From positions 1-64,000 of IMG/VR virus record IMGVR_UViG_3300030419_003599: DNA of 64,000 nucleotides; one strand, written 5' to 3'. Source of the stretch: a virus. The notes under the pieces are model-generated. The model was not told the DNA's origin and ran no database searches. It saw only the letters and a program-made list of their open reading frames with translations. The translations under genes and the position numbers were made by a program. How positions within the stretch are numbered: the stretch's first letter is position 1; the number at the start of each line of letters is the position of its first letter. Of this stretch, positions 1 through 64,000 are shown piece by piece.

Positions 1-3000
1 GGGTTTAGTTCAGAGTTCCAAGACATCCACACAGGCGAACCTATGGACCTCGCTTGGCGATTGCTCAAAGCACCACTTGACTTTGAATCTGTCCGTGATG
101 TAGGGGTTGTTGAAGAAGGGGGCTTTCCTTATCGGAGGTTTGAGGCTGATTTCATAGACCCTGAAACACAAGAACGGCTACCCGCCTTCGCTCGTCTGTC
201 CGATGATGGAGTGGGTGTAGGCCGTATTCAAGACCCTGACCCCGAATCTCTTCTAAGAAATAGGGCGTTCCACATGATACATCCTTATGGTGATAAAGGG
301 ATTTATCCATATTCTATCGGCACAGATAAAAACTTTAGAGGCCGAGGCTATCAAGAAGCCCTTTTGAATTTGATAATGCGTTTAGCCGAAGCAGAGGGAA
401 AAACATTCTACGAGCCACCTCAATCCTCCAAAACGGGTGATGGTAATATGTTCGCCCAAAGAATGCGTGAAAAATATGGTGATAAAGATGTTGAGGTAAT
501 AACGGGCGAACCAATGGACCTCTCTATGCGGTTGCTCAAAGGTAAGTTTGATTTAATACCAATGGAGGCTGCTAATGAATTATTGATGTTTCATGATGAC
601 CCTACAATCATAAGATGGCATAATGATAAATATGGATTAGGTTTGAGTGAAGAAGGTTTGTCCCAAGATGAAACGGATGAATTACTTAGTCATATAATAG
701 ATAGCGATACTGCATTTGAGCCTTCGGTCCCGGGTGGGATAAGTCATGCAGAAAATGTTGAACAATATGAAAAAGAGACAAGAAAACCCGCAAGACCTAT
801 GGGACTGAATATGCAATTAGGAGATGTTCCTGTCATTGACCCTACTAAGCCCGAAACTTGGAAAGACGGTCCCGGCACCACTTGGGTTGGGGGAAAACCT
901 ACAGTATCTCCGCAGATAACCCAACAACCATTTCCTTACGACTTTGATTACATTCACCAAGGCGAACCAATGGACCTCGTTTTCCGGTTGCTTAAAGCAC
1001 AACAAACACTCTATGCTTATGACCCTTCATTTATTGAAGAAGGCTTTCAACCCAATATTCAAAATGTAATTATTGCATCAAAGCCCGGTGCTAGAGATAT
1101 TAGTAACGAAGAGCAAAGTAAATTGCATGATGAGATGTTGAGGGATATTTCTGAATTAGATGGCTCTCATCGTATTAAGATAATAAGCGCTCGTGGGCGT
1201 AGTAATGAATGGGGTGACGAACATTCGTTTATGCTTACAAATGTCCCTGATGATATGATGCCCCATATTTTTTCATTGGCTGATAAATATGGTCAAGATT
1301 CTATATTACACTCACCAAAAGGAACAGCAGGAACACAATTTGTAGATAGTAGTGGTGAAGTAACTGGTGGTTTAGAAGAAGGTGGGTTTACTATAAAAAA
1401 GCCTGAAAACTATACTGAGTTTCCAACAGGGCAAAAATACGCATATGGTGATTATGTTACGGCGAGCGAACCAATGGACCTCGCTATGCGGTTGTTGAAA
1501 CTTGAATTAGCACCACCTATGACTCAAGGTGTTGAAGAGCAAGTACCAATGCAAGAAGATATACCTATGGTTGAAACTATGGATGAAGATGACTGTTGTG
1601 AAAAAGTTCGCGCATTTATTATTCAACAAAACCCGAATGTGCATGAATCTATTATTGAAAGGATTCGGAATATGCCGTGTGAAGAACTTCAATCTAATTT
1701 GAATTACAATGCAGTAGCAAACTTGGTTGGTTGCGGTGGCTTTAGCGAAGCGGACCAAATGAAATACGCAGGCGAGCCGATGGACATCGCTATGCGGTTG
1801 CTCAAAGAGGCTCGCCCTCATGCTCTCATACCTAATTTTGATTTACGACACATGCTTAATCCTAAATCTGATATACAAGAGCAATTGATAAGGCAACATG
1901 TTCCTCATGCTCTTTCCAATGCTGAATCAGCAACAGAAGTTTACAATCAACTTTTAGAAGAAGCCAAAATAAGAGAAGAAGAAACCGATTACTTCCCTTT
2001 ACCTCAAACTCAAATTGAAGATTACGGAGAGCAACACCCGCCTATTTTTCGTTACAACGCTACAAATGCGGTAACATATAGACCCGACTTTCAAGATATT
2101 CACACAGGCGAACCAATGGAAATCGCTATGCGGCTGCTCAAAGAAGAGGTTGATGACGAGGCTTTCAAACGGTCTGCTTACGGTTTAATGGATGAGGGAT
2201 GGGCTGACCATTTACCCGAAGATTTTGACCATGAAGGTTTTGATGCAGAAAACTACAATGAAATTATTGATAGAGAATATCCCACGGGTCAAAGTGGATA
2301 TAGCCCCGGAATAAAAGAATTACGAAGGTCGCTATACAACCGTTATGAAAGCCCCGAAGAAAATGAAAAGCGTTTTCGTGACTTAATGGATAACCCTACT
2401 CGTGAACCTATACTTGTCGTTAGAGATAAGAATGGAGAAGAGCATATTATTGCCGGCCATCATAGAATGGCGGCGAACATTGAGTCCAACAGACCACATC
2501 TTCCCGCTTTGATATTGGATATGGACAAGGATATTCAAACAGGCGAACCAATGGACATCGCTATGCGCTTCCTTAAGGCCCCATTTTACGAATACAGTAT
2601 GCCGACTTCCCAAATCACAGAAAACATTGTGCCTTTCGCCGAAGCAATGAATGAAGGGGAGGAGGATTGGCAATATATCCAGCCTAGAGCCCCAGATGCC
2701 CGAGCCCGAGAGCATTTGGCAGAACAAATGAAAGAGAGGAATATTGCTCAAACATCCCCTGCCTTGGGTCAGCCCATAATCCCCGGTGATGAGGACACTT
2801 TACATATCGGAAATCTCATTGCTGAATTGATGATGCGAGAAAATCCTGAAATCTTAGACCAATTGCCTCCCGGTGCTCGGGCCTCAATGCATTGGGGCAA
2901 TTTCCCAAAACCGAATATCATTTATCCATCAGAGCATTCCAAACAGCGAGTCCCATACCCCATGAAAGACTTGCATAGCGTCTTTTATCAGATACCGGGC

Positions 3001-3618
3001 GGAAAAGTATCACCCATTACAATACAGCCCACTCCCCCTTTCAGAGTGACCGAGCCCACTCAATTCATTCCTGCTGGTTCATTAGCAGAATGGCAGAAGG
3101 AGATGTTTGATGCTAGAAATCTGGAGCACGGACTGGAAACTCCAGCCCTGAGAGATTTACACTATCAGAGGCCCGAATTGGTGGAGGTGGCTGCTGCTGC
3201 ACCTGCTGCTCCGGCGGGAGCACTAGTCGCAACGGGCACAAGAGTACCTCCCGGATTGGAACACTTATTCAAAATCCCGCAGCAGGGACGCAGGGCAGGG
3301 CGGATAGTTTTTGCTGGCCCTCAGAGAGCCAGAAAATGGGCCAGCCCAGAGACAGGTTTTCCACACCAACTAAAGACGGTGAGTGAGTCTATGGCGAATA
3401 TGCAGCCAGAGCAGGCCAAGGCGTTCTACAGTGCACTATTACAGGCATGGATGGACAAAGGTATCTCCTTGGACGATTTGACAGGATACACTGGGAGAGG
3501 AGGACGGGACATGTCGGGGGTATCAGGATGGGAGGACGCTATTGCTGGACTCAAGAAGAAGAGTGAACCTATAGATATCGCTATGCAATTACTCAAAGTT
3601 GAACTTATGCGCAAATAA
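1..3618 (+). CDS. Multi-module 'polyvalent-like' protein with eight EPM tags (5' end outside window)
   Basis: The reading frame is open from base 1, so the gene starts upstream; the ATG at 43 lies inside the first tag and is probably not the true start. Eight copies of a 12-residue tag (GEPMDLAMRLLK type) divide it into modules. The module at about 70-504 has a GNAT-like motif A (FRGRGYQEALL). The module at 997-1464 resembles DUF3293 (KPGAR...SNEEQ, then an E-x-S-F strand and a YGQ motif). The module at 2143-2541 has a ParB-like core (PILVVRD followed by AGHHRMAAN). The others are unrecognised; the last (2578-3561) has an Ala/Pro-rich linker. The final tag sits at the extreme C-terminus. The architecture resembles phage polyvalent proteins, which combine several effector domains in one chain and are thought to enter the host with DNA. 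Domain calls are from motifs by eye; the function of the whole is inference. Confidence 0.75.
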   Translation, partial: GFSSEFQDIHTGEPMDLAWRLLKAPLDFESVRDVGVVEEGGFPYRRFEADFIDPETQERLPAFARLSDDGVGVGRIQDPDPESLLRNRAFHMIHPYGDKGIYPYSIGTDKNFRGRGYQEALLNLIMRLAEAEGKTFYEPPQSSKTGDGNMFAQRMREKYGDKDVEVITGEPMDLSMRLLKGKFDLIPMEAANELLMFHDDPTIIRWHNDKYGLGLSEEGLSQDETDELLSHIIDSDTAFEPSVPGGISHAENVEQYEKETRKPARPMGLNMQLGDVPVIDPTKPETWKDGPGTTWVGGKPTVSPQITQQPFPYDFDYIHQGEPMDLVFRLLKAQQTLYAYDPSFIEEGFQPNIQNVIIASKPGARDISNEEQSKLHDEMLRDISELDGSHRIKIISARGRSNEWGDEHSFMLTNVPDDMMPHIFSLADKYGQDSILHSPKGTAGTQFVDSSGEVTGGLEEGGFTIKKPENYTEFPTGQKYAYGDYVTASEPMDLAMRLLKLELAPPMTQGVEEQVPMQEDIPMVETMDEDDCCEKVRAFIIQQNPNVHESIIERIRNMPCEELQSNLNYNAVANLVGCGGFSEADQMKYAGEPMDIAMRLLKEARPHALIPNFDLRHMLNPKSDIQEQLIRQHVPHALSNAESATEVYNQLLEEAKIREEETDYFPLPQTQIEDYGEQHPPIFRYNATNAVTYRPDFQDIHTGEPMEIAMRLLKEEVDDEAFKRSAYGLMDEGWADHLPEDFDHEGFDAENYNEIIDREYPTGQSGYSPGIKELRRSLYNRYESPEENEKRFRDLMDNPTREPILVVRDKNGEEHIIAGHHRMAANIESNRPHLPALILDMDKDIQTGEPMDIAMRFLKAPFYEYSMPTSQITENIVPFAEAMNEGEEDWQYIQPRAPDARAREHLAEQMKERNIAQTSPALGQPIIPGDEDTLHIGNLIAELMMRENPEILDQLPPGARASMHWGNFPKPNIIYPSEHSKQRVPYPMKDLHSVFYQIPGGKVSPITIQPTPPFRVTEPTQFIPAGSLAEWQKEMFDARNLEHGLETPALRDLHYQRPELVEVAAAAPAAPAGALVATGTRVPPGLEHLFKIPQQGRRAGRIVFAGPQRARKWASPETGFPHQLKTVSESMANMQPEQAKAFYSALLQAWMDKGISLDDLTGYTGRGGRDMSGVSGWEDAIAGLKKKSEPIDIAMQLLKVELMRK
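34..3597 (+). repeat. Eight interspersed copies of the EPM peptide tag
   Basis: Tag copies lie at 34-69, 505-540, 961-996, 1465-1500, 1771-1806, 2107-2142, 2542-2577 and 3562-3597. Peptides are GEPMDLAWRLLK, GEPMDLSMRLLK, GEPMDLVFRLLK, SEPMDLAMRLLK, GEPMDIAMRLLK, GEPMEIAMRLLK, GEPMDIAMRFLK and SEPIDIAMQLLK. Spacing is irregular (102 to 340 residues), so this is not a tandem repeat but a delimiter between unrelated modules. Conserved hydrophobic positions (M, L/I, A, M/W/F, L, L) with D and R/K between them suggest an amphipathic helix. Confidence 0.9.
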
Positions 3619-3703
3619 TAGCCGTTTGGTCGCAATCATGCTTAGGAAGCATGAAAACGCTATGATATTGGCCGCATTTTGAGCAAAGTACCTTTACATC
3701 CAT
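3605..3703 (-). CDS. Possible 32-residue Cys/His micro-protein
   Basis: A short minus-strand frame reads MDVKVLCSKCGQYHSVFM, then LPKHDC and a short tail. The C-x2-C-G-x2-H ... H-x-C spacing resembles a small zinc-binding knuckle. It would overlap the last codons of the upstream plus-strand gene. Against it: no ribosome-binding site precedes the ATG, and part of the coding stretch is the palindrome at 3636-3654. It may be chance. Confidence 0.2.
   Translation of the reverse strand: MDVKVLCSKCGQYHSVFMLPKHDCDQTAIICA
3636..3654. terminator. Perfect 8-bp palindrome after the multi-module gene
   Basis: TCATGCTT, then AGG, then AAGCATGA forms an 8-bp stem with a 3-base loop 17 bases after the stop codon at 3616-3618. 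No T-run follows, so this is either a terminator-like or RNA-processing hairpin, or an operator. The gap 3619-3735 otherwise holds no clear TATA box. Confidence 0.4.
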
Positions 3704-3735
3704 GGTCAAGGGGAAGCATTGCCCTCTTATGAGGC

Positions 3736-4707
3736 TTGTCAGTAAATGCTTACTTAGAAAATGGTGTATTTTGCTGCACTTACTGCATCGGGTGTAACTT
3801 CTACACTTATGTTAAGAACCCTATTCGCACTATCGTGCCTCCGAGCCTGCGAATCTATGAAGTAGGGCCTAGAGATGGGCTACAGAACTCAAAAGTGCGA
3901 TTTTCAACATCTGAAAAGGTTGAACTTATTAAAATGCTAGAAAATGCCGGTATTTCTCATATTGAAATGGGTTCATTCGTAAATCCGGCTTTAGTCCCGG
4001 CCATGTCGGATACTGCGGCTGTATTTAGAGAAGTAATAGGCCAAATAGATGCTAAAACTGAGTTAGGCGCTCTTATTCCTAATGAAAAGGGCTTCAAAAC
4101 CGCAATTATGACTGGTTTAACCCATTTTAACATCTTTTTTTCTCCATCGGAGGCTTTTAACGCCCGAAATCTCGGAAAAACACGAAATGAGGCGTTTTTG
4201 CACTTCAAAAATGTATTGAAAGATATCCCTAAAGAAAATATCCGAGTTTATGTGTCATGTGCGTTTGGTTGCCCATTTGAAGGTGAAATTGACTCAAATC
4301 TACTGAAAAAAGCGATTCAAGACGCAAATGAACTAGGTTCAACTGTTGTTCTTTGTGATACAGTCGGAAAAGCGAACCCAAAAGCAGTAGAACGGGTTTT
4401 ACATCTAGTTGATTCAGGCATTAAAGCCGAAATTGCTTTACATTTACATGAAGGGGTTAGAGGACGCTCCGGTTTATTTGAAAATATAGAGACAGCGGTA
4501 GGACTTGGGGTGCATCAATTTGATACTAGTATTGGCGGTTTAGGTGGTTGCCCATTTATGCCGGGTTCTGGAGTGAATGTGGCTACCGAAGACCTTGTTG
4601 AATGGGCAAATGAGCGTGGGTTAGACACAGGAGTTTGCGAAAATGCTCTAGCGGAGGTCGCAGCATTTGTGGCAAGCCGCATTAGTCCTATGGAGGTGGC
4701 GCAATGA
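3736..4707 (+). CDS. mvaB: Hydroxymethylglutaryl-CoA lyase (HMG-CoA lyase)
   Basis: A DRE-TIM-type aldolase that splits HMG-CoA into acetoacetate and acetyl-CoA. The sequence shows the N-terminal active-site motif EVGPRDGLQN (about residues 42-51), the H-x-H metal ligands (ALHLHEG), and the family signature GGLGGCPFMPGSGVNVATED with the catalytic-loop cysteine. Length from GTG 3835 is 290 residues, close to the usual 300. The longest frame begins at TTG 3736 and adds 33 Cys-rich residues unlike the family N-terminus. GAGG lies only one base before this TTG, and the GTG has no ribosome-binding site, so the start is unsettled. The gene sits between tag-protein genes and its stop overlaps the next ATG. 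It looks complete and active; as a viral gene it would be auxiliary metabolism. In archaea HMG-CoA feeds isoprenoid lipid synthesis; in many bacteria the enzyme degrades leucine. Confidence 0.9.
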   Translation: MSVNAYLENGVFCCTYCIGCNFYTYVKNPIRTIVPPSLRIYEVGPRDGLQNSKVRFSTSEKVELIKMLENAGISHIEMGSFVNPALVPAMSDTAAVFREVIGQIDAKTELGALIPNEKGFKTAIMTGLTHFNIFFSPSEAFNARNLGKTRNEAFLHFKNVLKDIPKENIRVYVSCAFGCPFEGEIDSNLLKKAIQDANELGSTVVLCDTVGKANPKAVERVLHLVDSGIKAEIALHLHEGVRGRSGLFENIETAVGLGVHQFDTSIGGLGGCPFMPGSGVNVATEDLVEWANERGLDTGVCENALAEVAAFVASRISPMEVAQ

Positions 4708-4874
4708 TTGTAGATTTGATAATCGGACTATCTGTTGTTATGCTTGTTCTAGTGGTCTGGGTTACTTGGGAAATCTCTCAGTGGGAGACAGAAGTGAACC
4801 TAACAATGGAAGAAATAGAAGCAGTACATAATGACATGTGGCAAGGTTTGCACTTAAGCGGAAGAGATGATTGA
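4704..4874 (+). CDS. Small single-pass membrane protein (56 aa)
   Basis: ATG overlaps the lyase stop (ATGA) and is preceded by GGAGGTG, so translation is probably coupled to the lyase gene. Residues 2-22 (IVDLIIGLSVVMLVLVVWVTW in outline) form one strong transmembrane helix, followed by an acidic, Glu-rich tail of about 33 residues. No family is recognised. Tight coupling to the lyase could mean a shared role, but nothing in the sequence proves it. Confidence 0.75.
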   Translation: MIVDLIIGLSVVMLVLVVWVTWEISQWETEVNLTMEEIEAVHNDMWQGLHLSGRDD

Positions 4875-5133
4875 TATGGCTCAAGGATTTTGGTTATTTC
4901 GTATTACCATGAAACTTTTGGAAAAACTCTACATTTGGGTAGAATCTAAAATGAAGTATCCAAATGACCATACTATCCTAGGGATTTCTATTGACGAAGA
5001 CCTCCAAAAAATGAGCCGTAGAGAATTGTGTGCTTATATTGAAGAGAACACACCCGGAGAAGGCTCATTTTGGAGATTAGATAGCACCACTAAGATTCGT
5101 TTTGGGTGTCAAATGATGCGAAAGTTTGATTGA
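4867..5133 (+). CDS. Hypothetical protein (88 aa)
   Basis: Overlaps the preceding small membrane-protein gene by 8 bases and has GGAAGAG just upstream of ATG 4867; ATG 4876 is an alternative start. The N-terminal third is rich in aromatic and Leu residues (FWLFRITMKLLEKLYIW), possibly amphipathic. The remainder is a mixed, charged sequence with a single Cys pair too far apart for a zinc knuckle. It is last in the short lyase operon. No function is recognised. Confidence 0.6.
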   Translation: MIDMAQGFWLFRITMKLLEKLYIWVESKMKYPNDHTILGISIDEDLQKMSRRELCAYIEENTPGEGSFWRLDSTTKIRFGCQMMRKFD

Positions 5134-5259
5134 CCTTGCGCATTCCGCAAGTAATGGCCCCTCACGACCTCCCGACAGTGTTTCTTTCTGTTTTCTCTCT
5201 ATCACCGATTTAGTGAGGGTGCCACTAACTTTTAGAACTGAGTCTCTTTACGAGGTGTC
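5134..5259 (+). promoter_or_regulatory. Non-coding gap with two inverted repeats upstream of a tag-like gene
   Basis: CTTGCG / CGCAAG (5135-5140 and 5146-5151, 5-base loop) begins right after the preceding stop, a 3' hairpin without a T-run. CCCTCAC (5159-5165) is matched by GTGAGGG (5213-5219) across 47 bases. The gap ends with a strong ribosome-binding site, GAGGTG, two bases before ATG 5260. A promoter for the next gene is likely but no confident TATA box is visible. Confidence 0.4.
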
Positions 5260-5667
5260 ATGCCTGTAAGCGTGATGGCCATGGAAGAAGCATGGAATGC
5301 GCTAGTCATTCGTAAAGCCATTCGCAAGCAACATGAAGACGAAGACGAAATTGACCCTGTAGAATTGGGCGATTATGGTCTTTATGATACAGAAGCCGAG
5401 CAACCTGAAGATGAAGACGAGCGTGAGACCCCTTGGTTAGAGGAAGAACCTATCCATGATTTGCATCACGCCCCACCTTGGATAGGTAGAGATACTTATG
5501 TCCCATTAGAGAATCTTGAAGAGTCCGCCCCACATCAATTACCTAGCGGTGCCGGTGCTACTACACCTGCTGGCGGCAAAGTCGCAGTTGAGCCTAGACG
5601 CCAAGAAAAGGCTGGGGATGAAGACGATGAAGATGCAGGTGCCCCAGCATCTCTCCCTAAGCCTTGA
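5260..5667 (+). CDS. Acidic protein with N-terminal tag-like helix (135 aa)
   Basis: Starts at ATG 5260 behind GAGGTG. The first residues, MPVSVMAMEEAWNALV, resemble the N-terminal form of the EPM tag seen in the genes at 10069 (MSPLDAAWTILK) and 17928 (MKPIDSAWAILK). The rest is strongly acidic and Pro-rich with EDED and DEDDEDAG runs, so probably disordered. No catalytic motif is seen. The tag-like start suggests it is one of the virus-specific tagged proteins, perhaps virion-associated; this is inference. The 3' end overlaps a minus-strand membrane-protein gene by 11 bases. Confidence 0.65.
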   Translation: MPVSVMAMEEAWNALVIRKAIRKQHEDEDEIDPVELGDYGLYDTEAEQPEDEDERETPWLEEEPIHDLHHAPPWIGRDTYVPLENLEESAPHQLPSGAGATTPAGGKVAVEPRRQEKAGDEDDEDAGAPASLPKP

Positions 5668-5806
5668 ACTTATCATCTGAAGGCCGCTCTTTGGGCTTTT
5701 GTCTAATTATTAGTTCATCTTCTATAGGATAGAGCATGCCAAATAAAGCCCCGAATAGAAATGCCCCTACCCAAAGTGCAGCATGGATGACGAGAGAGTA
5801 GTCCAT
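5657..5806 (-). CDS. Small membrane protein coupled to the GNAT gene (49 aa)
   Basis: Minus-strand frame starting at ATG 5806-5804, overlapping the stop of the upstream GNAT-tag gene as TAATG. It encodes MDYSLVIHAALWVGAFLFGA and continues through one transmembrane helix (about residues 5-25), then a charged tail rich in Lys, Glu and Asp. The exact stop-start overlap argues for a real, translationally coupled gene. Function unknown. Confidence 0.65.
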   Translation of the reverse strand: MDYSLVIHAALWVGAFLFGALFGMLYPIEDELIIRQKPKERPSDDKFKA

Positions 5807-7251
5807 TAACGGACCCCTACTGATTTTAGGGTCCCTCTCTCTTTGAAATGTCTTGCTCGGTTGGCATGAGGGTCTTCTTCAACAAGTGTATGCTGACGAG
5901 TATGAGAAATATCAGGGCCGCCTCGTCCATATATACCGCGTTTGCGCCTCTCCCGATTGAGGTCTTCTCGGTATTTGACCCTTTTAGGATTTGATTCATA
6001 CTCAGTATCGTATTCTACTTTATGTCGTAAAGCCTCTGGACTTGTGGCGTGTTTGAGAAGCCTAAAAGCAAGGTCCATTGGTTCGCTAGCCAAATGGTAA
6101 TCTGGGTCATAGTCCCAATCAGTAGGTTCATTGATTTGCTCTGTCGGCTTTTCTGGTTTTGGTCGTACATCTTCCCAGTAAGGGAGGCTTGCCGAAGGGA
6201 CCGGCCTGTTGGGATTCGGATACGGGTTTGGCGTCAATCTGGTTTGTCCTCGTGCGTGCTTCCACGGTTCTTTCCCAAGTTGGGGGGGAGTTAATGGGGG
6301 TTGTTTTAATTCCTCAGATATATGTTCGCTCCATGGTACAGTAGTAATATCAGGGCGTAATGAGCCCCATTTTTCAGGGAGATGGAAATGACTTATTGTA
6401 TCAAATAATGTGTCACCCTCTTCCTCACCTAATTCCATATTATGTAAAGGGCCGAGTTCTGCAAAATGAGGGATTTTACCTAATTTACGGCCCGCTGCAC
6501 TACGCAGCCCTTTCGGTATTAACTTCATGGCTCTTGCTGCTAACCCCTGACCTTTGTCTGTGCGCGCTGAACTCATAAGTGCCCCTTCTCTACCAAGTAT
6601 TTGTTGTCCTAATAATGTCCCTAACCCTTGGCCTTCATAGCGAGGGTCAATTTGAATATAACTGACATGGGGACCCGCCATACTAGCGCGACCTATTGGT
6701 ATCATGCCTTTAGGGGCGTATGCTTCTTCATGAGGCAACAAACCTGTGTCTGGGTCGTAGAATCTTCCAGATGCATTTAGACTAGAAGGCGTATAATCCC
6801 CGCGATAAAAAGAGCCCCCCCATGATTCGCTTGGGCTTACTGCTCCTTTTGGAGCCCAAAGGGCATATTGTTTCTCCCCAAATAAATCGGACAATATACC
6901 CTTCATGTATTCATCTCTCACATCAACATCATCATCATCTTCCAATTCATCCCAATTATCGTGATACCAATCATATATTCGTTTTAATTTTGATGTAGAA
7001 GGGTCTCTTGTCGTCAAATCATTAGAGAGGTTGTAGTAATCGGCGAGGGCATTCCATTGGGGTCGCTGTGTAATTAAAGATGTAAGATGGAAATCGCTCG
7101 GTTTTAAGCCTAAGAGGCGCTTTTTATTATCTTGCGGAGAGCCAGTATCTGGTTTTTCTACTGCATCGCCTAGCGGTTTGGGCATGGCTCCCCAATCACT
7201 AAGAGTGGTCTGCCGTGCCTTCAAAAAAGACCACGATTTATCTATGCCCAT
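5806..7251 (-). CDS. GNAT-domain protein carrying an EPM tag (481 aa)
   Basis: The central region (about residues 185-265) reads as a GNAT acetyltransferase: a strand VSYIQID followed by the acetyl-CoA loop RYEGQGLGTLLG (about 204-215) and a helix ending in LAARAMKL. The N-terminus, MGIDKSWSFLK, resembles the N-terminal tag form. A full tag, SEPMDLAFRLLK, lies at residues 389-400 (bases 6087-6052), followed by a basic tail of about 80 residues. Residues 100-110 are acidic (DELEDDDDVDV). The start is supported by GGTGAGG seven bases upstream, buried in a hairpin (7259-7278). It is the only large minus-strand gene here, and the acetyl acceptor is unknown. GNAT call fairly sure; role inferred. 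Confidence 0.75.
   Translation of the reverse strand: MGIDKSWSFLKARQTTLSDWGAMPKPLGDAVEKPDTGSPQDNKKRLLGLKPSDFHLTSLITQRPQWNALADYYNLSNDLTTRDPSTSKLKRIYDWYHDNWDELEDDDDVDVRDEYMKGILSDLFGEKQYALWAPKGAVSPSESWGGSFYRGDYTPSSLNASGRFYDPDTGLLPHEEAYAPKGMIPIGRASMAGPHVSYIQIDPRYEGQGLGTLLGQQILGREGALMSSARTDKGQGLAARAMKLIPKGLRSAAGRKLGKIPHFAELGPLHNMELGEEEGDTLFDTISHFHLPEKWGSLRPDITTVPWSEHISEELKQPPLTPPQLGKEPWKHARGQTRLTPNPYPNPNRPVPSASLPYWEDVRPKPEKPTEQINEPTDWDYDPDYHLASEPMDLAFRLLKHATSPEALRHKVEYDTEYESNPKRVKYREDLNRERRKRGIYGRGGPDISHTRQHTLVEEDPHANRARHFKERGTLKSVGVR
6052..6087 (-). repeat. EPM tag in the GNAT protein (SEPMDLAFRLLK)
   Basis: Exact tag peptide between the GNAT region and a basic C-terminal tail, on the opposite strand to the other copies. 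This shows the tag is selected at the protein level and is not a strand-specific DNA element. Confidence 0.9.
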
Positions 7252-7258
7252 GGCCCTG

Positions 7259-7278
7259 CCTCACCCCTACGGGTGAGG
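7259..7278 (-). promoter_or_regulatory. Hairpin enclosing the ribosome-binding site of the GNAT-tag gene
   Basis: In the minus-strand transcript CCTCACCC and GGGTGAGG pair perfectly (8 bp, loop GTAG). The 3' arm contains the GGTGAGG ribosome-binding site, seven bases before ATG 7251. The stem would hide the site. As DNA it is also a palindrome in the divergent gap 7252-7339 and could be an operator. Confidence 0.55.
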
Positions 7279-7339
7279 TACTAAGGAAATTAGGCTTTGG
7301 GCGTAACAATCAATATCTCCTTCCCTCTCGCAGGCGTTG

Positions 7340-8494
7340 ATGCCCTCCGTTTTAGTGGAGCCTCCTATTGAAAAGGCAGCGCCTCTCGCTCTCGCCCCTA
7401 TTGCTGCAGGCACTGCTGCTACTGCTGGTGGTGTGGGTTTGGGCGCAAGAGCATTGGGTGCCATAGGAAGGTTATTCGGAAAAAAGCCGAAAGCGCCTAA
7501 AGCGCCTAAAGCGCCTGCTTCATTGCCTGCTAGTTCTAAAACAGCAATCAAACGCCCTACCCCAGTCGGTCATGTACCCGAGCCCCCTTCCCCAATAAAA
7601 CCAATAGCGCACTCTGACCCTTTTCAACATACACTAGATGTCATGCCTAAGCAACCGGGCGTACATACTGGTGCAGGCACAACAGTTACGCAAGAGGCTC
7701 TGGATATAGGAGGTCATACTGGTGCAGGCACAACAGTTACGCAAGAGGCTCTGGATATGAATATGGCGAAACCAGAGGTAAATCCTGTAGTGAGTGGTTT
7801 CAAAAGTGGGGCAGGGCAAGCGCTTGGATATGGTGCGCTAGGGGGCGCAATGACAGGAGGAGGAGGAGGCCAAAATCCTGCAATCCAAACTGCCCAACAG
7901 AGTGCTGCACAACAACAGCAGCACAATATGGATATGCAACAACAGGCTACTCAAGCCGCTGGTACTACTGCTGGGACTCAACCCGGTGTTGCATATGGTG
8001 ATACAGCCAAAAGTCTTGATAATTGGAAATTACTCCAAGAAGCAGATGCTCTTCGTAGCGGTGGAGACCCTTCTACTGCTAATCGTTTTGTGGCTGTGTC
8101 CAGAGCATTACAAAAACCGCAAGAGATTCGTAATAAGTTTATCCAAGATTATGGGCACCGAGCAGCCGAATTGCTTGGCGAAAAGGAACCAGAGTGGAGA
8201 GAGGCAGAGCATCTTTATGAGCAAGGCAAACAAAGTGCTGATTATAGAGATATGAGACAATCTCCGAGTGAATACGATGCTGAACAGCGTAACCAGTTTT
8301 TTGCTATGATGAGAAGATTAGGCATAGGTAAAGAAAGAGAACTGGCCGCTCAACAACGAGCAGAAGAGATGTTATCGCAACTAAGGCAAGATGACCCTTC
8401 TCAATATTTTTCCGATTTACCATTTAGAGTAGAAGGCTCAAATAATCCTATGGATTTAGGGCAAGAATGGCAAGAACTGCTTAAGCCAGAATGA
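7340..8494 (+). CDS. Ala/Gln-rich protein with C-terminal tag variant (384 aa)
   Basis: ATG 7340 is preferred over TTG 7337. The N-terminus is Ala/Gly/Pro-rich and hydrophobic (residues about 12-35), followed by KAPKAPKAPA repeats. A 51-base tandem duplication gives two copies of HTGAGTTVTQEALD. The middle is Gln-rich (QQSAAQQQQHNMDMQQQ) and the C-terminal third is helical and charged. The protein ends in NNPMDLGQEWQELLKPE, a stretched form of the tag (PMDL...W..LLK). The composition suits a scaffold or internal virion protein, but no family is recognised. First gene of the plus-strand cluster to 12572, divergent from the GNAT gene. Confidence 0.65.
   Translation: MPSVLVEPPIEKAAPLALAPIAAGTAATAGGVGLGARALGAIGRLFGKKPKAPKAPKAPASLPASSKTAIKRPTPVGHVPEPPSPIKPIAHSDPFQHTLDVMPKQPGVHTGAGTTVTQEALDIGGHTGAGTTVTQEALDMNMAKPEVNPVVSGFKSGAGQALGYGALGGAMTGGGGGQNPAIQTAQQSAAQQQQHNMDMQQQATQAAGTTAGTQPGVAYGDTAKSLDNWKLLQEADALRSGGDPSTANRFVAVSRALQKPQEIRNKFIQDYGHRAAELLGEKEPEWREAEHLYEQGKQSADYRDMRQSPSEYDAEQRNQFFAMMRRLGIGKERELAAQQRAEEMLSQLRQDDPSQYFSDLPFRVEGSNNPMDLGQEWQELLKPE
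7664..7758 (+). repeat. Tandem duplication, 51-base period, two copies
   Basis: Copies start at 7664 and 7715 and are identical over 44 bases, encoding HTGAGTTVTQEALD twice. Near-perfect identity suggests a recent duplication. Confidence 0.9.
8441..8485 (+). repeat. C-terminal tag variant (NNPMDLGQEWQELLK)
   Basis: Extended form of the EPM tag two codons before the stop, with three extra residues between PMDL and the W..LLK half. Weaker match than the EPM copies. Confidence 0.5.
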
Positions 8495-8543
8495 AGATAT
8501 AGAATGGTAAAGTTTAATTTGCCCTCTCGTGTGGCCTCATAAC

Positions 8544-9092
8544 ATGGTTTCGCATAGTGATGAGCAGCAAGCAGAAATTAGATTGATGGGTTTGATATTA
8601 GCCCAATCCCTATTTGTAGGAGTAGCAGTAGGTATTTTTAATGCTGAACTTTGGCTGAATCTAAATAGCCCTTTGCTAAATGGAATGACTTATTCTATGG
8701 GAGCATTTGCTATGCAAGGTCTTGGTTATTACATGTTCAAAATGTTCTTTCAACAAGGTATGGATGAAAGAATGCACATACAAGAAGGTGAAAGGCGCCG
8801 ACAGAGTCGTTATCGTGATATGCAACGAGTATTTGATGGCCGAAGAGAAGACCTTGAATTGAGAATGCAAGAAGCACAATTAGAAAATGAACTCCGTTGG
8901 ATGGAAAACAATCCCGGTAAAATCCCTACTTGGGCATCTCTTGAAAATCAAGAGAAACTATTCAATCCCACTCCTCCTTCCCATATTGCAGGTAGTCAGG
9001 AGGCTATCAATCTTGGAGTTTCTTTTGACAAGGCAGAAGAAAAAGAGAAAAAGCGGGGTTCAGACGGGAAGTTCAAAAAGAAGGATGACTGA
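8544..9092 (+). CDS. Membrane-anchored coiled-coil protein (182 aa)
   Basis: ATG 8544 is the likely start; GTG 8529 would add five residues. Two hydrophobic segments (about residues 12-32 and 42-65, LMGLILAQSLFVGVAVGIF and SMGAFAMQGLGYYMF in outline) are followed by a long charged helix with heptad character (RMHIQEGERRRQSRYRDMQ onward) and a Lys-rich end (KRGSDGKFKKKDD). No family is recognised. Two more genes with membrane or GTPase features follow in the same operon, which suggests a membrane-associated assembly. Confidence 0.65.
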   Translation: MVSHSDEQQAEIRLMGLILAQSLFVGVAVGIFNAELWLNLNSPLLNGMTYSMGAFAMQGLGYYMFKMFFQQGMDERMHIQEGERRRQSRYRDMQRVFDGRREDLELRMQEAQLENELRWMENNPGKIPTWASLENQEKLFNPTPPSHIAGSQEAINLGVSFDKAEEKEKKRGSDGKFKKKDD

Positions 9093-9101
9093 GGACTCTA
9101 T

Positions 9102-9347
9102 ATGGGACGCATCTTCAAAACACCAAGTGATAATGCAGTTGAAGAGACATTAAGAGCGATGCATACCCAAAATGTATTGGATAATACTTATGAAAAAACT
9201 GTGGGTTGGGTTAAAGTCTTACTACTAGGCACTGTAGCAGTATTCACTCTTTCCGCTGTTGAGTATTATACTGACTGGAACTTATGGGAATCTACAGGGA
9301 ACTGGCTATCTGAATGGGCCGAGCGCCAATTGGAAAAGTTGATTTGA
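9102..9347 (+). CDS. Small single-pass membrane protein (81 aa)
   Basis: GAGGA lies eight bases before ATG 9102. Residues about 37-55 (VKVLLLGTVAVFTLSAVEYY) form one transmembrane helix between a polar N-terminal half and a Trp-rich amphipathic tail (WNLWESTGNWLSEWAERQL). The stop directly abuts the ATG of the GTPase gene, so the two are probably co-translated. Function unknown; a partner of the GTPase is a reasonable guess. Confidence 0.65.
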   Translation: MGRIFKTPSDNAVEETLRAMHTQNVLDNTYEKTVGWVKVLLLGTVAVFTLSAVEYYTDWNLWESTGNWLSEWAERQLEKLI

Positions 9348-10064
9348 ATGTCAGCACTTGCTGGTTCAGCCCTTGTTGGGGGGATGGTATGGGCAAGAGA
9401 ATTGTGGAATTATTGGAAACCTCGTAAAGTCGGAGTTTATGGTCCACAATTAGTAGGGAAGACTACTCTTGATAGATTCATGACCACTCCGGGCGAAATG
9501 GAACCAATAGCGGAAGAAGAACGCACAACCCATTTCCGCATGATGGGTCGCTATGTTTTACCTCGCCCTACGCGTAAGCGCGTGCGTTGGAAGGGAGAGA
9601 AACGAGTTGTATATAGTTCTGATATAGGAGGGGATGAAAGATTCTGGAGCCTGTGGATTGATGATATGGTCCATAGGCAAGTAGAAGCGGTTGTATTCAT
9701 GTTTGATGATAGAGCAGCGAAAGGTGGAGATGAAGCAATCCAAGCAGTTGGCGGTTTCAAATATCTTGTAGACGCTCTCATCCATCGCCAATACCGCTAT
9801 CGTTCTCTTAAAACATGGTGGAAAGGAAAAAAGTATGCGCCTAAAATGGTTATGTTAGTTGCCAATAAAGCCGATAAATGGTGGGATGACGATGCCTCAG
9901 TATTATGGCAACAAGATAGAATTGGGGAGCACAAGGTGTTTGACCCATTTCGCCCTGACCTTATTCGTTTACAGAAGGCTGGCATCCCCACAAGGCGTGG
10001 TTTTATGGCCACTCGTATAGGCTGGCAAGTAGAAAATACTATGATAGACCTATTGAGTGGGTGA
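9348..10064 (+). CDS. Ras/Arf-superfamily-like small GTPase (238 aa)
   Basis: Three nucleotide-binding motifs are visible in order: P-loop GPQLVGKT (residues 32-39), a D-x-G-G switch II motif DIGG (92-95) followed by an aromatic cluster, and the guanine-specificity motif NKAD (173-176) after the strand MVMLVA. A candidate switch I Thr lies at 60-61. The D-x-G-G form is typical of Arf/SRPR-beta-type GTPases. Residues 3-16 are hydrophobic (ALAGSALVGGMVWA) and could anchor it to a membrane. No G5 motif is obvious and the basic insert RPTRKRVRWKGEKR before switch II is unusual. It follows two membrane-protein genes and may act with them at the host membrane. GTP binding is well supported; role unknown. 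Confidence 0.75.
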   Translation: MSALAGSALVGGMVWARELWNYWKPRKVGVYGPQLVGKTTLDRFMTTPGEMEPIAEEERTTHFRMMGRYVLPRPTRKRVRWKGEKRVVYSSDIGGDERFWSLWIDDMVHRQVEAVVFMFDDRAAKGGDEAIQAVGGFKYLVDALIHRQYRYRSLKTWWKGKKYAPKMVMLVANKADKWWDDDASVLWQQDRIGEHKVFDPFRPDLIRLQKAGIPTRRGFMATRIGWQVENTMIDLLSG

Positions 10065-10068
10065 TACC

Positions 10069-10104
10069 ATGAGCCCGCTTGACGCCGCTTGGACAATTTT
10101 GAAA
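10069..10104 (+). repeat. N-terminal tag variant (MSPLDAAWTILK)
   Basis: N-terminal form of the tag: start Met, then S-P-L-D-A-A-W-x-I-L-K. P, hydrophobic, D, A, W, L and K positions align with EPMDLAWRLLK. Confidence 0.65.
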
Positions 10105-10425
10105 TCTCGCCCTGTTTCATCTTCTGGAAAGCAGTATTCTCCTCAAGAATTGCAGCAATTGCGGGCTTTCGTTAATGCTAATATAGAAAGTCCTGACCCT
10201 AATTTACAGGCTCAAGCGCAGCAAATACTTGAAGAACTCACTACAGCCATGTCTTTTGCGGGCGGTCGTACCTCATTCAACACTCCTTCAGAGCCCATTG
10301 TCCCCGGCGCTGGGCCAGTTGTCCGTGGGGCCGGAGGCCCTGCTGCATCAGTAGGCGTTCGCCCGCCTTTACCTCCAGAACCTTCAGAAGAGGATGAGGA
10401 CGATGATAAGGCATTGCCCTCTTGA
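10069..10425 (+). CDS. Tagged Pro/acidic protein (118 aa)
   Basis: ATG 10069 is chosen over GTG 10057 because the protein then begins directly with the tag form MSPLDAAWTILK, matching MKPIDSAWAILK in the gene at 17928. Residues about 25-65 are helical (QELQQLRAFVNANIES...); the C-terminal half is Gly/Pro-rich with an acidic run (PSEEDEDDDK). It overlaps nothing functional downstream and is followed by the AbrB-like gene. Unknown function; tag and composition suggest a virion-associated or scaffold-like protein. Confidence 0.65.
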   Translation: MSPLDAAWTILKSRPVSSSGKQYSPQELQQLRAFVNANIESPDPNLQAQAQQILEELTTAMSFAGGRTSFNTPSEPIVPGAGPVVRGAGGPAASVGVRPPLPPEPSEEDEDDDKALPS

Positions 10426-10460
10426 GCAACCTTTTTCATCTGCCTTCATTTGGGAGGGAT

Positions 10461-10664
10461 ATGGCTTACCCCACAGACACGACACTCATAGTACGGACTT
10501 CTGCCAAAAGCGACTCTCTAAGAGTGACTATACCCCAATGGGTTGTTAGGCAAATGAGGCTTAAAGCAGGGCATAGAATGAGATGGGAGTTAAAGCCTGA
10601 TGGGGATGATTTCAAATTAGTCGCTAAGCCGCTTAAAAGGAAACCCAATAAGGAGGATAATTAA
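10461..10664 (+). CDS. AbrB/SpoVT-type DNA-binding regulator (67 aa)
   Basis: ATG 10461 is selected because GGGAGGG precedes it by two bases; the longer TTG frame at 10422 lacks a site. The sequence SLRVTIPQWVVRQMRLKAGH followed by RMRWELKPDGDDFKLVAKPL matches the swapped-hairpin fold of AbrB/MazE-like regulators: a beta strand, the TIP turn, a short helix, then K-x-G-x and two strands. Such dimers bind palindromic or A/T-rich DNA. The palindromes in the nearby divergent gaps are possible targets. The stop overlaps the next ATG (TAATG), so the regulator is coupled to the zinc protein downstream. Confidence 0.8.
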   Translation: MAYPTDTTLIVRTSAKSDSLRVTIPQWVVRQMRLKAGHRMRWELKPDGDDFKLVAKPLKRKPNKEDN

Positions 10665-11680
10665 TGTTGAACTTCGGGCTGCCTAGTATTGGTGGTCAAA
10701 CGCAGACCCAACAAGGGGCTCCTTTAGCCGGAGTAAATGAAGCACATATCAAAGCGCTTTCGCAGCAAGGCAATCCTGCTCTCACTTATGGTGAATTAAT
10801 GGAGCAGCAATCTGCTCAAACAGAGATGATGCGAGCCGCTGCTGAACAAAATATAGAAGTCCCTAAAGTTAATTTTTACCCAAGCCGCCATCCTAATCCG
10901 GTGAAAGCCCGTAAGCAAGATATCAAACAAGCATATCGTTTGCTTAGACCCGCTAAGCGTAGTATTTTCAGTCCTCGGCGTTGGTGGTTTGGCGGTAAAT
11001 ATCGTTATAATAAACACTCACATGTATGTGTAGTAGATGGTTGCGATTGTGAAACTCTTATCCGTTTTGATAATCTCTATATGCGCATTTCAGATGAAGA
11101 AAGCGGTCGTTCTCTCTATGAATCTTATTGGCTCAACCAAATAACTGGTGAACCTCAAGCCTTTGTAGCAAAAGAGGGAGTTACTGGTGGGCGTTCAATG
11201 AGAGGTACTTATTGTCCTGAGCATTTACATCTCTACCATTTACTCACAAAATGGGAACAAGAAGAAGATAAAGAACAAAAAGATAAACCTAAGAGCATTA
11301 GAGACCGAGTGAAACGAGGCGTATCTACTGTTGCTGTCCCTGTTTCTGTTGTAAAAAAGAAAGATAATACTCCGCCTATGTTACAAAAATATGAACAATT
11401 CTTTGCTGAATTAGATAAAGACTCTAAACGCTATAACGGAATTAATATCTTACATTACAAAAATCCTGTCACAGAATTAAACGATGTTACGATGATTGTT
11501 TTTGACCTTCGTATTTTCCAACACGAACTAGAACAAATGGAATCCCAAGCGGCAGAAGCCTTCCAAAATATGTTACAGCAACAGCAACAAATGCAGACTC
11601 AACAGGCATCAATAATGGCTCCCCAAGCAACTATAGCCGAGCAACAGGCTAATGAAGTGCCTATGGTTCAGGAGCAGTGA
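10664..11680 (+). CDS. Zinc-binding-like, Gln-rich protein (338 aa)
   Basis: Preceded by AAGGAGG at good spacing. The central part has a Cys/His cluster, HVCVVDGCDCETLIRF ... GTYCPEHLHLYH, that could bind one zinc. A basic patch (KARKQDIKQAYRLLRPAKRS) lies before it. The C-terminus is a long Gln/Met-rich stretch (QNMLQQQQQMQTQQASIM). No family is recognised. The neighbours (AbrB-like regulator before, Gly/Gln-rich protein after) suggest a structural or DNA-associated role; not more can be said. Confidence 0.6.
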   Translation: MLNFGLPSIGGQTQTQQGAPLAGVNEAHIKALSQQGNPALTYGELMEQQSAQTEMMRAAAEQNIEVPKVNFYPSRHPNPVKARKQDIKQAYRLLRPAKRSIFSPRRWWFGGKYRYNKHSHVCVVDGCDCETLIRFDNLYMRISDEESGRSLYESYWLNQITGEPQAFVAKEGVTGGRSMRGTYCPEHLHLYHLLTKWEQEEDKEQKDKPKSIRDRVKRGVSTVAVPVSVVKKKDNTPPMLQKYEQFFAELDKDSKRYNGINILHYKNPVTELNDVTMIVFDLRIFQHELEQMESQAAEAFQNMLQQQQQMQTQQASIMAPQATIAEQQANEVPMVQEQ

Positions 11681-12312
11681 GTGTTATGGGGATGTTTGAT
11701 AGGCAGCCGACTGCAACTGGGACAAGATTGAACTTAGGAGCGACCGGTGCTCCGGCTTATAATGGCGCTGCCGCAAACCCATTTGCGCAAGCGAGACAAC
11801 CTATTGGAGGTGCTTTTGGTGGTGGTGTGGCATCTGCTTTTGGTATGCAACAACCTGTGCAACAACAAGTGACTCCTCCAAATGAAACTGAAATCCTTAT
11901 TCATCTACTCAATAGTGGATATCCGATAGAGCGTTGGCTTACAGGCGCTGGCTTCCAATCATTTGTTCAAATGTTATCAGTAATGATGGAATTGGCTGTA
12001 GTCAATTTCTTTCGTGATGCCAAGTTCGTAATTGATGATGATACTGGGTCAATGATTCTTGACCCTACATCTTTATCCACTGAAATGCAGACACTATCTA
12101 GTGAAAATGTGGTAAGTGAGTTCGCCAATGTGCTAGCAGAAGCAGAGAAAACTAAGACAGAAGCAACTGCCCTCCAAACAGAGATTGCCACTTATTCTCA
12201 ACAGAGCATGATGGGTTCTGCTCTTGATGCTGCTCTTGCTAATGAAGGATTTATGGAAAAGATGGGTAGTGGCATTGGCTCATTGGGCCGCGGATTTATA
12301 GGAATGAAGTGA
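11677..12312 (+). CDS. Hypothetical protein with Gly/Gln-rich head and helical tail (211 aa)
   Basis: GTG 11677 overlaps the previous stop; ATG 11686 is an equally plausible start nine bases on. The first 65 residues are Gly/Ala/Gln-rich and probably disordered. Residues about 70-135 are hydrophobic-helical (EILIHLLNSGYPIERWLTGA, then MMELAVVNFF). The rest is a Glu/Ala-rich coiled-coil stretch ending in GSGIGSLGRGFIGMK. No known family. The position in the cluster and an Ala/Gly-rich head similar to the protein at 7340 suggest related roles. Confidence 0.6.
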   Translation: MSVMGMFDRQPTATGTRLNLGATGAPAYNGAAANPFAQARQPIGGAFGGGVASAFGMQQPVQQQVTPPNETEILIHLLNSGYPIERWLTGAGFQSFVQMLSVMMELAVVNFFRDAKFVIDDDTGSMILDPTSLSTEMQTLSSENVVSEFANVLAEAEKTKTEATALQTEIATYSQQSMMGSALDAALANEGFMEKMGSGIGSLGRGFIGMK

Positions 12313-12317
12313 TTAAA

Positions 12318-12572
12318 ATGATTAAACCTCCAGAAATGACAGGATTTGTACCTAAAGGGCTTGCTCATACTACTATGGATATTTTTAATCCCAAAAAGAA
12401 AGTAATAGTTGATATGATAATGGTTCAACTTTTGAGTCTCATAATTGTGTTTATGGGCGTCCTTGCTTTTGCCAACCAAAAGTTGGATGCTGCAGATATG
12501 TCATATGTCATGGCAGGTTTATTTTTTAGTCTCATAATGCTAGGCGGAGTTTATGGTCGTATAGCGAGATAG
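12318..12572 (+). CDS. Small membrane protein with two transmembrane helices (84 aa)
   Basis: ATG 12318 is preferred (GTGATT upstream); GTG 12309 is the alternative. After about 32 polar residues come two hydrophobic helices (VDMIMVQLLSLIIVFMGVLA and SYVMAGLFFSLIMLGGV) separated by a short polar loop, then a basic tip (YGRIAR). Size and topology are compatible with a holin, but no endolysin gene is in the window, so this is only a possibility. Last gene of the plus-strand cluster; it converges with the zinc-ribbon gene on the other strand. Confidence 0.6.
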   Translation: MIKPPEMTGFVPKGLAHTTMDIFNPKKKVIVDMIMVQLLSLIIVFMGVLAFANQKLDAADMSYVMAGLFFSLIMLGGVYGRIAR

Positions 12573-12574
12573 CA

Positions 12575-12829
12575 CTACCATTTATCTAAAGGGCATTTAC
12601 TACTACTTAAACTAGTTTTAACCCTCATTTGGCAGCCACATTCACGGCACATATTGAGAGTCTTATTCCAACTAGGGCAAATCTCACAAATTGCTCTTCT
12701 TTCGGCCTTTTTCTCCTTTGAAACAAACCTACGATTAACCACATCTCCTGCCGCTTTGTAGAGTTCAGCGGCACGCGAACGCGGTGCTCTGGAGAGCCTC
12801 TTCATCGGCTTTATGGTAAAGTGGCTCAT
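12575..12829 (-). CDS. DUF6171-like zinc-ribbon protein (84 aa)
   Basis: Minus-strand protein with a basic N-terminus (KPMKRLSRAPRSRAAELYK) and a C-terminal cysteine pattern, ICEICPSWNKTLNMCRECGC followed by a conserved-looking M-x-x-K and a final CPLDKW. This resembles the small zinc-ribbon proteins often found near terminase genes of tailed viruses (DUF6171 type). Their role is unknown; nucleic-acid or packaging-motor binding has been suggested by context only. Isolated on this strand and divergent from the zinc/HTH gene at 12869. Confidence 0.65.
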   Translation of the reverse strand: MSHFTIKPMKRLSRAPRSRAAELYKAAGDVVNRRFVSKEKKAERRAICEICPSWNKTLNMCRECGCQMRVKTSLSSSKCPLDKW

Positions 12830-12851
12830 TGTAAAGACTTATCCACCGAGC

Positions 12852-12868
12852 CACCCTCACAGAGGGTG
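12852..12868 (+). promoter_or_regulatory. Hairpin directly before the zinc/HTH gene
   Basis: CACCCTC-ACA-GAGGGTG is a perfect 7-bp stem with a 3-base loop ending one base before ATG 12869. The 3' arm contains GAGGGTG, the only ribosome-binding-like sequence there. It resembles the hairpin at 7259-7278 and the CCCTCAC/GTGAGGG pair at 5159-5219. Confidence 0.5.
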
Positions 12869-13558
12869 ATGGCAGAGCGAGAGCGAGTGACAAAGAGGTC
12901 ATGCTCTTTCTGTCAATGTGATGAAAGAGACGAGTTAGAAGAACAACTTCAACAAGGTCTTATCTCCACTAAAGAACTAGACCGAGATATGGGTTGGAGG
13001 GCTAATACTGCTGACCGCCATTTCCGTAATCATATGGGAGATTATGTTAGAGGAGCGAATCCTTCTTGCCCTATATGCTCTCATCCGAATAGAGCCAATA
13101 TTGAGCGTTCTTATTACGAAGGGGAAATAGGTAGTGAGGCTATTGCCGAAGAAGCAGGAGTCCCAGAATCTACTGTTTATCATCATATGAGACTTCATTT
13201 CCAACCACTTGTTCAACAAACCGCAGCATTTGAAGTGGCTCTTGCGGCAGGAACCGAGGTCCAAACATTGCGTGAGAATGTAGAGGCACTTAACCATAAA
13301 TTACAACAATTGATGAGTGAAGGGAGTGTCCATGAAGAAGGATTCGTAAGAGATGCAGTAACTCTACACAAAGAAGTTCGTGAAAGTATCAAGGATTTAT
13401 TGAAGTTTGAAGAGAAATGGGGTGGGGAACCAGAAGCCCAAACTGTCAATAATACGATTAATGTACTAAAAGTAGAATTAGCGCAAGAATCTCCAGATGT
13501 TTGGCGCAGACTCAAGAAGCGTCTTTTGGAACAAGGAGATGTAGAGGTGATTGAATGA
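12869..13558 (+). CDS. Tandem zinc-knuckle/HTH protein, candidate small terminase subunit
   Basis: ATG 12869 is chosen; GTG 12821 would extend over the divergent regulatory gap. Two similar units follow each other: CSFCQCDERDELEEQLQQG with a helix-turn-helix-like stretch ending RHFRNHMG (residues 12-58), and CPICSHPNRANIERSYYEG with EAIAEEAGVPESTVYHHMRLHF (about 68-112). Each combines a C-x2-C pair, a helix, an HTH and an H-x3-H end. The C-terminal half is coiled coil. Such DNA-binding units before terminase genes suit a small terminase subunit that recognises packaging sites, but TerL is 5 kb downstream; a regulator is the alternative. Confidence 0.6.
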   Translation: MAERERVTKRSCSFCQCDERDELEEQLQQGLISTKELDRDMGWRANTADRHFRNHMGDYVRGANPSCPICSHPNRANIERSYYEGEIGSEAIAEEAGVPESTVYHHMRLHFQPLVQQTAAFEVALAAGTEVQTLRENVEALNHKLQQLMSEGSVHEEGFVRDAVTLHKEVRESIKDLLKFEEKWGGEPEAQTVNNTINVLKVELAQESPDVWRRLKKRLLEQGDVEVIE

Positions 13559-13974
13559 AAGGCGTCCATGTCCCAATGAATATTTTATTGGCTTATGGCA
13601 CTCCATTCACCCATTTGTTACATGGGTCTGGCGCATTAGAAGATGATGAAATTGGTCCATTTTATGATGGAGTCCATGAATGTGTAAGCCGTTGGCTCCA
13701 TTATCTCAATCAACAGGTAGAGAATCCTCAAATGCAATCTTTCTATACACCAGTTGAGAATCTTCGCTCAGATTTGCTAGACCTTATTCATGAAGATGGT
13801 TGGGATACTTTTGAAATTAGAGATAGAGCGCGCCATGCTCTTATTGAGTTTGAACATATTTGTTCGGATATGGCTCGCTCTTTTACTCATCCACCTAGAG
13901 TGAAAGAGTTTTATCACAATCTTGCCAGCAGAAGTCGTGCTACGCTTGAGCGATTAGTGGAAGGTGAAGTATAA
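13555..13974 (+). CDS. Hypothetical helical protein (139 aa)
   Basis: ATG overlaps the previous stop (ATGA), and GAGGTGATTG lies upstream. The protein is mainly helical with scattered acidic and aromatic residues (FYDGVHECVSRWLHYLNQQ; DLIHEDGWDTFEIRDRARHA) and has no recognised motif. It is coupled to the candidate small terminase upstream and the tagged protein downstream (ATAATG overlap), so it probably belongs to the head or packaging module. No specific function can be assigned. Confidence 0.6.
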   Translation: MKGVHVPMNILLAYGTPFTHLLHGSGALEDDEIGPFYDGVHECVSRWLHYLNQQVENPQMQSFYTPVENLRSDLLDLIHEDGWDTFEIRDRARHALIEFEHICSDMARSFTHPPRVKEFYHNLASRSRATLERLVEGEV

Positions 13975-15830
13975 TGCCTAGCGGGACAGGAGGAATGGGG
14001 CGCGGGTCTGATACCCGAATGTATAGTCCTCGTTCAGAATCTACCCGAATGTTTGGTTATGAAGAGGATGATATTGGTCATGCTCATGGTTATGGTGACC
14101 CCGAACTTGCGGCGGAAAGCAGAGAAAAGAAGAAGCGAGAAAAAGAAGAAACCAAACAACGGCAAAAAATACATCATATCAAAATTAGACATAAAGATAT
14201 TCTTGATGAATTACCCCCTAGTATGGGTGAAGTTTCACAAGAAGGTGATAATGAACTTGCACCTAAAGATGAAGAGCAAGGCGAATTATCTGCTTTGACA
14301 GGTACTTCCGGTTCTCGCGGGGCCATGTTGGACCAAGCCATTGGTGCCAAAACTGGTACAGGTTCGGCGCTTGGTGGTACTCCGCCATTACTCGGTCCAA
14401 TGGGTGTGTATCATTCTGAGCCGATGGAGAACGCTTGGTCTGAGTTGTTGAAAAACAAGAAAGAACCTTTTACTCATTATGGCACCGATGGGCGTCCATT
14501 CAGACCAATAGCCACCCTTTTACAAGGTGATGTAGAGCCGGGTCAAGCGGGCTATATAGCAAACCGAGGTGATGAGACAGGGATACGGATACCCCATATT
14601 CCAGCAAAAGAACGCGCTGATTTTGATGACGAAGTTGAAGCGCACAGACAAGAAATGTATAGACAGGGGTTAGTAGATGACGATGAGGAGTTTGCTCTTT
14701 TGAACTCTTTAATAGACCAATTTTATGGTGCAGATAAGTCTCAATACCCAATAGAAGATGATTATGAAGTGCAGGTAGAACCTGTACTTGAAGATAGAAG
14801 TGAAACTGCTCAAATTGGCTCACCGATGGATTATACTCCCGATGAAATCTATGAGATGTTTAGAAACGGCGAGCCAATGGAGGTGGCTTGGTCTGAGTTG
14901 ATGAAATCTAAAAAAGATAAGGGCGAAGCGCCAATGGCTGCTGGCGAAATTGGTTCAGCGGGAACTACCACTCAACGCCGAAAAGAACATGCCAAAAAAT
15001 GGGCTCAACCTAAGTTCAAGGTCGCTCCCGGAGGGCGCAGACCTACTACAGCGACTTCCCGCCGAGCAAAAGCCCGTAGCCGAACTTTAGCACCTCGTCA
15101 TCGTGTTCATAATATCAAAGGCGGGCTAATGCAAAGTCCTTTGGCTGTGCATATGTCTCACCTTGGTGTCCAAACTAAACAACCTCTACGGCAATTCCCT
15201 GAAAAGTATAGGCAATATTACGGTCAGCAACTAAGGCGCCGTTTAACTGGTGATATTGCACAAACTGTAGCACCTCACGGGTTATTTGGTGAGCGCACTC
15301 AGAATCCCGGCCCTACTGGAGGAGGTCGTCTTCCGGGTCAATTGCCGGGACAAGCCGCTGCTGCTGGTATGCCATCTTTGCGTAGATTGGCTAGACCAAG
15401 AGTGCCCCGTTTGCGAAAACCTACTGGCTTTAGCCCTATGACTCCGCCTACTATCCCAACTGCCCCACCTCTCCCACAACCAGCCCAAGTAGGGTTGCCT
15501 TCTTCTAATATCCAAATGTCAGGAAAAGTAGGAGTAGGGTCCCCTCTCAAAAAGAATATTGATATTTTACGCCCCGGGACTTTTGCTTTCATGCATAGTC
15601 GGGAGATTGCTAAACTTTTGAGAGAATTGAAAGAGAAGTTAGAGCGGCATGGAAGGATGCGTAAAGGCAAGGGCACTGCTGATACTAGTGGTGCAGGAGA
15701 CGATAAACCCGATGCTCCAGCAAATGGGCCAAAGCAAACCAGCAAACTTGAAGGAGGAACCGAATCTAGTCCTGATGACGATGCAAGAAATTGGGGTATG
15801 GACCCTTCTGCTATTATAGGGAGTCATTGA
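13974..15830 (+). CDS. Tagged low-complexity protein (618 aa)
   Basis: The N-terminus is Gly/Ser/Arg-rich, then Lys/Glu-rich (KKKREKEETKQRQK). Two tag copies of the longer form, SEPMENAWSELLK (residues 148-160) and GEPMEVAWSELMK (299-311), bracket an acidic segment of about 140 residues. After the second tag comes a basic, Arg/Pro-rich region (RRPTTATSRRAKARSRTLAP) likely to bind nucleic acid, then a Pro-rich linker and a helical end. No catalytic motif is visible. The tags, basic charge and position before the terminase make an internal head or scaffold protein plausible; inference only. Confidence 0.65.
   Translation: MPSGTGGMGRGSDTRMYSPRSESTRMFGYEEDDIGHAHGYGDPELAAESREKKKREKEETKQRQKIHHIKIRHKDILDELPPSMGEVSQEGDNELAPKDEEQGELSALTGTSGSRGAMLDQAIGAKTGTGSALGGTPPLLGPMGVYHSEPMENAWSELLKNKKEPFTHYGTDGRPFRPIATLLQGDVEPGQAGYIANRGDETGIRIPHIPAKERADFDDEVEAHRQEMYRQGLVDDDEEFALLNSLIDQFYGADKSQYPIEDDYEVQVEPVLEDRSETAQIGSPMDYTPDEIYEMFRNGEPMEVAWSELMKSKKDKGEAPMAAGEIGSAGTTTQRRKEHAKKWAQPKFKVAPGGRRPTTATSRRAKARSRTLAPRHRVHNIKGGLMQSPLAVHMSHLGVQTKQPLRQFPEKYRQYYGQQLRRRLTGDIAQTVAPHGLFGERTQNPGPTGGGRLPGQLPGQAAAAGMPSLRRLARPRVPRLRKPTGFSPMTPPTIPTAPPLPQPAQVGLPSSNIQMSGKVGVGSPLKKNIDILRPGTFAFMHSREIAKLLRELKEKLERHGRMRKGKGTADTSGAGDDKPDAPANGPKQTSKLEGGTESSPDDDARNWGMDPSAIIGSH
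14415..14453 (+). repeat. EPM tag, AWSELLK form (SEPMENAWSELLK)
   Basis: Thirteen-residue tag with one extra residue between A-W and L-L-K, preceded by YH and followed by a Lys-rich stretch. Confidence 0.8.
14868..14906 (+). repeat. EPM tag, AWSELMK form (GEPMEVAWSELMK)
   Basis: Second tag of the same protein, 151 residues after the first, also followed by a Lys-rich stretch. Confidence 0.8.
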
Positions 15831-15831
15831 A

Positions 15832-17931
15832 ATGAGCCAAATCATTGTCCTTAACCCTACAGAGACTTTACTCAAGTCATTTTTCGCTAATGTAGTTGAG
15901 CCTTCAATTATTCTCAAAGGCGATGGTGTCCTTTACATGGGACCCGAGGGTAACAAAATGATGGGTTTCCCTCCCCAACATATGTTCAATATGGACCCAA
16001 ATCAACCAGACCACCCTATGTGGTCATGGAATCCTCATACTGGAGAACCTACCGAAGGTGGTATGCATCCGATTGATGGAGTAGTAGCCCATTTGCAGCA
16101 GTATCTTGATAAAATGGGTATTAGGGCAGATGCTCGTTCCATAGTTCAAGATTCAATTGACGCCTTTAATCGTAAGCATATGTCTGATAATCATCATTTA
16201 CCGGCATTTGATTCCCCTGAATGGCGTAAGTTAGTTATCGGCCCTCATCCTACTAATGTGCCGGGTCATGAAATAGCAACTCGCGGTCATGACGGTAAGT
16301 TATTTACTCATTATGGTAATCGTGGCGGCTCAATTGGTTTATTCCCTGAGAGCGGAGCAGTCCCATTTTTCAGCGAACTTAATGATATTCTCACAGATAT
16401 GGGTTTGCATCAAGCAGAGGGAGAATTGGAGTTCGCTAAATATCCCAATATATCAGCCCAGCATTTGTCCCCTAATGTTTATCGTACTAAAGCGAATGAA
16501 TTAGCGGCGCACGGTTTAGTGCCGGGGCATATTCTTGAACAACACGCCCCAGAAGGAATGATGTTTGATGGAGCGCATGGGGCGCGACATACTTGGGAAG
16601 TGATGCATCATTTACCAGCGGCTATGTTCATGGGTACAGGTTATGCGCCTAGAGCCAATAGTGCAACAGTGCGTGAAGCAGAAGGTAATATCGCCGCCGC
16701 TCTTCAAAATATAGACCCTAAACAAATACCAAATCATCCAATTACTCTCCATGATGGGACTAAAACTACCTTCGCCGAGGCTATATCTAATCCTGCTACT
16801 CGCAGTACTTTAATTCAAGATATGGCGCGCAGTCCTGCTTTACAATTCATGTTTGCTGGAGCGGGAAGCCCTGCCACACGAACTAAGACCCGCACAATTA
16901 TGGGGCCTCTTCTTGATGTAGAGGGTTTTGATGTTCACCGTGGTCATACTGATACTGGTACTAGAAAAAGAGGACGCAGCCCTCATTCTTATGCTGTAAA
17001 TGTCGCTGCCGCTGCCGCCGCTCATGGTCCATGGGAAGCAGACCCTACTCGTTCAGCAATGGCTGATAATTCGCATGGTTTACCTGAAGGTGTAGACCAC
17101 AATGAAATCGGCAGGCGTAGAGAAATTATTGAAGGCATGGGAGACATGATGGCTAGAGCCCATGGGCATACTGAACGATGGACTCCAGATTGGGATAATC
17201 TCCCCACTGATATGCCCGCATCTCGCGCAATTGGTAATTTAGGTCAAGTAATGCATCAAGAAGTGCCTGAACATTTCATTAATCGTTTCTATACAGACAT
17301 GAATGCCGCTCCTACAAGAGATATACCTATCCCGGGCATGGGTGCTGGTCCAACTGCTCAAAGAGAGCAAACCCCGCCTGAACCTTCTATACCTGAAGTT
17401 AGAACTCAACCAGCAGCACCTGCCGCTCCTGCCGCTCAACCAATAGCCCCCCGAATTGAGCCCCGGGGACTTACTCCTGAATTACAAGCCGCTCGTAGGC
17501 AGATAGGGGCGGCCCAAGGAGTAGAAGGGGTGAGGCAAACGGCTAGAGAAATGGGAATGCCACCGCTTCCTGAAAACCCGGCGCATGTGAGCCGCTTCCA
17601 GCATTCTTTCGGTGACCCACACCAAACTCTTCTTGACCAATGGATGCGCTCTAATGATTCTGTAGAAATGTTAGACCGCATTGAAAAGGCAATGGAAGAA
17701 CTACAACTCAAAGATGCCCAAAGAGATGTAGCAGTTTTGAAACACCTTCCTAATCGCCAAAATCTCAATATCAATATTGAAGGCGATGTTGCTTTAATGG
17801 CCAATAAATTGGGGCTCACTAAGCACGATATACGAAGTCTTGCCATTTCCAAAGGAGATTGGCACCGTGTGGCTGAAGTATTTGATGTCCCGGCGCCTGT
17901 TGTAGGGGCAGTAAAGGTGGTGTTCTCATGA
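15832..17931 (+). CDS. Large His/Met/Pro-rich protein of unknown function (699 aa)
   Basis: GGAG eight bases upstream supports ATG 15832. No known domain is recognised. It is rich in His, Met and Pro in the first 400 residues (for example HTWEVMHHLPAAMFMGTGY). An Ala/Pro linker (PAAPAAPAAQPIAP) precedes a helical C-terminal part (LDRIEKAMEELQLKDAQRD). A segment with HTGEPTEGGMHPIDGVVAHL loosely recalls the tag but is not counted. Composition resembles the N-terminal part of the 1,863-residue protein at 24969. It overlaps the next, double-tagged gene by 4 bases. A head-associated role is likely from position; details unknown. Confidence 0.6.
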   Translation: MSQIIVLNPTETLLKSFFANVVEPSIILKGDGVLYMGPEGNKMMGFPPQHMFNMDPNQPDHPMWSWNPHTGEPTEGGMHPIDGVVAHLQQYLDKMGIRADARSIVQDSIDAFNRKHMSDNHHLPAFDSPEWRKLVIGPHPTNVPGHEIATRGHDGKLFTHYGNRGGSIGLFPESGAVPFFSELNDILTDMGLHQAEGELEFAKYPNISAQHLSPNVYRTKANELAAHGLVPGHILEQHAPEGMMFDGAHGARHTWEVMHHLPAAMFMGTGYAPRANSATVREAEGNIAAALQNIDPKQIPNHPITLHDGTKTTFAEAISNPATRSTLIQDMARSPALQFMFAGAGSPATRTKTRTIMGPLLDVEGFDVHRGHTDTGTRKRGRSPHSYAVNVAAAAAAHGPWEADPTRSAMADNSHGLPEGVDHNEIGRRREIIEGMGDMMARAHGHTERWTPDWDNLPTDMPASRAIGNLGQVMHQEVPEHFINRFYTDMNAAPTRDIPIPGMGAGPTAQREQTPPEPSIPEVRTQPAAPAAPAAQPIAPRIEPRGLTPELQAARRQIGAAQGVEGVRQTAREMGMPPLPENPAHVSRFQHSFGDPHQTLLDQWMRSNDSVEMLDRIEKAMEELQLKDAQRDVAVLKHLPNRQNLNINIEGDVALMANKLGLTKHDIRSLAISKGDWHRVAEVFDVPAPVVGAVKVVFS

Positions 17932-17963
17932 AGCCAATAGATTCTGCTTGGGCGATTCTTAAG
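17928..17963 (+). repeat. N-terminal tag variant (MKPIDSAWAILK)
   Basis: Twelve residues from the start Met, aligned with MSPLDAAWTILK of the gene at 10069. Confidence 0.65.
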
Positions 17964-18815
17964 AATCCGGCTTTAGAAACAATGACACCTGCCGCTGTAG
18001 ATGCCGCAGGACCCGGTTTTTTCCTTGGACCACAAGGAATACAAGGGCAGAGTGGTCCTTTTATGTTCAATATGGGGGGTAGAGGGGCTAATCGCCCTAG
18101 TACAGCCAGACTCCTTCATGGTTTAGCCACAGGTCAAGCACCAAGAGGGACTAAGCGCGCACTTGCAGGAAGAGCGGCTGGGACTGGTTTAGGTCTGGTC
18201 AATGCTTTATTGGCTGCAGAAAGAGCACAGCGTGGTGGAGATATTGAAAGTGCTCTTGGTGCCGCTTATGCTGGCTATCAAGTACCTAAACAAAGTATTA
18301 CTGGTGCCGCAGAAGGGGAATGGAGCCATAAACCAATGTTGGATGCCCATGGGCGACCTATGCGAAAACCCAGATTAGATGAAGAAGGTAATCCAATATT
18401 AGACAAAACAGGGCGACCTATAATGGACCCAATGTTAGAGGAAGAACAAACACCCGGTGGCGCAATCGGAGGTCAGATGGAGGCCGCTCAACTTGGTCGT
18501 TCTTTTTACGATAATATAGTACAAGAAGAAGACCCTATTAATTTCCCTAGCGCTGCATCCGAATATGGCAACCTTCCTCCCCCTAAAGAAACATCTCTAC
18601 AAGCAGGGGTCCCAAATACAGCACCTACACTTGGTCAACTAAGAGCCTCAGCGACAGACACAATGCCACAAGGAGACCCTAATAGAATAACAAGTTGGAC
18701 AGGTACAGCAGTAGACCCAGCAGCGGACGCAACGCAGAATGTGGGGTTAGATGTATTCACAAACAGTGAACCGATGGACTTGGCTTTCCGTATGTTAAAG
18801 GGGGCTATGAGATGA
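17928..18815 (+). CDS. Double-tagged protein immediately before TerL (295 aa)
   Basis: Begins MKPIDSAWAILK (N-terminal tag form) and ends SEPMDLAFRMLK plus GAMR, so it has a tag at each end. Between them are Gly/Ala/Pro-rich segments and a repeated pattern (AHGRPMRKP, then TGRPIMDP). Its ATG overlaps the preceding stop (ATGA) and its stop overlaps the TerL ATG. No enzymatic motif is seen. A tag at both termini would suit a bridging or scaffold protein that contacts the same partner twice, or a carrier; inference. Confidence 0.65.
   Translation: MKPIDSAWAILKNPALETMTPAAVDAAGPGFFLGPQGIQGQSGPFMFNMGGRGANRPSTARLLHGLATGQAPRGTKRALAGRAAGTGLGLVNALLAAERAQRGGDIESALGAAYAGYQVPKQSITGAAEGEWSHKPMLDAHGRPMRKPRLDEEGNPILDKTGRPIMDPMLEEEQTPGGAIGGQMEAAQLGRSFYDNIVQEEDPINFPSAASEYGNLPPPKETSLQAGVPNTAPTLGQLRASATDTMPQGDPNRITSWTGTAVDPAADATQNVGLDVFTNSEPMDLAFRMLKGAMR
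18765..18800 (+). repeat. C-terminal EPM tag (SEPMDLAFRMLK)
   Basis: Tag five codons from the stop of the double-tagged protein. Confidence 0.85.
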
Positions 18816-20278
18816 GTGATGTTGAGAAACTCATTGAAGAAATGGACCGAGAAATGGCGGCCAAATCATTTGAGTTCTTTTTTACTGATATACTCGGGTA
18901 TGATTTCAATGACCATCACCGCGAGTGGGTAGATTGTTTGGACAATCACCGCTACTATGTAGTTAAAGCGGCTCGTGACCACGGTAAAAGCACTTTATTC
19001 ATGTCTTATGCTCTATGGATAGCGGCATTTAATCCCGGTACTCACATTATGATATTCAGTCACTCTCTTGAGCAGACTCTTGAGCATATGCGTATGATTC
19101 GTAGCCATATTGACGCTGAACCCATCCTACAATACCTCAAGCCACAAGGTATGCCATGGGCTAAATCCTACATGGAGTTCACAAACGGCAGCCGTTTGAT
19201 GGCTAAGTCGGTCGGCGGGGCAACTCGTGGTTTCCACCCTGATGTTGTAGTATGCGATGATATTCTTTGGGGTTCAACTGCTGGAGAGTTGGCTAGAACC
19301 GCTGATTGGTTTTATTCAGTTCTACTCCCTGTTCTTCACCACACTGGCCGTCTTATGATGGTAGGGACTCCATTTTCATATAATGACCTTTACACTGAAT
19401 TAGAATCCAAAGATGCTTTTGAAGTTGGAACTTTTCCTGCTATGGATTCTGATGGTATAGCATTATGGCCTAACCGTTGGGATGAAGAAGCACTAATGCA
19501 AAGGCGTATGTCAATGCCTGCTATCCAATTCGCCCGTGAGTATCTCTGTGAGCCTATTCACGATGTAGCAAGTATGTTTCCAATGGATATTTTGGAACAG
19601 GCGCGTGATGAAAATCTACGATTACTTGACCGGGCCGAAAGTGAATATGATGAAGAAGGTGAAAATATCGGCGTTTTTGGGCAACACTTTGTCGGTTGGG
19701 ACCCTGCTATTGCTTCTGATAAAAATGCAGACTATACAGCCATAGTAACAATGCGGACATTAGATGACGGCATTAAACAAGTAGTCCATGCCATCCACGA
19801 AAAGGGTTTGAACTCCGAAGCACAGAAACGCCATATCATTTTACTCAATAGTCGTTTCCAACCTGACCTTATTGAATTAGAAGGCAATAATTTTCAAAGA
19901 ATGTTTGAGACCGAATTGAGAGGTATGGATATACCAATTCGTACTTTTATGACAACTAGAGCACGAAAAGAGAGTTTATTCATGTCTCTTCTTCTCGCTT
20001 TTGAGCAGGGGCAAATTAGAACACCTTATGGGGATGAGAAGAGCAAAATATTTACTCATAAATTAGAGACTGAATTGAATAGATTTGGTATGACTAAACA
20101 AGGTAAGTTAGAGAGCGTGGGTGTGCATGACGACCTTGCTATGGGGCTTGCGTTAGCCAATTGGGCTACTAAAGAGTTCAAGGGCTCTGTTGTGATGTTA
20201 GATGATTTTCTTCCCGGGTTTGGGGAATGGGTCCAAGAAGAATTAGGTGGAGGAAGCCACCCATGGTATGTGATGTAA
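18812..20278 (+). CDS. terL: Terminase large subunit (DNA-packaging ATPase/nuclease)
   Basis: Packages DNA into the prohead through the portal and cuts it. Walker A ARDHGKST (residues 54-61), Walker B VVVCDD (145-150) and a coupling motif MMVGTPFSYND (about 182-192) mark the ATPase. The RNase H-like nuclease shows GWDPAIASDKNADYTAIV (about 294-311), an acidic ELEGNN segment, and VHDDLAMG near the C-terminus (about 437). Length 488 is normal. ATG overlaps the previous stop. All key residues are present, so it should be active. Flanked by the double-tagged protein and a tagged zinc protein. Confidence 0.95.
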   Translation: MSDVEKLIEEMDREMAAKSFEFFFTDILGYDFNDHHREWVDCLDNHRYYVVKAARDHGKSTLFMSYALWIAAFNPGTHIMIFSHSLEQTLEHMRMIRSHIDAEPILQYLKPQGMPWAKSYMEFTNGSRLMAKSVGGATRGFHPDVVVCDDILWGSTAGELARTADWFYSVLLPVLHHTGRLMMVGTPFSYNDLYTELESKDAFEVGTFPAMDSDGIALWPNRWDEEALMQRRMSMPAIQFAREYLCEPIHDVASMFPMDILEQARDENLRLLDRAESEYDEEGENIGVFGQHFVGWDPAIASDKNADYTAIVTMRTLDDGIKQVVHAIHEKGLNSEAQKRHIILLNSRFQPDLIELEGNNFQRMFETELRGMDIPIRTFMTTRARKESLFMSLLLAFEQGQIRTPYGDEKSKIFTHKLETELNRFGMTKQGKLESVGVHDDLAMGLALANWATKEFKGSVVMLDDFLPGFGEWVQEELGGGSHPWYVM

Positions 20279-20279
20279 G

Positions 20280-20600
20280 ATGACTGATGCCTTAACTTGC
20301 CATTATTGCGGCCAGCGATTTAACCACCCAATGCAGCGTTTGATTCACGAAGAGCGAATGCATGAGGGCGGAGGAGGCTCCGAGAAAGACGCTATGTTCC
20401 AGACAGGTGAGCCTATGAATCTCGCTTGGCGTTTATTGAAAGAAAAAGAAGATGCCCCTAATTATCGTTGCCCGGCTGATGACCCGAAACAAAGTTGCGG
20501 GACTTGTAAGCATTGGGTCAAAAAAAGTGATGAAATAGGCACTTGTTCCCTCTTTAATTTCCAGTGCAATGCCAAATGCACTTGCGATGCTTGGAGTTGA
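20280..20600 (+). CDS. C2H2 zinc finger, EPM tag and Cys cluster in one small protein (106 aa)
   Basis: Starts one base after the TerL stop. Residues 7-28 form a classical C2H2 finger (C7, C10, H23, H28). The tag GEPMNLAWRLLK is at 43-54. The C-terminus holds seven Cys in the order C-x8-C-x2-C, then TCSLFNFQCNAKCTCDAW, a pattern seen in small zinc or iron-sulfur proteins of tailed viruses. The finger and the Cys cluster may contact DNA or the packaging motor, with the tag as the link to a common partner. Function inferred from layout only. Confidence 0.75.
   Translation: MTDALTCHYCGQRFNHPMQRLIHEERMHEGGGGSEKDAMFQTGEPMNLAWRLLKEKEDAPNYRCPADDPKQSCGTCKHWVKKSDEIGTCSLFNFQCNAKCTCDAWS
20406..20441 (+). 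repeat. EPM tag between two metal-binding modules (GEPMNLAWRLLK)
   Basis: Tag with Asn at the usual Asp/Glu position, between the C2H2 finger and the Cys cluster. Confidence 0.9.
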
Positions 20601-20604
20601 TATC

Positions 20605-21966
20605 ATGTGGGGTTCGGGTTTAGTTGGCGACAATTATGATAGCGATTTAGATATTGAAGAAATACAAAGCCCTCTCGTGAGGGCAATTACTAAAGAGTTG
20701 TCACAGCACCCTCATTTCAAGGATAAACCGAAGGGGCTGGTTAGTATAGTCATCAATCTCCAAGGAAAAGAAAAAACAGAGGAGAAAGAGGAAGATATGT
20801 CTAAGAAATCTTACCCAGTATTCGCTGAAAATGGAGATGGTTGGTTTGAAGAAAATATTGGTAAGAGTGCTGATAATATTGTGAAAGACTTACGCAGAGC
20901 CCGCCGACATCATAAAGATTTCAAGAATGATATAGATGATATCATCCGTAGCGTTCAGACCCTAAAAGCCGCAGAAGTAGAAAATACTCTCCAGATGTTC
21001 CCATGGATGGATGGTCGTAGTGATACAATGCGTGAATTAGGTTTATCTGACCGCGATTTGAAAGCACTGCGTAGATTTGGTTCTGCTCGCTCTACTTCAT
21101 TAACTCGTGCTTGCGAACAGTGGGATAATGCAACTGGCGTAATTAAAACACTTGAATCAATAGAAGAAGCGTGGGATAGTGACCAAAAGAATGAATGGGC
21201 TAAGGCAATGAAACTTCGTAAAGATGCTCGTAAATCATGGAGAAGCACTTTACACCAAACTGATACTCTCAATAAATACGAAAAAGAATGGTTGAATATG
21301 GCTGTTGAAGAACTTGAACTTCGTGGCCCCATGAAAGCCCAAGATATGGTAGGCAATATGTTTGACAGAGGGCTTGACCAAAATCACAGAAAAGGTCTTT
21401 CAAGTCGCAAACTTGGCGGACTTCTGAATACATATGGGGAAGAAGTCAACATCATGAAGGGAGCAAGAAGAGGTGAATATGTCCTTCTTAAACAAAATGC
21501 TTTAGTCATCAAAGAATCTCAAGTGTGGCCTTATGCAGCAGGATTCCTTGATGCAGACGGCTATATTACAATCACAAAGAGAGGGGAGCCTCGTGCAGGA
21601 TTCATCGCTACAGGCGAGCGCGGGCGTGTGCATTGTGAGCAATTGCATAAAACTCTAGGTTGTGGAGTATTACAACTTGACCAGAAAGTGTATAAAGACG
21701 GGCAAAGAAGTCAGCACCGCCTCCAGTTTTATTCTAAAGATGATGTAAGGAAATTACTCAATGGTATCTCTCCTCATCTTCAAATGAAAAACTTACAAGC
21801 CAAAGCAGTATTAGAGTTCCTTGACGCAGATTCTGAAAGAAAAAGTCAATTACAAAGAGTAGTCCAATACCAAAATTGGTGTGATACAGCGAAAGGTAAA
21901 GAACTCCTCAATGAGTGGGGCATTAACGCAGAGACTATAGGTAAGTGGAGTGAGGCGATTAACTAA
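20605..21966 (+). CDS. Protein with helical/winged-helix-like region and LAGLIDADG endonuclease-like domain (453 aa)
   Basis: ATG 20605 is preferred over ATG 20569, which would overlap the zinc gene by 32 bases; GGAG lies 10 bases upstream. Residues 1-210 are helical and charged. About 230-300 resemble a winged helix (KAQDMVGNMFDRGLDQNHRK, then SSRKLGGLLNTYG). From about 305 a LAGLIDADG-type homing endonuclease domain follows, with AAGFLDADGYITI at its core; the Asp is kept. Only one motif copy is visible, so it would act as a dimer or be domesticated. No intein splice junctions are seen in TerL or portal around it. Confidence 0.7.
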   Translation: MWGSGLVGDNYDSDLDIEEIQSPLVRAITKELSQHPHFKDKPKGLVSIVINLQGKEKTEEKEEDMSKKSYPVFAENGDGWFEENIGKSADNIVKDLRRARRHHKDFKNDIDDIIRSVQTLKAAEVENTLQMFPWMDGRSDTMRELGLSDRDLKALRRFGSARSTSLTRACEQWDNATGVIKTLESIEEAWDSDQKNEWAKAMKLRKDARKSWRSTLHQTDTLNKYEKEWLNMAVEELELRGPMKAQDMVGNMFDRGLDQNHRKGLSSRKLGGLLNTYGEEVNIMKGARRGEYVLLKQNALVIKESQVWPYAAGFLDADGYITITKRGEPRAGFIATGERGRVHCEQLHKTLGCGVLQLDQKVYKDGQRSQHRLQFYSKDDVRKLLNGISPHLQMKNLQAKAVLEFLDADSERKSQLQRVVQYQNWCDTAKGKELLNEWGINAETIGKWSEAIN

Positions 21967-23744
21967 TGGTAGAAGAAGGAGAGGGTGGAAGCCGAATTGG
22001 TAGATTTCTATCTACATTAGCCAAGCCATTCAAGCGCAGAGAAACACCTGCCCCACAAATGCCACTTTGGACAAGTGGTATCCAAGAGCCAGTTCTTTCA
22101 CAAGGTATTACTATTCCTGCTCTTTATGCAGTTTCTAACGAGAATCTAATTCTACGCACAGTACTTTCCACTATTCGCCAAGAAATGTTTCGCCGTGGTT
22201 GGTTTTGGGAAAAGAAGTTTAGGCAAAAGTGCGAACAGTGTGATATAGAATATCAACATGAAGTAGAAGCGTGTGAAGAATGCGGGGGCGAAGTCAGAAA
22301 ACCTGACCAAGATGAACTCATATATCCTAAATGGTTATTTGGTCAAGACAACAGTATGGAGCAATCTTTCCTCCAAATACTTTCTGAGATTGAGAATGAT
22401 TTGAATATTGTAGATGACGCTTTTCTCATTATGGTGAAAGAGTATTTCGTGGATAAAGACAGTGGCAAACCTGCCTTTTATCGCATCAAAGAGATTATTC
22501 GCGGTGACCCAGTATTCATGCGTATAGTAGCGGATAAGCGTGGTGTTCGCGGAGGGCGCTACAAAGTCTGCCTCCTCCATCGTGACCAAGTTTCTTATCC
22601 GGGTCAAGAAACTGAGTGCCCTACTTGCGGAAATGAATTACACGATGTACATCACATTAATACTGCAGGAAGCGGTAAAACGCAATATTATCTTGAAGGA
22701 GAAGTAATACATATATCAAAATATAATCCTTCCAAACTCTATGGCAGACCGCCTGTGAATACATTATGGCGCCAAGCAATGACTCTTACTGCTATGGATA
22801 ATTATATCTATACAGCCTATCAAAAGCGTAGAACACCAAAAGGTATCATATCTGTGACTACAGACAACTTAGAATCCATGAAGTCTTTTTGGAAGGCTGT
22901 AGACGAAAAGATGGAGAGAGACCCGCACTATGTCCCACGAGTTGGTATTGAATCAAGTAGTGGTCGTGGTGGAGTGAATTGGGTTAAGTTCATGGATACA
23001 TTAGAAGAGATGCAATATATTGCTGTACGCGATGAGGTGCGTATGCGTATAGCAGCATTTTATGGTGTGTCTAATGTTTTCATGATGGATACTGGTAAAG
23101 GGGGTGGTTTGAATAATGAAGGCATGCAAATGGTTGTCACAAACCGCGCTGTTGAGTTTGGGCAAAAAATATATTCTGACCTTTTATTCCCTAAGATGCT
23201 TTCAGTTATGGGCGTTAAAGATTGGAAATTAACACTACGGCCTTCTGAGGAAGAAGATGAAGTTACCCGACTTCGTCGTGATGAAATGGAAGTTAATATC
23301 GCTCAGCGCATGATGATGTTAGGATTCCAGCCTGAACTCATTGATGAACATGAAAAGGATATACGCTTTACTTACAAATCACCTCCTCCTCAACCCGCTG
23401 CTCAACCCGGTATGCCTCCGGGTGGAATGCCTCCGGGTGGAATGCCTCCGGGTGGAATGCCAATGGCCGGTGGAATGCCACCAGCAATGATGCCGGGAAT
23501 GAATCAGTCTCACCCGTCTATGTCAAGAGGTATGGCACCGGGTATGGCGCAAGCAATGCCCGCTTCACAGCCCGGGGGAGAAGGTATGGGCATCCGAACG
23601 CCTAGTGGTCCTGCAGCACCAGTAAGAGGTTCTATGACCGCAGGCGCTCCCTTCCAAACTACTCAACAAAGAGGAGTGCAACCCGGCCCATCTGGTATGG
23701 CTTCTCAAGCAATTATGGACGCTCGGCGGCCTAGGGGTCTTTGA
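21966..23744 (+). CDS. Portal protein with inserted zinc-ribbon motifs (592 aa)
   Basis: Position after TerL, length, and features such as EGEVIHISKYNPSKLYGRPP, RRTPKGIISV and RDEVRMRIAAFYGVSNVFM are typical of phage-type portal proteins, which form the dodecameric DNA gate. Two Cys pairs CEQC ... CEEC (about residues 89-108) and a second group C(LLHRDQVSYPGQETE)CPTC (about 203-223) look like zinc-ribbon insertions in the outer part. The last 130 residues are Pro/Gly/Met-rich with GMPPG repeats and probably disordered. TAATG overlap with the previous gene. Confidence 0.88.
   Translation: MVEEGEGGSRIGRFLSTLAKPFKRRETPAPQMPLWTSGIQEPVLSQGITIPALYAVSNENLILRTVLSTIRQEMFRRGWFWEKKFRQKCEQCDIEYQHEVEACEECGGEVRKPDQDELIYPKWLFGQDNSMEQSFLQILSEIENDLNIVDDAFLIMVKEYFVDKDSGKPAFYRIKEIIRGDPVFMRIVADKRGVRGGRYKVCLLHRDQVSYPGQETECPTCGNELHDVHHINTAGSGKTQYYLEGEVIHISKYNPSKLYGRPPVNTLWRQAMTLTAMDNYIYTAYQKRRTPKGIISVTTDNLESMKSFWKAVDEKMERDPHYVPRVGIESSSGRGGVNWVKFMDTLEEMQYIAVRDEVRMRIAAFYGVSNVFMMDTGKGGGLNNEGMQMVVTNRAVEFGQKIYSDLLFPKMLSVMGVKDWKLTLRPSEEEDEVTRLRRDEMEVNIAQRMMMLGFQPELIDEHEKDIRFTYKSPPPQPAAQPGMPPGGMPPGGMPPGGMPMAGGMPPAMMPGMNQSHPSMSRGMAPGMAQAMPASQPGGEGMGIRTPSGPAAPVRGSMTAGAPFQTTQQRGVQPGPSGMASQAIMDARRPRGL
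23412..23456 (+). repeat. 15-base tandem repeat (3 copies) in the portal tail
   Basis: ATGCCTCCGGGTGGA repeated three times, encoding MPPGG units, followed by degenerate copies. Confidence 0.9.
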
Positions 23745-23788
23745 AAAGGTTGAATAGGCGAGTCCTTATGGGAGGTGCAGGTGACGAT

Positions 23789-24127
23789 ATGTCTGACTTA
23801 AGTAAAATGGACCCGATGGCTATGAAATTGAGGGCCGAAGTAGAGGCTTTTCATAAAGCGCTGGAAGGCGGAAATGCAAATGAAGCAAGGAATCGCATCA
23901 TGGAAGTCCAGAAGTTTGCTGACTATTTGGCTGATGATATTCATGCAGCAGTAAGAAAAGCAGAAAAGGCTACTGGGCCTAATGATATTTATGCAGGTGG
24001 AGCACCAGTCATGAAGTTTAATGAGACACAAAATGTGTTTGATGTTACTCAAAGAAACGATGTTTTGCCGGGTACTATTATTCCGGCAAGAACTGGTAAT
24101 ATCATGAAGCCATGGCGAAAGGTGTGA
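23789..24127 (+). CDS. Hypothetical helical protein (112 aa)
   Basis: ATG 23789 is favoured because AGGTGA lies four bases before it; ATG 23768 and TTG 23741 are longer alternatives. The N-terminal part is a helix pair (MKLRAEVEAFHKALEGG; RIMEVQKFADYLADDIHAAV). The end is less regular (DVLPGTIIPARTGNIMKPW). No family recognised. Lies between portal and a coiled-coil protein, so probably head-associated. Confidence 0.6.
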   Translation: MSDLSKMDPMAMKLRAEVEAFHKALEGGNANEARNRIMEVQKFADYLADDIHAAVRKAEKATGPNDIYAGGAPVMKFNETQNVFDVTQRNDVLPGTIIPARTGNIMKPWRKV

Positions 24128-24130
24128 TTA

Positions 24131-24511
24131 ATGGGCGAAGAAAAGAACTCTGCAGAAGCATTAATGAATGTTCTTATCTCCAAAATGGAGGCCATGGATG
24201 GGGATATCAATGTTCTTAAACAAGAAAATAATCGTCTCAGGCAACTTGTCTCAAACCCAAATGCTCTTATGAAGCAAATGGGATTAGTCTCAGTATCTAC
24301 TCCTTTTTCGGAAGATGTTGCCCCTGACGGCTTTCGTCCTACAGAAGGAGATGCAATTTTGAAAAGCCCTGAAGAATTGGGGATACCGGTCAATAATACC
24401 GAGTTCCATAATACTTCATGGGAAGATATCCATGAAATGGCCGAACAAGCACGAGCGGCTGGTAATGTGGAAGAACCTTTCAAAGTAATAACAGGGAGGG
24501 ATAATAAATGA
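24131..24511 (+). CDS. Coiled-coil protein (126 aa)
   Basis: GGTGTGATTA precedes ATG 24131. Residues 5-45 form a clear coiled coil (LMNVLISKMEAMDGDINVLK then QENNRLRQLV). The second half has Pro and Asp/Glu and ends in VITGRDNK. The stop overlaps the next ATG (ATGA). No known family; a minor head or scaffold role is possible from position. Confidence 0.6.
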   Translation: MGEEKNSAEALMNVLISKMEAMDGDINVLKQENNRLRQLVSNPNALMKQMGLVSVSTPFSEDVAPDGFRPTEGDAILKSPEELGIPVNNTEFHNTSWEDIHEMAEQARAAGNVEEPFKVITGRDNK

Positions 24512-24957
24512 AGCCCCGTTGGACAGAATGCCATCCACGCGTAAATAATCTTGTGTCTAAAGCCAAAGACTTAGAAAAAAGAATAGAAAAAGCAGGTTGG
24601 GAAAACCCTCCTTCAGAAGGTTCTAAGATTGGCGGAGCCGATTTGGAAATAGAAACTGGGGGCAGAATAGCGCAGCGCCCACAATACTGGACAAATCAGT
24701 CTACTATTGAATCAGAAGCCATTACTCCAGAAGGCGCAGTTAAAGCCGCTGACCCTATCAATATGATGACAGCCCCTCCTAATCAATATGGACCTGAAGG
24801 CTCCACTCTTTACTCTCACGAGAGCGGCTCTGATACTACTACTGCTGCTTTGAAAAAGTCAGAAGACAGAGTTCTTGGTTCGTTACAAGAAGGTGACAGC
24901 CTCCGACTCCGCAAAGTCGCAGACGCGGCAGAGGACCTTGCTCGGCGACTTTTGTGA
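24508..24957 (+). CDS. Hypothetical protein (149 aa), weak tag-like C-terminus
   Basis: GGGAGGG upstream and ATGA overlap support the start. N-terminal helix (NNLVSKAKDLEKRIEKAGW), a polar Ser/Thr-rich middle, and a helical end DAAEDLARRLL that faintly resembles the tag core DLAxRLL but lacks EPM. Unknown function. Sits between the coiled-coil gene and the very long gene at 24969. Confidence 0.55.
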   Translation: MKPRWTECHPRVNNLVSKAKDLEKRIEKAGWENPPSEGSKIGGADLEIETGGRIAQRPQYWTNQSTIESEAITPEGAVKAADPINMMTAPPNQYGPEGSTLYSHESGSDTTTAALKKSEDRVLGSLQEGDSLRLRKVADAAEDLARRLL

Positions 24958-24968
24958 CCGGGTGAGGG

Positions 24969-27900
24969 ATGTGGATGAAAAAACAAGAAGGTCCAATAGA
25001 GGTTTATGAGCGTGCTCGCTCTACCTTAGCCAAGTCCTTAATGGACGGTATTGACCAAAAAAATGCTGCTGCTGAGTATTATTTTTCATTACTCAATTTA
25101 CAACAACATGGCGCTATTCGCTCATGGGATGAAGGAGATTGGGTTCTCCAGAAAATGATGGATGTAATTCTCAAAGATGATATTCAATTAGACAGCGACC
25201 AAAGCCCTGATTTAGGTGAAGGTGGGGGTCTTGAAGGATATAGAGAGACTGAACGAGCACTTGTCAATCATGCTTGGAGAGGGAGATACAAGCCGTTTCG
25301 CCCTCCCGCTGAATGGAAAAATGAACAACTAATGGCTGGAGATGAGCCGCATGGGGGTTTAATGCATGGTGCTTGGCCCGGATTAAAACATCTTAAACCC
25401 GGAGAATATCCCCATTTTCCTAATGAACACCCGTTTTCTTCAGATAATCATCCGCTTCTACAAGGAATGGAATATGGGACCCCAGAGTTTGTAGAAACAC
25501 TTGCTTCATTTTATTTGAGGCCAGACCCCAATACTCCTTCTAAAGCAGAGGAGGCTGCTATTGCTGAACGCAAATGGGAGATAGCCCATACTAATCACGC
25601 TATTACAAATCCTATTCATAGAACTGATGTGGGTCGCCATAGACAAAAAGTAAAACAAAATGAAGCCCATAAAACTCAACAAGAAGGCGAAGATTACGAA
25701 GCCATTTATGGTGATATTGAGATTCCTGAGAGAGGTATGTGGGCTAACCAAGGGGTACCTCAAGAGGAAGAAGAACGAGATTTCCCTCGTAGCCCATTCC
25801 TTGGACCATTAATAGGTAAAGGAGAAGGAGCACATGGCGCCCATCTCAATGATATATACAACCACCATTTTAACCGTTGGAAAAATAATCCTGAAAACTC
25901 AGAAGTTGTAGATGGGATAAAAGGGACATCTACTGAAGAAAAGGAATGGAACTTAAGGCAAGCGCATATGGAACATATGCGTAATGAATGGGTCAATGGA
26001 GAAGACCACATAGATGACGATGGTAAAGCCCACTCTTCTAAGTTAGGGTGGCTCGGTTATATGGGTGGTATGGAGTTTTTGACTCCTACAGAGCGGACTG
26101 ATGTAGTAAATCATATGCTAAATAATGGTACTGATTATGACCAAAACTCACCGCATGTTTCAATGGGTAGAATAAAGCGTAATTTTATGCAACGCTCTGT
26201 GCCCGAGTATTTGTGGTGGTATCGCCATCCCCAAATGCATGGACCTAATTTCCCTCAAATACCTGAGTTCCCTTATGAATATGAAGGTTCAGCGGGTTTC
26301 CCTGAATTACTTCAAGAATCTCAATACCATCTGGCGGGAGATACAGATGAAAGCATACATGATGTTCTATTAGACCATTTCAATCAAATGATGGGTTTTG
26401 AAGGGACTTCTGAACATACATTAATGCCCAGAATTATGCCTAATGGTAAAATCTACAAACAACGAGAAAGTGAAAGGTCATTACCGATACTTACTGACCA
26501 TACATATCGTATGTTAGCAGGTTATGACGAAAATGGGAATGCTTATCCTGCAAATGAACATCCTATTTTTGGCGAAAAATGGGAAGGGCCGTTGATTGGA
26601 CACGATGAATATAAGCAAGTGTATAAAAATGCCCTTGATAGCGCAAAACAGTCAATAGAAGGAAAAGGCATCCGAAATGCTGCTATCAATCATAGGGCAG
26701 CAGTTGGTCCTACAAAACAAGAAATTGAAGACCACAACCTCGGCGATTGGTATCTTGATAATACTAATGGGGAACATACCGATACGCTCGCTAGCCATTG
26801 GCACAAACCGTTCAATAAAGGCGGATTGAATCGGTCTCAAATGCATTATCTTCAAGCCCTCCATAGTTTTTTGACGACAGGTATAACTAGAGATGACCTT
26901 GAAACTAAAAGCGGCAAAGAAAAAATGCATCATAGCCATTCCTTGATTGGTAGTGGGGTGCACAACCCTGTTACAGGTGAATTAGATGGGTTTACTTTGC
27001 GCGATGATATGATGGGCATGTTGGCTTCAATTCATCCACCTATCGCTAGACCTCCGCGTTTAATGAAAGTCCCCGGTGAAACTCCTGAACAGGCAAAAAA
27101 GAGAAAAGAATGGAACTCCACCCCTCCTGAAAGAAAAATAGCAGAGATACTCAATCTTCATGAATCATCAGGGCCTGTAATTGGCCCAGACCTTAAGCCG
27201 ATTTTCCCCCCTCGTTCCGATAAGCATAATATCACATTAACTGCTTCAACTAATCATCCTGAGTTCTCCCAAAGAGCCATGCGTTTGAGTGATAGCGATA
27301 GACAAAAAGAATTAGGTACAAAAATGGCTTGGGATATGGATAAGCGTAATCTCCATACATATACTCCTTTTAATCGCATGGAAGCCCCTTTTAATCCTCA
27401 AGGACATATTAATCCGCGCACTGGTTCTATTATCTCAAATCGTATGGCTACTTTACTTGGGAGAATGCATCCCCCCAGTAACCCAATGCAAAGTAAATCT
27501 CTTAGTTTCAAAGATATAAGTGGAGGTTTAGTACAACCTCAACATATCAGTACAGGAGATATCCCTTCGTTCATGATTCAACAAGAATTGGTTACTCCAC
27601 AACTAGGTGGTCCTTCATTAGAAGAAGATAGAATGACTAAGATAGCCAATACTATAGTTGAAGAACTTATTGGTTTAGAAGAAGAAATGCATCATTCTCA
27701 AGGAAATGAGGAGAAAATGAAATCTCTTATTAATGAGTATAAGAGCATGGAAGAAGATTTGCGTTCTCTTGAGCAAGGTCTCATGGGGATGGATATAGAA
27801 GGCGCTAAATCTATGCATGGGAAAGGTATGGATTCATGGATAAAACATAACGATATGATGAGTAGCCATTTTGATGCAATTACTAATGTAGCGCAGCAAT

Positions 27901-30560
27901 TACGAGAGCAAATGGAAAAGGAGCACCCCGACCTTTATACTCCTGATGACCCATTAACTATGTTATCTAATGCTCTACAAACATTCCGTTTCGCTAATCG
28001 TTACATGATGGAAATGCCACATGAGCATCATGGGCAGCACGGTCTGGCATATGGAGAAAGTATTAGAGAAAGCCGACCTCTTGGGGAGATGTTAGGGCGA
28101 GACGCTAGTCCTTTTTCTCTTATAGCACAAGGGGCTCAAGGTCTTGATGCCCGAAAAATCAACCCTAATCATTCTGCCGAGGAAGTTATGGAATTACTTG
28201 GTATGAATCCAGAAGACCCTATTCATAAGAAGAACGCTAAAGCCTTGCTCCAAGCGTTGGACGGGAAAGAAATGATTCCATTGAAGGTATCAGAAGCCTA
28301 TAACGCTGGACTCATCCCAAATGTTGAACCAATAGCAGGAGATTTACATGATTTGGCTGATAAAGGAGACGATATTGTACATGGTGGTTTGCGCCGTGCA
28401 GATTATATGTTTAGACATAAAGGAGACGAAGCAGCAGAACACGGTCTTACTTGGGTGCCATCAGCATCACATGGAGAGCGTAGAGATATGCCCCGCTCTG
28501 GTGGCAGTGGGCGCGCTCCTGTCAAGCGGCATAACGACCGACTTGATGCGTTAGAAAGAGCCAATTCCCATATTCTTTATGACCCAAATGTAGAGATTCC
28601 AACAGAAATCGCCCCTACTACTGAAACTGTACAAACATGGTCTAATTATCCAATTCACCCAGTAGGCCCCAATGGTACAGGCACTGCTTTGGATTTATTA
28701 GAAGGAGACCGCATGAATTGGGGATGGGGCATGGCACCCGATTTCATACCCCGATTCCGAAATGATGGTTCAGTGCAAGTAAATCGTTCTAATGTGCCTG
28801 TCCCTACTCGCTTGCATAGCGTACCAGCGCCTTATTTATTGCAGGTTTTCCCTGAATTAAGTCAGCATTTAGGAGGAACAGACCTCTATTTATCCGAACC
28901 TAATATGATGACTATGAATGCATTAGGTGGAATGCCTACAGATGTTCCCGGTATGCTAACTAATTCTGATGACGATATGAGTATTTTAGGTTTGACTGAC
29001 CCAGATAGTCTTCTAGTAAAAGCCGGTCCCGAAGATTGGGCTCCGCCTATTAGACCAATGCATCGTATTTTCTCCAAAGAAGACTTAAACGCATTAAAAG
29101 GTTTTAGCGGAGACTGGTTAATATCCAGAATACCACAAGGGGAACGACTTATTGTTAAGAAAAAAGGAGGGAGGATTAGTGCATATGATGAAAATGGTGC
29201 TCGCAAATCATTAGAAACTGGTATGCCCGGCTCTTTCAAATCTATTTCTGATGAAGATTTCGTAGTAGATGGCATTCTCAATGAAAATCAATTTCAAGTA
29301 TTGGACATCCTTAAGCACATGGGAGATGATGTATCCGATTTACCTACTCGCGAAAGGGTGAAATTACTCCGAGCGCATTACTCTAGTAATGAAAATGTGG
29401 AAATACCAGCCCCTCATAATACGCGCACAACAGATGAAGAAGGTTTAGTGAAGGCTTTAGAAGGCTTAAAAGAAGAAGGAAATGGAGTATATCTACTTAG
29501 AGATGCGCAATCAACTTACATGAAAGGAGAACGAAGACATCCCAAATGGGTGCTTTTGAGGTCTCCTCAAGAAGTGAATCTTATTGTTCTTGACCGGAGA
29601 GGTAGCGGTCCTTTCTCCTATAGATTGGGAGCAGGGCCTCTTATTGATAGTGAAGGACTAGGTAATCGGGCCAAATCATTTGACGAAAAACCCTACATGG
29701 ATATTGGTACAGTAGTAAGGTCAGATAAAGCATTCAATGTAGGCGATATCGTTAATGTCGGGGTAGATAGTGTCACTCAATCTAGCCGTAAAGGGCGGGA
29801 TGTCTATACTATTCAAGCACAAGATGTTATTGGTGAAGGCTTCGGTGAAGGGCCAGCGAGTTTGGAAACTTTATCCCTTCTCACTAAATCTCATCCCCCT
29901 ATTCCATGGCCACATGAAGTATCACTTTCGGGAGACTGTGTACATGTAAGTATTCCCTCACTTAATGACGAAATAATCTACAAAGCACATGAATGGCCAG
30001 AGGGTTGGTTCATACATTCTCCATCTGCTATTATGGGAGATATGGCCGATACTGCTTATCCTATTCGGCTCGCTGAAAGCCTTCGCCCTTATTGGTCTCC
30101 TGTAGCAGGTGCTATGTTGAAAGGTTTGGAATATGAGCCGGAAGAAGAGAAAAAGGAAGAAGTCCATGAATCACAAGATGATGCAGAACCACTGATAGAA
30201 CCTAAGAAAATAAAAGACACTTTCCATAAACCGACTGTGACTAAGGCTTTAGAAGTGGCTTTACGCGCTTTAGAGTTAGTAAGTAAAGAGCGAACTACTT
30301 GGACAGGGTCTCGTGGTATGGGCTTTGACCAAGGCACTCCTACCGAATCTCCCCATGGCCCTACTAGTTTAGTCAATGAATCCACACTTCCTGATTGGGA
30401 TTTGAAACAAAGACCAGCAGAAGACCCAGAGAAACCATGGCCTAAAAAGTCCAAAAATAATTCAAAATCGCAAGATGATATACATGAAAAGGTCAAAACA
30501 GAAGAAGGAGATGAAGGCGATTTGGATATAGATGCAGAAAGCGCTACTCTATCTATTTGA
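24969..30560 (+). CDS. 1,863-aa protein with degenerate DNA-ligase-like domain
   Basis: Residues 1-1350 are His/Met/Pro-rich and match no family I recognise. About 1365-1625 follow the order of an ATP-dependent DNA ligase. At the motif I position stands RIPQGER (1387-1393), so the nucleotide-accepting Lys and the Asp of K-x-D-G-x-R are missing while G-x-R remains. Motif III is FVVDGIL (1431-1437), then FQVLDIL with a downstream ERVKLL helix. A motif IV/V region follows (EGNGVYLLRDAQSTYMKG, then RRHPKWVLLR, about 1503-1530), and then an OB-like segment (NVGDIVNVGVDSV). It is probably catalytically dead for ligation and may bind DNA ends or nucleotide. The tail is acidic and Lys-rich. Lies just before the prohead protease, so probably a head protein. 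Confidence 0.7.
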   Translation: MWMKKQEGPIEVYERARSTLAKSLMDGIDQKNAAAEYYFSLLNLQQHGAIRSWDEGDWVLQKMMDVILKDDIQLDSDQSPDLGEGGGLEGYRETERALVNHAWRGRYKPFRPPAEWKNEQLMAGDEPHGGLMHGAWPGLKHLKPGEYPHFPNEHPFSSDNHPLLQGMEYGTPEFVETLASFYLRPDPNTPSKAEEAAIAERKWEIAHTNHAITNPIHRTDVGRHRQKVKQNEAHKTQQEGEDYEAIYGDIEIPERGMWANQGVPQEEEERDFPRSPFLGPLIGKGEGAHGAHLNDIYNHHFNRWKNNPENSEVVDGIKGTSTEEKEWNLRQAHMEHMRNEWVNGEDHIDDDGKAHSSKLGWLGYMGGMEFLTPTERTDVVNHMLNNGTDYDQNSPHVSMGRIKRNFMQRSVPEYLWWYRHPQMHGPNFPQIPEFPYEYEGSAGFPELLQESQYHLAGDTDESIHDVLLDHFNQMMGFEGTSEHTLMPRIMPNGKIYKQRESERSLPILTDHTYRMLAGYDENGNAYPANEHPIFGEKWEGPLIGHDEYKQVYKNALDSAKQSIEGKGIRNAAINHRAAVGPTKQEIEDHNLGDWYLDNTNGEHTDTLASHWHKPFNKGGLNRSQMHYLQALHSFLTTGITRDDLETKSGKEKMHHSHSLIGSGVHNPVTGELDGFTLRDDMMGMLASIHPPIARPPRLMKVPGETPEQAKKRKEWNSTPPERKIAEILNLHESSGPVIGPDLKPIFPPRSDKHNITLTASTNHPEFSQRAMRLSDSDRQKELGTKMAWDMDKRNLHTYTPFNRMEAPFNPQGHINPRTGSIISNRMATLLGRMHPPSNPMQSKSLSFKDISGGLVQPQHISTGDIPSFMIQQELVTPQLGGPSLEEDRMTKIANTIVEELIGLEEEMHHSQGNEEKMKSLINEYKSMEEDLRSLEQGLMGMDIEGAKSMHGKGMDSWIKHNDMMSSHFDAITNVAQQLREQMEKEHPDLYTPDDPLTMLSNALQTFRFANRYMMEMPHEHHGQHGLAYGESIRESRPLGEMLGRDASPFSLIAQGAQGLDARKINPNHSAEEVMELLGMNPEDPIHKKNAKALLQALDGKEMIPLKVSEAYNAGLIPNVEPIAGDLHDLADKGDDIVHGGLRRADYMFRHKGDEAAEHGLTWVPSASHGERRDMPRSGGSGRAPVKRHNDRLDALERANSHILYDPNVEIPTEIAPTTETVQTWSNYPIHPVGPNGTGTALDLLEGDRMNWGWGMAPDFIPRFRNDGSVQVNRSNVPVPTRLHSVPAPYLLQVFPELSQHLGGTDLYLSEPNMMTMNALGGMPTDVPGMLTNSDDDMSILGLTDPDSLLVKAGPEDWAPPIRPMHRIFSKEDLNALKGFSGDWLISRIPQGERLIVKKKGGRISAYDENGARKSLETGMPGSFKSISDEDFVVDGILNENQFQVLDILKHMGDDVSDLPTRERVKLLRAHYSSNENVEIPAPHNTRTTDEEGLVKALEGLKEEGNGVYLLRDAQSTYMKGERRHPKWVLLRSPQEVNLIVLDRRGSGPFSYRLGAGPLIDSEGLGNRAKSFDEKPYMDIGTVVRSDKAFNVGDIVNVGVDSVTQSSRKGRDVYTIQAQDVIGEGFGEGPASLETLSLLTKSHPPIPWPHEVSLSGDCVHVSIPSLNDEIIYKAHEWPEGWFIHSPSAIMGDMADTAYPIRLAESLRPYWSPVAGAMLKGLEYEPEEEKKEEVHESQDDAEPLIEPKKIKDTFHKPTVTKALEVALRALELVSKERTTWTGSRGMGFDQGTPTESPHGPTSLVNESTLPDWDLKQRPAEDPEKPWPKKSKNNSKSQDDIHEKVKTEEGDEGDLDIDAESATLSI

Positions 30561-30578
30561 CCAGCCGGTATTAAATAG

Positions 30579-31961
30579 GTGTGCAGAAGTTTGGTGAATT
30601 GTGTGCTGGCTGAACCTAGACTCCGAACACTGCCTCGGGAGGGCATCACTCTCCTCAAAGGAAGTGACCTCGTTGTCGCAGGCTACGCAAGCGTGGAGTT
30701 GGTAGATAAACAGGGTGACCTGATAACCAAGGAGGCATTAAAGGACGCATTCCGTAAGTTCATGGAGAACCCCGGCTATCAAAATGTCCAACTCGCACAC
30801 TCAAATATCCAAGTAGGAGAAGTAGTCAAGGACCACACAGACAGTAATGGGAGGGTATGGAAGAGCGAAGTTGATGATGTCGGGATGTTCGTAGTAGTAA
30901 AACTAAGAAACGACATTGAAAAAGCACGAGAAGTCGCAGCAGAAATCCGAAAAGGCAACCTACGAGGATTTAGCATTGGAGGACAAGCATTCAAACGCAT
31001 GAATAAAAGCGACAAAGAACACGGCTCATACACTGAAATCTCCAAACTTGAACTACACGAAGTAACAATATGTGAAAAAGGAATTAATGCGGAAGCGACA
31101 TTTAGAATATTAAAAGAGGACACCAGCATGACTATAGAAGACAATGGACAAACAGACACCTTGAACCAATTGAGTAGTGTTTTGAACCGACTAGAGGGGA
31201 GAATTGACTCAATGGAGAAAGGAGAAAATCCTTTTGCAGACGCAAAGGATGAGAAAGTGAACGACAAAGAAGAGAGTGACGATGATGACAACGGCGACGA
31301 TGAGGACACCAAAAAGTCCGAATACAGCGATGTCATCTCAAGTGAGTACTTGAGTTATCTTGAAGACACCGTGAAAAGCGCTGGCATAGACACAGCGGCA
31401 GCACGAGCGCACTTTGACGAAATGAACAAGGCTCAAATGGGAGGCGACCCTAATATTGATGGCGCTTCTTACTTTGGCGGCCAAGCCCCAAAGAGAGAGC
31501 AAGTAGAAGGTAAGCCTGAAGCACCAAAGGCCGAGTATGGCGCTGGTGGCAAGGGCAAGAAATCCAGTATTGATAAGGCTGATTTCCTACACCCTAACAA
31601 CATTAACTCTGCTGACATTGAAGCAGCATATCAAGTCTATAAGGCCGCTGCAGAAGAACAGCAGTTCAAGGCTAACCTTGGCGAAGTTTTCGCAGAGAGA
31701 CTAGGCAAAGAGCAAGAAGTAGCAAAGGCAGAAGCCGAGCGCAGTGCTTTTGATGCACGCGCTCCACTTGGAGAAATCCAGAAGGCTATTGAAAACCTAA
31801 ACGAGCGTATTGACAATCTATCTGGTGGAGGAAGCGGAACTGATATCCAGAAATCCGTAACCCCATCTAGCGCAGTTCCAATCCCAACAACTGAGGAACT
31901 GGCTACTATGGAGTGGGGCGAAGTACACCGTCTCGCAGGTAGCGTATGGCAGGGAGAGTGA
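30579..31961 (+). CDS. Prohead serine protease fused to scaffold (XkdF-like)
   Basis: Matures the prohead by cutting scaffold and capsid proteins. The N-terminal 190 residues show the XkdF-type pattern: VDKQGDLIT...AFRKF, catalytic His in LAHSNIQVGEV (H74) and catalytic Ser in LRGFSIGGQA (S132), then KLELHEVTICEKGIN. After this comes an acidic and coiled-coil scaffold part (EESDDDDNGDDEDTKK; helices to the C-terminus), typical of protease-scaffold fusions. GTG 30579 is used; GTG 30594 is possible since no clear ribosome-binding site is seen. Directly before the capsid gene. Codon use shifts here towards CTA, CGA, GAC and AAG. Confidence 0.85.
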   Translation: MCRSLVNCVLAEPRLRTLPREGITLLKGSDLVVAGYASVELVDKQGDLITKEALKDAFRKFMENPGYQNVQLAHSNIQVGEVVKDHTDSNGRVWKSEVDDVGMFVVVKLRNDIEKAREVAAEIRKGNLRGFSIGGQAFKRMNKSDKEHGSYTEISKLELHEVTICEKGINAEATFRILKEDTSMTIEDNGQTDTLNQLSSVLNRLEGRIDSMEKGENPFADAKDEKVNDKEESDDDDNGDDEDTKKSEYSDVISSEYLSYLEDTVKSAGIDTAAARAHFDEMNKAQMGGDPNIDGASYFGGQAPKREQVEGKPEAPKAEYGAGGKGKKSSIDKADFLHPNNINSADIEAAYQVYKAAAEEQQFKANLGEVFAERLGKEQEVAKAEAERSAFDARAPLGEIQKAIENLNERIDNLSGGGSGTDIQKSVTPSSAVPIPTTEELATMEWGEVHRLAGSVWQGE

Positions 31962-31966
31962 AATAA

Positions 31967-33103
31967 ATGGCACGAGATTATATCCGAACAGTAACTGACT
32001 TAGAGCGCTATTATTATGGCGCCGGGAACGCAATGGGCTACTCCTACAGTGGCTCTGAACTATTGAAGGCTGATGCTCCACTAATGAGCACAACTGCTGG
32101 TACTTACCAAGCAATTTATGGCCGCAAGGTTTGGTCGCAACTAAACCAAGAGTTCAATGCTTTTAGCATTCTACCTAAGAAGCCTTGGGACCGAAGTGGA
32201 TGGCGTATCATTACTGCCAAGCCTTCCTTCACTAAGGGCGGCGGTGTTGCAGAGAATGCTACACTACCTGACACAACCAAGCCAACATTCCTACATGTTG
32301 CAGCCAAGCCAAAGACCGTTGCTCACACATTTGACATGAGTGAAGTAGCAATCTTCCTAGCAGACAAAGATGACGGTATGGGTGACATCCGCCAAGTCCT
32401 CAAAGAGGAAATGGGCAAGCATCACGCAGACCATGTAAATCGTATGCTACTTGAAGATGTAGATACTCCAGCAGGTAACGATTACGAATCATTGGACCGT
32501 ATTACATCTGACCCTGACAACATGACAACTGGTACTACGCATGTAAGCGCAACTACTGACCACGATATGTACTCTATTACTCGTGATGGTAGTGTAGGCT
32601 TCCACAGCGCAGAAGTTAGTGTTGATTCAAGCAGTACTAACCGCAACCTCAGTCTTGACCACCTAGATACCATCTTCCAGCAAGTTTGGACTCGTGGTGG
32701 TAATCCAAAGGTCATGATGACTGGATATGATACACTAATGAGAATCCAGCAACTACTACAGACCCAGCAGAGGTTCATGGAAGAGAAGAGAGTCGTACCT
32801 ACCTTCAACGGTGTAAAGGGTGTCCCCGGTATAGAAGCCGGATTCGTGGTCGCTACTTACAACGGTGTTCCAATTATTCCAACCAAAGACATGCAAACAG
32901 ACGGCATCAGTCGTATCTACTTCCTTGATACTGACTATGTATGGTTTAGCACTGCAATACCAACTCAATACTATGAAAGCGGAATTGAGACCGGAGACCC
33001 ATTCGGAATCAACAGGCTTGGCCAAGAAGGACTCTACCGAACCATGGGTGAAGTATGGTGCTCTTTCTTCGGAGGACAAGGGAGTGTGCGTGACCTACAG
33101 TGA
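31967..33103 (+). CDS. Major capsid protein (HK97-fold, inferred)
   Basis: Forms the capsid shell. Length 378, position directly after the protease-scaffold and a C-terminal half with alternating strands (PKVMMTGYDTLMRIQQLL; NGVPIIPTKDM; RIYFLDTDYVWF; GEVWCSFFG) agree with HK97-type capsid proteins. The N-terminus (KADAPLMSTTAGTYQAIYGR) and the long E-loop-like region are plausible. No tag is present. Codon use is biased to CTA, AAG, GAC and TTC, as in the gene before, consistent with high expression. Fold is inferred from context and pattern, not a structural match. Confidence 0.88.
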   Translation: MARDYIRTVTDLERYYYGAGNAMGYSYSGSELLKADAPLMSTTAGTYQAIYGRKVWSQLNQEFNAFSILPKKPWDRSGWRIITAKPSFTKGGGVAENATLPDTTKPTFLHVAAKPKTVAHTFDMSEVAIFLADKDDGMGDIRQVLKEEMGKHHADHVNRMLLEDVDTPAGNDYESLDRITSDPDNMTTGTTHVSATTDHDMYSITRDGSVGFHSAEVSVDSSSTNRNLSLDHLDTIFQQVWTRGGNPKVMMTGYDTLMRIQQLLQTQQRFMEEKRVVPTFNGVKGVPGIEAGFVVATYNGVPIIPTKDMQTDGISRIYFLDTDYVWFSTAIPTQYYESGIETGDPFGINRLGQEGLYRTMGEVWCSFFGGQGSVRDLQ

Positions 33104-33139
33104 GGGCACATGGAGACAAATGAAAAGGAGTGATTAAAA

Positions 33140-33547
33140 ATGCCAGCAGCAACACACAGAGGAGTAACTTATACAACGAGCGGAAGCGCCACTATTGCAG
33201 TGGACTTAGACTTGCCCCTATGGGCAGGCGTAGACCAAGATGATACATCATGGCTAACATCCTACCCGGGTGCTTTGACTTCATTCTCAGCACGACAGAC
33301 CGATGGTACAAACAGAATGCAACCAAGGCTAGTTTGCTTGACGCTTGGTGCAGTGGCAAACGCAGAAACGCTTACCTTGAGTGGCGAATGCAACGCCATT
33401 CTCGGGATGATGTGTCACGGTCAAGACACTACGGCCAACCTCGCTCTTACCGTGAGTGGTCTTGTTGTAACCGCAACTTGCGACCAGACGACCGACGGGA
33501 CGACCAACGACACCAGCAACGCATCCGTTTGGCTACTCGTGGCTTGA
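33140..33547 (+). CDS. Probable head decoration protein (135 aa)
   Basis: AAGGAGTGATT gives a strong ribosome-binding site. The protein is small, Thr/Ala/Ser-rich and beta-strand dominated (GSATIAVDLDLPLW; ETLTLSGECNAI; LALTVSGLVVTATC), as in capsid-stabilising or decoration proteins that follow the major capsid gene. No specific family motif was recognised, so the call rests on location and composition. Confidence 0.6.
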   Translation: MPAATHRGVTYTTSGSATIAVDLDLPLWAGVDQDDTSWLTSYPGALTSFSARQTDGTNRMQPRLVCLTLGAVANAETLTLSGECNAILGMMCHGQDTTANLALTVSGLVVTATCDQTTDGTTNDTSNASVWLLVA

Positions 33548-33558
33548 GGTGGTTCACA

Positions 33559-33993
33559 GTGCCTACTGTGACCTTCTTGGGGCCATTTGCTGAAAGGCGG
33601 TCCCCTTGCGGTACAGCAGAAGATTTCGGTCGCATGAAGCCTAGGCAAGTCACACAAGCGTGGTTAGACCAATGGCGCAGAAGGCTACCTAGTAGCCACT
33701 GGCGAATTGAAGGCGATGAAATCCAACAAGATGATTCAAGTGAAGTAACAGGCACGCCTGATTCTACTTGGACTCGTAAAGAGATAATAGCATGGTTAGA
33801 AGCCTATGATTCAAGTCCCGGTCGTTATGCGACCAAGACGCAACTTCTTGATATAGCAGACGCTTTATTAAATCCTGACCGAGTTAATGAAGTCCAAGAC
33901 CTTGTAGAAGAGCCTGCGGTAGAAGAAGAAAAAATAGATGAAGAGGGAAACATTGATGAAGTCCCTCCATCTGACCCGAAGCAACTGGAGTGA
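33559..33993 (+). CDS. HeH/LEM-like domain protein (144 aa)
   Basis: GTG 33559 is chosen because GAGGTGG lies upstream and everything earlier in this frame overlaps the previous gene. The stretch TWTRKEIIAWLEAYDSS followed by ATKTQLLDIADALL has the helix-extension-helix pattern (K-x2-I-x2-WL ... TK-x2-LL) of small HeH/LEM-like domains common in connector proteins. The C-terminus is acidic (EEPAVEEEKIDEEGNIDE). Probably a head-completion protein; inference from position. Confidence 0.6.
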   Translation: MPTVTFLGPFAERRSPCGTAEDFGRMKPRQVTQAWLDQWRRRLPSSHWRIEGDEIQQDDSSEVTGTPDSTWTRKEIIAWLEAYDSSPGRYATKTQLLDIADALLNPDRVNEVQDLVEEPAVEEEKIDEEGNIDEVPPSDPKQLE

Positions 33994-33998
33994 CTTAA

Positions 33999-34535
33999 AT
34001 GGCAGCAGGAAATACAACAGATACACGAGTGCATGTAATGGGCGACCTTTACATGATGACAGGAACTTTCACAGACGGCGGAATAGATGTACCTTATGGG
34101 GACCATCTATCTAGCGTTTTGGCGGCAGGCGGACACCTAACAAGCAATTACAATACAGGCGTCCGTATCAATAATGGCGCTGGATATGCAGCAGGTGAAA
34201 CTGGTGCTATGACTGTAGATACTATTGATATCAGATTGCATTTCAGTGTTGGTGACACACTATACAATGCATCAGGTGTGAGACTCGGAACTATTACAGC
34301 AATCGGTAGCGCAACTTCTGTCACTGTTGGTGGCGGCCTTCTTGTGGCAGTCGCTGATAATGATTTCATCCACAAGTTGGGAGCATTTAATCCAGCAGTC
34401 ACGCTCCAAAACGGAACACTTGATGTCGCTATTGATGAAACCGCCAAATATGTAGTATTCGGCCTAGGTAATGAAGGCGCAACAAGCACAGCATCTACCC
34501 ACGATGGTCGTTGGTGGATTCTTGGAACACGCTGA
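33999..34535 (+). CDS. Beta-rich structural protein with GD-x-L-YN-A-x-G module (178 aa)
   Basis: GGAGTGACTTAA precedes the ATG. Residues about 72-126 form a module (FSVGDTLYNASGVRLGTITA, then SVTVGGGLLVAVADNDFI) that recurs twice in the tail tube protein at 38428. The remainder is Thr/Gly/Val-rich beta sequence. Shared modules suggest both are surface-exposed structural proteins. Possibly a head fibre or decoration protein; not certain. Confidence 0.6.
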   Translation: MAAGNTTDTRVHVMGDLYMMTGTFTDGGIDVPYGDHLSSVLAAGGHLTSNYNTGVRINNGAGYAAGETGAMTVDTIDIRLHFSVGDTLYNASGVRLGTITAIGSATSVTVGGGLLVAVADNDFIHKLGAFNPAVTLQNGTLDVAIDETAKYVVFGLGNEGATSTASTHDGRWWILGTR

Positions 34536-34550
34536 TGGGGGTGAAGCCCC

Positions 34551-35042
34551 ATGGCGCTACCAGCAATTACAGCACAGATATACCGGTTCCCACCTAATGG
34601 ACCATATGATACTGGCCTATCTGTAAAAACTGCTGTAACTATCAATGCTAGTGGTACTTCTAGTGTTGTCACACAAGATGCTGCTCATGCCGCAACTGAT
34701 TTCACTACAGCCAATGCGAATGGGATACTGAACCCTAATGCTAAAGCCAATAGTGCAACTCGCCTATATGTCAAAAACTCGGAAGTAAGTTTGGACGGAT
34801 TAGGCTATACTTACATTGGTCATGTTAGTGCTACAAATACAGGCGCTGACCCAGAAACTTTTACATTAACAGAAGCGGCTTCTTGTACTATCCCGATAGG
34901 AGCCAAGTTATATTCGCATACTTTCGCTCCTATGTTAAATGGACGCATTTTGGATGTTTTCGCTGGAGCCTCATCTGCGGTGACAGGGATAGAGGTATCT
35001 GAAGCGCGTGGCGAAATAGTAGTATCTGTGAATTATGCATGA
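34551..35042 (+). CDS. Beta-rich structural protein (163 aa)
   Basis: GGTGA upstream of ATG 34551. The sequence is Thr/Ala/Ser-rich with predicted strands (LSVKTAVTINASGTSSVVT; ATRLYVKNSEVSLD; GIEVSEARGEIVVSVNY). No recognised domain. Similar style to the two preceding proteins suggests a set of head-surface or connector components. Unknown precise role. Confidence 0.55.
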   Translation: MALPAITAQIYRFPPNGPYDTGLSVKTAVTINASGTSSVVTQDAAHAATDFTTANANGILNPNAKANSATRLYVKNSEVSLDGLGYTYIGHVSATNTGADPETFTLTEAASCTIPIGAKLYSHTFAPMLNGRILDVFAGASSAVTGIEVSEARGEIVVSVNYA

Positions 35043-35346
35043 GAGTGATATCATGGAAAAGGCTGTTTTAGACGCAAAAGAAATAATGCGCCTTGAACAG
35101 CGCGGTATCCGTTTAGCAGAAGCCCGAGGAGAAGGCACTGTAGTAGATGAAGACCGTCCCCTCAAAGGTGTGACACACAAACAGCGCGTTCGCAATTCTA
35201 ATGCTAAAGATATCTTGAATATCAGTAGTGGCACACGCTGTACTAATTGCGGTCTACTCTATTTTTGTTGGACTGAAAACTGCTCTGCTTGTGGCAAACA
35301 AATGGATTTCAATTTAGGACATCGTGATGAGGGGGCTCGCCTATGA
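35035..35346 (+). CDS. Zinc-ribbon protein (103 aa)
   Basis: ATG 35035 overlaps the previous stop by 8 bases; ATG 35053 (with GAGTGA upstream) is an alternative. N-terminal half is charged helix (KEIMRLEQRGIRLAEARGEG). The C-terminal part has CTNCGLLYFCWTENCSACGK, a C-x2-C ... C-x2-C zinc ribbon with two extra aromatic residues. Similar small ribbons occur in several other genes of this virus. The role is unknown, perhaps in the connector. Confidence 0.6.
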   Translation: MHESDIMEKAVLDAKEIMRLEQRGIRLAEARGEGTVVDEDRPLKGVTHKQRVRNSNAKDILNISSGTRCTNCGLLYFCWTENCSACGKQMDFNLGHRDEGARL

Positions 35347-35912
35347 GTATGATTCTCGTTAAGATGCCTGTGCGCCCTGACCGCCAGCGTGTGTTGGTAG
35401 GTGAAGAAGGCGCTGAAACAGATATGCGTTTAAGGCAATGGGCTAACAAGAAAGCCTTTGCGGAAGGGCTGACTGGTGAAGCAGCAGCCGCTCGCCGTGA
35501 TGAACTTATGCGAGAAGCCGTAAAAGATGCAGGTAAGCACGGACTTACTTTCATGGATGACCCAATTCCTTTTGATGTTGATGACGAAAAAGACCCTGAC
35601 GCTTGGATGGGAGACGAAAGCCCCAAACACTTTGAAAATATGAAAGAGCAGGGCTACCCGAAAGGCGGACCCCCTGAAGGACCATTTATCGGTGAAGGAG
35701 ACGAGCCTCCTGAAGGAGCATCAATGGCTGACGATGGCTCTTGGTACAATCTTGATGATGGTGACCCCAAAGTCCAACAATGGCAATCATCCAAGACGAA
35801 AAAACCACTCCCTACAGGTCAAACTTCTTTAGATGATTTCGCCCCAAAATCCTTTGACCCGCATCCCGGAGACGCAATGTTGAAGGCTGTCCGTGCGCGC
35901 TTGGGATGGTGA
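35343..35912 (+). CDS. Acidic hypothetical protein (189 aa)
   Basis: ATGA overlap with the zinc-ribbon gene. N-terminal helix-rich part (RQWANKKAFAEGLTGEAAAA), then long Asp/Glu/Pro/Gly stretches (DDPIPFDVDDEKDPDAW; GGPPEGPFIGEGDEPPEG) that are probably disordered. The C-terminus GDAMLKAVRARLGW has the charge pattern of the tags but not the sequence. Unknown function. Confidence 0.55.
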   Translation: MSMILVKMPVRPDRQRVLVGEEGAETDMRLRQWANKKAFAEGLTGEAAAARRDELMREAVKDAGKHGLTFMDDPIPFDVDDEKDPDAWMGDESPKHFENMKEQGYPKGGPPEGPFIGEGDEPPEGASMADDGSWYNLDDGDPKVQQWQSSKTKKPLPTGQTSLDDFAPKSFDPHPGDAMLKAVRARLGW

Positions 35913-35923
35913 GGGGATGAGGC

Positions 35924-37531
35924 ATGCCTGTAGTATTTTCACCCGGCGAAGTTGAAGTTAGACCTTTACGGCCCGATGAAACAATCTATACTACCGCCCA
36001 GCGTGTTGCTGATTTACTTGAGATAGGCAAGCCCGAAGCAGTGGCTATTAGCGCCGCTTCTGTATCTGATGGCGTTTATGTAACCGGTGCTGATTATCGT
36101 AGCCACGGTTTTTCGGTAGGAGATAGCATCCTCATTTACAGTGACGCTGCACCTCTTGGTGTAACTAAAACAATAACTGCTATCTCAGACGGAGGTTCTA
36201 GTGGAGTTAAATTAGTATTCACTGGCGCTTTCACTCATGCTAATTTTGATTATGCTAATGATAACACCTTTGTGCAAAACCAAGCATCTTTCACTGACCG
36301 TACAGGTAGTGGTGTGACTAAGGCTAAAGTGGATAGACTCATCTTGCGCGCTCAAGACATCATTGATAACAAGACTCATAATGCTTGGAGACCTTATTTG
36401 GTCGTCTCTGAATACCTTAATTTTGATACCTATAAGCCGTATAGACGCAGATATTATACTGATTATGTAGGTACTGCTCCCCTCTTATTCCGTAATGTAC
36501 AACAGATGCTACGATTAGAATTGTGGCAAGGAGACGATTACAGAGAAGTTGGGTCAGCAGAAGCCCGTATAACAATAGGTGACCATGCCGCTTTAGGTAG
36601 TGATGGTGTGTATTTATGCCCCGGTGGTGGAGGTGTTTTCAGTCTAACTGTAGGTACAACTACTAGTACATGGAATAATGCCTTTGATAAAATGAGCGCA
36701 GTCCAACAATTGGCTGATTTGATTAACAAAGACTCAAGAAAGGGCAAGACCGCTGTAGCGGCTAGTCCCTCTTTTACAATGGAGGACGCCTCTCAGTCAG
36801 ATGGGACTCGTACTGTTTATGTAAATGACGAGTTCCTCGCTAGCGCCAATTCTGATTATGGGAGAGGTGTTGTAAAAATCACTAGCATGAGAGATGGCGC
36901 TGCAGGGGAGACCTGTTCCATAGCGACTAGTGACCTCACCAATATAGAAATCAGCCAAACTACTACACAAACTACTACAAGTACAAGTGTGTCTTCTACT
37001 ACAGTCAATGTGGCTAGCACAGCAGGTTTTGCGTCATATGGATTAATTATGGTTGGTTCTGGCACTAGTGTAGAGGTTTTATCCTATACTGGGAAAACTG
37101 CTACATCTTTTACTGGATGCGCAAATGTAGTAGGCAGTCCGCTAACTACACTCAACTCAAGTGGTACAACTGCCTTCCAATATCTTATGTCTATAGATTT
37201 CCAAGGCGGGAGTGCTGTTGGAGACAAAGCCCGATTACGAGATTGGTGGATTGATACAGAGATGGGTATCATTTATTTCAACAATTCATACCCCTTCTTT
37301 GAGTGGAATGCAATAAAAGCATCTTATATCTATGGGGAGAGATATGTTGAGAAAGCAATTGAAGATGTTTGTACTAAGATGGTAGCCATTGAATTACTGA
37401 TGAGTGATGACCGTTCAGTATTAATTCCAGAAGGTACTCAAAATGTGGATTTGACTTCCAAGATTCAATTATGGCAAAAGGATATTGATACCACATTACC
37501 GAGATATCGTGAAGTGGTGGTGTTTGAGTAA
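35924..37531 (+). CDS. Head-tail connector-like protein with inserted beta domains (535 aa)
   Basis: GGTGAGGGG and GAGG precede ATG 35924. The N- and C-terminal parts (KAKVDRLILRAQDIIDNKTH ... YVEKAIEDVCTKMVAIELLM ... LWQKDIDTTLPRYREVVVFE) resemble head-tail adaptor proteins with helices around a beta core. Between them is a Thr/Ser-rich beta region (TTTQTTTSTSVSSTTVNVAS), and a GFSVGDSILIYSDAAPLG segment that recalls the modules at 33999 and 38428. Role assigned from position before the tail genes; moderate certainty. Confidence 0.6.
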   Translation: MPVVFSPGEVEVRPLRPDETIYTTAQRVADLLEIGKPEAVAISAASVSDGVYVTGADYRSHGFSVGDSILIYSDAAPLGVTKTITAISDGGSSGVKLVFTGAFTHANFDYANDNTFVQNQASFTDRTGSGVTKAKVDRLILRAQDIIDNKTHNAWRPYLVVSEYLNFDTYKPYRRRYYTDYVGTAPLLFRNVQQMLRLELWQGDDYREVGSAEARITIGDHAALGSDGVYLCPGGGGVFSLTVGTTTSTWNNAFDKMSAVQQLADLINKDSRKGKTAVAASPSFTMEDASQSDGTRTVYVNDEFLASANSDYGRGVVKITSMRDGAAGETCSIATSDLTNIEISQTTTQTTTSTSVSSTTVNVASTAGFASYGLIMVGSGTSVEVLSYTGKTATSFTGCANVVGSPLTTLNSSGTTAFQYLMSIDFQGGSAVGDKARLRDWWIDTEMGIIYFNNSYPFFEWNAIKASYIYGERYVEKAIEDVCTKMVAIELLMSDDRSVLIPEGTQNVDLTSKIQLWQKDIDTTLPRYREVVVFE

Positions 37532-37929
37532 TGGTTCGTATTGGTTTCAGAAACTTCAAACTTGACCCAAAGTTCAATCCTGAAGATTGGGAAGAAGACA
37601 TGATAAGGCTTGACCCTCAATCTAAAATGGCTGTCACTGACCTCCGCGAAACAATGGATATTACCTTCAATCCTAAAGACATGGGAGAACTCTTAACAAA
37701 AATGCAGAATGAACCTCTTGAATTACGCGAACGATTTATGCGCATTGAAGCAGAGGCAGAGGGTTTTGAGTCTGACGGGAAAGGAGGATATACAGACAAT
37801 GGTAAAAAAATGACTCCTGCTCAGGAAAAACGCTTTCAAAGAAAAATAGACCGTCTAATGGTTTTGCGCAATCCCCATCTAAGTGACTTCCCTTCATATA
37901 TACAAAAAGTACTAAGGGAGCGTGCTTAA
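37531..37929 (+). CDS. Hypothetical neck/connector protein (132 aa)
   Basis: TAATG overlap with the previous gene. Sequence is charged and helical (DLRETMDITFNPKDMGELL; PAQEKRFQRKIDRLMVLRN), no recognised motif. Lies between the adaptor-like protein and a tail-terminator-like protein, so a neck component is plausible. Confidence 0.55.
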   Translation: MVRIGFRNFKLDPKFNPEDWEEDMIRLDPQSKMAVTDLRETMDITFNPKDMGELLTKMQNEPLELRERFMRIEAEAEGFESDGKGGYTDNGKKMTPAQEKRFQRKIDRLMVLRNPHLSDFPSYIQKVLRERA

Positions 37930-37930
37930 A

Positions 37931-38380
37931 ATGACAGCGACATGGAAAGAGACAATCCCCTTACTGACAGATTTACTAGAAGATGGTTGGAATAGAGCCA
38001 ATACAGACAACATCAAACCAGTCATCCAAGATATATCCGAAACATCACCTGAAAAAGGTAAGCGTTTGGATTTGCGTAGGCATGATTATGTTCTCATTTA
38101 TGAGACTGCTCACAACGAAGAAGCGCCTGAATTATTCTATGATTTCGTGACAACTAGGGTCAATTTGACTGTAGATATGCGTACCGATAAAGGCAGAAGC
38201 CGCCTCTATAAAATGGAGAACGAACTCAGGCGAGTTGTACATACTAATCGTAAGGGAGATGGCACTAATTTTGACCGCCTTTTATTCAAAGTACGGACAG
38301 ATTTGAGTGATAGAACCAAACATTTGCACCGTTTCACTTTCCAAATTGAGGTTATTACCTTTGCGGAGTTGATTCCATGA
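37931..38380 (+). CDS. Tail terminator/tail-completion-like protein (149 aa)
   Basis: ATG 37931 follows the previous stop by one base with GGGAG upstream; GTG 37922 is an alternative. A compact alpha/beta protein with strands VNLTVDMRTDKGRSRLYKM and KHLHRFTFQIEVITFAEL, a pattern seen in tail-terminator and completion proteins that cap the tail tube. Position just before the tail tube gene supports this. No family signature is firm. Confidence 0.5.
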   Translation: MTATWKETIPLLTDLLEDGWNRANTDNIKPVIQDISETSPEKGKRLDLRRHDYVLIYETAHNEEAPELFYDFVTTRVNLTVDMRTDKGRSRLYKMENELRRVVHTNRKGDGTNFDRLLFKVRTDLSDRTKHLHRFTFQIEVITFAELIP

Positions 38381-38427
38381 TAATCGCTACCTTTACAGGC
38401 TGGGCGGGAATGGGAGTGTGAGAGCGC

Positions 38428-40968
38428 ATGCCATCTACAGTGTATAAGGGAGACCTCGCAGAGGTCACATTAGGTCATGAAAGTGGTTTATATTTAGAGC
38501 ATGGAGCATGGGGAACCCTTACTTTCACGGTGTCAGCAGGAACTGGAGATTCTTCTATTTTGACTTTTTCTGGAACAAGTAGTCACGCTGCTAGTTATCT
38601 TTTTGACAGTAGTCACAGATTAAAGTATCCTACTAATATGCTTGTAGGAGCCCGTCTTATTGTAAAAGGTGGCGGAAATTATGGAGATGATGATTTTGAA
38701 TCTACAGGCAGAGAATACACAATTATCGCTAACAGTCTTACTACAATTACTGTGTCCCCTGCTATGAAAACAAGTGCAACTACAGCATCTACCGCAGGCG
38801 ATGTTCTTATTATCCCATCTTTTGGTGTGCCTTCTCCAGATGTAACTAATACTGATTATACAGCAGGAACAACTGCAAAGTTGGCTAAAGAATCATTACT
38901 TACAGACCAATTCATTGGAATCGCTGCTACAGTAGCACTACCTGAGACTAAGGTAGATTTGAAGCGTTACCATGTAGTTGGTGTCGGTAGAGATGTCGTA
39001 GTGCAGGCTCCGGGCAAGTTCACCAACGAAGGAGGCTCTATGGAACTCATGATGAATAATGCCCGATGGCTTCATTATTGTTTAGGGAAAACAGTATCAA
39101 GACCTAACCATAAAGCAGATTTTTATAATTGTGTAGATAAAATTGGAACAGCACTTGATGCGGGTCAAAATTATATTGATTTAACTACAACAACTAATAT
39201 TAAAACTTCGGCGGGTAATGACCTTGCAGTAGGTCATTATGTGTATATTAGAGATAATAATGCAGGTGGGTCTGGTGGCAATTTGTTACCAGTACATCAA
39301 CACCGAGAAGATGATTTATCTGTCGCAGGCACAGTAAGTAGCACACCTACATATTTTGGTTATACAGGAACAGAGGCGGGGAGTGATAATGGAGTAAGCC
39401 ATGATGCTCCTCATTTTAATGCTACTGGGCGCAGTGAGTTAAGGAGAATAGTAGCAATTGATACTGATAATCATAGGATTTATTTAGACTCCCCTCTTTC
39501 TTTTTCACATGCCGCTTCTGCTACTGGAGTAACAAATGATGGAGGAGATGCAGCATCGGTTGGCACAGTAGATATGGACACTGGTGGTACAGATGCTACA
39601 CTAAGTTTTTCACCCGGTGATGAAATATTTAATGCAGATGGAAGTTTGCTTGGTATCGCTAATACTGTTGTTGCTGCTGATATACAATTTCATGCAGATG
39701 ATGGTGGTTTGAGAATTGCTGTTGCTAATACTGATGTATTACATTCTTCAAGTCTCAATTTCCTTGAGTTTAATTCTACTGTAAGTCCATCAAGCCACAC
39801 TGCTACTGCTATGAAGTTTGCAGCATCCTATACAGCGTCTCATGCAAGTGCTATGAATGTTGATACTACACTGCCCGGCACATTTTTGACTATTGGTACA
39901 TCTCTTTTTAATAGTGCAGGAGTATTATTAGGAGAAGTGACCGCATTTGATGGTGTTAGTGGCACAAACACAGTCACAATTGGTGGGGGCTTAAAGGTAG
40001 ATGTAGCCAATAACGATGATATATATTGGATGGCTAGCCCACATATTAGTTCTGACGGGCACCTTTCTGACCCAGTAGAGCATTTAATTTTCAGTCAAGA
40101 TACTATCCCTTCATTTTCATTAGAAACCTCTATGCGTACCCGTAATGTAGGAGCGTATAATCAAGAAGATGCTACTAATGCACCGGGAAGCGCTACTGAT
40201 GCTAAAATATTAACTAGAGTATTCCGTGGTTGTAAAGTGAAGGATTGGTCGCTTTCCGCTGATACTGATGCGGCTCTAAAATTAGGAGTTAATTTTGATG
40301 CAGCACTATGTTATACTGATACCGGGCGATTAGAAGCAACAGCAGCAAATCGTGGCGACCGATTACAAGCACATAGAATGTTTGAAAATACCGCTAATAC
40401 ATTAGAAGCGCGCAAAGAATCTGGTATTGCTCAATATGGGCAAAAGCCATATTTCTTTTACAATGGCACACTTACTGTTGGTGGAGTAGCAATAGCACAA
40501 GTAACTAACTTTACTCTAAGCGGAAGCACTGGTGTAACTTATCATCACACAATACGCGGGACGCCCGCAGCGACTACTACAGGCTTGACAGGAGCAGCAG
40601 GGCATGTATTATCCACAGACCAAGTACCATTTGGTGGTAGTCGCAATGCTTCCTTTGCAGTTGAAGGGAAACAAACTTTTGACTTGAGTATGGAAGTCAT
40701 TGTAGATGACCCAATCTTTTGGCATCACATGAGAACTACAACTGAGTTTAATAATGTGCATGGGGCTAATGCGGATGGTATAGTATTGAAATTACAAAAA
40801 CAAGGGGCAGGGGCAGTACGAGAGCGTATGACAATAGTAATAGATGATTTCTTTATTACAGAAGCACCTTTACCAATTCCAGAAGATAAAGGAGTAGTTC
40901 GCAGTAGTCTTAAAATTGCCCCAAAACATGTACGCGTATTAGCCACTGATGCAATATATGACTATTGA
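38428..40968 (+). CDS. Major tail tube protein with inserted surface domains (846 aa)
   Basis: The end (GNCK-type core: VKDWSLSADTDAALKLGVNF, then FDLSMEVIVDDPIFWHHM and MTIVIDDFFITEAPLPIPED) is typical of tail tube proteins, as is the N-terminal PSTVYKGDLAEVTLGHESG. About 350 residues in the middle are inserted beta domains, including two copies of the module seen at 33999: FSPGDEIFNADGSLLGI (about 393-409) and GTSLFNSAGVLLGEVTAFDG with VTIGGGLKVDVANNDDI (about 490-531). At 846 residues it is several times longer than simple tube proteins; the inserts would project from the tail surface. Confidence 0.75.
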   Translation: MPSTVYKGDLAEVTLGHESGLYLEHGAWGTLTFTVSAGTGDSSILTFSGTSSHAASYLFDSSHRLKYPTNMLVGARLIVKGGGNYGDDDFESTGREYTIIANSLTTITVSPAMKTSATTASTAGDVLIIPSFGVPSPDVTNTDYTAGTTAKLAKESLLTDQFIGIAATVALPETKVDLKRYHVVGVGRDVVVQAPGKFTNEGGSMELMMNNARWLHYCLGKTVSRPNHKADFYNCVDKIGTALDAGQNYIDLTTTTNIKTSAGNDLAVGHYVYIRDNNAGGSGGNLLPVHQHREDDLSVAGTVSSTPTYFGYTGTEAGSDNGVSHDAPHFNATGRSELRRIVAIDTDNHRIYLDSPLSFSHAASATGVTNDGGDAASVGTVDMDTGGTDATLSFSPGDEIFNADGSLLGIANTVVAADIQFHADDGGLRIAVANTDVLHSSSLNFLEFNSTVSPSSHTATAMKFAASYTASHASAMNVDTTLPGTFLTIGTSLFNSAGVLLGEVTAFDGVSGTNTVTIGGGLKVDVANNDDIYWMASPHISSDGHLSDPVEHLIFSQDTIPSFSLETSMRTRNVGAYNQEDATNAPGSATDAKILTRVFRGCKVKDWSLSADTDAALKLGVNFDAALCYTDTGRLEATAANRGDRLQAHRMFENTANTLEARKESGIAQYGQKPYFFYNGTLTVGGVAIAQVTNFTLSGSTGVTYHHTIRGTPAATTTGLTGAAGHVLSTDQVPFGGSRNASFAVEGKQTFDLSMEVIVDDPIFWHHMRTTTEFNNVHGANADGIVLKLQKQGAGAVRERMTIVIDDFFITEAPLPIPEDKGVVRSSLKIAPKHVRVLATDAIYDY

Positions 40969-40977
40969 GGTGAAAGA

Positions 40978-41406
40978 ATGCCTAGAACCTACATGAATCC
41001 TAGTGCTGCTCGTAAAATACAAAAGCAAGTTGAACCCAAGTGGGTAGAAACTGCCAAAGAGGTTCTTGACGAAAAAAGCACCGAAGTATTTGACCCTGAA
41101 GCAGGTAAGGTAACTGATGACCCTTTTAACAATGAACTTACTTCTGATGGTTATGATGACATGACTGTAGCACAACTCAAGGAGATTCTTCAAGAAGAAG
41201 GGCTCTCCACTAAAGGCAAGAAAGCGGACCTCATAGCCCGTCTTCGTATGCCTGTATCCGATTCCACCGAAGCCCCCGCAGAAGCGGCTGTTGAGGAGGA
41301 GCAGGTAGCCCCCGTTGAAGAAACGGCTGTTGCCGATGAAAACCCCGAGGAGGGGAATGTAAGTGAGTCAGAGGAGAGTAGCGAACAAGAGCCAGTTATT
41401 GAATAG
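40978..41406 (+). CDS. SAP-domain protein (142 aa)
   Basis: GGTGAAAG precedes ATG 40978. Residues about 59-87 (DDMTVAQLKEILQEEGL, then STKGKKADLIARL) are a clear SAP domain: helix, turn, G-K-K-A-D-L-I helix. SAP domains usually bind DNA or act as small protein-binding modules. The C-terminus is an acidic Ala/Glu tail. Position after the tail tube suggests a tail-associated adaptor. Overlaps the chaperone gene by 44 bases. Confidence 0.7.
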   Translation: MPRTYMNPSAARKIQKQVEPKWVETAKEVLDEKSTEVFDPEAGKVTDDPFNNELTSDGYDDMTVAQLKEILQEEGLSTKGKKADLIARLRMPVSDSTEAPAEAAVEEEQVAPVEETAVADENPEEGNVSESEESSEQEPVIE

Positions 41407-41743
41407 CCAGAATGTGCAAAAGCATGAAGTCCAAGTGGACCCGAACGATTCGGAAGTCATAATGGAAGTCTGGGTTAAGGAATTAACCTTTCTTGATATC
41501 CAGCGTGCAGCCCAAGAGATGATTATCATCCAAGAAGGGGGTGACCTCGGATTTTCATTAGAAGGCTATTGGAGGCACGCTTTCAGTCATTGGGTCACTA
41601 GAACAAACCCTGAACTTAGCGCTAATGAACTCCTTGAACTCAGTGGATATGCCGGTGATAAGTTAGCCGCTATTCTTCCTCAACCCAATGACCTTGTTGA
41701 GGCCATGCAGGGGGGGTTTCACAATCCCACAGAGACCGAGTAA
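41363..41743 (+). CDS. Tail assembly chaperone, short (G-like) form (126 aa)
   Basis: GTG 41363 follows AGGAGGGG at about 8 bases. Proteins of this size between tail tube and tape measure are tail assembly chaperones. The frame ends at 41743, just after a run of seven G at 41710-41716. Residues LTFLDIQRAAQEMIIIQE and a helical acidic sequence match no exact family, but the location, size and the frameshift site are those of lambda gpG-type chaperones. Confidence 0.7.
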   Translation: MSQRRVANKSQLLNSQNVQKHEVQVDPNDSEVIMEVWVKELTFLDIQRAAQEMIIIQEGGDLGFSLEGYWRHAFSHWVTRTNPELSANELLELSGYAGDKLAAILPQPNDLVEAMQGGFHNPTETE

Positions 41744-42015
41744 AGAGGTTTCTGTCGCAAAAGAAAATCAAGGAGGCTAATGATTATCAACTGCAGATTG
41801 AATCTTGGGTCTATACAATCGCTTCACATTTCTCAATTTCACCTGTTGAGGTTTGGGATATGCCTCAAGATATATTCCAGAGGACTTTAGGTTGGGTATT
41901 GGCAGTACAAGAAGAACGCGAACGGATGCGCAAAGAACAAACAAAGGGAGCACAGAGTAATACAGAGACTGTAAGCGTTGATTATACAGCATTTTTTAAC
42001 GATGAGGGGATTTGA
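41363..42015 (+). CDS. Tail assembly chaperone, long (G-T fusion) form by -1 frameshift (217 aa)
   Basis: Slippage by one base at G-GGG-GGG (41710-41716) moves translation from the first frame into a frame that stays open to TGA 42013-42015. This frame has no ATG, GTG or TTG before the second half, so it cannot easily be made alone. The added 99 residues start after the G-run and contain SPVEVWDMPQDIFQRTLGWV and an AVQEERERMRKEQ helix, typical of the T part of gpGT-type chaperones. The tape measure ATG overlaps the stop. Product: 118 residues of the short form plus 99. Confidence 0.8.
41710..41716 (+). promoter_or_regulatory. G7 slippery site for -1 ribosomal frameshifting
   Basis: CAG|GGG|GGG|TTT in the zero frame: G-GGG-GGG fits X-XXY-YYZ with all positions G, so both tRNAs re-pair after a one-base slip. 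It sits 25 bases before the zero-frame stop. Confidence 0.8.
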
Positions 42016-43223
42016 TGGTTTCAGTAGCAGGGGCACAAGCAATTTCTTCTGCATTCCAAATGGCCGCTGATGGGGCCAAGAAGATAGTAGATTGGGTTAA
42101 GCAAATTTGGCAGACAATTAAGGATGCTGCTTCAGATGCTTGGGCTTGGATTCAAGAAAAAGCCTCTGATGCTTACGACTTCATAGACGAAAACTTACTC
42201 ACCCCACTGGGTGAGTTTTGGGGTGACCTCCAAGAGACAGCGGGAGTGGTTGTAGATACTATCCAAGAGAAATGGGGTGAATTGAAAACTTGGTTAGATG
42301 AAAATATATTCACCCCTTTGAGTGATTTTTGGGGTAATTTCAAAGAAGGAGCAGTAGAAAAATTAGATGCTGTTAAAGAATGGTGGGCTAATTTCAAAAG
42401 TTACATAGATGATAATATCTTAACTCCTTTGAAAGACTTTTGGGGCGATTTGGAAGAAGCGGCAGTAGAAAAATTAGACGCTGTTAAAGAATGGTGGGCT
42501 GATTTCATAGAATGGATTGACGAAAAAGTATATACTCCTTTGAGTGATTTTTGGAATAATCTCAAAGATACAGTAACGGATAAATTAGACGCCATTAAAG
42601 AACAGTGGACCTCATTCAAAGATTCTACATTAGAGAGACTACAACCAATCAAAGATTGGTGGACTGGCTTCCAAGATGGAGTGATAGAAAAATGGGACGC
42701 TATCAAGGAAAGGGGTGCAGGGATAGTTGACGGCTTAAAGGAAAAATGGCAAGGGCTCAAAGACTGGTGGAACCAGTTTAAGGATAATCTTACAGAAAAA
42801 TGGGATGAGGTCGCATCAATTCTTGGTAATGCTCTCAAGCCTGCTATAGATGGATTGAAAAGGATATGGAATATGATTGTGAATGCTATCAGTGAAAAAG
42901 GTTTTACTATACCCGGTGTTGAAGCGCTTGATATTGGTCCATGGGAGATATATACCCCTAATTTAGAGGATTGGTTAGTCCCATTGGCTAAAGGTGGTAT
43001 TGTCACTAGCCCGACAGCGGCATTAATTGGTGAAGCGGGAGCAGAAGCAGTAGTACCACTTGATAAAGCGGGTAGTATAGGTGGCACATACAATATGACA
43101 TTCAATCTAAGCGGTCTTACTGACCGCTCGGACAAACGCCAATTTGCCGAAGAAATAAGTAGGCTGATTCAGCAGGAAATGAGAAGAACCGTGGGCTCAG
43201 GGACAACAAGGGGTAGGTACTGA
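42015..43223 (+). CDS. Short tail tape measure protein (402 aa)
   Basis: Sets tail length. TGATG overlap with the chaperone. Residues about 58-205 are four 37-residue Trp-rich repeats (DENLLTPLGEFWGDL type), and the whole N-terminal 300 residues are helical. The C-terminus has the family motif GGIVTSPTAALIGEAGAEAV followed by VPLDK. With about 0.15 nm per residue this predicts a tail near 60 nm, short for a siphovirus. The TTG at 42012 is not needed as a start. Confidence 0.85.
   Translation: MVSVAGAQAISSAFQMAADGAKKIVDWVKQIWQTIKDAASDAWAWIQEKASDAYDFIDENLLTPLGEFWGDLQETAGVVVDTIQEKWGELKTWLDENIFTPLSDFWGNFKEGAVEKLDAVKEWWANFKSYIDDNILTPLKDFWGDLEEAAVEKLDAVKEWWADFIEWIDEKVYTPLSDFWNNLKDTVTDKLDAIKEQWTSFKDSTLERLQPIKDWWTGFQDGVIEKWDAIKERGAGIVDGLKEKWQGLKDWWNQFKDNLTEKWDEVASILGNALKPAIDGLKRIWNMIVNAISEKGFTIPGVEALDIGPWEIYTPNLEDWLVPLAKGGIVTSPTAALIGEAGAEAVVPLDKAGSIGGTYNMTFNLSGLTDRSDKRQFAEEISRLIQQEMRRTVGSGTTRGRY
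42186..42629 (+). repeat. Four 111-base repeats in the tape measure gene
   Basis: Copies start at 42186, 42297, 42408 and 42519; each encodes 37 residues beginning D-E/D-N/K-x-x-T-P-L-x-D/E-F-W. In-frame period suggests tail length can change by adding or losing units. Confidence 0.85.
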
Positions 43224-44416
43224 TGGGGGTTCCAATTCGTTTAATTCGCACAGACGGAGAGAAGATTCCTCTGATGGCAGAAAGCATCACAATGACAGTA
43301 GATAGGTCAGTGGGCTCTATGCCTCTTCCATTCTCAGGTAGTCAGCGTGTGGGTTTGGATTTCAATAGGGCTAAAGCGGCTATAGTTATTACAGGTGTAC
43401 TTACTGATGACGGAAGAGACAAGACACAAACAAGTTCAGCAAGTTTTTGCTTTATTGATTTCGCGAAGACTAAGTTTAACAGGACTTGGTATAGCGCAGC
43501 CTCTTTGGTATTAAATGCAGTTCCTATTTACAATAAAGATATCATAATACTTGATGCACTGGGGAATGAGCATACTTTTCGGCTCACTAATCAAGCCGCT
43601 CTTGCTACAAGTGCTTCAGATATTGCTTCAACGGGGCCGGGTAATACGATAGTGTCTGTCCCAATCGGTAATGCTGCTTCTGCTGCTAATGTGGCCAGCG
43701 CTCTAGTATTAGGCATTAATAGCCTTTCTCATCCTAGTGGTGTCAGTGCTGGTAGTCAGCCGGGTTTTTGGTTCAACGCATCAGCGGAAGCATCTGAAAG
43801 AGACCGTACTCAAGGTAATTGTAAAGTGAAAATTAAACAATCTACTCACGGCCCTCATGGGGGCAACGGTCCGACTTTTCGGGGATGGGGAGGTAGTTGG
43901 TTTGTTGCGACAGCAAGCCATCGTTCTGCTTTTGATACGCCTGCTTATACGGTATGGGAAAAAGGTACGGTCGCAGTTGGTCCTAAATCTGCTGGTGATA
44001 AAGCAATGGACCTTTACGGTTCTCTCAATAATATGAATAACAGTAGTGCTGAATGGAAGGAAAATTTACTGCCCGGTGATTGGTTTGATACATATCAAGA
44101 AAATGTAGATGATGATGACGCTGGGACTGGAGATTATATCATTGGTATCCAGATTCCATATAATTCAATGGTTAAAGGTTCAAACGGAGATTATGTGCAA
44201 CGCAATTTTTTCATGCCCACAGGGAAAAATAAGACTAAAAATAATAAGGGTTCAGAATCCAATAATTCGCCGGTAGATGTAGATTTCCGCCCATGGAACT
44301 TTGGTGGTACTAAAGGCATTAAAGGCACAGTCCAACAATTTGTTATCACTTATGATGCGGGCGAAACTGTCTATAATTATCAATTGACATTCTTGCCTGT
44401 TGATATAATTATTTGA
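43223..44416 (+). CDS. Distal tail-like protein (397 aa)
   Basis: ATG 43223 overlaps the tape measure stop. The N-terminus (PIRLIRTDGEKIPLMAESIT) and the C-terminal strands (QQFVITYDAGETVYNYQLTF) are those of beta-sandwich tail proteins encoded just after the tape measure. The middle is Ser/Gly/Asn-rich. Probably caps the tail tube and carries the adhesion apparatus (Dit-like). Fold not confirmed. Confidence 0.6.
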   Translation: MGVPIRLIRTDGEKIPLMAESITMTVDRSVGSMPLPFSGSQRVGLDFNRAKAAIVITGVLTDDGRDKTQTSSASFCFIDFAKTKFNRTWYSAASLVLNAVPIYNKDIIILDALGNEHTFRLTNQAALATSASDIASTGPGNTIVSVPIGNAASAANVASALVLGINSLSHPSGVSAGSQPGFWFNASAEASERDRTQGNCKVKIKQSTHGPHGGNGPTFRGWGGSWFVATASHRSAFDTPAYTVWEKGTVAVGPKSAGDKAMDLYGSLNNMNNSSAEWKENLLPGDWFDTYQENVDDDDAGTGDYIIGIQIPYNSMVKGSNGDYVQRNFFMPTGKNKTKNNKGSESNNSPVDVDFRPWNFGGTKGIKGTVQQFVITYDAGETVYNYQLTFLPVDIII

Positions 44417-44427
44417 GGTGTTACAAA

Positions 44428-47400
44428 TTGACAGTAGTTGGTAGAAGCAGTCATGCGCTTTTACTCAATGGAGTTAGCGATGGTGTAGTTGTGCCATTAG
44501 CCGATTTTACTGGTTCAGATTTGAAATTGCGCGAAGCCTCTTCTTCCTTACCTACTCTAGGTTCTCCGGTACACGGAGTTAAGACTAGTAGCCATAACTC
44601 CCTTAAGACTCTAACAATAGAAGCATGGGTTCGCCCTGATTGTGGAGGAGTTGTAGTTTCTAAAGCGGAAACATTTGAATTAAAAGTGGGGCAAGTGGGG
44701 GAGCCGGGGCCAGCGGTATTTACATTATTTATGAGTAATACAGAAGGCCCGCAAATTATAGAATTAAGCACAGCATACCTAGATGCAACTCCACGATGGG
44801 TAGGAACTACATACCCTCGCCACGGGTCAGATTTACACGCTTCGTATAATAGTAATATTTCCGGTGTTAATGATGCTACTTCTCTCAATTTTTCTCATAG
44901 AGAATTATTGCATATAGTAGCCACCCTTCGTGGTAATATAATATCCTTATTCATTAATGGTTCTTTAGCGGTCCAAGAAGTATTACCGGAAAGCGGTTAC
45001 CGAGTAAAAATGAGCCCCGGTGATTTTGAAATCGGCGGCACAGGCGGTGAGTTCAGAGGGGCTATTGAAGCGATACATATCGCTAATTCTTTCAATTCCC
45101 AAATGTTAGTAGGACATGGGCCGATACCACTCCCTACTACACTAGGATTATGGAGATTTGAAGAACCGGCAGATGTCCATCCTACCATTTATCAAAGCGG
45201 GACTTTTAGTGCAGGTCCTAGTGTCAAGACAATTACAATAACCGCTGCTAGCGCTCAATCTATTATTGAAGCAATAACTGGAAATACTTACAATTCTGCT
45301 AGCCCGTCTGTAGATTTAACGGCTTCTCCCTATTCTAATGGTAATTACAAGGTAGTAGATTATGTTTCTAGCCCCGGCACTGGGAATACTATCGCTATAC
45401 CCCATACTCCGTATAACATTATGTTCAATGCGGATGCAGTTAATCCTCTTACTAAGAAGCCTAACCAAAAGCCACCTGAACGCCTGCGCTTACTATCAGT
45501 AAATGGGGCAACAGGAGTGCTTGGGGTAGAGAGCATCCATCTTGATTTCACAATAGCGGGGGCGAGAAGAGGAGTACTTTGTGATAGAACTACCAATGTA
45601 GATGACCACTTTGTCCTTTTATCTGGAGATTTGTTGTTAGACTCAGGGACAGGTAAGCCGTATCAACCTCCTCATTATGCTTCACAAGCCATTGACCGTA
45701 CTGGACAAATGGTAATTGATGAAAGTGGTAACGATATGCATGGGCTCATCTATGCGTCTAGTATGGCTACTACAGCCAATACGACCGACAATCCGTTTGC
45801 AGCAGTATGGCCTGCTGCTCTTGATACCGGTTTCCAGATAGGGCATACTGGTCGCCACGCTCTTTCTGCGGTAGATGGGCACCATTACTTACGGCAACTC
45901 CCTCTTGCTAACGAAGAAATTGTACATCAAAGTATTGACGGAACCGCTGATATTACTGAAATATATTATGATTCTAATTATAGAAATCTCAAAGACTCTT
46001 TACCTCCTAATAGTAGAGTAGATATTTTCCGTGATACTCTTAAATCCCAAGTCATGTATGTTCGCAATGAAGGCATAGCATTCCAAATGGTAGAAAACGG
46101 GATGGCAGGTATTGATGATGCTCAGCGTAAAATGTTGGCAATAGGAGGCTCTGGTACCCAAAACCATGCTACTACCAATGTATTTGATTACCAACCATTT
46201 CTACTCAAAAATCCGCTAGAAGGAGGGGTGAGCAATGATGATACTGCATTTAGGCGACATCATCTCCGACCAATTGAAACTAGCCGCGTAGCAATTCTTA
46301 GTGTACCTACACTAGGTACTACTCATAATCTCGCTCCTTTTGTAGAAATACACTATAATGCAGTAGATGTAACCGGCGCTAGTGCTGGTCTCACAGTAGG
46401 TAATGTAGTTAGTGTAAGCATCACTAGTGGGGGAAGTGGTTATTCGGCAGGCACTGCCGCTACTACAGGTGGCACAGGCACAGGCTGCACAGTGACTTAT
46501 ACTGTTTCAGCAGGGGCAATTAATGCTGTCACGGCTATTGCCACTAAAGGGACTGATTATACTGTCGGAGATATATTGACTGTATCTGGTGGAGGGGGGA
46601 ATGCCACCTTAACTGTCACTTCAGTAGGCGGTCCTTGTTTAATGGTAGAGAAAACCGTTCCTTCTGGCGAAGTTGTATTATCTACAGGGCCGACTGTTAG
46701 AGTATTAGATGTAATAGCGGCTGACCTCGCCGATGCAGCCAAAGATACTACTCTTTATTCTCCCGGGGGCATTATCCGTCTTGACACAACTGAGGCCACT
46801 GGTAACTTCCCTGCTGGTGTTACTCTGGAAACTCTATTTGCAGCAGACCCTCATGAGGGTATTGACCATGAGGATATTTTAGATGAAAGTCTCAGTCCGG
46901 CTAACTATACCCCGCTACACTCAAGCGATTTACCTAATGCCAATCCTACATCTGTTGATGCTGAGCATTCCCTTACCCAACAAGATGCTGTATTCAACCG
47001 ATTAGTAATGAATAATAATAACGAAGACCTCATTGACCAATTAACTATTACTGATAATTATTTCAAACGCAACCCGAGCACAGTTAATTCGGGCGTAGGC
47101 GCATACGATATTGGTAATGTTTCAGAATCTACTCATTTATTTGAGTCATATGATATCATCGGCGCTTTCGCAGACAAAGGTAAACGGAAAGGGATTACCT
47201 TCCTTATCCATCCTACTAATAGAAGTAGAACAAATCAATTGAGTAAAGTGGCTTCAACTACTACTCATGCCCAAGAAACTAATACTGTTTCAGTACAATA
47301 TCTAATGAGTCGCGCTCGCGCCCAATCTTTTTCCGATACAGATGGAGATGAAAGGCAATTCACACTAACTTGTGTGGGTCTTATGGGAGATGTCGCATCC

Positions 47401-50400
47401 AGAAGTATTGACCTTTTAGGTGCAGGAGCCCCTGATTCTCATATTGTCAAAGAAGTAATGCCCGGCGCTCCTGTTGTTAGCGTTACTCTCGGTGGAGTCG
47501 GTCAAGGGGCAGTTAATACTAAGCCGACTTTTGACCCTTCACCATTCACTAGATTGGGCTGGAATACTCGGCGCGATTGCGCTACGCAAATATCAGTAGT
47601 CGGTGCTGCTGGTGGTTCTACTGCTACCCTTACTGTGATACCACTCAATAATGATGCCACTGACCTCGCTTCATGGGGCACCTATTGTTTCCCTAAAACA
47701 GGGAGAATATATCTTGAAAATGGAGGGAGTGCTGAATACCAAAGCAAGACTGGTAGCACATTTGTAGTAGATGGGACAACGACTACTGGGACAAACAAGT
47801 TCCTTAACGGAGACGGTTCAGAAGCCGCTAATTATGCGGCATGGCTTTCGGCGAACACCATTATCGCAGGTACTCTCCTTTTAGTAGATGATAAGTTTGG
47901 AGATGACTCAACATGCAACGATGGTTCTACTATCAATGACCGTATGTTTCAACGAATGGATACAGTAAGTCACGATTATCAATTAGGTAGCCAATATGCT
48001 AGCACTCGCGCTCTCGCCGAAATACCTCTTTTCCCTCATTTGTTCTTTGAGGACAGAGAACGATGTATTACACCGGGGCCAGATAATTCTCTCAAATTGC
48101 ATATAGACGCTACGCACACAGCCCACACTTGGGCTCCTAATCCTGTAGGCCGTAGATGCCCAGATAATCCGCCAACAGACCAAACTGTACATTCTGTATT
48201 TTCTTCCAATAAAGCACTAAAAGCATTGAGAAAAGGCACTCACATTACCCGCACTCTTCTGGATAATAGTGGTACATTAGAAATCTATGTAGAAGAACCA
48301 GAGATGTTTTTAGCCTCTACTACAACTGCTACTACTTTTGGTGGAACTCCTTTGGGGGTCCGATACTTTAGGGCTTTCCTCCAAAATGGAGAATGGATGA
48401 TTTATACTACAGTAGATATGGTAAATAAAAAACTCACCATCCCCGCAAACCTTCAACCAGCAGGCTTCTCTAAACATTTCAAAGACACTCACACGGTAGG
48501 AATGAGGCTTTTCCCCGCTCCCGGATTGTTTGATGAAAATGTCCCTGCTATCCGTGACCACCCTAATATTCTAAGCGCTGCTTATGAACGCCGCCGCCCT
48601 TATTACTACGATAGAGCCAATGTACAGACTCAAGGGGGTAATATTGACTATGGGTTAAGACAGTATGTATCTGCAGTTGAGTTTAGGGCGGGACCCCGTG
48701 AAAATCCACATCTCCCTAAAACTAAAACGAAGCGTGCCCGAGCGAAGGTAGTCTCTTGGGACTCTGGTAGCAATTTTTTATTCTTAGATAGCGCTTTAGA
48801 GTTCCCAGAAGCAGGTATTGCTTCAAAATATATGGTTGGGGGAGCCGCCCAATTTATGCACCGTATAGCCTATATTGAGGCGGGTGGGACTGAGCGAACT
48901 GCCCAATATCTCGGTAAGCAAGGCGGTAACCAATTACTCATTTATGCTCCTACTATAGGGGCTGGTTGGAATCCTTCCGCCGGAACAGAAGTTTTCGTTA
49001 AAGCGATAGAGAATGTCAGTGCTACCGCATATCCCCAAGAAATAGAAGGGCCACTGAATGCTTCTTGGGAACATCCTTACGCAGCCGGTGGATTACGAGA
49101 TGGCGATACTATTTGGATGAATATGCATTACACTAATCCTCATGCTGTAGAAGGATTATTCTGCAAAAGTCGCGGCACTTTCAATGAAGCGAAAGTGAGT
49201 GCTCACTTTAACGGAGGGGAAGGGGCATTGGCTTCGCGCCCTAGAGATAGTATCCCGCTTGAGAACTTCCTCATTGGTAATGACTGTTTAGAAACGGCGC
49301 GCAATATGGCGCAGCATGTCAATAAAACGATAGAATTGAATTGGACTGAACTTGGTCGCGATGACGCTGTCCCAGTCGTGGCTTTTGTAGACCCCTACCA
49401 AGCCACTGAAACTTTTGCTCGTGTTTTACTCTATGATGTAGCGCATGATAGAGAGTTTGTCGCTATGCAAGATATCCATATGCAAGTACAAAGTAGTCCT
49501 GCTACACCGAAAATAGGAACTGGCGCTTTACATGAAGACCCCGATGACACAGGGAGTGGTTTTGATGGAATTGCTACTACAACAAACTACAGCACACAAT
49601 TGGATGTAGCCGCTGGATTTGAAAGCGAAGATAAAACGCTACGCCCTAATACTCAATCTGATTTCATGGAAAGCGCTTTTACTCACAATTCAGTTTGGAA
49701 TAGCCAATTGGCATTGGCGACAGCCACTGCCTCTCATATTGACCATGAGCATCATACTCAAGACGCAGGTTGTTTAGGTGATGGGTCATTCCCTCGTACC
49801 GCCGAATCTGTTTGTTGCCCTTCACAGGCAGCGACTAGACATATAGATTCGCAAGCCCCCGCGAGTCCAATTAATGAATACGCCACTTTCTTTGATACCC
49901 CTGAAGGGACAAGAGCGATTCCTGCTTTCCTTTGCTTAAAGGGGATACGAAACCAAACACTTGATTTATCTAATCACAGGGAAAACCGACTTCAACATCT
50001 TCCTCATTGGACTCAAATGGATTTCGTGCGAAGGCTCACAATTGATTGCGGTGAAGTAGGAGTCAAAGAAGGTGTAACTGATATTGAGGCCGCCGCTAGA
50101 GAAATAGTTCGCCTCATCAATCAAGGAGGGGCGCTCAATGGGCGCACACACGCCCGCAGACCGGCTGACCAATATCCGGGTGAAAGCGAAAGACTTGACC
50201 TCGCTACTATAGGCCCTAATCCTGACGCTGCCCATTCTGACCTTGACTCATCTGCCCCACATTTATTTGCTGATTTCTCTGCTACTGGTAGTACTTTTGA
50301 CCCAGCGCCATTCTGGGATGAAGAAAAATCGTTCTCATCATATGATAGAGGTACGCATATGGGATATATCCGTGCTCATATTGGCCGTGTAGTAGAAGAT

Positions 50401-53400
50401 TCTGAAGGTAACGAAGGCTATACTGTCGTTATCCATAGCACAATACCCGGGGCGAGTGGTCGCAATTTCTGTGTATGGCTTGATAACGCTCGCGGTCAAT
50501 CATCATACCGACCAGAGTTCCTTATCGGCCATGGAGGGCGCTTCCGCAATTTCTGGTGTAAGCCCGATGAAGTGCTAATGGAGAATATGCATCCAGCGCC
50601 TATGCCTATCAATAAAGATGGGCGGCCATTCGCCCCAATAACTACTCTTAATGAATACCTCCCTCCAGAAGAGCCTGAAGATGAGTTCCGCAATAATTTG
50701 AATTATGGTTTAATTTCAACAGCGGGAGACCCCGTAACTAATGCTAATAATGAAGCAGTAATGGGACGAGTTCAAAATACTGTTTACCATGATTCGTTTG
50801 AAGGACAAAGCCCTGATTCAGTCCTTACCGAAGGTTTGCGTATGGGTACTCATTCCCATGCTCGCATCAATTTTGGTGGATTAGTGGCAACAGGTGTCCC
50901 CGGCTTTTCACCTGATGCAGGTCAATGGGGTATGGGTAAAAATGGTAACACCCGCTATATACACACTTACGGCAAAAATATAGCAGCGGCTACTAGTGTC
51001 GCTTACACATCAGGTACTACTGGGTCACGCCATGTACCAGCAGCAGATGTGACTGATGATGCTATAGGTAGTACTAGTGAACTCTACGGTCTGCGTTTTA
51101 CTGACCACATAGGGCGAACCCACACAATCCGGTTCATTTATTCACAATTTGGAGAACCATTCGTAAATGAAGATTCTTTATTACCCCCTACAATAGATAA
51201 CGAAATCTGTATTTGGATAGATGACCGCGATTGTGCCCAAGGCGGTTTTACAATTGGTAGGCATATGTGGGGAGCGGGAGAAGTATGCGGGCGTCTTACT
51301 GGAACTAGTGGTAATAATTGGGTAGGAAATGAGTGGAGAGGATATCCATCCCCTGCGTCTGGTATCCATGTAGCGACTGCCTCAGTATCAAGCACTGCTG
51401 TCACTATGACTTTTACTGAACCTTATCACACTGGCAGCAGTCTAACAAACGGAGATATGTTAGGATATTTAGGATTCCCCGATTCAGGCGTTTTCCAATA
51501 TAGTAATGGTAATACTCGCACAGATACTTTTTCCTATACTCACCGTACTCATAATAGTGCATCGGGCACCCATACTTTTTACGGAGTATCTGGTGATACA
51601 TCCCTTTTAGTTAATGATAGAGTCATCACTTCTCGCATTAATTGGACTACCTTATTGACAGATGAAGTTTTAGCCGCTGCTGTAGATTTCGCCATTAATA
51701 TGGAAAATCCTAATTCAGAAAGATTGGCAGAGACTTCTTTTGATTGTACTAATTTAAGGGCAGCAGATGGTAAAACTCTAGGTGAGTGGGGTGTATCACC
51801 TACCGCCATCCGCGTGCGCGCGCATAGCCGTAATCATGAGGTAATGCCTTTACGCTGTTTATTTGAAAGTACTCTCGGGAAAGATTGGGGGCTTAACGCC
51901 AGTAATCTTGATAGTGAATTAAGCGATGCCAATATCACTAATGGTAAGCGTTTTGCTACTGGTTATTTACCGAGCACTGTTCTACATATTACAACGCGTT
52001 ATAGAGGGACAGGAGGGAATACTGCTACTCCTATTCTTGTAGATACAATGAATAATGCGGTAGATACAGAAATATGGAAAGAGAATCTTCGTGGCACTCG
52101 TTACTTGAGTGACCCCGGCGACCTCATTTTACCTAAAATTGAGAATGTCACAATTGAGATTGACCAAGCCACCATTGATACAAGCGCCACTCCTCGCACA
52201 ATGACGGTAGCAGCAGGGTTACAACTTTGGAGACTCTTAGTCCCTGCATCCAATGACACTGATTCTTGGAGTGAAAAGAAAAAGGTATGGCTTGATGACC
52301 AAGATTGGGCAGTAGTAGAAACTACTAACCGAGTACATGCTACTTTCCCCAGTAGAACTGAATTAGTATGGCCATCTACTAATGACGCTGCCATTTCTCC
52401 TGATTGGAATACTAAGATAGAGGCTTTTGATGCTGCTAATATCAATCCGGTATTATCCGCCTATGCTTTACCGGCAGAAGTATTGCAGTTTGATGGTTTG
52501 CGCCTTAAGGGTAGCGAATACGGAGAACCCTTAGTCTATTTCCGAGGAGGGAGAGATAGCCCAGACCACAGCGTCCCTGTCTATTTCGGTGGCGGGTTCA
52601 GCGGTGTAGTGCTTGATATTAATGATGGTACTGCTAATGATTATAGCGACTTCTATACACATCCTTACGCCAAAGGCCCAACTGGTAGCGCGGGATTACA
52701 AAATATTGGAGAAAAATCTACTTCTTATTGTCTTCTTGACTGCGCTGCCATCCTCGCTATGTTCCCCGGCACTCCATTCCTTGATGACCACAAAGGCAGC
52801 AATAACCCTCCCTATTTCAATCAGGATACTATACTCTCTCAAGATACTGATGCAGGCAATAATGCTTCTGCTGCTTCCACAGGTATTACTTATGCTAGTG
52901 GAGGTAATACTGTTAATTGTACTAGACCTAGCCCTGTCATTCTCCGTTTTGGGCATCAGCACGCCCGCTATAGCCCCACAGGAGACGGAGGAGGGAAAAC
53001 TACCTACATTATTTTCGGGCCGGGCCAAGCATTCCCTCATAACACAGCAAGTGTTCAGCCCCAACCTAGCGATATAGTTACTACAGGCAACGGTTGGAGC
53101 AGCGTCCCTGCACCGAATGTCTTTCTCCCTAATGAAATAAGTCACGGAGATTCCACCAGTCGTAGCGGATTCAATGCTAATCTTCCCCCTACTAGGGAGT
53201 TCCAACGAGGTAATGTACAAGGCTGGAATTATGAAACTAATTGGGAACCTGCCCACGGTTCCCCTAATGTGATTTCCGCAGATAACAGCGCTGCCCCCGG
53301 GACAAAGTTTGGTTACGACCAAATGCCGCATAACGGATTATACTATGGCAGTCATTATCAAAATGTGGCTTCATGCACTCCTCCTCCCTATTCGCACCCA

Positions 53401-56400
53401 TTTAATTACTCTCCTTCTTTAGCCAATGCGGCAATCCGCAGGGCTGGATATATTTGGCATATGGATGGCGGTTATCATCCGGGAGGGCATTTCCTTGATA
53501 ATCATATTCTCGCAAATCCATTACACCCTATTGATAATGCAAACATCCCTCATTCTACAGCGGGTAAAAAGCACCCTGCAGGTTATAGAATAGGTAGTCT
53601 ATTGGCGTCTGCTTATGGTGCTACGACACAATACTCCACTGAAGAATATGTAATTATAGATGCTACCCGTGTTCAAAACGCAGAAGAGTTAGCAGCAGTT
53701 CTATCTTGTGGGATTAACGAATGGCCCGGTCGTGACCCCCTCAAGGCTTTGGGTGGCACTTTTTTGCCTTCTTTCCAAAGTGCAAAAAAGCAAGACCGTT
53801 ATGGTTGGGTGACTTTTGACACTGTCGCTGATGGTTATGATGAAGCCTCTGGTTATATTGATGTAGTGAATCCTTATGGTGGAGGTTCTAGCACTATTCC
53901 CCCTATACCTAGATACGGTTGGATTAGAACTAATAAAGGAGGGGCAGGAGTTACAGGATATGGCGCTGGGGCAACTGCCACTTGCGCTCCCTATAATAAT
54001 GTCACAGCGCCTTCTGCTGGTGTATTAAGATTCACTTTAGCGACCAATAGAAGCGGAGCAGCCCGATTGAATGAAACTATTGCCGATTCAGGTACTGACG
54101 CAAACGAAACGACAGTAAGAGGTAATGTCACTAAAGTATATGTGTGGTCTAAATCCAGTTGCCAATTATTCAATAATGGCAGAGTAACTGGTAGCATAAT
54201 CTCTACTGCTACTAGCCAAGACCATATGTGTCGTGTGCATTTTAGTGGGACAGTAGATGCAATTGACCGCACTCGCCCAGTAGGTGCTGTAGGATGGCAT
54301 GGTGAACGCTATTCGTATTTCAACAGCCTTGTTCTTAACAATCCTAGTGACGCATCTACCAATGTCTTTTCGGCTGGTTTAGGCGCTTGGCATCCGTATC
54401 TTGGATTCAGTCCTTATGGCTCTACTTCTACTTGCCAAGGGCCAGTACTACCCAGTAAATATGATGAAAGTACAAGTTCTGTAATAGAGAACGATGGTTG
54501 CCCTCAAGGTCTATCTCCACGCCATTTAGTTGCTGTCACTTATGAATCAGAGATGGCTTTAGCAGCAAAAGCAGATAGAAATGGGACTAAAGCGGCAGGT
54601 GATTGGATTTACGGTAAACAAGGTAGAAGTGGCGCTAGTACTAATTTCGGTGGAACAATTACTGTGGCCGACCAAGTCTACAATCTTGACCGATATGTCG
54701 CTCCCGCGAATGGCGGGCCGAATGTTGAAGCGATGTTCGTTACAGGCCAAACGCAACCAACAAATGGTAACGCTGTAGATACCACATCTTGGTGGCACAC
54801 TCGCGTTACTGCAGCGGCTCACACTAGCCTATCCACACCATGTTCTGCTCCTACTGGTGACCTCTTTTGGGATGACTCCAAAATGAATAGTAACATAATG
54901 CATGCTGACCGCGATAGTCTAAGGACTGATTGCATTCAATTAAACAAGGTCGTATCGGTTACTATAATTAACGGTGGTTCAAATTATAATGCGACTGAAA
55001 CTATTACTATGAGTAATCCTACTGGGGGGACTGCTTTACTTTTGACTATATCTACTGTTAGCGGAGTAAAAGCAGTAACAGGTGTAACTGTGACTACTGC
55101 TGGCTCAGGCTACAAAGTAGGTGATACTCTTACTCAAACAGCCACAAGCGGGAGCGGTACTAATTTTACTTGCAGGGTAACTAGTGTTGGAGATGCAGAC
55201 ACAAGGCCGTGGGAATACTGGAAAAATAGAAGCGCTGGAAGAAACTTCAATGTTGAACATGTAGTTTGGAAGCGAATGGATGGGGGTAATCTCACTATGC
55301 CTGCTTCTAACACACGAGGACTCGGTGGAGTACCGAGAACTACCCGTTTATCTGCGGCTACTGGTTCTATCACTATTGTGGATAAAGGGGGCGGAGCGAC
55401 AGATATTAATCACTTACATAATGCAGATGGGTTTGTACTCACCAATACTGTCGGTTTAGCCAAGGAATATGTGTTTGACAAAACTGGCACATGGGGAGCG
55501 ACTGGTGCCTCCCATGCCAATGGTATTGTTATACAGGTCAATGGGATGTCTGCCGCAGCGGATGTGGCTAACCAAGTGAAAGCAGCGATATTAAGCGCTA
55601 ATGGGCACAATGGCACAATCGCTGCCACTGTCGCTAGTAATGTAGTCAGCCTTGAGCAGCGCACACCGGGCACTGCCGGTAATGTTACGATAGACCCCGG
55701 TAGCACAGCGACCCCTAGTTATATCACATATTCAGGAATGAGCGGAGGAGGAGTTCATACTATGGGTGAAACAATTTATGGTAATTGTAGATTCTCATTT
55801 GAAACTACTAATGCTGCTATGTTCCCAATTATCCAAGCGCAAGAATTAGCCCATCCTCAATTGGCTGAACAACACCCAATAGAATTACGCAATATTCTTT
55901 CAATACCTAATGAAGAGATACAATTCCAAAGTGTCAATGTAGAAGATGATACTGGACAAATCCATATTCTGGAAGGTGGGTCACCTTTCGGTACAGTCAT
56001 TCGTGATTTTGACCATATTGGTGATAGAGCCTCAGAGGGACTTTCCCCGTCTCTTGCTAATAGCGGTTTATCCCCGAATATGCGTATTCGCTTACCTAAT
56101 GCCGATTCTATACCGGGTAATATCATAGTGCGCAGCGGGTTTGACCGCGTGCAATCTTATCAAAATGAGACCTTTGGGAGTGGAGGCATGATGCATCCAG
56201 CGCAACCCGCTCAAGGAGTGAAAGATACTTTCACCAATAATAATGCTCCCGGACCTAGAGCGTGGCCTACTTGGGAAAATAAAGGCTGGGAGCATATTTC
56301 CCAAGACGCAGAAAACATCCGAACAGGAGTTACTTCTGCTCCAGTAGGAGAAGGTACTCGTTTGGCTTTCCCTGACAGCCATAGTCAAGGATGGACTGAC

Positions 56401-59400
56401 CATACGAATGATAATCCGTTAGAAACTGCTTATGAACAACATGACCGTACTCTCTTTTTCCATGTTACTCGTATGGGTCACACTGGCTCTAGTAGAGAAC
56501 CTGTAGTAATTTCATCAAGTAATACTATTTCTGACCCATTAACATACTCTTCATCGGATACTAATACTGTGACAGCAGGGTCTGCCCCTAACGATGCTGT
56601 TTGGAAAAATACAGGAGAACAGACTAGTGATGGTCGCTGGTTTGCTAGAGTGGAGGATGGTACTGGGTCTGGGGCCATTTTCTCTTATACTAACACTTCT
56701 GGTAGCACTTTCACTGGAGTTGTTTTTGACCCTGATTTCTCTACTTTCATATCTGGTAAAACTGGATTGACTATCCGCCCATCATGGTATATACCAGCAG
56801 GCTCCAATCGCTTCTTCGCTGCTCGTAGAATGAGAGACCATTCAGAGATGAGCGGCAATTCACCAGACATGAAGAGATGGGATTGGTCTGCGGCAGGGAC
56901 TCCTCTCAATATGATAACTGCCCCAGAAATGACACCCATGCCTATACCTAGAATGGGTCATCACTATGTGACTCCTACCATGGCTGTAATGCCGGGTCAT
57001 TTCGCCCATCCGTATTATGAGAGAACTTTCAGTAATCATTACGCATGCAGGTCTTCAGGTCATAGTCCTATAGACGAAAGTGGTACAGAATCAACCATTC
57101 CCGGCGCTAACCCATTAGTATGGTTTTCAACACCGACTAACGCTTTACGGCCTAGCGATATACATGGAGGGGCATTTACTCTTTTGACAGAAACTAAGGT
57201 CGCTTACGATGGATATGGTATTGCCGCATCTAAAGGCACTCCCGGAGCAGAAAATGCGACAGGGAGACATATTCTATATCTTGAACCGGCTGGTGCATAT
57301 AGCCTCAAACCTAATTTCCCTGACCCAATGGAAGTGGGCGCTTACCAAATTGTAATACAACCTAATCTGCATAAGCAACAGTTAGGAGGATTCCATAGAA
57401 ATGGTGGAGCAGCCGCCTTACCCGATGGCTCTGTTGTAGAACTTACTGGGCAGCAAGTGAATCTTGTGGTAGGTCTTGATGAAGACTCTTCTAGCCCTAT
57501 GGGTTGCGTTGGGCTTCTTTTAGCCGAAGCCACAATGGCCGATACTCGTGGTTGTGAGATATTCATCAATGAAGTAATGCTTGATTTTGAACCAGACCCC
57601 GGAAGCCAATTCGCTAATATCCCCCCGTTGGGTCTATACAACCCATTAGGGGTGAATGAAAATACAAGCCCCCCATTCAGTCGCCGTAGTCTACCCTATA
57701 GAGCGGGCACTTTTGATAGAGCGACTCCGGGTTACACTATTTCTGTCCCTTGGTGGAGTATATTGCATAAATCAGGGGCAACTCATGCTACATCTACCGG
57801 TTTCCGGCATTTGGAATGGCATAAACCAGATGACTATTATCAATTCTGTAGAGCAACTTACGGGTCTATAGGCTGTCAAATAACTTTGGCTGGTTATCCA
57901 TCTATCTATTTGGATATCTATGAACCCCACCGAAGATTGCGTAGTTTGAACCCTCATTGTGTAGTTCTCGCCGACTCCTCAAGTAGTAGCATTACAGTAG
58001 ATAATAACGAATTATTCCCTGTAAAACCTTACTATGGTGAAGTGCTAGAATATACAGATACTAGTGGGGTTAGACAAACAGCGAGTTATGTGAATAGAAC
58101 TGGCACACTCGCTCATACAATCGCTTCAGGTCCTTCTTCATTTGAGACCGTCGCTGAAATCACAGCGGGCTTTTTCCCTATATCTGCGGGCACAATCCTG
58201 AAACTCTCTCGTGCTTACGATAACTTTGCTACGGGTGATGTTTTCAAGGATTCAGGAACTAGCGCTATTACTCGTGTCTTACCTCAAACTTTGCATGGGA
58301 GTAGAGATACTAATAGCCTCCACCTAGGAGACGCATTCCTTTGTTTATGGCATCCTAATCTTGGTCGCCCTTACACATTCTATAGCGATACAGGGCGCAC
58401 TTTCTATACTAACTCAGGTGCTATAGACGCGCCACAAGATAAGAAAGCATTGAATCATGTACCTGAACACTTTGAAACAATCCATTATCATGACTTCCTC
58501 TATAGTATCAGCAAAGGGCCTTTCTTGTTTGACATGAAAGCAATGGATGCCGCTAACGATGGGACAGTTTATGATGCGACAGGAGTGACAGAGGCCGATA
58601 CGATTGTTGCTGGCGGTTCTGGCTATACCGCAGGGACTGCTGCTACATCAGGGGGTAGCGGGACAGGTTGTACAGTTACTTACACTGTTAGTTCTGGTGC
58701 AGTAAATGGTATTACCGCTATTACCGTGGCAGGCACAGGTTATGTTGTAGGAGATGTACTCACTATAACAGGGGGCGGAGGAAATGCCACTATTAGAGTG
58801 GGCGCTCTAGGGGCATACCCCTCAACCAAACAACCTCAAGGAGATACATCACGCCATTACGCTGGCTTTTGGCCCGGCGGAAGCCGTGGTGGCCCGGCTG
58901 CAAGTAGATTAGATGGTTATGGTTACATCAAAGCAGGATGGGGAGATAATGACTACGGTATGGATTGCATACCATATGCTATACACGGTAGCGGTTCTGC
59001 TAGCGGTTTAGCCCGTACTGCTTATGGTTCTTTGAGCGATGTCCATATCCGTCAAACATGCTTTGGGTATAGATTTGCTGTCCGCCCTCCATACAACAGA
59101 CCCCGCTGGTCACCAAGTGTGCGCGGTATTGACGAAGCCGCTGGTAGTGCTGCCGCTGCCCAACTTCTATCTGGGTATTACCATGGTCCTTTCGTCGCTC
59201 AAGATGATAGAGCGCAAGGGTCAGGTGGTTGGAAGGAGAATGCCAACGCCGCTTTATCTACAGCCGATGTAGCATGGTCTGCCACCGCCACCGGCATTCT
59301 TGAGCGCCAAACTCAAGCCAGCGCTATGCTCGGCAACGACCAAGTTATGCGACAAGTGCGTTATAGTCATGGTCGTAGGATTACTCGTTCTTTTGGGTGC

Positions 59401-60993
59401 CCTGTAAGAACAATTAGAAATGGCGCCACTATGAGAAAGAAGTTCCCCGGAGATGATTTCGCTCTCGGTAAAGATGAACTTGCAGAGGCTCATCGTTTCT
59501 ATCTAATTGACTGGTGGGGTAATACTCGCGGTGAGGATGTTCGCCGATTCCCAGCCCGAGGATTCGGTATCCGTCCTGCTTGGGACCCCGAAGATGCGTA
59601 TCTTGATGGAGGATACGCAAATGAGCCGGGGGCACAAGGGCTATGGCACGCTGATGGCGCTTCTTATCCTTCAGAACAAGAGGGTACTACTAATACAGTA
59701 AATAATGGAACTATGACCAAGGTAGATTGGTATAACCCCAAGAAGGCGCAAAGGATTGGGGATAGAGGTGATGGCCGCGGTTGCCGTTGGCCTACTGCGT
59801 TTAATGAAAGCCTCCTTCATGATATTTCCACGCCAATGGCTGCTACAGGAGTCGTAGCGAGCCATAGTACAGCAGAGCCTCCTTTCAGTACTGGCTATAT
59901 GAGAGCGTCTAATAGCGTACAAAGTAGCACAGAAACACCAAGAGGAATCAGTGCTCGCCTACAAGTATCTCAAGATGGTCTATTGAAACCCGAAGCCAAT
60001 GTAAGTGAAAATATAGAAACGATTAGCGGTACTTTCACTCCCGGCAATGAAACATTGGCTGACCCCATTTCTCGCTCTGCTCCCCGAATTGGTTTGGATA
60101 CTGATACAATCAATGAGTTAAGTGGAGGGCAAGAAACGGATTATATTGGTCTTTCAACGCAAGCGCATAGTCTTCACACAGATAAAGAAGTGGGGCAAAG
60201 GCTTTCATTGAGAGGAGCGCATAATGCAGGCTCTGTGTCCCTCACCCATTTTGACCTCACTAGCCCTACATGGGCGACTCAACCTGATTGCGCAGTATTG
60301 AGAGTCTCTAATGCTCATGCTATGTGGGCACTAGGCGGGACCTATGTGCTTGAGGCGCGGAACTATGTCAAACCGTTTGACGATAGTAATTGGGGGGCAA
60401 GTGGCTCTTCTTCATCTAATCCTTATTCAGATTCTAACCATAATCCACTGGCTAGTAGTGGCACTCAAACCAACTTACGAGATAAGAAAATACGATTCTT
60501 ATTAAGGCCAGTCCGAGTATTGGATAATCGCCATATTGAATTGTTTAGGGCTAATAGCGTTATTTCTGCAGGCCCATCTACAAACAACGATGCTTACCGT
60601 TCTACTGCTGGAGGTAAATACGGTCTCTTCAACTATGAAATGCCCAATGCTCGTGTAGGTACTGTAAGCCCGACCAATCCCCCTTACGCCCCATCTTATA
60701 CAGTAAATAGCGCATCACCTACTGTAACAACTTCTGCTGGACCATTGATTCCCGGAGCAGATGTAACTGGATTCACTGGAGCATTAGACCAAACGGTAGG
60801 GCGTATCCTCATTAGCGAGAATACTTTAGAGCATTTCCGCAGCGATGCCCCTAGGCGCCGGGCAGTTACTGAGGATGACACTGAACTTACTCGCCCCGAT
60901 TATAGCATCCAACCGCGACACAGCCAAACTCTTCATCCGAAAGGTGAAGCAGGTACAGCATCGTATAACACAGGAGACCATAGCACGGAGTGA
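44428..60993 (+). CDS. Giant tail protein (about 5,521 aa) with LamG-like N-terminal domain
   Basis: TTG 44428 with GAGGTG six bases before is chosen over TTG 44413. Residues about 40-230 look like a LamG/concanavalin-like lectin domain (TIEAWVRPDCGGVVVSKAET ... GNIISLFINGSLAVQ ... FEIGGTGG). Later come three copies of a Gly-rich repeat (GGSGY...GD-x-L), and a module with DGFVLTNTVGLAKEYVFD resembling bacterial and phage fibre domains. Much of the rest is beta-rich and unrecognised. Between distal-tail and hub-like genes, so a host-binding tail-tip or side-fibre protein is likely. At 16.6 kb it occupies a quarter of the window. No frameshift or stop interrupts it. Confidence 0.7.
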   Translation: MTVVGRSSHALLLNGVSDGVVVPLADFTGSDLKLREASSSLPTLGSPVHGVKTSSHNSLKTLTIEAWVRPDCGGVVVSKAETFELKVGQVGEPGPAVFTLFMSNTEGPQIIELSTAYLDATPRWVGTTYPRHGSDLHASYNSNISGVNDATSLNFSHRELLHIVATLRGNIISLFINGSLAVQEVLPESGYRVKMSPGDFEIGGTGGEFRGAIEAIHIANSFNSQMLVGHGPIPLPTTLGLWRFEEPADVHPTIYQSGTFSAGPSVKTITITAASAQSIIEAITGNTYNSASPSVDLTASPYSNGNYKVVDYVSSPGTGNTIAIPHTPYNIMFNADAVNPLTKKPNQKPPERLRLLSVNGATGVLGVESIHLDFTIAGARRGVLCDRTTNVDDHFVLLSGDLLLDSGTGKPYQPPHYASQAIDRTGQMVIDESGNDMHGLIYASSMATTANTTDNPFAAVWPAALDTGFQIGHTGRHALSAVDGHHYLRQLPLANEEIVHQSIDGTADITEIYYDSNYRNLKDSLPPNSRVDIFRDTLKSQVMYVRNEGIAFQMVENGMAGIDDAQRKMLAIGGSGTQNHATTNVFDYQPFLLKNPLEGGVSNDDTAFRRHHLRPIETSRVAILSVPTLGTTHNLAPFVEIHYNAVDVTGASAGLTVGNVVSVSITSGGSGYSAGTAATTGGTGTGCTVTYTVSAGAINAVTAIATKGTDYTVGDILTVSGGGGNATLTVTSVGGPCLMVEKTVPSGEVVLSTGPTVRVLDVIAADLADAAKDTTLYSPGGIIRLDTTEATGNFPAGVTLETLFAADPHEGIDHEDILDESLSPANYTPLHSSDLPNANPTSVDAEHSLTQQDAVFNRLVMNNNNEDLIDQLTITDNYFKRNPSTVNSGVGAYDIGNVSESTHLFESYDIIGAFADKGKRKGITFLIHPTNRSRTNQLSKVASTTTHAQETNTVSVQYLMSRARAQSFSDTDGDERQFTLTCVGLMGDVASRSIDLLGAGAPDSHIVKEVMPGAPVVSVTLGGVGQGAVNTKPTFDPSPFTRLGWNTRRDCATQISVVGAAGGSTATLTVIPLNNDATDLASWGTYCFPKTGRIYLENGGSAEYQSKTGSTFVVDGTTTTGTNKFLNGDGSEAANYAAWLSANTIIAGTLLLVDDKFGDDSTCNDGSTINDRMFQRMDTVSHDYQLGSQYASTRALAEIPLFPHLFFEDRERCITPGPDNSLKLHIDATHTAHTWAPNPVGRRCPDNPPTDQTVHSVFSSNKALKALRKGTHITRTLLDNSGTLEIYVEEPEMFLASTTTATTFGGTPLGVRYFRAFLQNGEWMIYTTVDMVNKKLTIPANLQPAGFSKHFKDTHTVGMRLFPAPGLFDENVPAIRDHPNILSAAYERRRPYYYDRANVQTQGGNIDYGLRQYVSAVEFRAGPRENPHLPKTKTKRARAKVVSWDSGSNFLFLDSALEFPEAGIASKYMVGGAAQFMHRIAYIEAGGTERTAQYLGKQGGNQLLIYAPTIGAGWNPSAGTEVFVKAIENVSATAYPQEIEGPLNASWEHPYAAGGLRDGDTIWMNMHYTNPHAVEGLFCKSRGTFNEAKVSAHFNGGEGALASRPRDSIPLENFLIGNDCLETARNMAQHVNKTIELNWTELGRDDAVPVVAFVDPYQATETFARVLLYDVAHDREFVAMQDIHMQVQSSPATPKIGTGALHEDPDDTGSGFDGIATTTNYSTQLDVAAGFESEDKTLRPNTQSDFMESAFTHNSVWNSQLALATATASHIDHEHHTQDAGCLGDGSFPRTAESVCCPSQAATRHIDSQAPASPINEYATFFDTPEGTRAIPAFLCLKGIRNQTLDLSNHRENRLQHLPHWTQMDFVRRLTIDCGEVGVKEGVTDIEAAAREIVRLINQGGALNGRTHARRPADQYPGESERLDLATIGPNPDAAHSDLDSSAPHLFADFSATGSTFDPAPFWDEEKSFSSYDRGTHMGYIRAHIGRVVEDSEGNEGYTVVIHSTIPGASGRNFCVWLDNARGQSSYRPEFLIGHGGRFRNFWCKPDEVLMENMHPAPMPINKDGRPFAPITTLNEYLPPEEPEDEFRNNLNYGLISTAGDPVTNANNEAVMGRVQNTVYHDSFEGQSPDSVLTEGLRMGTHSHARINFGGLVATGVPGFSPDAGQWGMGKNGNTRYIHTYGKNIAAATSVAYTSGTTGSRHVPAADVTDDAIGSTSELYGLRFTDHIGRTHTIRFIYSQFGEPFVNEDSLLPPTIDNEICIWIDDRDCAQGGFTIGRHMWGAGEVCGRLTGTSGNNWVGNEWRGYPSPASGIHVATASVSSTAVTMTFTEPYHTGSSLTNGDMLGYLGFPDSGVFQYSNGNTRTDTFSYTHRTHNSASGTHTFYGVSGDTSLLVNDRVITSRINWTTLLTDEVLAAAVDFAINMENPNSERLAETSFDCTNLRAADGKTLGEWGVSPTAIRVRAHSRNHEVMPLRCLFESTLGKDWGLNASNLDSELSDANITNGKRFATGYLPSTVLHITTRYRGTGGNTATPILVDTMNNAVDTEIWKENLRGTRYLSDPGDLILPKIENVTIEIDQATIDTSATPRTMTVAAGLQLWRLLVPASNDTDSWSEKKKVWLDDQDWAVVETTNRVHATFPSRTELVWPSTNDAAISPDWNTKIEAFDAANINPVLSAYALPAEVLQFDGLRLKGSEYGEPLVYFRGGRDSPDHSVPVYFGGGFSGVVLDINDGTANDYSDFYTHPYAKGPTGSAGLQNIGEKSTSYCLLDCAAILAMFPGTPFLDDHKGSNNPPYFNQDTILSQDTDAGNNASAASTGITYASGGNTVNCTRPSPVILRFGHQHARYSPTGDGGGKTTYIIFGPGQAFPHNTASVQPQPSDIVTTGNGWSSVPAPNVFLPNEISHGDSTSRSGFNANLPPTREFQRGNVQGWNYETNWEPAHGSPNVISADNSAAPGTKFGYDQMPHNGLYYGSHYQNVASCTPPPYSHPFNYSPSLANAAIRRAGYIWHMDGGYHPGGHFLDNHILANPLHPIDNANIPHSTAGKKHPAGYRIGSLLASAYGATTQYSTEEYVIIDATRVQNAEELAAVLSCGINEWPGRDPLKALGGTFLPSFQSAKKQDRYGWVTFDTVADGYDEASGYIDVVNPYGGGSSTIPPIPRYGWIRTNKGGAGVTGYGAGATATCAPYNNVTAPSAGVLRFTLATNRSGAARLNETIADSGTDANETTVRGNVTKVYVWSKSSCQLFNNGRVTGSIISTATSQDHMCRVHFSGTVDAIDRTRPVGAVGWHGERYSYFNSLVLNNPSDASTNVFSAGLGAWHPYLGFSPYGSTSTCQGPVLPSKYDESTSSVIENDGCPQGLSPRHLVAVTYESEMALAAKADRNGTKAAGDWIYGKQGRSGASTNFGGTITVADQVYNLDRYVAPANGGPNVEAMFVTGQTQPTNGNAVDTTSWWHTRVTAAAHTSLSTPCSAPTGDLFWDDSKMNSNIMHADRDSLRTDCIQLNKVVSVTIINGGSNYNATETITMSNPTGGTALLLTISTVSGVKAVTGVTVTTAGSGYKVGDTLTQTATSGSGTNFTCRVTSVGDADTRPWEYWKNRSAGRNFNVEHVVWKRMDGGNLTMPASNTRGLGGVPRTTRLSAATGSITIVDKGGGATDINHLHNADGFVLTNTVGLAKEYVFDKTGTWGATGASHANGIVIQVNGMSAAADVANQVKAAILSANGHNGTIAATVASNVVSLEQRTPGTAGNVTIDPGSTATPSYITYSGMSGGGVHTMGETIYGNCRFSFETTNAAMFPIIQAQELAHPQLAEQHPIELRNILSIPNEEIQFQSVNVEDDTGQIHILEGGSPFGTVIRDFDHIGDRASEGLSPSLANSGLSPNMRIRLPNADSIPGNIIVRSGFDRVQSYQNETFGSGGMMHPAQPAQGVKDTFTNNNAPGPRAWPTWENKGWEHISQDAENIRTGVTSAPVGEGTRLAFPDSHSQGWTDHTNDNPLETAYEQHDRTLFFHVTRMGHTGSSREPVVISSSNTISDPLTYSSSDTNTVTAGSAPNDAVWKNTGEQTSDGRWFARVEDGTGSGAIFSYTNTSGSTFTGVVFDPDFSTFISGKTGLTIRPSWYIPAGSNRFFAARRMRDHSEMSGNSPDMKRWDWSAAGTPLNMITAPEMTPMPIPRMGHHYVTPTMAVMPGHFAHPYYERTFSNHYACRSSGHSPIDESGTESTIPGANPLVWFSTPTNALRPSDIHGGAFTLLTETKVAYDGYGIAASKGTPGAENATGRHILYLEPAGAYSLKPNFPDPMEVGAYQIVIQPNLHKQQLGGFHRNGGAAALPDGSVVELTGQQVNLVVGLDEDSSSPMGCVGLLLAEATMADTRGCEIFINEVMLDFEPDPGSQFANIPPLGLYNPLGVNENTSPPFSRRSLPYRAGTFDRATPGYTISVPWWSILHKSGATHATSTGFRHLEWHKPDDYYQFCRATYGSIGCQITLAGYPSIYLDIYEPHRRLRSLNPHCVVLADSSSSSITVDNNELFPVKPYYGEVLEYTDTSGVRQTASYVNRTGTLAHTIASGPSSFETVAEITAGFFPISAGTILKLSRAYDNFATGDVFKDSGTSAITRVLPQTLHGSRDTNSLHLGDAFLCLWHPNLGRPYTFYSDTGRTFYTNSGAIDAPQDKKALNHVPEHFETIHYHDFLYSISKGPFLFDMKAMDAANDGTVYDATGVTEADTIVAGGSGYTAGTAATSGGSGTGCTVTYTVSSGAVNGITAITVAGTGYVVGDVLTITGGGGNATIRVGALGAYPSTKQPQGDTSRHYAGFWPGGSRGGPAASRLDGYGYIKAGWGDNDYGMDCIPYAIHGSGSASGLARTAYGSLSDVHIRQTCFGYRFAVRPPYNRPRWSPSVRGIDEAAGSAAAAQLLSGYYHGPFVAQDDRAQGSGGWKENANAALSTADVAWSATATGILERQTQASAMLGNDQVMRQVRYSHGRRITRSFGCPVRTIRNGATMRKKFPGDDFALGKDELAEAHRFYLIDWWGNTRGEDVRRFPARGFGIRPAWDPEDAYLDGGYANEPGAQGLWHADGASYPSEQEGTTNTVNNGTMTKVDWYNPKKAQRIGDRGDGRGCRWPTAFNESLLHDISTPMAATGVVASHSTAEPPFSTGYMRASNSVQSSTETPRGISARLQVSQDGLLKPEANVSENIETISGTFTPGNETLADPISRSAPRIGLDTDTINELSGGQETDYIGLSTQAHSLHTDKEVGQRLSLRGAHNAGSVSLTHFDLTSPTWATQPDCAVLRVSNAHAMWALGGTYVLEARNYVKPFDDSNWGASGSSSSNPYSDSNHNPLASSGTQTNLRDKKIRFLLRPVRVLDNRHIELFRANSVISAGPSTNNDAYRSTAGGKYGLFNYEMPNARVGTVSPTNPPYAPSYTVNSASPTVTTSAGPLIPGADVTGFTGALDQTVGRILISENTLEHFRSDAPRRRAVTEDDTELTRPDYSIQPRHSQTLHPKGEAGTASYNTGDHSTE
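46396..46632 (+). repeat. GGSGY beta module, copy 1, in the giant protein
   Basis: Encodes a strand VVSVSITSGGSGYSAG, a Thr-rich middle, then DYTVGDILTVSGGGGNATLT. Confidence 0.75.
54943..55194 (+). repeat. GGSGY beta module, copy 2 (diverged)
   Basis: Encodes VVSVTIINGGSNYNATETI, then GSGYKVGDTLTQTATSGSG; same layout as copy 1 with more divergence. Confidence 0.7.
58591..58812 (+). repeat. GGSGY beta module, copy 3
   Basis: Encodes GGSGYTAGTAATSGGSGTGC, then GTGYVVGDVLTITGGGGNAT; close to copy 1, 12 kb away within one gene. Confidence 0.8.
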
Positions 60994-60998
60994 TATTT

Positions 60999-62471
60999 AT
61001 GGCAGTAGTAACAAATGGGAAAACTGGTCGTTCAGACGCAGACCATCCTACAGCAATGAAAGTGGCTCGCACCCCTGTATTTGTTGATAATTGCATACAT
61101 CATGGTACTTATAATGCAGGTAAAGTGACGCCATCCACGCGCGGAGATTTCCAAATAACTAACTCTCAATCTTACTTAACTATAGAAGAAGAATCAGGTA
61201 TTAGACTAGTCCACCGACAAACAGATGGGCATAATTATACTGGTGATGTATTCTTTAATGATGGTAAATTAACTACAGGAAGTACTCGTCCTGCCATCTT
61301 GTATGGGGTAGACAATGATTCTCAACGCTTAGTAGCAGAAAGCGTAGAGAGCGCAAGCATTGGCAGCCGACTCATCCTACCTAATATGAAAGGCTCTTCG
61401 TTGTCAAAGATAGGCTTCACAGAAACGGCAGTGCGCTTAGGCCAAGAAGTAGATGTAGGATTACGAACTACTGATTTAGCAATGCGTTTGGCTGAACCTC
61501 TAGGTGAAGTACTTACTTCTGTTAATATCGCTGACAAATCCAAACCGTCTTCATCTTATTCCCAAAGGATGCATCATTCACAAAAGTTCCTTTCTCAAGA
61601 TTTCAGTGGAGTCAATCTTAGCACAGCCTTGCGCTATACAGGGAGACATGATGGGCGCATTCTTTACTACGATAAGTGGGGCAATCTGCTCTACATACCA
61701 TTCCGTTCAGGAGGGACAGGTCGCCGCCTAAGAGGCTCATTAACTCAAGGGGGACAAACTCGCAATACCATAGAAGATTCACCTAATCGCGTTACAGTCA
61801 TGGGTAAACAGAGGGCGTTAAACGATAACAATGTTGTCACCATTGATGACCGCTCCTCCCAGCACAGTAAGGATAGCAGTCAAACTGTCCGGCAAGGGAC
61901 TCCTGTGCAAGACCCTACTGTCAAGAATGTCACTGATGGTCGTAGAGTGGGCAGGCAAATATTACGGGCACATGCGGCTACAAAAGGGTCATTGAGTATT
62001 GGCAAGCAAGCCAATGCTTGGGATTTGCGTGCAGGAGATATTGTGCAATATGAAGGTAGAGAAGGTAGAGAGACTCTTGTCGTGTCTAGTTCCACTCATC
62101 GTATGTCAAATAGAGAGAGTGATTTTGACTTTTTGTCTCTTTCTGTGGGCGTTGAGGGAGTTTTACAGGGTATAACTGACAGTGCAATTGCCCTTGGAGA
62201 CCTGCTTCCCGACAATACAACCCAACTCAAAAAGGAAGAAATGGGGCTTTTCCTTGATTTTACACTCAGGACTACCCTAATAGTGAAGGAGCGATTAGTT
62301 ACTAGACAAGGTAAGCGCATCGGCCACAACACAGGGAGTTACCCGAATGGCATCGGCCCAAGCGTCATTGGCCGCAAACATCAAACGGGGTACGCTACTG
62401 AAGGGGACAGCAATGGGGAGTCCGCCGGTAGTAACAAAAATATTTACGCATTTAAGGAGGTTGTAATTTAA
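60999..62471 (+). CDS. Baseplate hub-like tail protein (490 aa)
   Basis: ATG 60999 with GGAGTGAT upstream is favoured over GTG 60990. The middle and C-terminal parts (RILYYDKWGNLLYIPFRSGG; NRVTVMGKQRALNDNNVVTI; AGDIVQYEGREGRETLVVSS; FDFLSLSVGVEGV) have the pattern of tail hub (late-control D / gp27-like) proteins that join tube and fibres. DLAMRLAEPL recalls the tag core but lacks EPM and is probably chance. Confidence 0.6.
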   Translation: MAVVTNGKTGRSDADHPTAMKVARTPVFVDNCIHHGTYNAGKVTPSTRGDFQITNSQSYLTIEEESGIRLVHRQTDGHNYTGDVFFNDGKLTTGSTRPAILYGVDNDSQRLVAESVESASIGSRLILPNMKGSSLSKIGFTETAVRLGQEVDVGLRTTDLAMRLAEPLGEVLTSVNIADKSKPSSSYSQRMHHSQKFLSQDFSGVNLSTALRYTGRHDGRILYYDKWGNLLYIPFRSGGTGRRLRGSLTQGGQTRNTIEDSPNRVTVMGKQRALNDNNVVTIDDRSSQHSKDSSQTVRQGTPVQDPTVKNVTDGRRVGRQILRAHAATKGSLSIGKQANAWDLRAGDIVQYEGREGRETLVVSSSTHRMSNRESDFDFLSLSVGVEGVLQGITDSAIALGDLLPDNTTQLKKEEMGLFLDFTLRTTLIVKERLVTRQGKRIGHNTGSYPNGIGPSVIGRKHQTGYATEGDSNGESAGSNKNIYAFKEVVI

Positions 62472-62818
62472 TGGCGACACTAACAAGAGCGAAACGATTA
62501 TTGATAGATACATTGGCTAATAACATCAACGAAGTAGTACTAGGTTTTGATGGTACTTATGCCACACCAGATGATGGTTCTGCCGGGCGCCCTGCTGTCA
62601 CACTTACCCCCACGATTACAGTATTAGATGACACTAGTCTGTTAGTAGAAGCCACTCTAGGGACTCAACATAGTTTCACAGAATCTTTGAAAGAAGTTTA
62701 TGTGCAATTCCGTGCCGCTGACGGCACTTTCACCCCTATAGGGCGCTACACCATCCTACCAATAGCCAAGAATGACGAGAACGAGGTTCATATACAACTA
62801 CTTGTGGAGGTTATCTGA
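62471..62818 (+). CDS. Small baseplate or tail-tip protein (115 aa)
   Basis: GGAGGTTGT upstream. Beta-rich with a helix at the start (ATLTRAKRLLIDTLANNINE) and strands (VTLTPTITVLDDTSLLVEAT; VHIQLLVEVI). TAATG and TGATG-style overlaps with neighbours. No family recognised; a tail-tip component from position. Confidence 0.55.
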   Translation: MATLTRAKRLLIDTLANNINEVVLGFDGTYATPDDGSAGRPAVTLTPTITVLDDTSLLVEATLGTQHSFTESLKEVYVQFRAADGTFTPIGRYTILPIAKNDENEVHIQLLVEVI

Positions 62819-63957
62819 TGCCCGGCAACCCCTTATCAGGCCATACGGCGGCTAATACCTCCGATACTGTAGATGGACTCCGTGACGGTGACCACATCCT
62901 TTCCCCTTCTTTTACCAATGCATACGAAGGAATCCATGGTAATGGCATCATACTCTTAGAGGACGGGGATGCTTCTGATTCAGACCGCAATAATCCTACT
63001 AACCTACCCGGAGCGTGCTCCAAACATGATGCAGATACAGTGAATGTCAAAGGGGGTCACTGCGTTATAGACGGAGTGGTCTATACTTTCGGTGGAGGCC
63101 CCGGTGCCACATACCCATTGAACATAACCAATGCAGGCAACAATGTACGGGGTTCTTCATCGGCCTTGCACGCCACTACTCCCCAAGAGGTGCTTTACAC
63201 CATTTATGTCACCCCTGATGACGGTGGGGGTAGTGCCACTTCTAACATCTGTTACATGCAGGGCACTATCATAACTAAATCTTCGGCATCTTATGCGGAT
63301 GGCCCTAGTGCTTATTTGACTGACCCCCATGGCGGTACTCTCGGTTCATTGTCTAATTTCCAATGCGTTGTATTGGCAGTAGTTAGAGCAGATAACGGGG
63401 CAAGTTCTACAGGCCCAGACAACATAAATATCCTAGAGATAAATGACAAACGCCACTTCTTAAACGGGGGACCATTCTATATGCACCCAATGGAAACAGA
63501 AGCGGGCACTCCTGTAGATAGCCACACTGACCTTGATGCATTACACGCAAGCGGTGTGCAAGATGGCGATTTCACTGCCTCCACTTTAGGGGGTCTATGG
63601 CTTGGTCAAGGCACAAGCGGAGCCCAGTCTCTTTTCTTTAGTGGTAAAGATGCAGGGGGGACGCGCTTCACTCGGGCAGTAGATACAATGGGGGATGTAG
63701 AAGTTATCAGCACTAGTGCTAACCAGACCTTCACTCATAACGGTAAGCGTATTTGGATAATCACAGCGGGCTCTGGCCTCAACCTTAACCCAAGCGGTAC
63801 ATTCTACGAAGGCTATACTGTAGAGGTGCGCGCAATCACCAACACTGTCACTTTTGATAGCACTGCCCTCAATCAAGCCGTGGCTGCTGGTAGGTATGCC
63901 CGCTTCGCTTATACTGGCTCAGCGTGGGTCAAGGTGTTCATGGTGGCGACTCTCTGA
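62818..63957 (+). CDS. Tail fibre-like protein (379 aa)
   Basis: Begins MPGNPLSGHTAANTSDTVDG with repeated Gly/Thr/Asp-rich strands, and ends with a compact beta domain (YEGYTVEVRAITNTVTFD, then GRYARFAYTGSAWVKVFMV) seen at the end of fibre and appendage proteins, where the chain folds around a trimer axis. N-terminal LEDGDASDSDRNN is polar and loop-like. Probably a receptor-binding fibre attached to the hub. Confidence 0.6.
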   Translation: MPGNPLSGHTAANTSDTVDGLRDGDHILSPSFTNAYEGIHGNGIILLEDGDASDSDRNNPTNLPGACSKHDADTVNVKGGHCVIDGVVYTFGGGPGATYPLNITNAGNNVRGSSSALHATTPQEVLYTIYVTPDDGGGSATSNICYMQGTIITKSSASYADGPSAYLTDPHGGTLGSLSNFQCVVLAVVRADNGASSTGPDNINILEINDKRHFLNGGPFYMHPMETEAGTPVDSHTDLDALHASGVQDGDFTASTLGGLWLGQGTSGAQSLFFSGKDAGGTRFTRAVDTMGDVEVISTSANQTFTHNGKRIWIITAGSGLNLNPSGTFYEGYTVEVRAITNTVTFDSTALNQAVAAGRYARFAYTGSAWVKVFMVATL

Positions 63958-64000
63958 TGGGCAGGCTATTGGATAAACTCAAGCGCACTTGCCCTCAGTG
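63957..64000 (+). CDS. Start of next gene (partial)
   Basis: ATG overlaps the fibre stop (TGATG). The 14 codons read MGRLLDKLKRTCPQ and the next base pair starts another Cys-like codon, suggesting a small zinc-ribbon protein. Cut by the window edge. Confidence 0.5.
   Translation, partial: MGRLLDKLKRTCPQ

Follow-up and report, generated by a model that had tools for sequence, protein, structure and literature searches.

A recurrent short peptide on unrelated late proteins of magroviruses, and its possible role as a virion address tag

The locus described here raises the question why one short peptide should recur in proteins that are otherwise unrelated. We analyzed the first 64,000 nucleotides (the window) of the IMG/VR record IMGVR_UViG_3300030419_003599, a magrovirus-type record of 108,650 bases. 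Magroviruses are viruses of marine Poseidoniales archaea, which are abundant in the ocean.

The tag and its copies

A six-frame scan of the window for [GS]EP[MI][DEN]x[ASVG] reproduced the 13 peptides in five genes that had been listed in a preliminary description: eight in the gene at 1-3618, one in 5806-7251 (minus strand), two in 13974-15830, and one each in 17928-18815 and 20280-20600. Within-protein shuffles of 29 proteins from the first 33 kb of the window (2000 rounds) contained on average 0.02 tags and at most 1, which rules out the possibility that the observed 13 reflect chance or composition. The internal and C-terminal tags have the form [GS]EPMDIAMRLLK, to which the N-terminal form MxPFDxAWxLLK is related. 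Of the further terminal forms claimed earlier, those at 10069 and 17928 are real, whereas inspection by eye showed those at 7251 and 5260 to be weaker variants and the one at 8441 to be degenerate. The tagged features of the window are as follows, with the terminase large subunit (TerL) as reference for position and strand.

1..3618, plus: multi-module tagged polyprotein, open at the record start
34..69, plus: tag GEPMDLAWRLLK (scan)
505..540, plus: tag GEPMDLSMRLLK (scan)
961..996, plus: tag GEPMDLVFRLLK (scan)
997..1464, plus: cargo module of the DUF3293 / SAM-lyase family with a SAM-lyase-like predicted fold (profile, fold)
1465..1500, plus: tag SEPMDLAMRLLK (scan)
1771..1806, plus: tag GEPMDIAMRLLK (scan)
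2107..2142, plus: tag GEPMEIAMRLLK (scan)
2542..2577, plus: tag GEPMDIAMRFLK (scan)
3562..3597, plus: C-terminal tag SEPIDIAMQLLK (scan)
5260..5319, plus: weak N-terminal tag-like start MAMEEAWNALVIRK / MEEAWNALVIRK (by eye)
5806..7251, minus: tagged gene with the weaker N-terminal variant MGIDKSWSFLK (variant by eye)
5809..6048, minus: phrog_6437 module
6052..6087, minus: tag SEPMDLAFRLLK (scan)
8441..8491, plus: degenerate C-terminal form NPMDLGQEWQELLK / NNPMDLGQEWQELLKPE (by eye)
10069..10104, plus: N-terminal tag MSPLDAAWTILK
14415..14453, plus: tag, long form SEPMENAWSELLK (scan)
14868..14906, plus: tag, long form GEPMEVAWSELMK (scan)
17928..17963, plus: N-terminal tag MKPIDSAWAILK
18765..18800, plus: C-terminal tag SEPMDLAFRMLK, directly before TerL (scan)
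18812..20278, plus: TerL
20406..20441, plus: tag GEPMNLAWRLLK (scan) between C2H2-like and Cys-rich parts (by eye)

The 5' part of the polyprotein is probably located at the opposite end of the record: positions 100,001-108,650 (L004) contain three additional tags in an array of this kind, and a further gene there is tagged at its N-terminus. The tag at 1465..1500, together with the residues that follow it, recurs at that end.

Across the collected records, 234 tag sites were found in 161 ORFs (50 N-terminal, 167 internal and 17 C-terminal), although these counts are not independent since several contigs are near-duplicates (e.g. L031/L059/L074). The N-terminal form occurs in 113 distinct proteins belonging to 59 clusters, and 314 segments fall into 145 clusters. 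The spread over at least eight unrelated proteins that was originally proposed is thereby far exceeded.

Such a pattern might be produced by a DNA repeat, selfish or promoting recombination, whose translation is incidental. Both forms of the tag indeed share codons, TTG for the first Leu and CTC for the second dominating in a manner unlike the window background, and several copies in the polyprotein are near-identical in DNA. However, 171 of the 175 near-consensus sites of the internal type are in register in a frame of at least 60 open codons, with the other four still reading as tags, and the same register is kept at 98 of 100 sites of the N-terminal type. The former number shows that selection acts on the peptide, as had been suggested from the window. 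Furthermore, 168 tags comprise 141 DNA variants but 63 peptides, and a start codon opens the N-terminal forms; for 79 of 111 of them, the frame extends upstream by no more than 15 open codons. Because no copies of the tag were found outside genes or out of frame, a DNA repeat as the sole explanation is largely refuted, and we regard it as highly improbable. Copying by recombination is the likely route by which the tag spreads.

Distribution among viruses and position in the genome

The strict DNA pattern of the tag was present in 82 viral contig stretches, and cellular genomes totalling 257 Gb gave a single match, a result that holds for the strict internal pattern only and for however many Poseidoniales genomes the set contains. 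The cellular site sits in an 85-codon frame and was judged to be a chance occurrence; as far as this strict pattern goes, the tag was rejected as a host motif. Random occurrence in cellular proteins, named at the outset as grounds for refuting the proposed tag, is not what this one strict pattern returned. Among the 74 records with tags, 60 could be shown to be magroviruses and 55 encode a relative of the MCP of the window. We considered a second group of tag-using viruses without this MCP, but the five records read among the 19 that lack it (one minus its last 1.7 kb) all carry magrovirus polymerase- and thermosome-like genes and are magrovirus fragments. The tag is nearly restricted to magroviruses. 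Reading 43 kb and 47 kb of the genomes of HCTV-1 and HVTV-1, the nearest named relatives by MCP, revealed no tags. The number of tags varies between records: the strict internal pattern was found in none of 20 long records selected by MCP, and looser forms were seen by eye in seven of the nine of these that were read. Of 80 MCP loci covered to a distance of about 10 kb, none has the internal form and 15 have the N-terminal form.

In Magrovirales, the replication and virion genes form two blocks of opposite direction (PMC10768690). PolB was encoded on the strand opposite to TerL in all 20 records with a PolB match, including that of the window. Magrovirales also have a family B polymerase, clamp, clamp loader and HMG-CoA lyase of their own; as candidates for these, a PF00682 HMGL-like match was obtained and ORFs were judged by eye to be PolB-, PCNA- and RFC-like, such ORFs being seen again in relatives. 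In 21 long records, 108 of 111 tag sites lie on the TerL (late) strand and 95 of 111 lie at most 30 kb upstream of TerL, as measured in circular distances. No tags were found in 40 kb of the replication block that were sampled (L002, L003). The tag is not strictly tied to head genes, because 13 of 106 sites are closer to PolB than to TerL and some follow the MCP gene or lie at the end of the tail block.

This distribution bears on the possibility that the tag docks late proteins outside the head, on a membrane or virus-factory platform, the tail or a host factor. GTPase-like and membrane-protein-like ORFs, their nature judged by eye, are conserved in the tag-bearing block, tags occur near tail genes as well, and QTTLxxF/Y, a stretch resembling a PCNA-binding box, stands behind many of them. 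On the other hand, the replication block sampled is free of tags, the sites are on the late strand, and the LLK that closes the tag is like the sites in the MCP and the protease described below. We consider docking outside the head to be improbable.

The modules behind the tags

Tags precede many unrelated modules, among which are an alarmone hydrolase and modules with the predicted fold of an ADP-ribosyltransferase or a SAM lyase. One and the same module can be found either behind a stand-alone N-terminal tag or fused behind an internal one. Thus, the module behind the tag at 2107..2142 is 92% identical in L021, where it directly follows an N-terminal tag, and that behind 505..540 has a 90% identical copy in L007 behind SEPMSIAMQLLK. 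The phrog_6437 module is N-tagged on its own in L007 and untagged in two cyanophage proteins that were read; at 47 loci selected by this module the tag is directly ahead in 13 (by regular expression) plus 3 (by eye), most having other linkers.

Family profile and fold predict that 997..1464 of the window is a SAM lyase. All seven members of its cluster match the DUF3293 and SAM lyase models with E-values of 0.1 or less, the window member scoring just above the cut-off for DUF3293 and below that of the SAM lyase model itself. The best fold match is 7ock (E 3.5e-4, model pLDDT 65.5), and a sequence search of the PDB gave no match for this module, which was found there by fold only. The chain between tags in the window combines the SAM-lyase/DUF3293 match with a ParB-like phrog_4715 match (E 5e-4). 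For one N-tagged cluster the model predicts an ADP-ribosyltransferase fold: VIA Z values were 9.8-11.1 for the best 14 rows, 13 of which are Tpt1/KptA, while the model has a pLDDT of 65.0, the best Foldseek E-value was only 0.18, and Pfam ART-PolyVal stayed below its cut-off. A scan of viral contigs recovered the alarmone hydrolase at only two loci, one of which is that of the query. HExxH motifs occur in 26 of 251 tagged proteins versus 5.6, and GNAT- and HD-type motifs were not clearly above shuffles (70 vs 51 and 10 vs 4.4, respectively). Matches of tagged proteins to known families were few, and no Pfam family matched more than 4 of the 69 scanned. Neither a profile built from 54 of the N-tagged proteins, which number 113, nor one ParB-like protein found a match in the PDB.

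These modules overlap in domain kinds (ART, ParB-like, RelA/SpoT and metallopeptidase) with the polyvalent proteins of Iyer et al. (2017), multi-module proteins predicted to be injected with the viral DNA (PMC5512222). Polyvalent proteins are not known to have an address peptide in common, whereas many kinds of magrovirus module share the tag, which is also found on single-module genes.

The closing motif and the proposed function

Motifs resembling the end of the tag are present in the head genes of the window.

30579..31961, plus: S78 prohead protease, its C-terminal part a putative scaffold
30651..30659, plus: LLK directly before the S78 domain
31107..31115, plus: ILK at the end of the S78 domain
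32060..32068, plus: LLK in the N-terminal arm of the MCP

All 84 proteases compared have phi-phi-K, which is a short motif, ahead of the S78 domain and I[LIV]K behind it. In each of 80 close relatives the N-arm of the MCP contains [LI]LK[AS]D[AS]P, an invariance that means little because the MCPs compared are 76-90% identical overall; the MCPs of HCTV-1 and HVTV-1 retain only x-S-K-A-D. At the sequence level, the closing LLK of the tag resembles both the S78 domain-end sites and the MCP N-arm site. The residue at +1 is E, A, R or M in tags versus A, S, G, E or Q at the MCP and protease sites. Pro is absent from +1 after the tag (0 of 283) and present at +2 in 41 of 283 cases; this exclusion suggests cleavage behind the tag, but could alternatively reflect continuation of the helix. 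Met directly follows the N-terminal tag in 16 of 113 proteins (p 3e-6). Glu-specific cleavage at the GE-P bond is unlikely because the N-terminal form lacks that Glu and because Pro follows. The capsid protein of HK97 is cleaved after Lys in its N-arm. Magroviruses are similar in having an S78-family protease and possible cleavage after Lys in the MCP N-arm, with the difference that their cleavage sites are deduced from conservation only.

Could the tag then have no targeting role and be only a processing site between modules of late polyproteins, at which the maturation protease or one of the host cuts? Tags do separate modules, their LLK is like the protease and MCP sites, Pro is excluded at +1, and at junctions without a tag, the sequence ahead of the phrog_6437 module frequently closes with phi-x-K as well (by eye). 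A separator would nevertheless be pointless at the extreme N-terminus of single-module proteins and near C-termini, where 17 of the 234 sites lie. Moreover, the conserved positions (P, phi, [DE], A and an aromatic residue) exceed what a cut site needs, though the invariance within the tag is partly by construction since the collecting regular expressions fix some positions. A mere processing site thus seems unlikely to us.

Of the functions considered, that of a cargo tag is the best supported, by the late strand, the single virus group, the effector-like nature of some cargo, and the protease- and MCP-like end motif. We think it probable that the tag serves as a modular address peptide by which unrelated late proteins reach the virion, in the manner of the T4 capsid targeting sequence (CTS). 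The comparison with T4 made in the preliminary description holds up, one short peptide being common to unrelated proteins. In T4, internal proteins that otherwise differ share the CTS, an interchangeable label of about 10 residues. The head protease, which recognizes one short motif in its substrates, shell, core and internal proteins among them, cuts this label (PMC9026906). Both peptides would be short cargo labels on differing proteins. The CTS, however, is N-terminal with a protease site ending in Glu, whereas the magrovirus tag may be N-terminal, internal or C-terminal, ends in Lys, is found on more than 100 module clusters and has a putative role in packaging. In phage P1, the giant effector DarB reaches the head by means of an N-terminal signal that is also effective when attached to a reporter (PMC9024508), and the protease Pro cuts the N-termini of both DarA and the MCP (PMC12810830). 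The Dar N-termini have no consensus by BLAST (PMC9024508), whereas that of the magrovirus tag is explicit and repeated.

For virion loading, docking partner, cleavage, delivery and the direction of gene fusion we infer the following course. As a short helix, P-phi-[DE]-x-A-[WMF]-x-L would attach the protein to the procapsid interior, where either the capsid protein or the putative scaffold of the protease would receive it; the amphipathicity of the helix is moderate, being reached by 4-17% of shuffles for five of six tag peptides and by 0.8% for the sixth. The S78 maturation protease would cut behind the closing Lys (L-L-K | [EARSGMNQD]), and the freed effectors, which may include ADP-ribosyltransferase-like, alarmone hydrolase, SAM-lyase-like, ParB-like, GNAT-like and HExxH proteins, would pass to the next host along with the DNA. 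New cargo could be recruited by placing a tag ahead of a gene, and fusion of neighbouring tagged genes would turn N-terminal tags into the internal separators of multi-effector polyproteins. More tentatively, and with less confidence than we have in an address function as such, the 12 residues may constitute a plug-in code of a whole order of abundant marine archaeal viruses that serves as both address and scissile label. Any gene behind it would then yield virion cargo that is injected after the maturation protease has released it at a site like that of the capsid protein, and homology between tag DNAs would allow cargo cassettes to be swapped and fused.

If the tag is an address for virion cargo, it would provide an annotation rule for many late magrovirus proteins that are at present unknowns, and proteins injected by an uncultured archaeal virus would become findable by sequence search. 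It would also represent a short plug-in signal for loading proteins into an archaeal capsid, and the principle of labelled internal proteins seen in T4 and P1 would be found in archaea too, with much greater modularity.

Tags in the window and selection on the peptide

The tag is a short peptide with two related forms, one internal or C-terminal ([GS]EPMDIAMRLLK) and one N-terminal (MxPFDxAWxLLK). All 13 tags that the preliminary description had reported in the window were confirmed in their places, as follows.

Tags in the window
ORF 1-3618, open-ended: eight tags
Minus-strand gene: one tag
13974-15830: two tags
17928-18815: one tag, C-terminal
20280-20600: one tag, internal

The window covers bases 1-64000 of a viral record 108,650 bases long. 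When residues were shuffled within each of 29 proteins encoded in its first 33 kb (2000 rounds), chance tags had a mean of 0.02 and a maximum of 1, and a wider second tag pattern found 15 sites in these proteins compared to 0.007 in shuffles. An ORF with one N-terminal and two internal tags runs off the opposite end of the record; because its final residues repeat a stretch at window position 1465, the repeat array is probably where the assembly broke. Tags were absent from the 40 kb examined of the replication block.

The claim that the peptide itself is selected was borne out. Among 175 sites of near-consensus DNA of the internal type (at most 9 mismatches), 171 are in register with an open frame of at least 60 codons, and the remaining four, whose frames are short or truncated, still encode tag peptides; N-terminal-type sites are in register with an open frame of at least 60 codons in 98 of 100 cases. 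Shuffled consensus sequences (ten per consensus, at most 8 mismatches) had no matches in 120 loci. Moreover, 168 tags comprise 63 peptides versus 141 DNA variants. Both forms mostly use TTG for the first Leu and CTC for the second, a choice that differs from the window background (difference between the two Leu sites, p 2e-29 and 2e-18). Since this choice is shared, we infer that one form descends from the other by copying.

Stretches of QTTL or QTEL followed by F, Y or W lie directly behind many tags (the 7219-7251 region of the window; comparison loci L215, L223, L243 and others). They are PCNA-box-like; a PCNA-like ORF is present in the genome as well. Another N-terminal motif, approximately M..[VI][LA]V.K[AS] (e.g. 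MKPVLVIKA, MGKILVKKS), was seen in 15 of 948 ORFs of tag loci L005-L086, where 1.4 would be expected, although several of these matches are loose or resemble the tag. It likewise closes with Lys and then a small residue.

The virus and the distribution of the tag

The closest named relatives of the window's capsid protein (MCP) are those of haloarchaeal HCTV-1 and HVTV-1 (about 33%). The record encodes an S78-family prohead protease, terminase, portal and HMGL-like protein, and its replication and virion blocks run in opposite directions; this gene set and block layout fit what the ICTV gives for magroviruses (order Magrovirales; PMC10768690). PolB-, PCNA-, RFC- and thermosome-like ORFs were named by eye. 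In the records G010 and G014 the PolB match falls into two adjoining pieces, one covering residues 2-445 and the other, which contains one TGA, residues 447-799; the ICTV legend includes PolB-NTD/CTD (PMC10768690). Other features of the window are a GTPase-like ORF at 9348 (GxxxxGKT and NKAD by eye; 60-81% identity in those relatives read whose sequence spans this ORF; nothing matched in Pfam), which follows the membrane-bound-looking ORFs 8529 and 9102 in 8529-10064; a 1863-residue late protein (24969-30560) whose C-terminal part is DNA-ligase/nucleotidyltransferase-core-like, below Pfam cut-offs; and, in the tail block, one ORF of 5526 codons (44413-60993), parts of which are ~38-50% matched in relatives.

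The strict internal pattern matched 82 viral contig stretches. The check on whether the motif occurs at random in cellular DNA, run with this pattern, did not refute the tag reading, with one site in a 257 Gb genome collection, inside an 85-codon frame (chance expectation for the larger set about 0.5, estimated by hand). An MCP relative is encoded in 55 of 74 tag records (36/49 and 19/25 in two batches), and all five that were read of the other 19 have PolB- and thermosome-like genes of the magrovirus group. The N-terminal pattern matched at least 119 stretches, with MCP present in 23 of 35 records searched, which were taken from the longer ones among the matches listed. Within 10 kb on each side of MCP, in the best 80 of at least 597 relatives, the internal form was found at 0 and the N-terminal form at 15 loci. 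Among the 26 long records selected through their MCP, six had already been known to carry tags; the strict internal pattern matched none of the other 20. Looser forms were seen by eye in seven of nine of these that were read fully, and the two without a tag both lack the region upstream of TerL, the terminase large subunit. These near-MCP counts and MCP-selected records count against uniform occurrence of the tag.

A wider pattern, applied to 21 records that carry tags and are 80-116 kb long, matched 111 sites, and its reversed control none. The TerL strand carries 108 of the 111, and 95 are at most 30 kb upstream of TerL (distances assume circular permutation), usually in a cassette region 9-20 kb upstream; in some records tags also stand immediately before TerL, and a few sites lie downstream. 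PolB is on the strand opposite to TerL in 20/20 records with a PolB match, and is closer than TerL for 13 of 106 sites.

Putative cargo modules and gain or loss of the tag

Cutting 161 tagged ORFs at their tags gave 314 segments. These formed 145 clusters, of which 104 were singletons, and 113 N-tagged proteins without their tag fell into 59 clusters. Among 69 of 142 non-redundant tagged proteins, the top Pfam family matched no more than four and most modules had no family match, while phrog_6437 was matched by 21; in a scan of 54 of the 113 N-tagged proteins, no Pfam family had more than one member (best DUF6321 and HD_4). Recognisable modules include an alarmone hydrolase of the RelA/SpoT type (E 3e-13 against RelA), an untagged homologue of which, from a phage, bears the annotation metal-dependent phosphohydrolase; a predicted Tpt1-like ADP-ribosyltransferase fold (Z 11.1; Foldseek alone weak); the window's own DUF3293/SAM lyase module (7/7 members match, predicted fold agrees); and GNAT, SLOG and DnaJ-type zinc families, with single or few matches. 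In 251 tagged proteins, HExxH (26 vs 5.6 in shuffles), [YF]HGT (25 vs 0.5), paired CxxC (34 vs 0.15) and a GxHR-type motif (12 vs 1.9) were in excess, whereas GNAT-type (70 vs 51) and HD-type (10 vs 4.4) motifs showed no clear excess. The domain kinds listed for polyvalent proteins (PMC5512222) overlap those of the tagged modules.

The module at residues 714-847 of ORF 1-3618, preceded there by GEPMEIAMRLLK, is 92% identical in locus L021, where it follows the protein-start tag MKPFDIAWRLLK. Likewise, two modules are separated by an internal tag in L250, the second standing alone behind an N-terminal tag in L227 and L244. The phrog_6437 module is alone and N-tagged in L007, and untagged in two cyanophage proteins read (29 records matched). 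Met follows the tag directly in 16 of 113 N-tagged proteins versus 3.6% background, as if the tag had been inserted ahead of a former start. In 47 loci picked by the phrog_6437 module, independently of the tag, a tag directly precedes it in 13 by regex and in three more by eye (L323, L327, L356); the others have none directly in front, L346 being cut. The tag is therefore a discrete element that can be gained and lost and is not obligatory for each module.

No description of the tag was found in the literature searched, many subscription papers being outside reach; the text of PMC10160649 contains neither 'motif' nor 'repeat', and a term look-up in PMC8651126 likewise gave no tag description. 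The tag may already be present, unrecognised, in the phage family library as phrog_9713. This 23-residue PHROG of unknown function weakly matches the whole window polyprotein (E 1.1e-5), no single stretch of which passes, and 2 of the 69 proteins.

The maturation protease and the end of the tag

Among 84 sequences of the S78 protease, of which 62 are distinct and one is that of the window, phi-phi-K followed by G, S or A lies ahead of the S78 domain in 84/84 (chance expectation about 0.14 for each stretch of 16 residues). Behind the domain, F[RK]I[LIV]K-[EQ] is present in 84/84. The MCP N-arm carries [LI]LK[AS]D[AS]P in 80/80 proteins, themselves 76-90% identical overall to the window's, and SKAD is kept at this position in the HCTV-1 and HVTV-1 MCPs. 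LLK is also the ending of the tag. The HK97 protease cleaves after a Lys. The first residue after the closing Lys is E, A, R, M, S, G, N, Q or D in 263 of 283 tags and Pro in none; Pro is second in 41. We read the tag end as a putative scissile site, on the model of T4 gp21, for which one short motif serves for its substrates (PMC9026906). The likeliest reading, held with moderate confidence, is that the tag is a putative virion-cargo address peptide with probable cleavage at maturation.

Follow-up and report, generated by a model that had tools for sequence, protein, structure and literature searches.

A predicted HMG-CoA lyase in the late gene block of magrovirus-type archaeal viruses, and a small membrane protein often encoded beside it

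The stretch of DNA analysed here, bases 1-64000 of a 108,650-base IMG/VR record (hereafter the window), contains a gene that, in our favoured reading, probably codes for a working HMG-CoA lyase from an old lineage of magroviruses; the enzyme would drain host HMG-CoA late in infection, sometimes with a small membrane protein as partner. HMG-CoA lyase cleaves its substrate to give acetyl-CoA and acetoacetate. In archaea, HMG-CoA serves as precursor of the isoprenoid ether lipids; it also arises in leucine breakdown. Marine group II archaea abound in surface seawater, and none of their viruses is in culture. A viral enzyme conserved at the point where archaeal lipid synthesis begins would offer a concrete, testable route of host rewiring, for which the linked membrane protein would be a specific handle.

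The gene lies in an intact frame of 323 codons (3736-4707, + strand). Its product scored 258.5 bits against the NCBIfam model NF004283/PRK05692 for hydroxymethylglutaryl-CoA lyase (curated cut-off 246, E 7e-77) and 126 bits against Pfam PF00682 (cut-off 29). The original prediction of a complete HMG-CoA lyase gene is borne out by the uninterrupted frame and by these scores, both above the curated cut-offs. Its coordinates hold for the frame and less well for the start: the first ~33 codons align with no homologue, and relatives begin only a few residues ahead of the motif EVGPRDGLQ, so that translation more likely starts at the GTG at position 3835 and the protein is probably 290 aa long (Table 1). 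The base composition of the gene (GC 0.425, GC3 0.31) is like that of the remaining genes. No family for a viral HMG-CoA lyase was found in PHROGs.

Table 1. Features of the window discussed in the text.
Feature	Position	Strand	Remarks
Long frame	1..3618	+	Flanks the lyase, outside the finding; eight GEPMDLAMRLLK-like repeats between apparently unrelated domains
HMG-CoA lyase, 290 aa	3835..4707	+	Probable GTG start; frame open back to TTG 3736, extension unconserved
56-aa protein, one predicted membrane span	4704..4874	+	ATGA overlap with the lyase stop codon; family found beside the lyase in relatives
88-aa protein	4867..5133	+	IDEDxQxMSRxELC ... FWxLDSTxKIR; overlaps the membrane-protein gene; small conserved family
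Terminase large subunit	18812..20278	+	Marker for finding relatives and measuring lyase position
Portal	21966		Late block
Maturation protease	30579		Late block
Major capsid protein	31967..33103	+	Puts the lyase in the late block

Late genes (terminase, portal, maturation protease, capsid) are mostly on the + strand of the first 64 kb of the record, and replication genes (TFB, thermosome, ERCC4 nuclease, PolB, clamp-loader ATPase) are on the - strand at 64-104 kb; Pfam gave no confirmation of a sliding clamp. The lyase gene stands early in the late block, in agreement with the viral structural region first proposed for it, and the presence of TFB, thermosome and PolB substantiates the archaeal-virus setting that had been raised conditionally. 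The record combines the features that mark magroviruses: PolB, clamp loader, TFB, chaperonin and head genes, in two opposed gene blocks. From this gene content and two-block plan, we assign the virus to the magrovirus-type archaeal tailed viruses (Magrovirales); it very probably infects marine archaea. In the tail region, positions 44413-60993 form a single frame of 5526 residues, which presumably encodes a very large tail or fibre protein.

We compared these results with the published record. The original prediction knew of no established role for this enzyme in tailed viruses. The enzyme had in fact been reported in magroviruses, as HMGCL in a list of auxiliary genes (Xu et al. 2023, PMC10160649) and as HMG-CoA lyase in the ICTV profile of the Aoguangviridae (2023, PMC10768690), although neither report presents experimental evidence for it; in that sense alone, the statement of no established role still stands. 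The reported gene (Aoguangviridae, Magrovirales) agrees with ours in enzyme name, kind of virus and two-block plan. Unlike the window virus, the accounts are silent on a small membrane partner in the portions available to us (PMC10768690, PMC10160649), and no description of a lyase-linked small membrane protein was found in the open-licence full texts searched. As far as the searched literature shows, the linkage between the lyase and its partner is therefore what is new here, the enzyme itself being already on record.

A search of 23 virus records found no HMG-CoA synthase or reductase, with positive control searches, and the lyase would thus act on the host pool. During late infection, the viral enzyme would split host HMG-CoA into acetyl-CoA and acetoacetate. 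Such a drain could slow isoprenoid lipid synthesis in the host and return carbon to acetyl-CoA, the lipid aim having the lesser support. The lipid-precursor argument made in the original prediction is plausible, and tetraether-lipid genes have been reported in Poseidoniales. A different aim, which we regard as possible but distinctly less probable, would be to boost energy supply and leucine catabolism in a protein-eating host, yielding more acetyl-CoA rather than less lipid. Xu et al. place HMGCL under leucine degradation (PMC10160649), and functions for breaking down protein and fatty acids are plentiful in marine group II genomes (PMC6336850), but no further enzyme of the leucine pathway was noticed in the neighbourhood of the lyase. 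As the same reaction serves both ends, sequence cannot separate the lipid from the leucine reading.

Whether the reaction is that of an HMG-CoA lyase was judged from the active site and the fold. Signature residues were mapped on an alignment with the human enzyme (PDB 2cw6), and are given below as window/human positions, the former numbered on the 290-aa protein. The window lyase carries R13/R41, D14/D42, E44/E72, S47/S75, D175/D204, H203/H233, H205/H235, C239/C266, N248/N275 and E252/E279. R41, D42, E72, D204, H233, H235 and N275 are catalytic and metal-binding residues of HMG-CoA lyase. Across 71 viral sequences, the equivalents of these seven and of C266 were invariant; the latter, the unvarying cysteine of the glycine loop (GGLGGCP; GGLGGCPF), is C239 of the window. 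The assertion that all signature residues are present is thus upheld on this alignment, with a single exception: Glu takes the place of the Asp that follows HxH (human D236), and an insertion of ~3 residues comes next. Loss of this Asp and a short insertion at the site are typical of the viral clade, in which human V125 is also replaced by Asn; every virus has Val in place of human S201.

An AlphaFold2 model built from the viral alignment gave a confident barrel (mean pLDDT 91.7, pTM 0.91). The best PDB match of this predicted (beta/alpha)8 barrel was human HMG-CoA lyase (TM ~0.9, rmsd ~2 A), and the solved HMG-CoA lyases were the closest folds, far ahead of synthases and aldolases; the human enzyme outranked every other enzyme type of the fold. 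The viral protein shares with cellular HMG-CoA lyases (human 2cw6, B. subtilis 1ydo, P. aeruginosa 2ftp) the fold, the metal ligands, the catalytic Arg, Asp and His and the loop Cys. It differs from them in its identity (39% or less), in its separate tree branch and, for the viral clade, in the missing Asp of HxHD and the insertion at that site. The only other clear match in a viral structure library was the HMGL-like protein of Klosneuvirus KNV1, an unrelated giant virus of eukaryotes, which has the same fold (TM 0.88) and 29% identity with the window lyase. The viral-specific replacement of D236 with the insertion after HxH, the change of S201 to Val and that of V125 to Asn could point to a divergent member acting on another substrate, such as a different 3-hydroxyacyl-CoA or a malyl- or citramalyl-type compound. 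A changed substrate is possible on account of the HxHD and S201 replacements, but an enzyme of this other kind seems unlikely given the invariance of the HMG-CoA lyase mechanism residues, the loop Cys included, and the lead of HMG-CoA lyases over synthases and aldolases among the nearest folds.

In the lyase tree, which leaves out a misread frame (L035) and two other rows, a branch with SH-aLRT 100 separated all 51 viral sequences from 30 cellular ones. The cellular sequences had been gathered with window-derived peptides and were mostly bacterial, with one archaeal row, from a Haloferax plasmid. The phylogeny proposed at the outset thus supports a single viral lyase clade apart from the cellular sequences sampled, within this mostly bacterial range. 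A genome scan with window-derived peptides returned bacterial loci alone. The nearest copy to the window lyase (G001/L144) is 56-57% identical to it. Matches at 34-36% came from Acinetobacter and faecal phage records, and the faecal copy grouped with cellular sequences in a first tree that included the misread row L035. Across 16 close viral lyase pairs, dN/dS was 0.06-0.19, indicating purifying selection on the viral lyase.

To place the gene among related viruses, 80 related contigs were found through their terminase, and 50 records were searched whole. Absence from all related viruses had been named as a result that would count against the gene; an HMGL gene was present in 22 of the 50. The question of whether relatives carry it at the same place was likewise answered: 21 of these 22 (G017 if read as circular) have it on the terminase strand, ~12-16 kb ahead of that gene. 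In the remaining record (G048), it is found next to the chaperonin gene, at the opposite end of the late block. Searching viral contigs with one lyase sequence gave no match, which reflects a limit of sensitivity, since a scan of the whole viral collection with an alignment query recovered 161 stretches encoding a lyase relative. Among the 80 of these that were kept, 19 have the lyase between terminase and portal. The lyase is therefore confined to the late block, not to one spot within it. Because several relatives of 95-102 kb, near full length, lack the gene, it is accessory rather than essential.

The 56-aa protein encoded after the lyase has one strong hydrophobic stretch and belongs to a family with a conserved tail, W...G-L/M/H-R/H, in which the Trp after the span and the tail Gly are invariant among relatives. 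This family was found in 10 of 22 lyase-positive records vs none of 28 lyase-negative ones (Fisher p 6e-5, uncorrected for relatedness). When the count was restricted to records from about 65 kb upwards, the figures were 5 of 11 vs 0 of 9 (p 0.04). All 10 partners lie on the lyase strand within 300 bases of it. A partner-based scan, whose query alignment was derived from lyase loci and hence favours their kin, recovered 24 loci, with the lyase within 6 kb in 20 and within 10 bases in 11. The pair varies in arrangement: the partner follows the lyase in the window and four other loci (L144, L173, L175, L176) and precedes it in the others. Within the late block, the pair is at the end in L200, L208, L210 and L223 and at the front in the window. 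No recognisable partner was found in the flank searched at 54 of 81 lyase loci (window included), and four records have a partner without a lyase, so the link is frequent, not obligatory. From these gene positions, we infer that the small membrane-protein gene, often beside the lyase, has moved together with it. In partner lineages, including the window virus, the overlapping genes suggest that the lyase is probably made together with the single-span protein, which might anchor the enzyme at the membrane or control it there.

A bolder proposal would make the lyase and the single-span protein a mobile two-gene cassette acting at the host membrane as a late lipid-shutoff system, possibly coupled to lysis. 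We hold this to be improbable; if true, it would describe a dedicated viral lipid-shutoff system, not a generic auxiliary metabolic gene. In three records without a lyase (L242, L245, L247), a member of the partner family is found near position 6000, after the last tail gene and before a small zinc-ribbon protein. A lysis-related role of the family at that site is conceivable, as speculation. The 88-aa protein was considered as a third cassette member and rejected: the order lyase, membrane protein, 88-aa protein recurs in two relatives, but 9 of the 16 loci of this family (L260-L275; 82-93 aa, no Pfam match) have no lyase and 7 have one. It is an accessory gene of these viruses, with or without lyase.

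The record ends with 77 bases (L004 4574-4650) that exactly repeat window positions 1465-1541, inside the first long frame. The pattern resembles an assembly-graph overlap. A circular or terminally redundant genome is probable, and the repeat region may exist in another version, represented by bases 1-1464. The repeat makes the assembly ambiguous upstream, within the repeat-rich frame, but an assembly chimera at 3.6-5.2 kb, which had been named as grounds for doubt, or cellular contamination is extremely improbable, as the ambiguity stops 2.2 kb ahead of the lyase, composition is uniform, and independent contigs show this gene and its neighbours again, in a gene order common to relatives.

Besides its repeats in the first long frame, a PMDLAMRLLK-like ten-residue motif is present in one or two copies, in many cases close to the N-terminus, in several further late proteins of this virus and of related ones. 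The strict pattern matched 10 times in window proteins vs 0 in 200 shuffles. No lyase has this tag, and the idea that the lyase bears the tag of its neighbours was rejected. The motif could be a capsid-targeting or protease-processing tag. Its other sites are at 5806-7251 (- strand), 10057-10425, 17928-18815 and 20280-20600 of the window and at L004 3575-4648.

Follow-up and report, generated by a model that had tools for sequence, protein, structure and literature searches.

What would a tailed virus do with a small GTPase encoded beside two membrane proteins, and is the protein such a GTPase at all? The question is raised by positions 8544-10064 of the window, that is, the whole 64,000-nucleotide stretch analyzed here (positions 1 to 64,000 of the IMG/VR virus record IMGVR_UViG_3300030419_003599). 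A first, sequence-only reading had placed three open reading frames (ORFs) in this interval, and all three were found there on the plus strand. Their features are as follows:

8544-9092, plus strand: M1, membrane protein (ORF, hydropathy, alignment), found upstream of the GTPase at all assessable loci
9102-9347, plus strand: M2, 81-aa single-span membrane protein (hydropathy, alignment), present in every assessable locus
9348-10064, plus strand: GTPase, Ras-superfamily-like, 238 aa (AlphaFold2 model, Foldseek against PDB, TIGR00231)
9351-9416, plus strand: predicted N-terminal helix of the GTPase, residues 2-23, candidate membrane anchor (DSSP of the model, hydropathy)
9441-9467, plus strand: G1 or P-loop, residues 32-40, GPQLVGKTT; GxxxxGKTT in 80/80 distinct full-length homologues
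9522-9527, plus strand: G2 or switch I, R59-T60; RTxH in 80/80
9621-9656, plus strand: G3 or switch II, residues 92-103, DIGGDERFWSLW; pattern D-x-[GA]-G-[QED]..FWxLW
9864-9875, plus strand: G4, residues 173-176, NKAD, guanine specificity; 80/80
10008-10034, plus strand: G5-like, residues 221-229, ATRIGWQVE; [AS]TxIGWxVE in 77/80 (alignment)

All five G motifs, which in the window read G32-PQLVGKTT, R59-T60, D92-I-G-G, N173-K-A-D and A221-T-R-I-G-W-x-V-E, align across 20 homologues. When 116 full-length homologues were compared, at least 99% invariance was found at G37-K38-T39-T40, T60, D92 and G95, at W100, L102 and W103 in the G3 region, and at N173-K174-A175-D176 and A221-T222. Three motifs had been singled out beforehand: the P-loop and NKxD are borne out, while D-x-G-G describes the window copy and is replaced by D-x-A-G in several relatives. 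The position after D-x-[GA]-G, that of the catalytic Gln, is occupied by Q, E or D across relatives.

An AlphaFold2 model built from 20 sequences (pTM 0.75, mean pLDDT 71) shows the strand and helix order b1-a1-b2-b3-a2-b4-a3-b5-a4-b6-a5, which is that of a canonical G domain, with an extra helix between a3 and b5 and a predicted N-terminal helix. In a Foldseek search of the PDB the model matched Ras, Rab, Rho and Arl proteins (E down to 2e-8, probability 1.00), and the top 50 matches listed were all Ras-superfamily proteins or complexes containing them. The best E-values belonged to Rabs. The top TM-score among the matches listed was that of chain G of a tubulin-cofactor complex (9edt_G; TMq 0.58, TMt 0.70), which we take to be Arl2. 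No structural match to a non-GTPase P-loop family, the outcome named in advance as contrary to a Ras-type GTPase, was found in this search. The match to Ras-superfamily G domains, together with the invariance seen in the 116 homologues, indicates that the motifs are no chance occurrence.

Could the protein still be another P-loop NTPase, for instance an ATPase of packaging or partition? Profile searches gave weak matches to RecA, confined to the P-loop, which would favor such an identity, but it is hardly credible in view of the invariant NKAD and G5 motifs, the G-domain strand order of the model and the Ras-superfamily character of the listed PDB matches. The product of 9348-10064 is, judging from model and motifs, almost certainly a guanine-nucleotide switch protein of the Ras superfamily, and it may be expected to bind and hydrolyze GTP. 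Fold and G motifs thus support the initial claim that a tailed virus encodes a Ras-type GTPase. PDB profile searches with the GTPase alignments, which returned RecA and acyl-CoA dehydrogenase, gave mostly P-loop-only or chance matches and were disregarded.

The branch of the superfamily was also considered. The window protein scored 10.2 bits against Pfam Arf (cut-off 22.3) and 11.1 bits against TIGR00231 small_GTP (cut-off 42.5), and thus reached neither cut-off; among better-scoring relatives, the best E-values were 5e-4 for TIGR00231 and 0.0012 for Roc. A curated profile cut-off (Pfam/NCBIfam) is an operational criterion and lies outside the definition of a Ras-superfamily small GTPase. As no curated family cut-off was reached, we regard the protein as a divergent Ras-superfamily branch and not as an Arf.

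The label “Arf-like”, proposed from sequence alone, is accurate in some respects only. Like Arf, Arl and Sar proteins (PF00025), the viral GTPase has a GKTT P-loop, D-x-G-G in most members, Leu and Trp at positions 10 and 11 after the G3 Asp, and an N-terminal helix. However, where Arfs have W-D-x-G-G-Q in switch II, the viral family has S/A-D-x-[GA]-G-[QED], so that neither the Trp before the G3 Asp nor the catalytic Gln is conserved; it lacks the N-myristoylated Gly2 of Arfs (the second residue is usually S or V), carries the extra helix between a3 and b5, and stays far under the Pfam Arf cut-off. Rab and Ras proteins share the fold, and switch II of many viral members reads GQERF as in Rabs, but identity is about 10-20% and the viral protein is devoid of a C-terminal prenylation tail. 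The beta subunit of the SRP receptor (PF09439) offers another parallel, a membrane-anchored Arf-like G domain beside another membrane component; its Pfam profile matched one relative weakly (E 0.057, far under any cut-off). SRP receptor beta has an N-terminal transmembrane helix and pairs with SR-alpha; the N-terminal segment of the viral protein is moderately hydrophobic. Among viral structures, the BFVD matches listed came nearly all from giant viruses of eukaryotes (one was unnamed), such as Klosneuvirus, Orpheovirus and pithoviruses, whose Ras/Rab/Ran-like proteins have the same fold; no tailed phage was among the top matches listed.

The genes around the GTPase were then examined. M1, which has an alternative in-frame GTG at 8529, shows a clear hydrophobic segment at about residues 14-32 and a weaker one at about 50-68, followed by a long polar, charged, apparently helical stretch and a basic C-terminal tail (alignment of 20 sequences, 43% mean column identity). 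M2 has one hydrophobic segment at about residues 35-53, behind the conserved N-terminus MGxxFKTPSDxAxExTLRAxH, in agreement with its early description as single-pass. With gaps of 9 bp (M1/M2) and 0 bp (M2/GTPase) the trio is nearly contiguous and, as had been noticed, the GTPase directly follows two membrane proteins, an order that is conserved. An apparent overlap of the GTPase and M2 genes at ten loci was traced to alternative starts upstream, that is, to wrong start codons.

The N-terminus of the GTPase, described at first as hydrophobic, is so to a moderate degree: the best 19-residue Kyte-Doolittle mean is 1.0. G6, G11 and P25-R26 are conserved in this region, and the helix has low pLDDT in the model. 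Such moderate hydropathy makes an amphipathic or interfacial helix more likely than a transmembrane one, and membrane contact through the N-terminus would probably be interfacial.

Downstream of the GTPase, the following ORFs precede the packaging genes:

10057-10425, plus strand: d1, short acidic ORF rich in Pro and Gly, located between the GTPase and d3; absent from most relatives, not conserved
10422-10664, plus strand: AbrB/MazE-like putative DNA-binding ORF (Pfam MazE_antitoxin E 0.0017, under cut-off), an optional insertion between the GTPase and d3, patchy in relatives
10664-11680, plus strand: d3, 338-aa cysteine-rich protein, fourth cassette member and next conserved gene downstream of the GTPase (alignments)
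12309-12572, plus strand: d5, 87 aa, two hydrophobic segments (hydropathy), conserved gene order

Wherever the locus could be assessed, d3 lies at most about 1.1 kb downstream of the GTPase. Its conserved residues C122, C127, C184 and H187 suggest a zinc site. The AlphaFold2 model of d3 (pTM 0.52) had no PDB match below E 1, and identification as an ArfGAP or a known zinc domain was discarded on this ground; with no known fold matched, a GAP or effector role for d3 is a guess. Searches with M1, M2 and d3 against Pfam, NCBIfam, PHROGs and PADLOC gave nothing significant. A further membrane partner is possible in d5.

Other observations in the vicinity deserve mention. The size and layout of d5 are holin-like, which would bear on the exit of these viruses from the cell. 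Two conserved ORFs that lie between d5 and the packaging genes could encode a regulator or a small terminase: a short cysteine-rich one (12575-12829, minus strand) and, abutting it, one whose product has HTH and Cys/His motifs (12821-13558, plus strand). Just upstream of M1, the ORF at 7337-8494 has a Gly/Ala-rich hydrophobic N-terminus and carries a near-perfect internal repeat, HTGAGTTVTQEALD, twice; its length is 385 aa in the window and about 946 aa in one relative (L001). Inside the late block, and on the opposite strand, a 481-aa ORF (5806-7251, minus strand) carries RYEGQGLGTLLG, a GNAT-like motif. Relatives share part of this ORF at 68-83% identity, but within ORFs that differ greatly in length and orientation, as if a domain had been shuffled between proteins.

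To which viruses does the locus belong? The whole record comprises 108,650 bp, with a family-B DNA polymerase and an SNF2 helicase on the strand opposite to the cassette and an HMG-CoA-lyase-like gene at 3736-4707. The late block lies on the strand of the cassette:

18812-20278, same strand as the cassette: terminase
21966-23744, same strand as the cassette: portal
30579-31961, same strand as the cassette: prohead protease
31967-33103, same strand as the cassette: capsid protein, 32-33% identical to capsid proteins of Druskaviridae haloviruses (HCTV-1, 33%)

The structural block also holds a single ORF of 5,526 aa (44413-60993, 16.6 kb), among the largest virus proteins. To our knowledge, no magrovirus has been cultured. 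Magrovirales are viruses of Marine Group II (Poseidoniales) archaea and comprise the families Aoguangviridae, Apasviridae and Krittikaviridae (PMC10768690, PMC12999244). The record has in common with them its genome size (90-110 kb), PolB, HMG-CoA lyase, a Druskaviridae-related capsid protein, and replication and morphogenesis blocks that run in opposite directions. We call it magrovirus-like on the basis of these published traits rather than of sequence comparison with the exemplars OR863078, PP497039 and ON649702. The tailed viruses that carry the cassette probably infect abundant ocean archaea.

Scans of IMG/VR identified 199 and 207 contigs encoding a relative of the GTPase. The fetched loci contained 118 distinct GTPases, two of which were left out of the order count because of contig ends; the order M1-M2-GTPase-d3 was found in 116/116 assessable loci. 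An independent search anchored on the terminase, restricted to loci with at least 9.3 kb of upstream sequence, found the GTPase in 51/51 distinct loci (41/41 in a first pass), on the same strand as TerL and 7.6-10 kb upstream. The GTPase had a median dN/dS of 0.052, and the medians of M1, M2 and d3 were 0.075-0.084. Hence, the GTPase is a core gene of magroviruses under purifying selection. Across the deepest split, paired by contig, identity to the window copy is 60-63% for the GTPase and 50-51% for the large terminase (in close relatives the two are about equal), which suggests that the requirement for the GTPase is about as strict as that for the packaging motor.

Such constancy bears on the view that the cassette might be a membrane-associated module for defense or superinfection exclusion, with the GTPase as its switch. 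Membrane proteins combined with an NTP switch are a common layout of these modules. However, conservation of 100% and a fixed place upstream of the terminase are unlike accessory defense genes, and PADLOC gave no match; this explanation appears quite improbable.

Beyond these viruses, tblastn with the GTPase gave no match in 50,697 phage records nor in 72,556 plasmids. The absence from the phage records, together with that from the top BFVD list, agrees with the early remark that such GTPases are rare in tailed viruses. HMM searches of Druskaviridae and methanogen virus relatives (HVTV-1, vir519 and part of vir335) found no GTPase, M1, M2 or d3. In the same genomes the capsid control gave its match but the terminase HMM, too, failed to, which limits the absence of the cassette to that sensitivity.

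A pattern scan of 84,980 genomes, which reaches close relatives and is not centered on Poseidoniales, detected no close cellular homologue. Only two contigs in the scan carried the GTPase, both viral and binned in bacterial MAGs (Maricaulis, Cytophagaceae). One (L103, NZMJ01000140.1) is an 8.8-kb contig with the same cassette, and the other (L104, PAUP01000076.1; 18,054 bp) is identical with an IMG/VR virus contig (L205/L343). In view of the latter identity, both are probably misbinned virus contigs.

The scan is relevant to the idea that the GTPase is a decoy, imitating a host small GTPase of vesiculation, polarity or division and blocking or redirecting its pathway, with M1 and M2 as docking sites. 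Decoys are usually patchy and recent. The viral family, in contrast, is an old one, shared by the whole group, and the 84,980 genomes yielded no cellular protein close to it. On the other hand, the variable catalytic position (Q/E/D) of the viral G domain could mean slow hydrolysis, and small GTPases of the ArvA type, which control vesiculation, occur widely among Euryarchaeota (PMC10927574). We consider a decoy rather improbable, and place it after the main rival, which is a role in the virion or in genome entry.

According to that main rival, M1, M2, the GTPase and d3 would be packaged, or be neck or ejection proteins, and their site of action would be the next host's membrane, where GTP hydrolysis or sensing would time entry. 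The location of the cassette, immediately upstream of the terminase-portal-protease-capsid block and on the same strand, is compatible with such a role, as is a dN/dS as low as that of structural genes. However, searches of PHROGs and tblastn found no homologue among virion proteins of characterized tailed viruses, and we know of no precedent for an NKxD GTPase as part of a virion. We regard this role as unlikely.

The reading that we favor, with a probability of roughly 0.4, is that the cassette encodes a membrane-bound GTP switch, active late, by which the host membrane is organized or deformed so that virions can assemble or leave. At that stage of infection, the GTPase would be attached by its N-terminal helix to the cytoplasmic side of the host membrane, and M1 and M2 would hold it there or recruit it. 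GTP loading would change switches I and II, and partners would be recruited or clustered, namely the helical tail of M1 and, probably, d3 acting as an effector or a regulator; the resulting patch would organize or deform the membrane for assembly or release of virions. Late timing would fit the strand and distance relative to TerL, which are those expected of a late gene.

Several lines favor such a membrane switch: two membrane proteins adjoin the GTPase, an N-terminal helix is predicted for it, the cassette lies upstream of the packaging genes and is strictly co-conserved, and archaea offer a precedent. The precedent is ArvA (HVO_3014), an Arf-like GTPase of the euryarchaeon Haloferax volcanii: it carries an amphipathic helix at its N-terminus, vesicle formation depends on it, and ArvB and the Zn-ribbon protein ArvC, encoded in the same operon, modulate it (PMC10927574). 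ArvA, compared here by description only, resembles the viral GTPase in being a small Ras/Arf-related protein with a predicted N-terminal membrane helix, partner genes (including a Zn-ribbon protein in ArvABC) and Arf as best Pfam guess. The partners differ, however: two soluble proteins encoded downstream in ArvABC, two membrane proteins upstream in the virus. Furthermore, ArvB (DUF2073, PF09846) and ArvC (DUF2072, PF09845) had no match in the 108,650-bp record, while positive-control genomes were matched. The viral cassette is thus not an ArvABC system, and is ArvA-like at most.

Arguments against the membrane switch are the low confidence and moderate hydrophobicity of the N-terminal helix, the absence of ArvB and ArvC, and the lack of a known fold for d3; in addition, the gene order would be equally well explained if these were virion proteins. 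Remodeling or tethering of host membranes by the trio, as suggested at the outset, is plausible. The broader proposal that a universal magrovirus core made of a GTPase, two membrane proteins and a putative zinc protein builds or opens the host membrane for assembly or exit is, for now, doubtful.

No mention of the GTPase was found in the literature searched on magroviruses and archaeal tailed viruses, a search that Philosof 2017 and Prabhu 2025 lie outside. The fold is already known; what appears new is that tailed viruses have, among their core genes, a Ras-superfamily switch with membrane partners. Membrane-acting small GTPases, a hallmark of eukaryotes, have lately been recognized in archaea too, with ArvA. 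That a globally abundant order of tailed viruses of archaea strictly conserves such a GTPase suggests that these switches serve virus-host conflict beyond eukaryotes. The cassette, which is small and hence amenable to testing by expression in Haloferax volcanii or in vitro, is a concrete candidate for an unexplained step, the assembly of magroviruses at the host membrane or their exit through it. If the membrane switch is real, these viruses would use the host membrane in a way not described in any tailed virus.
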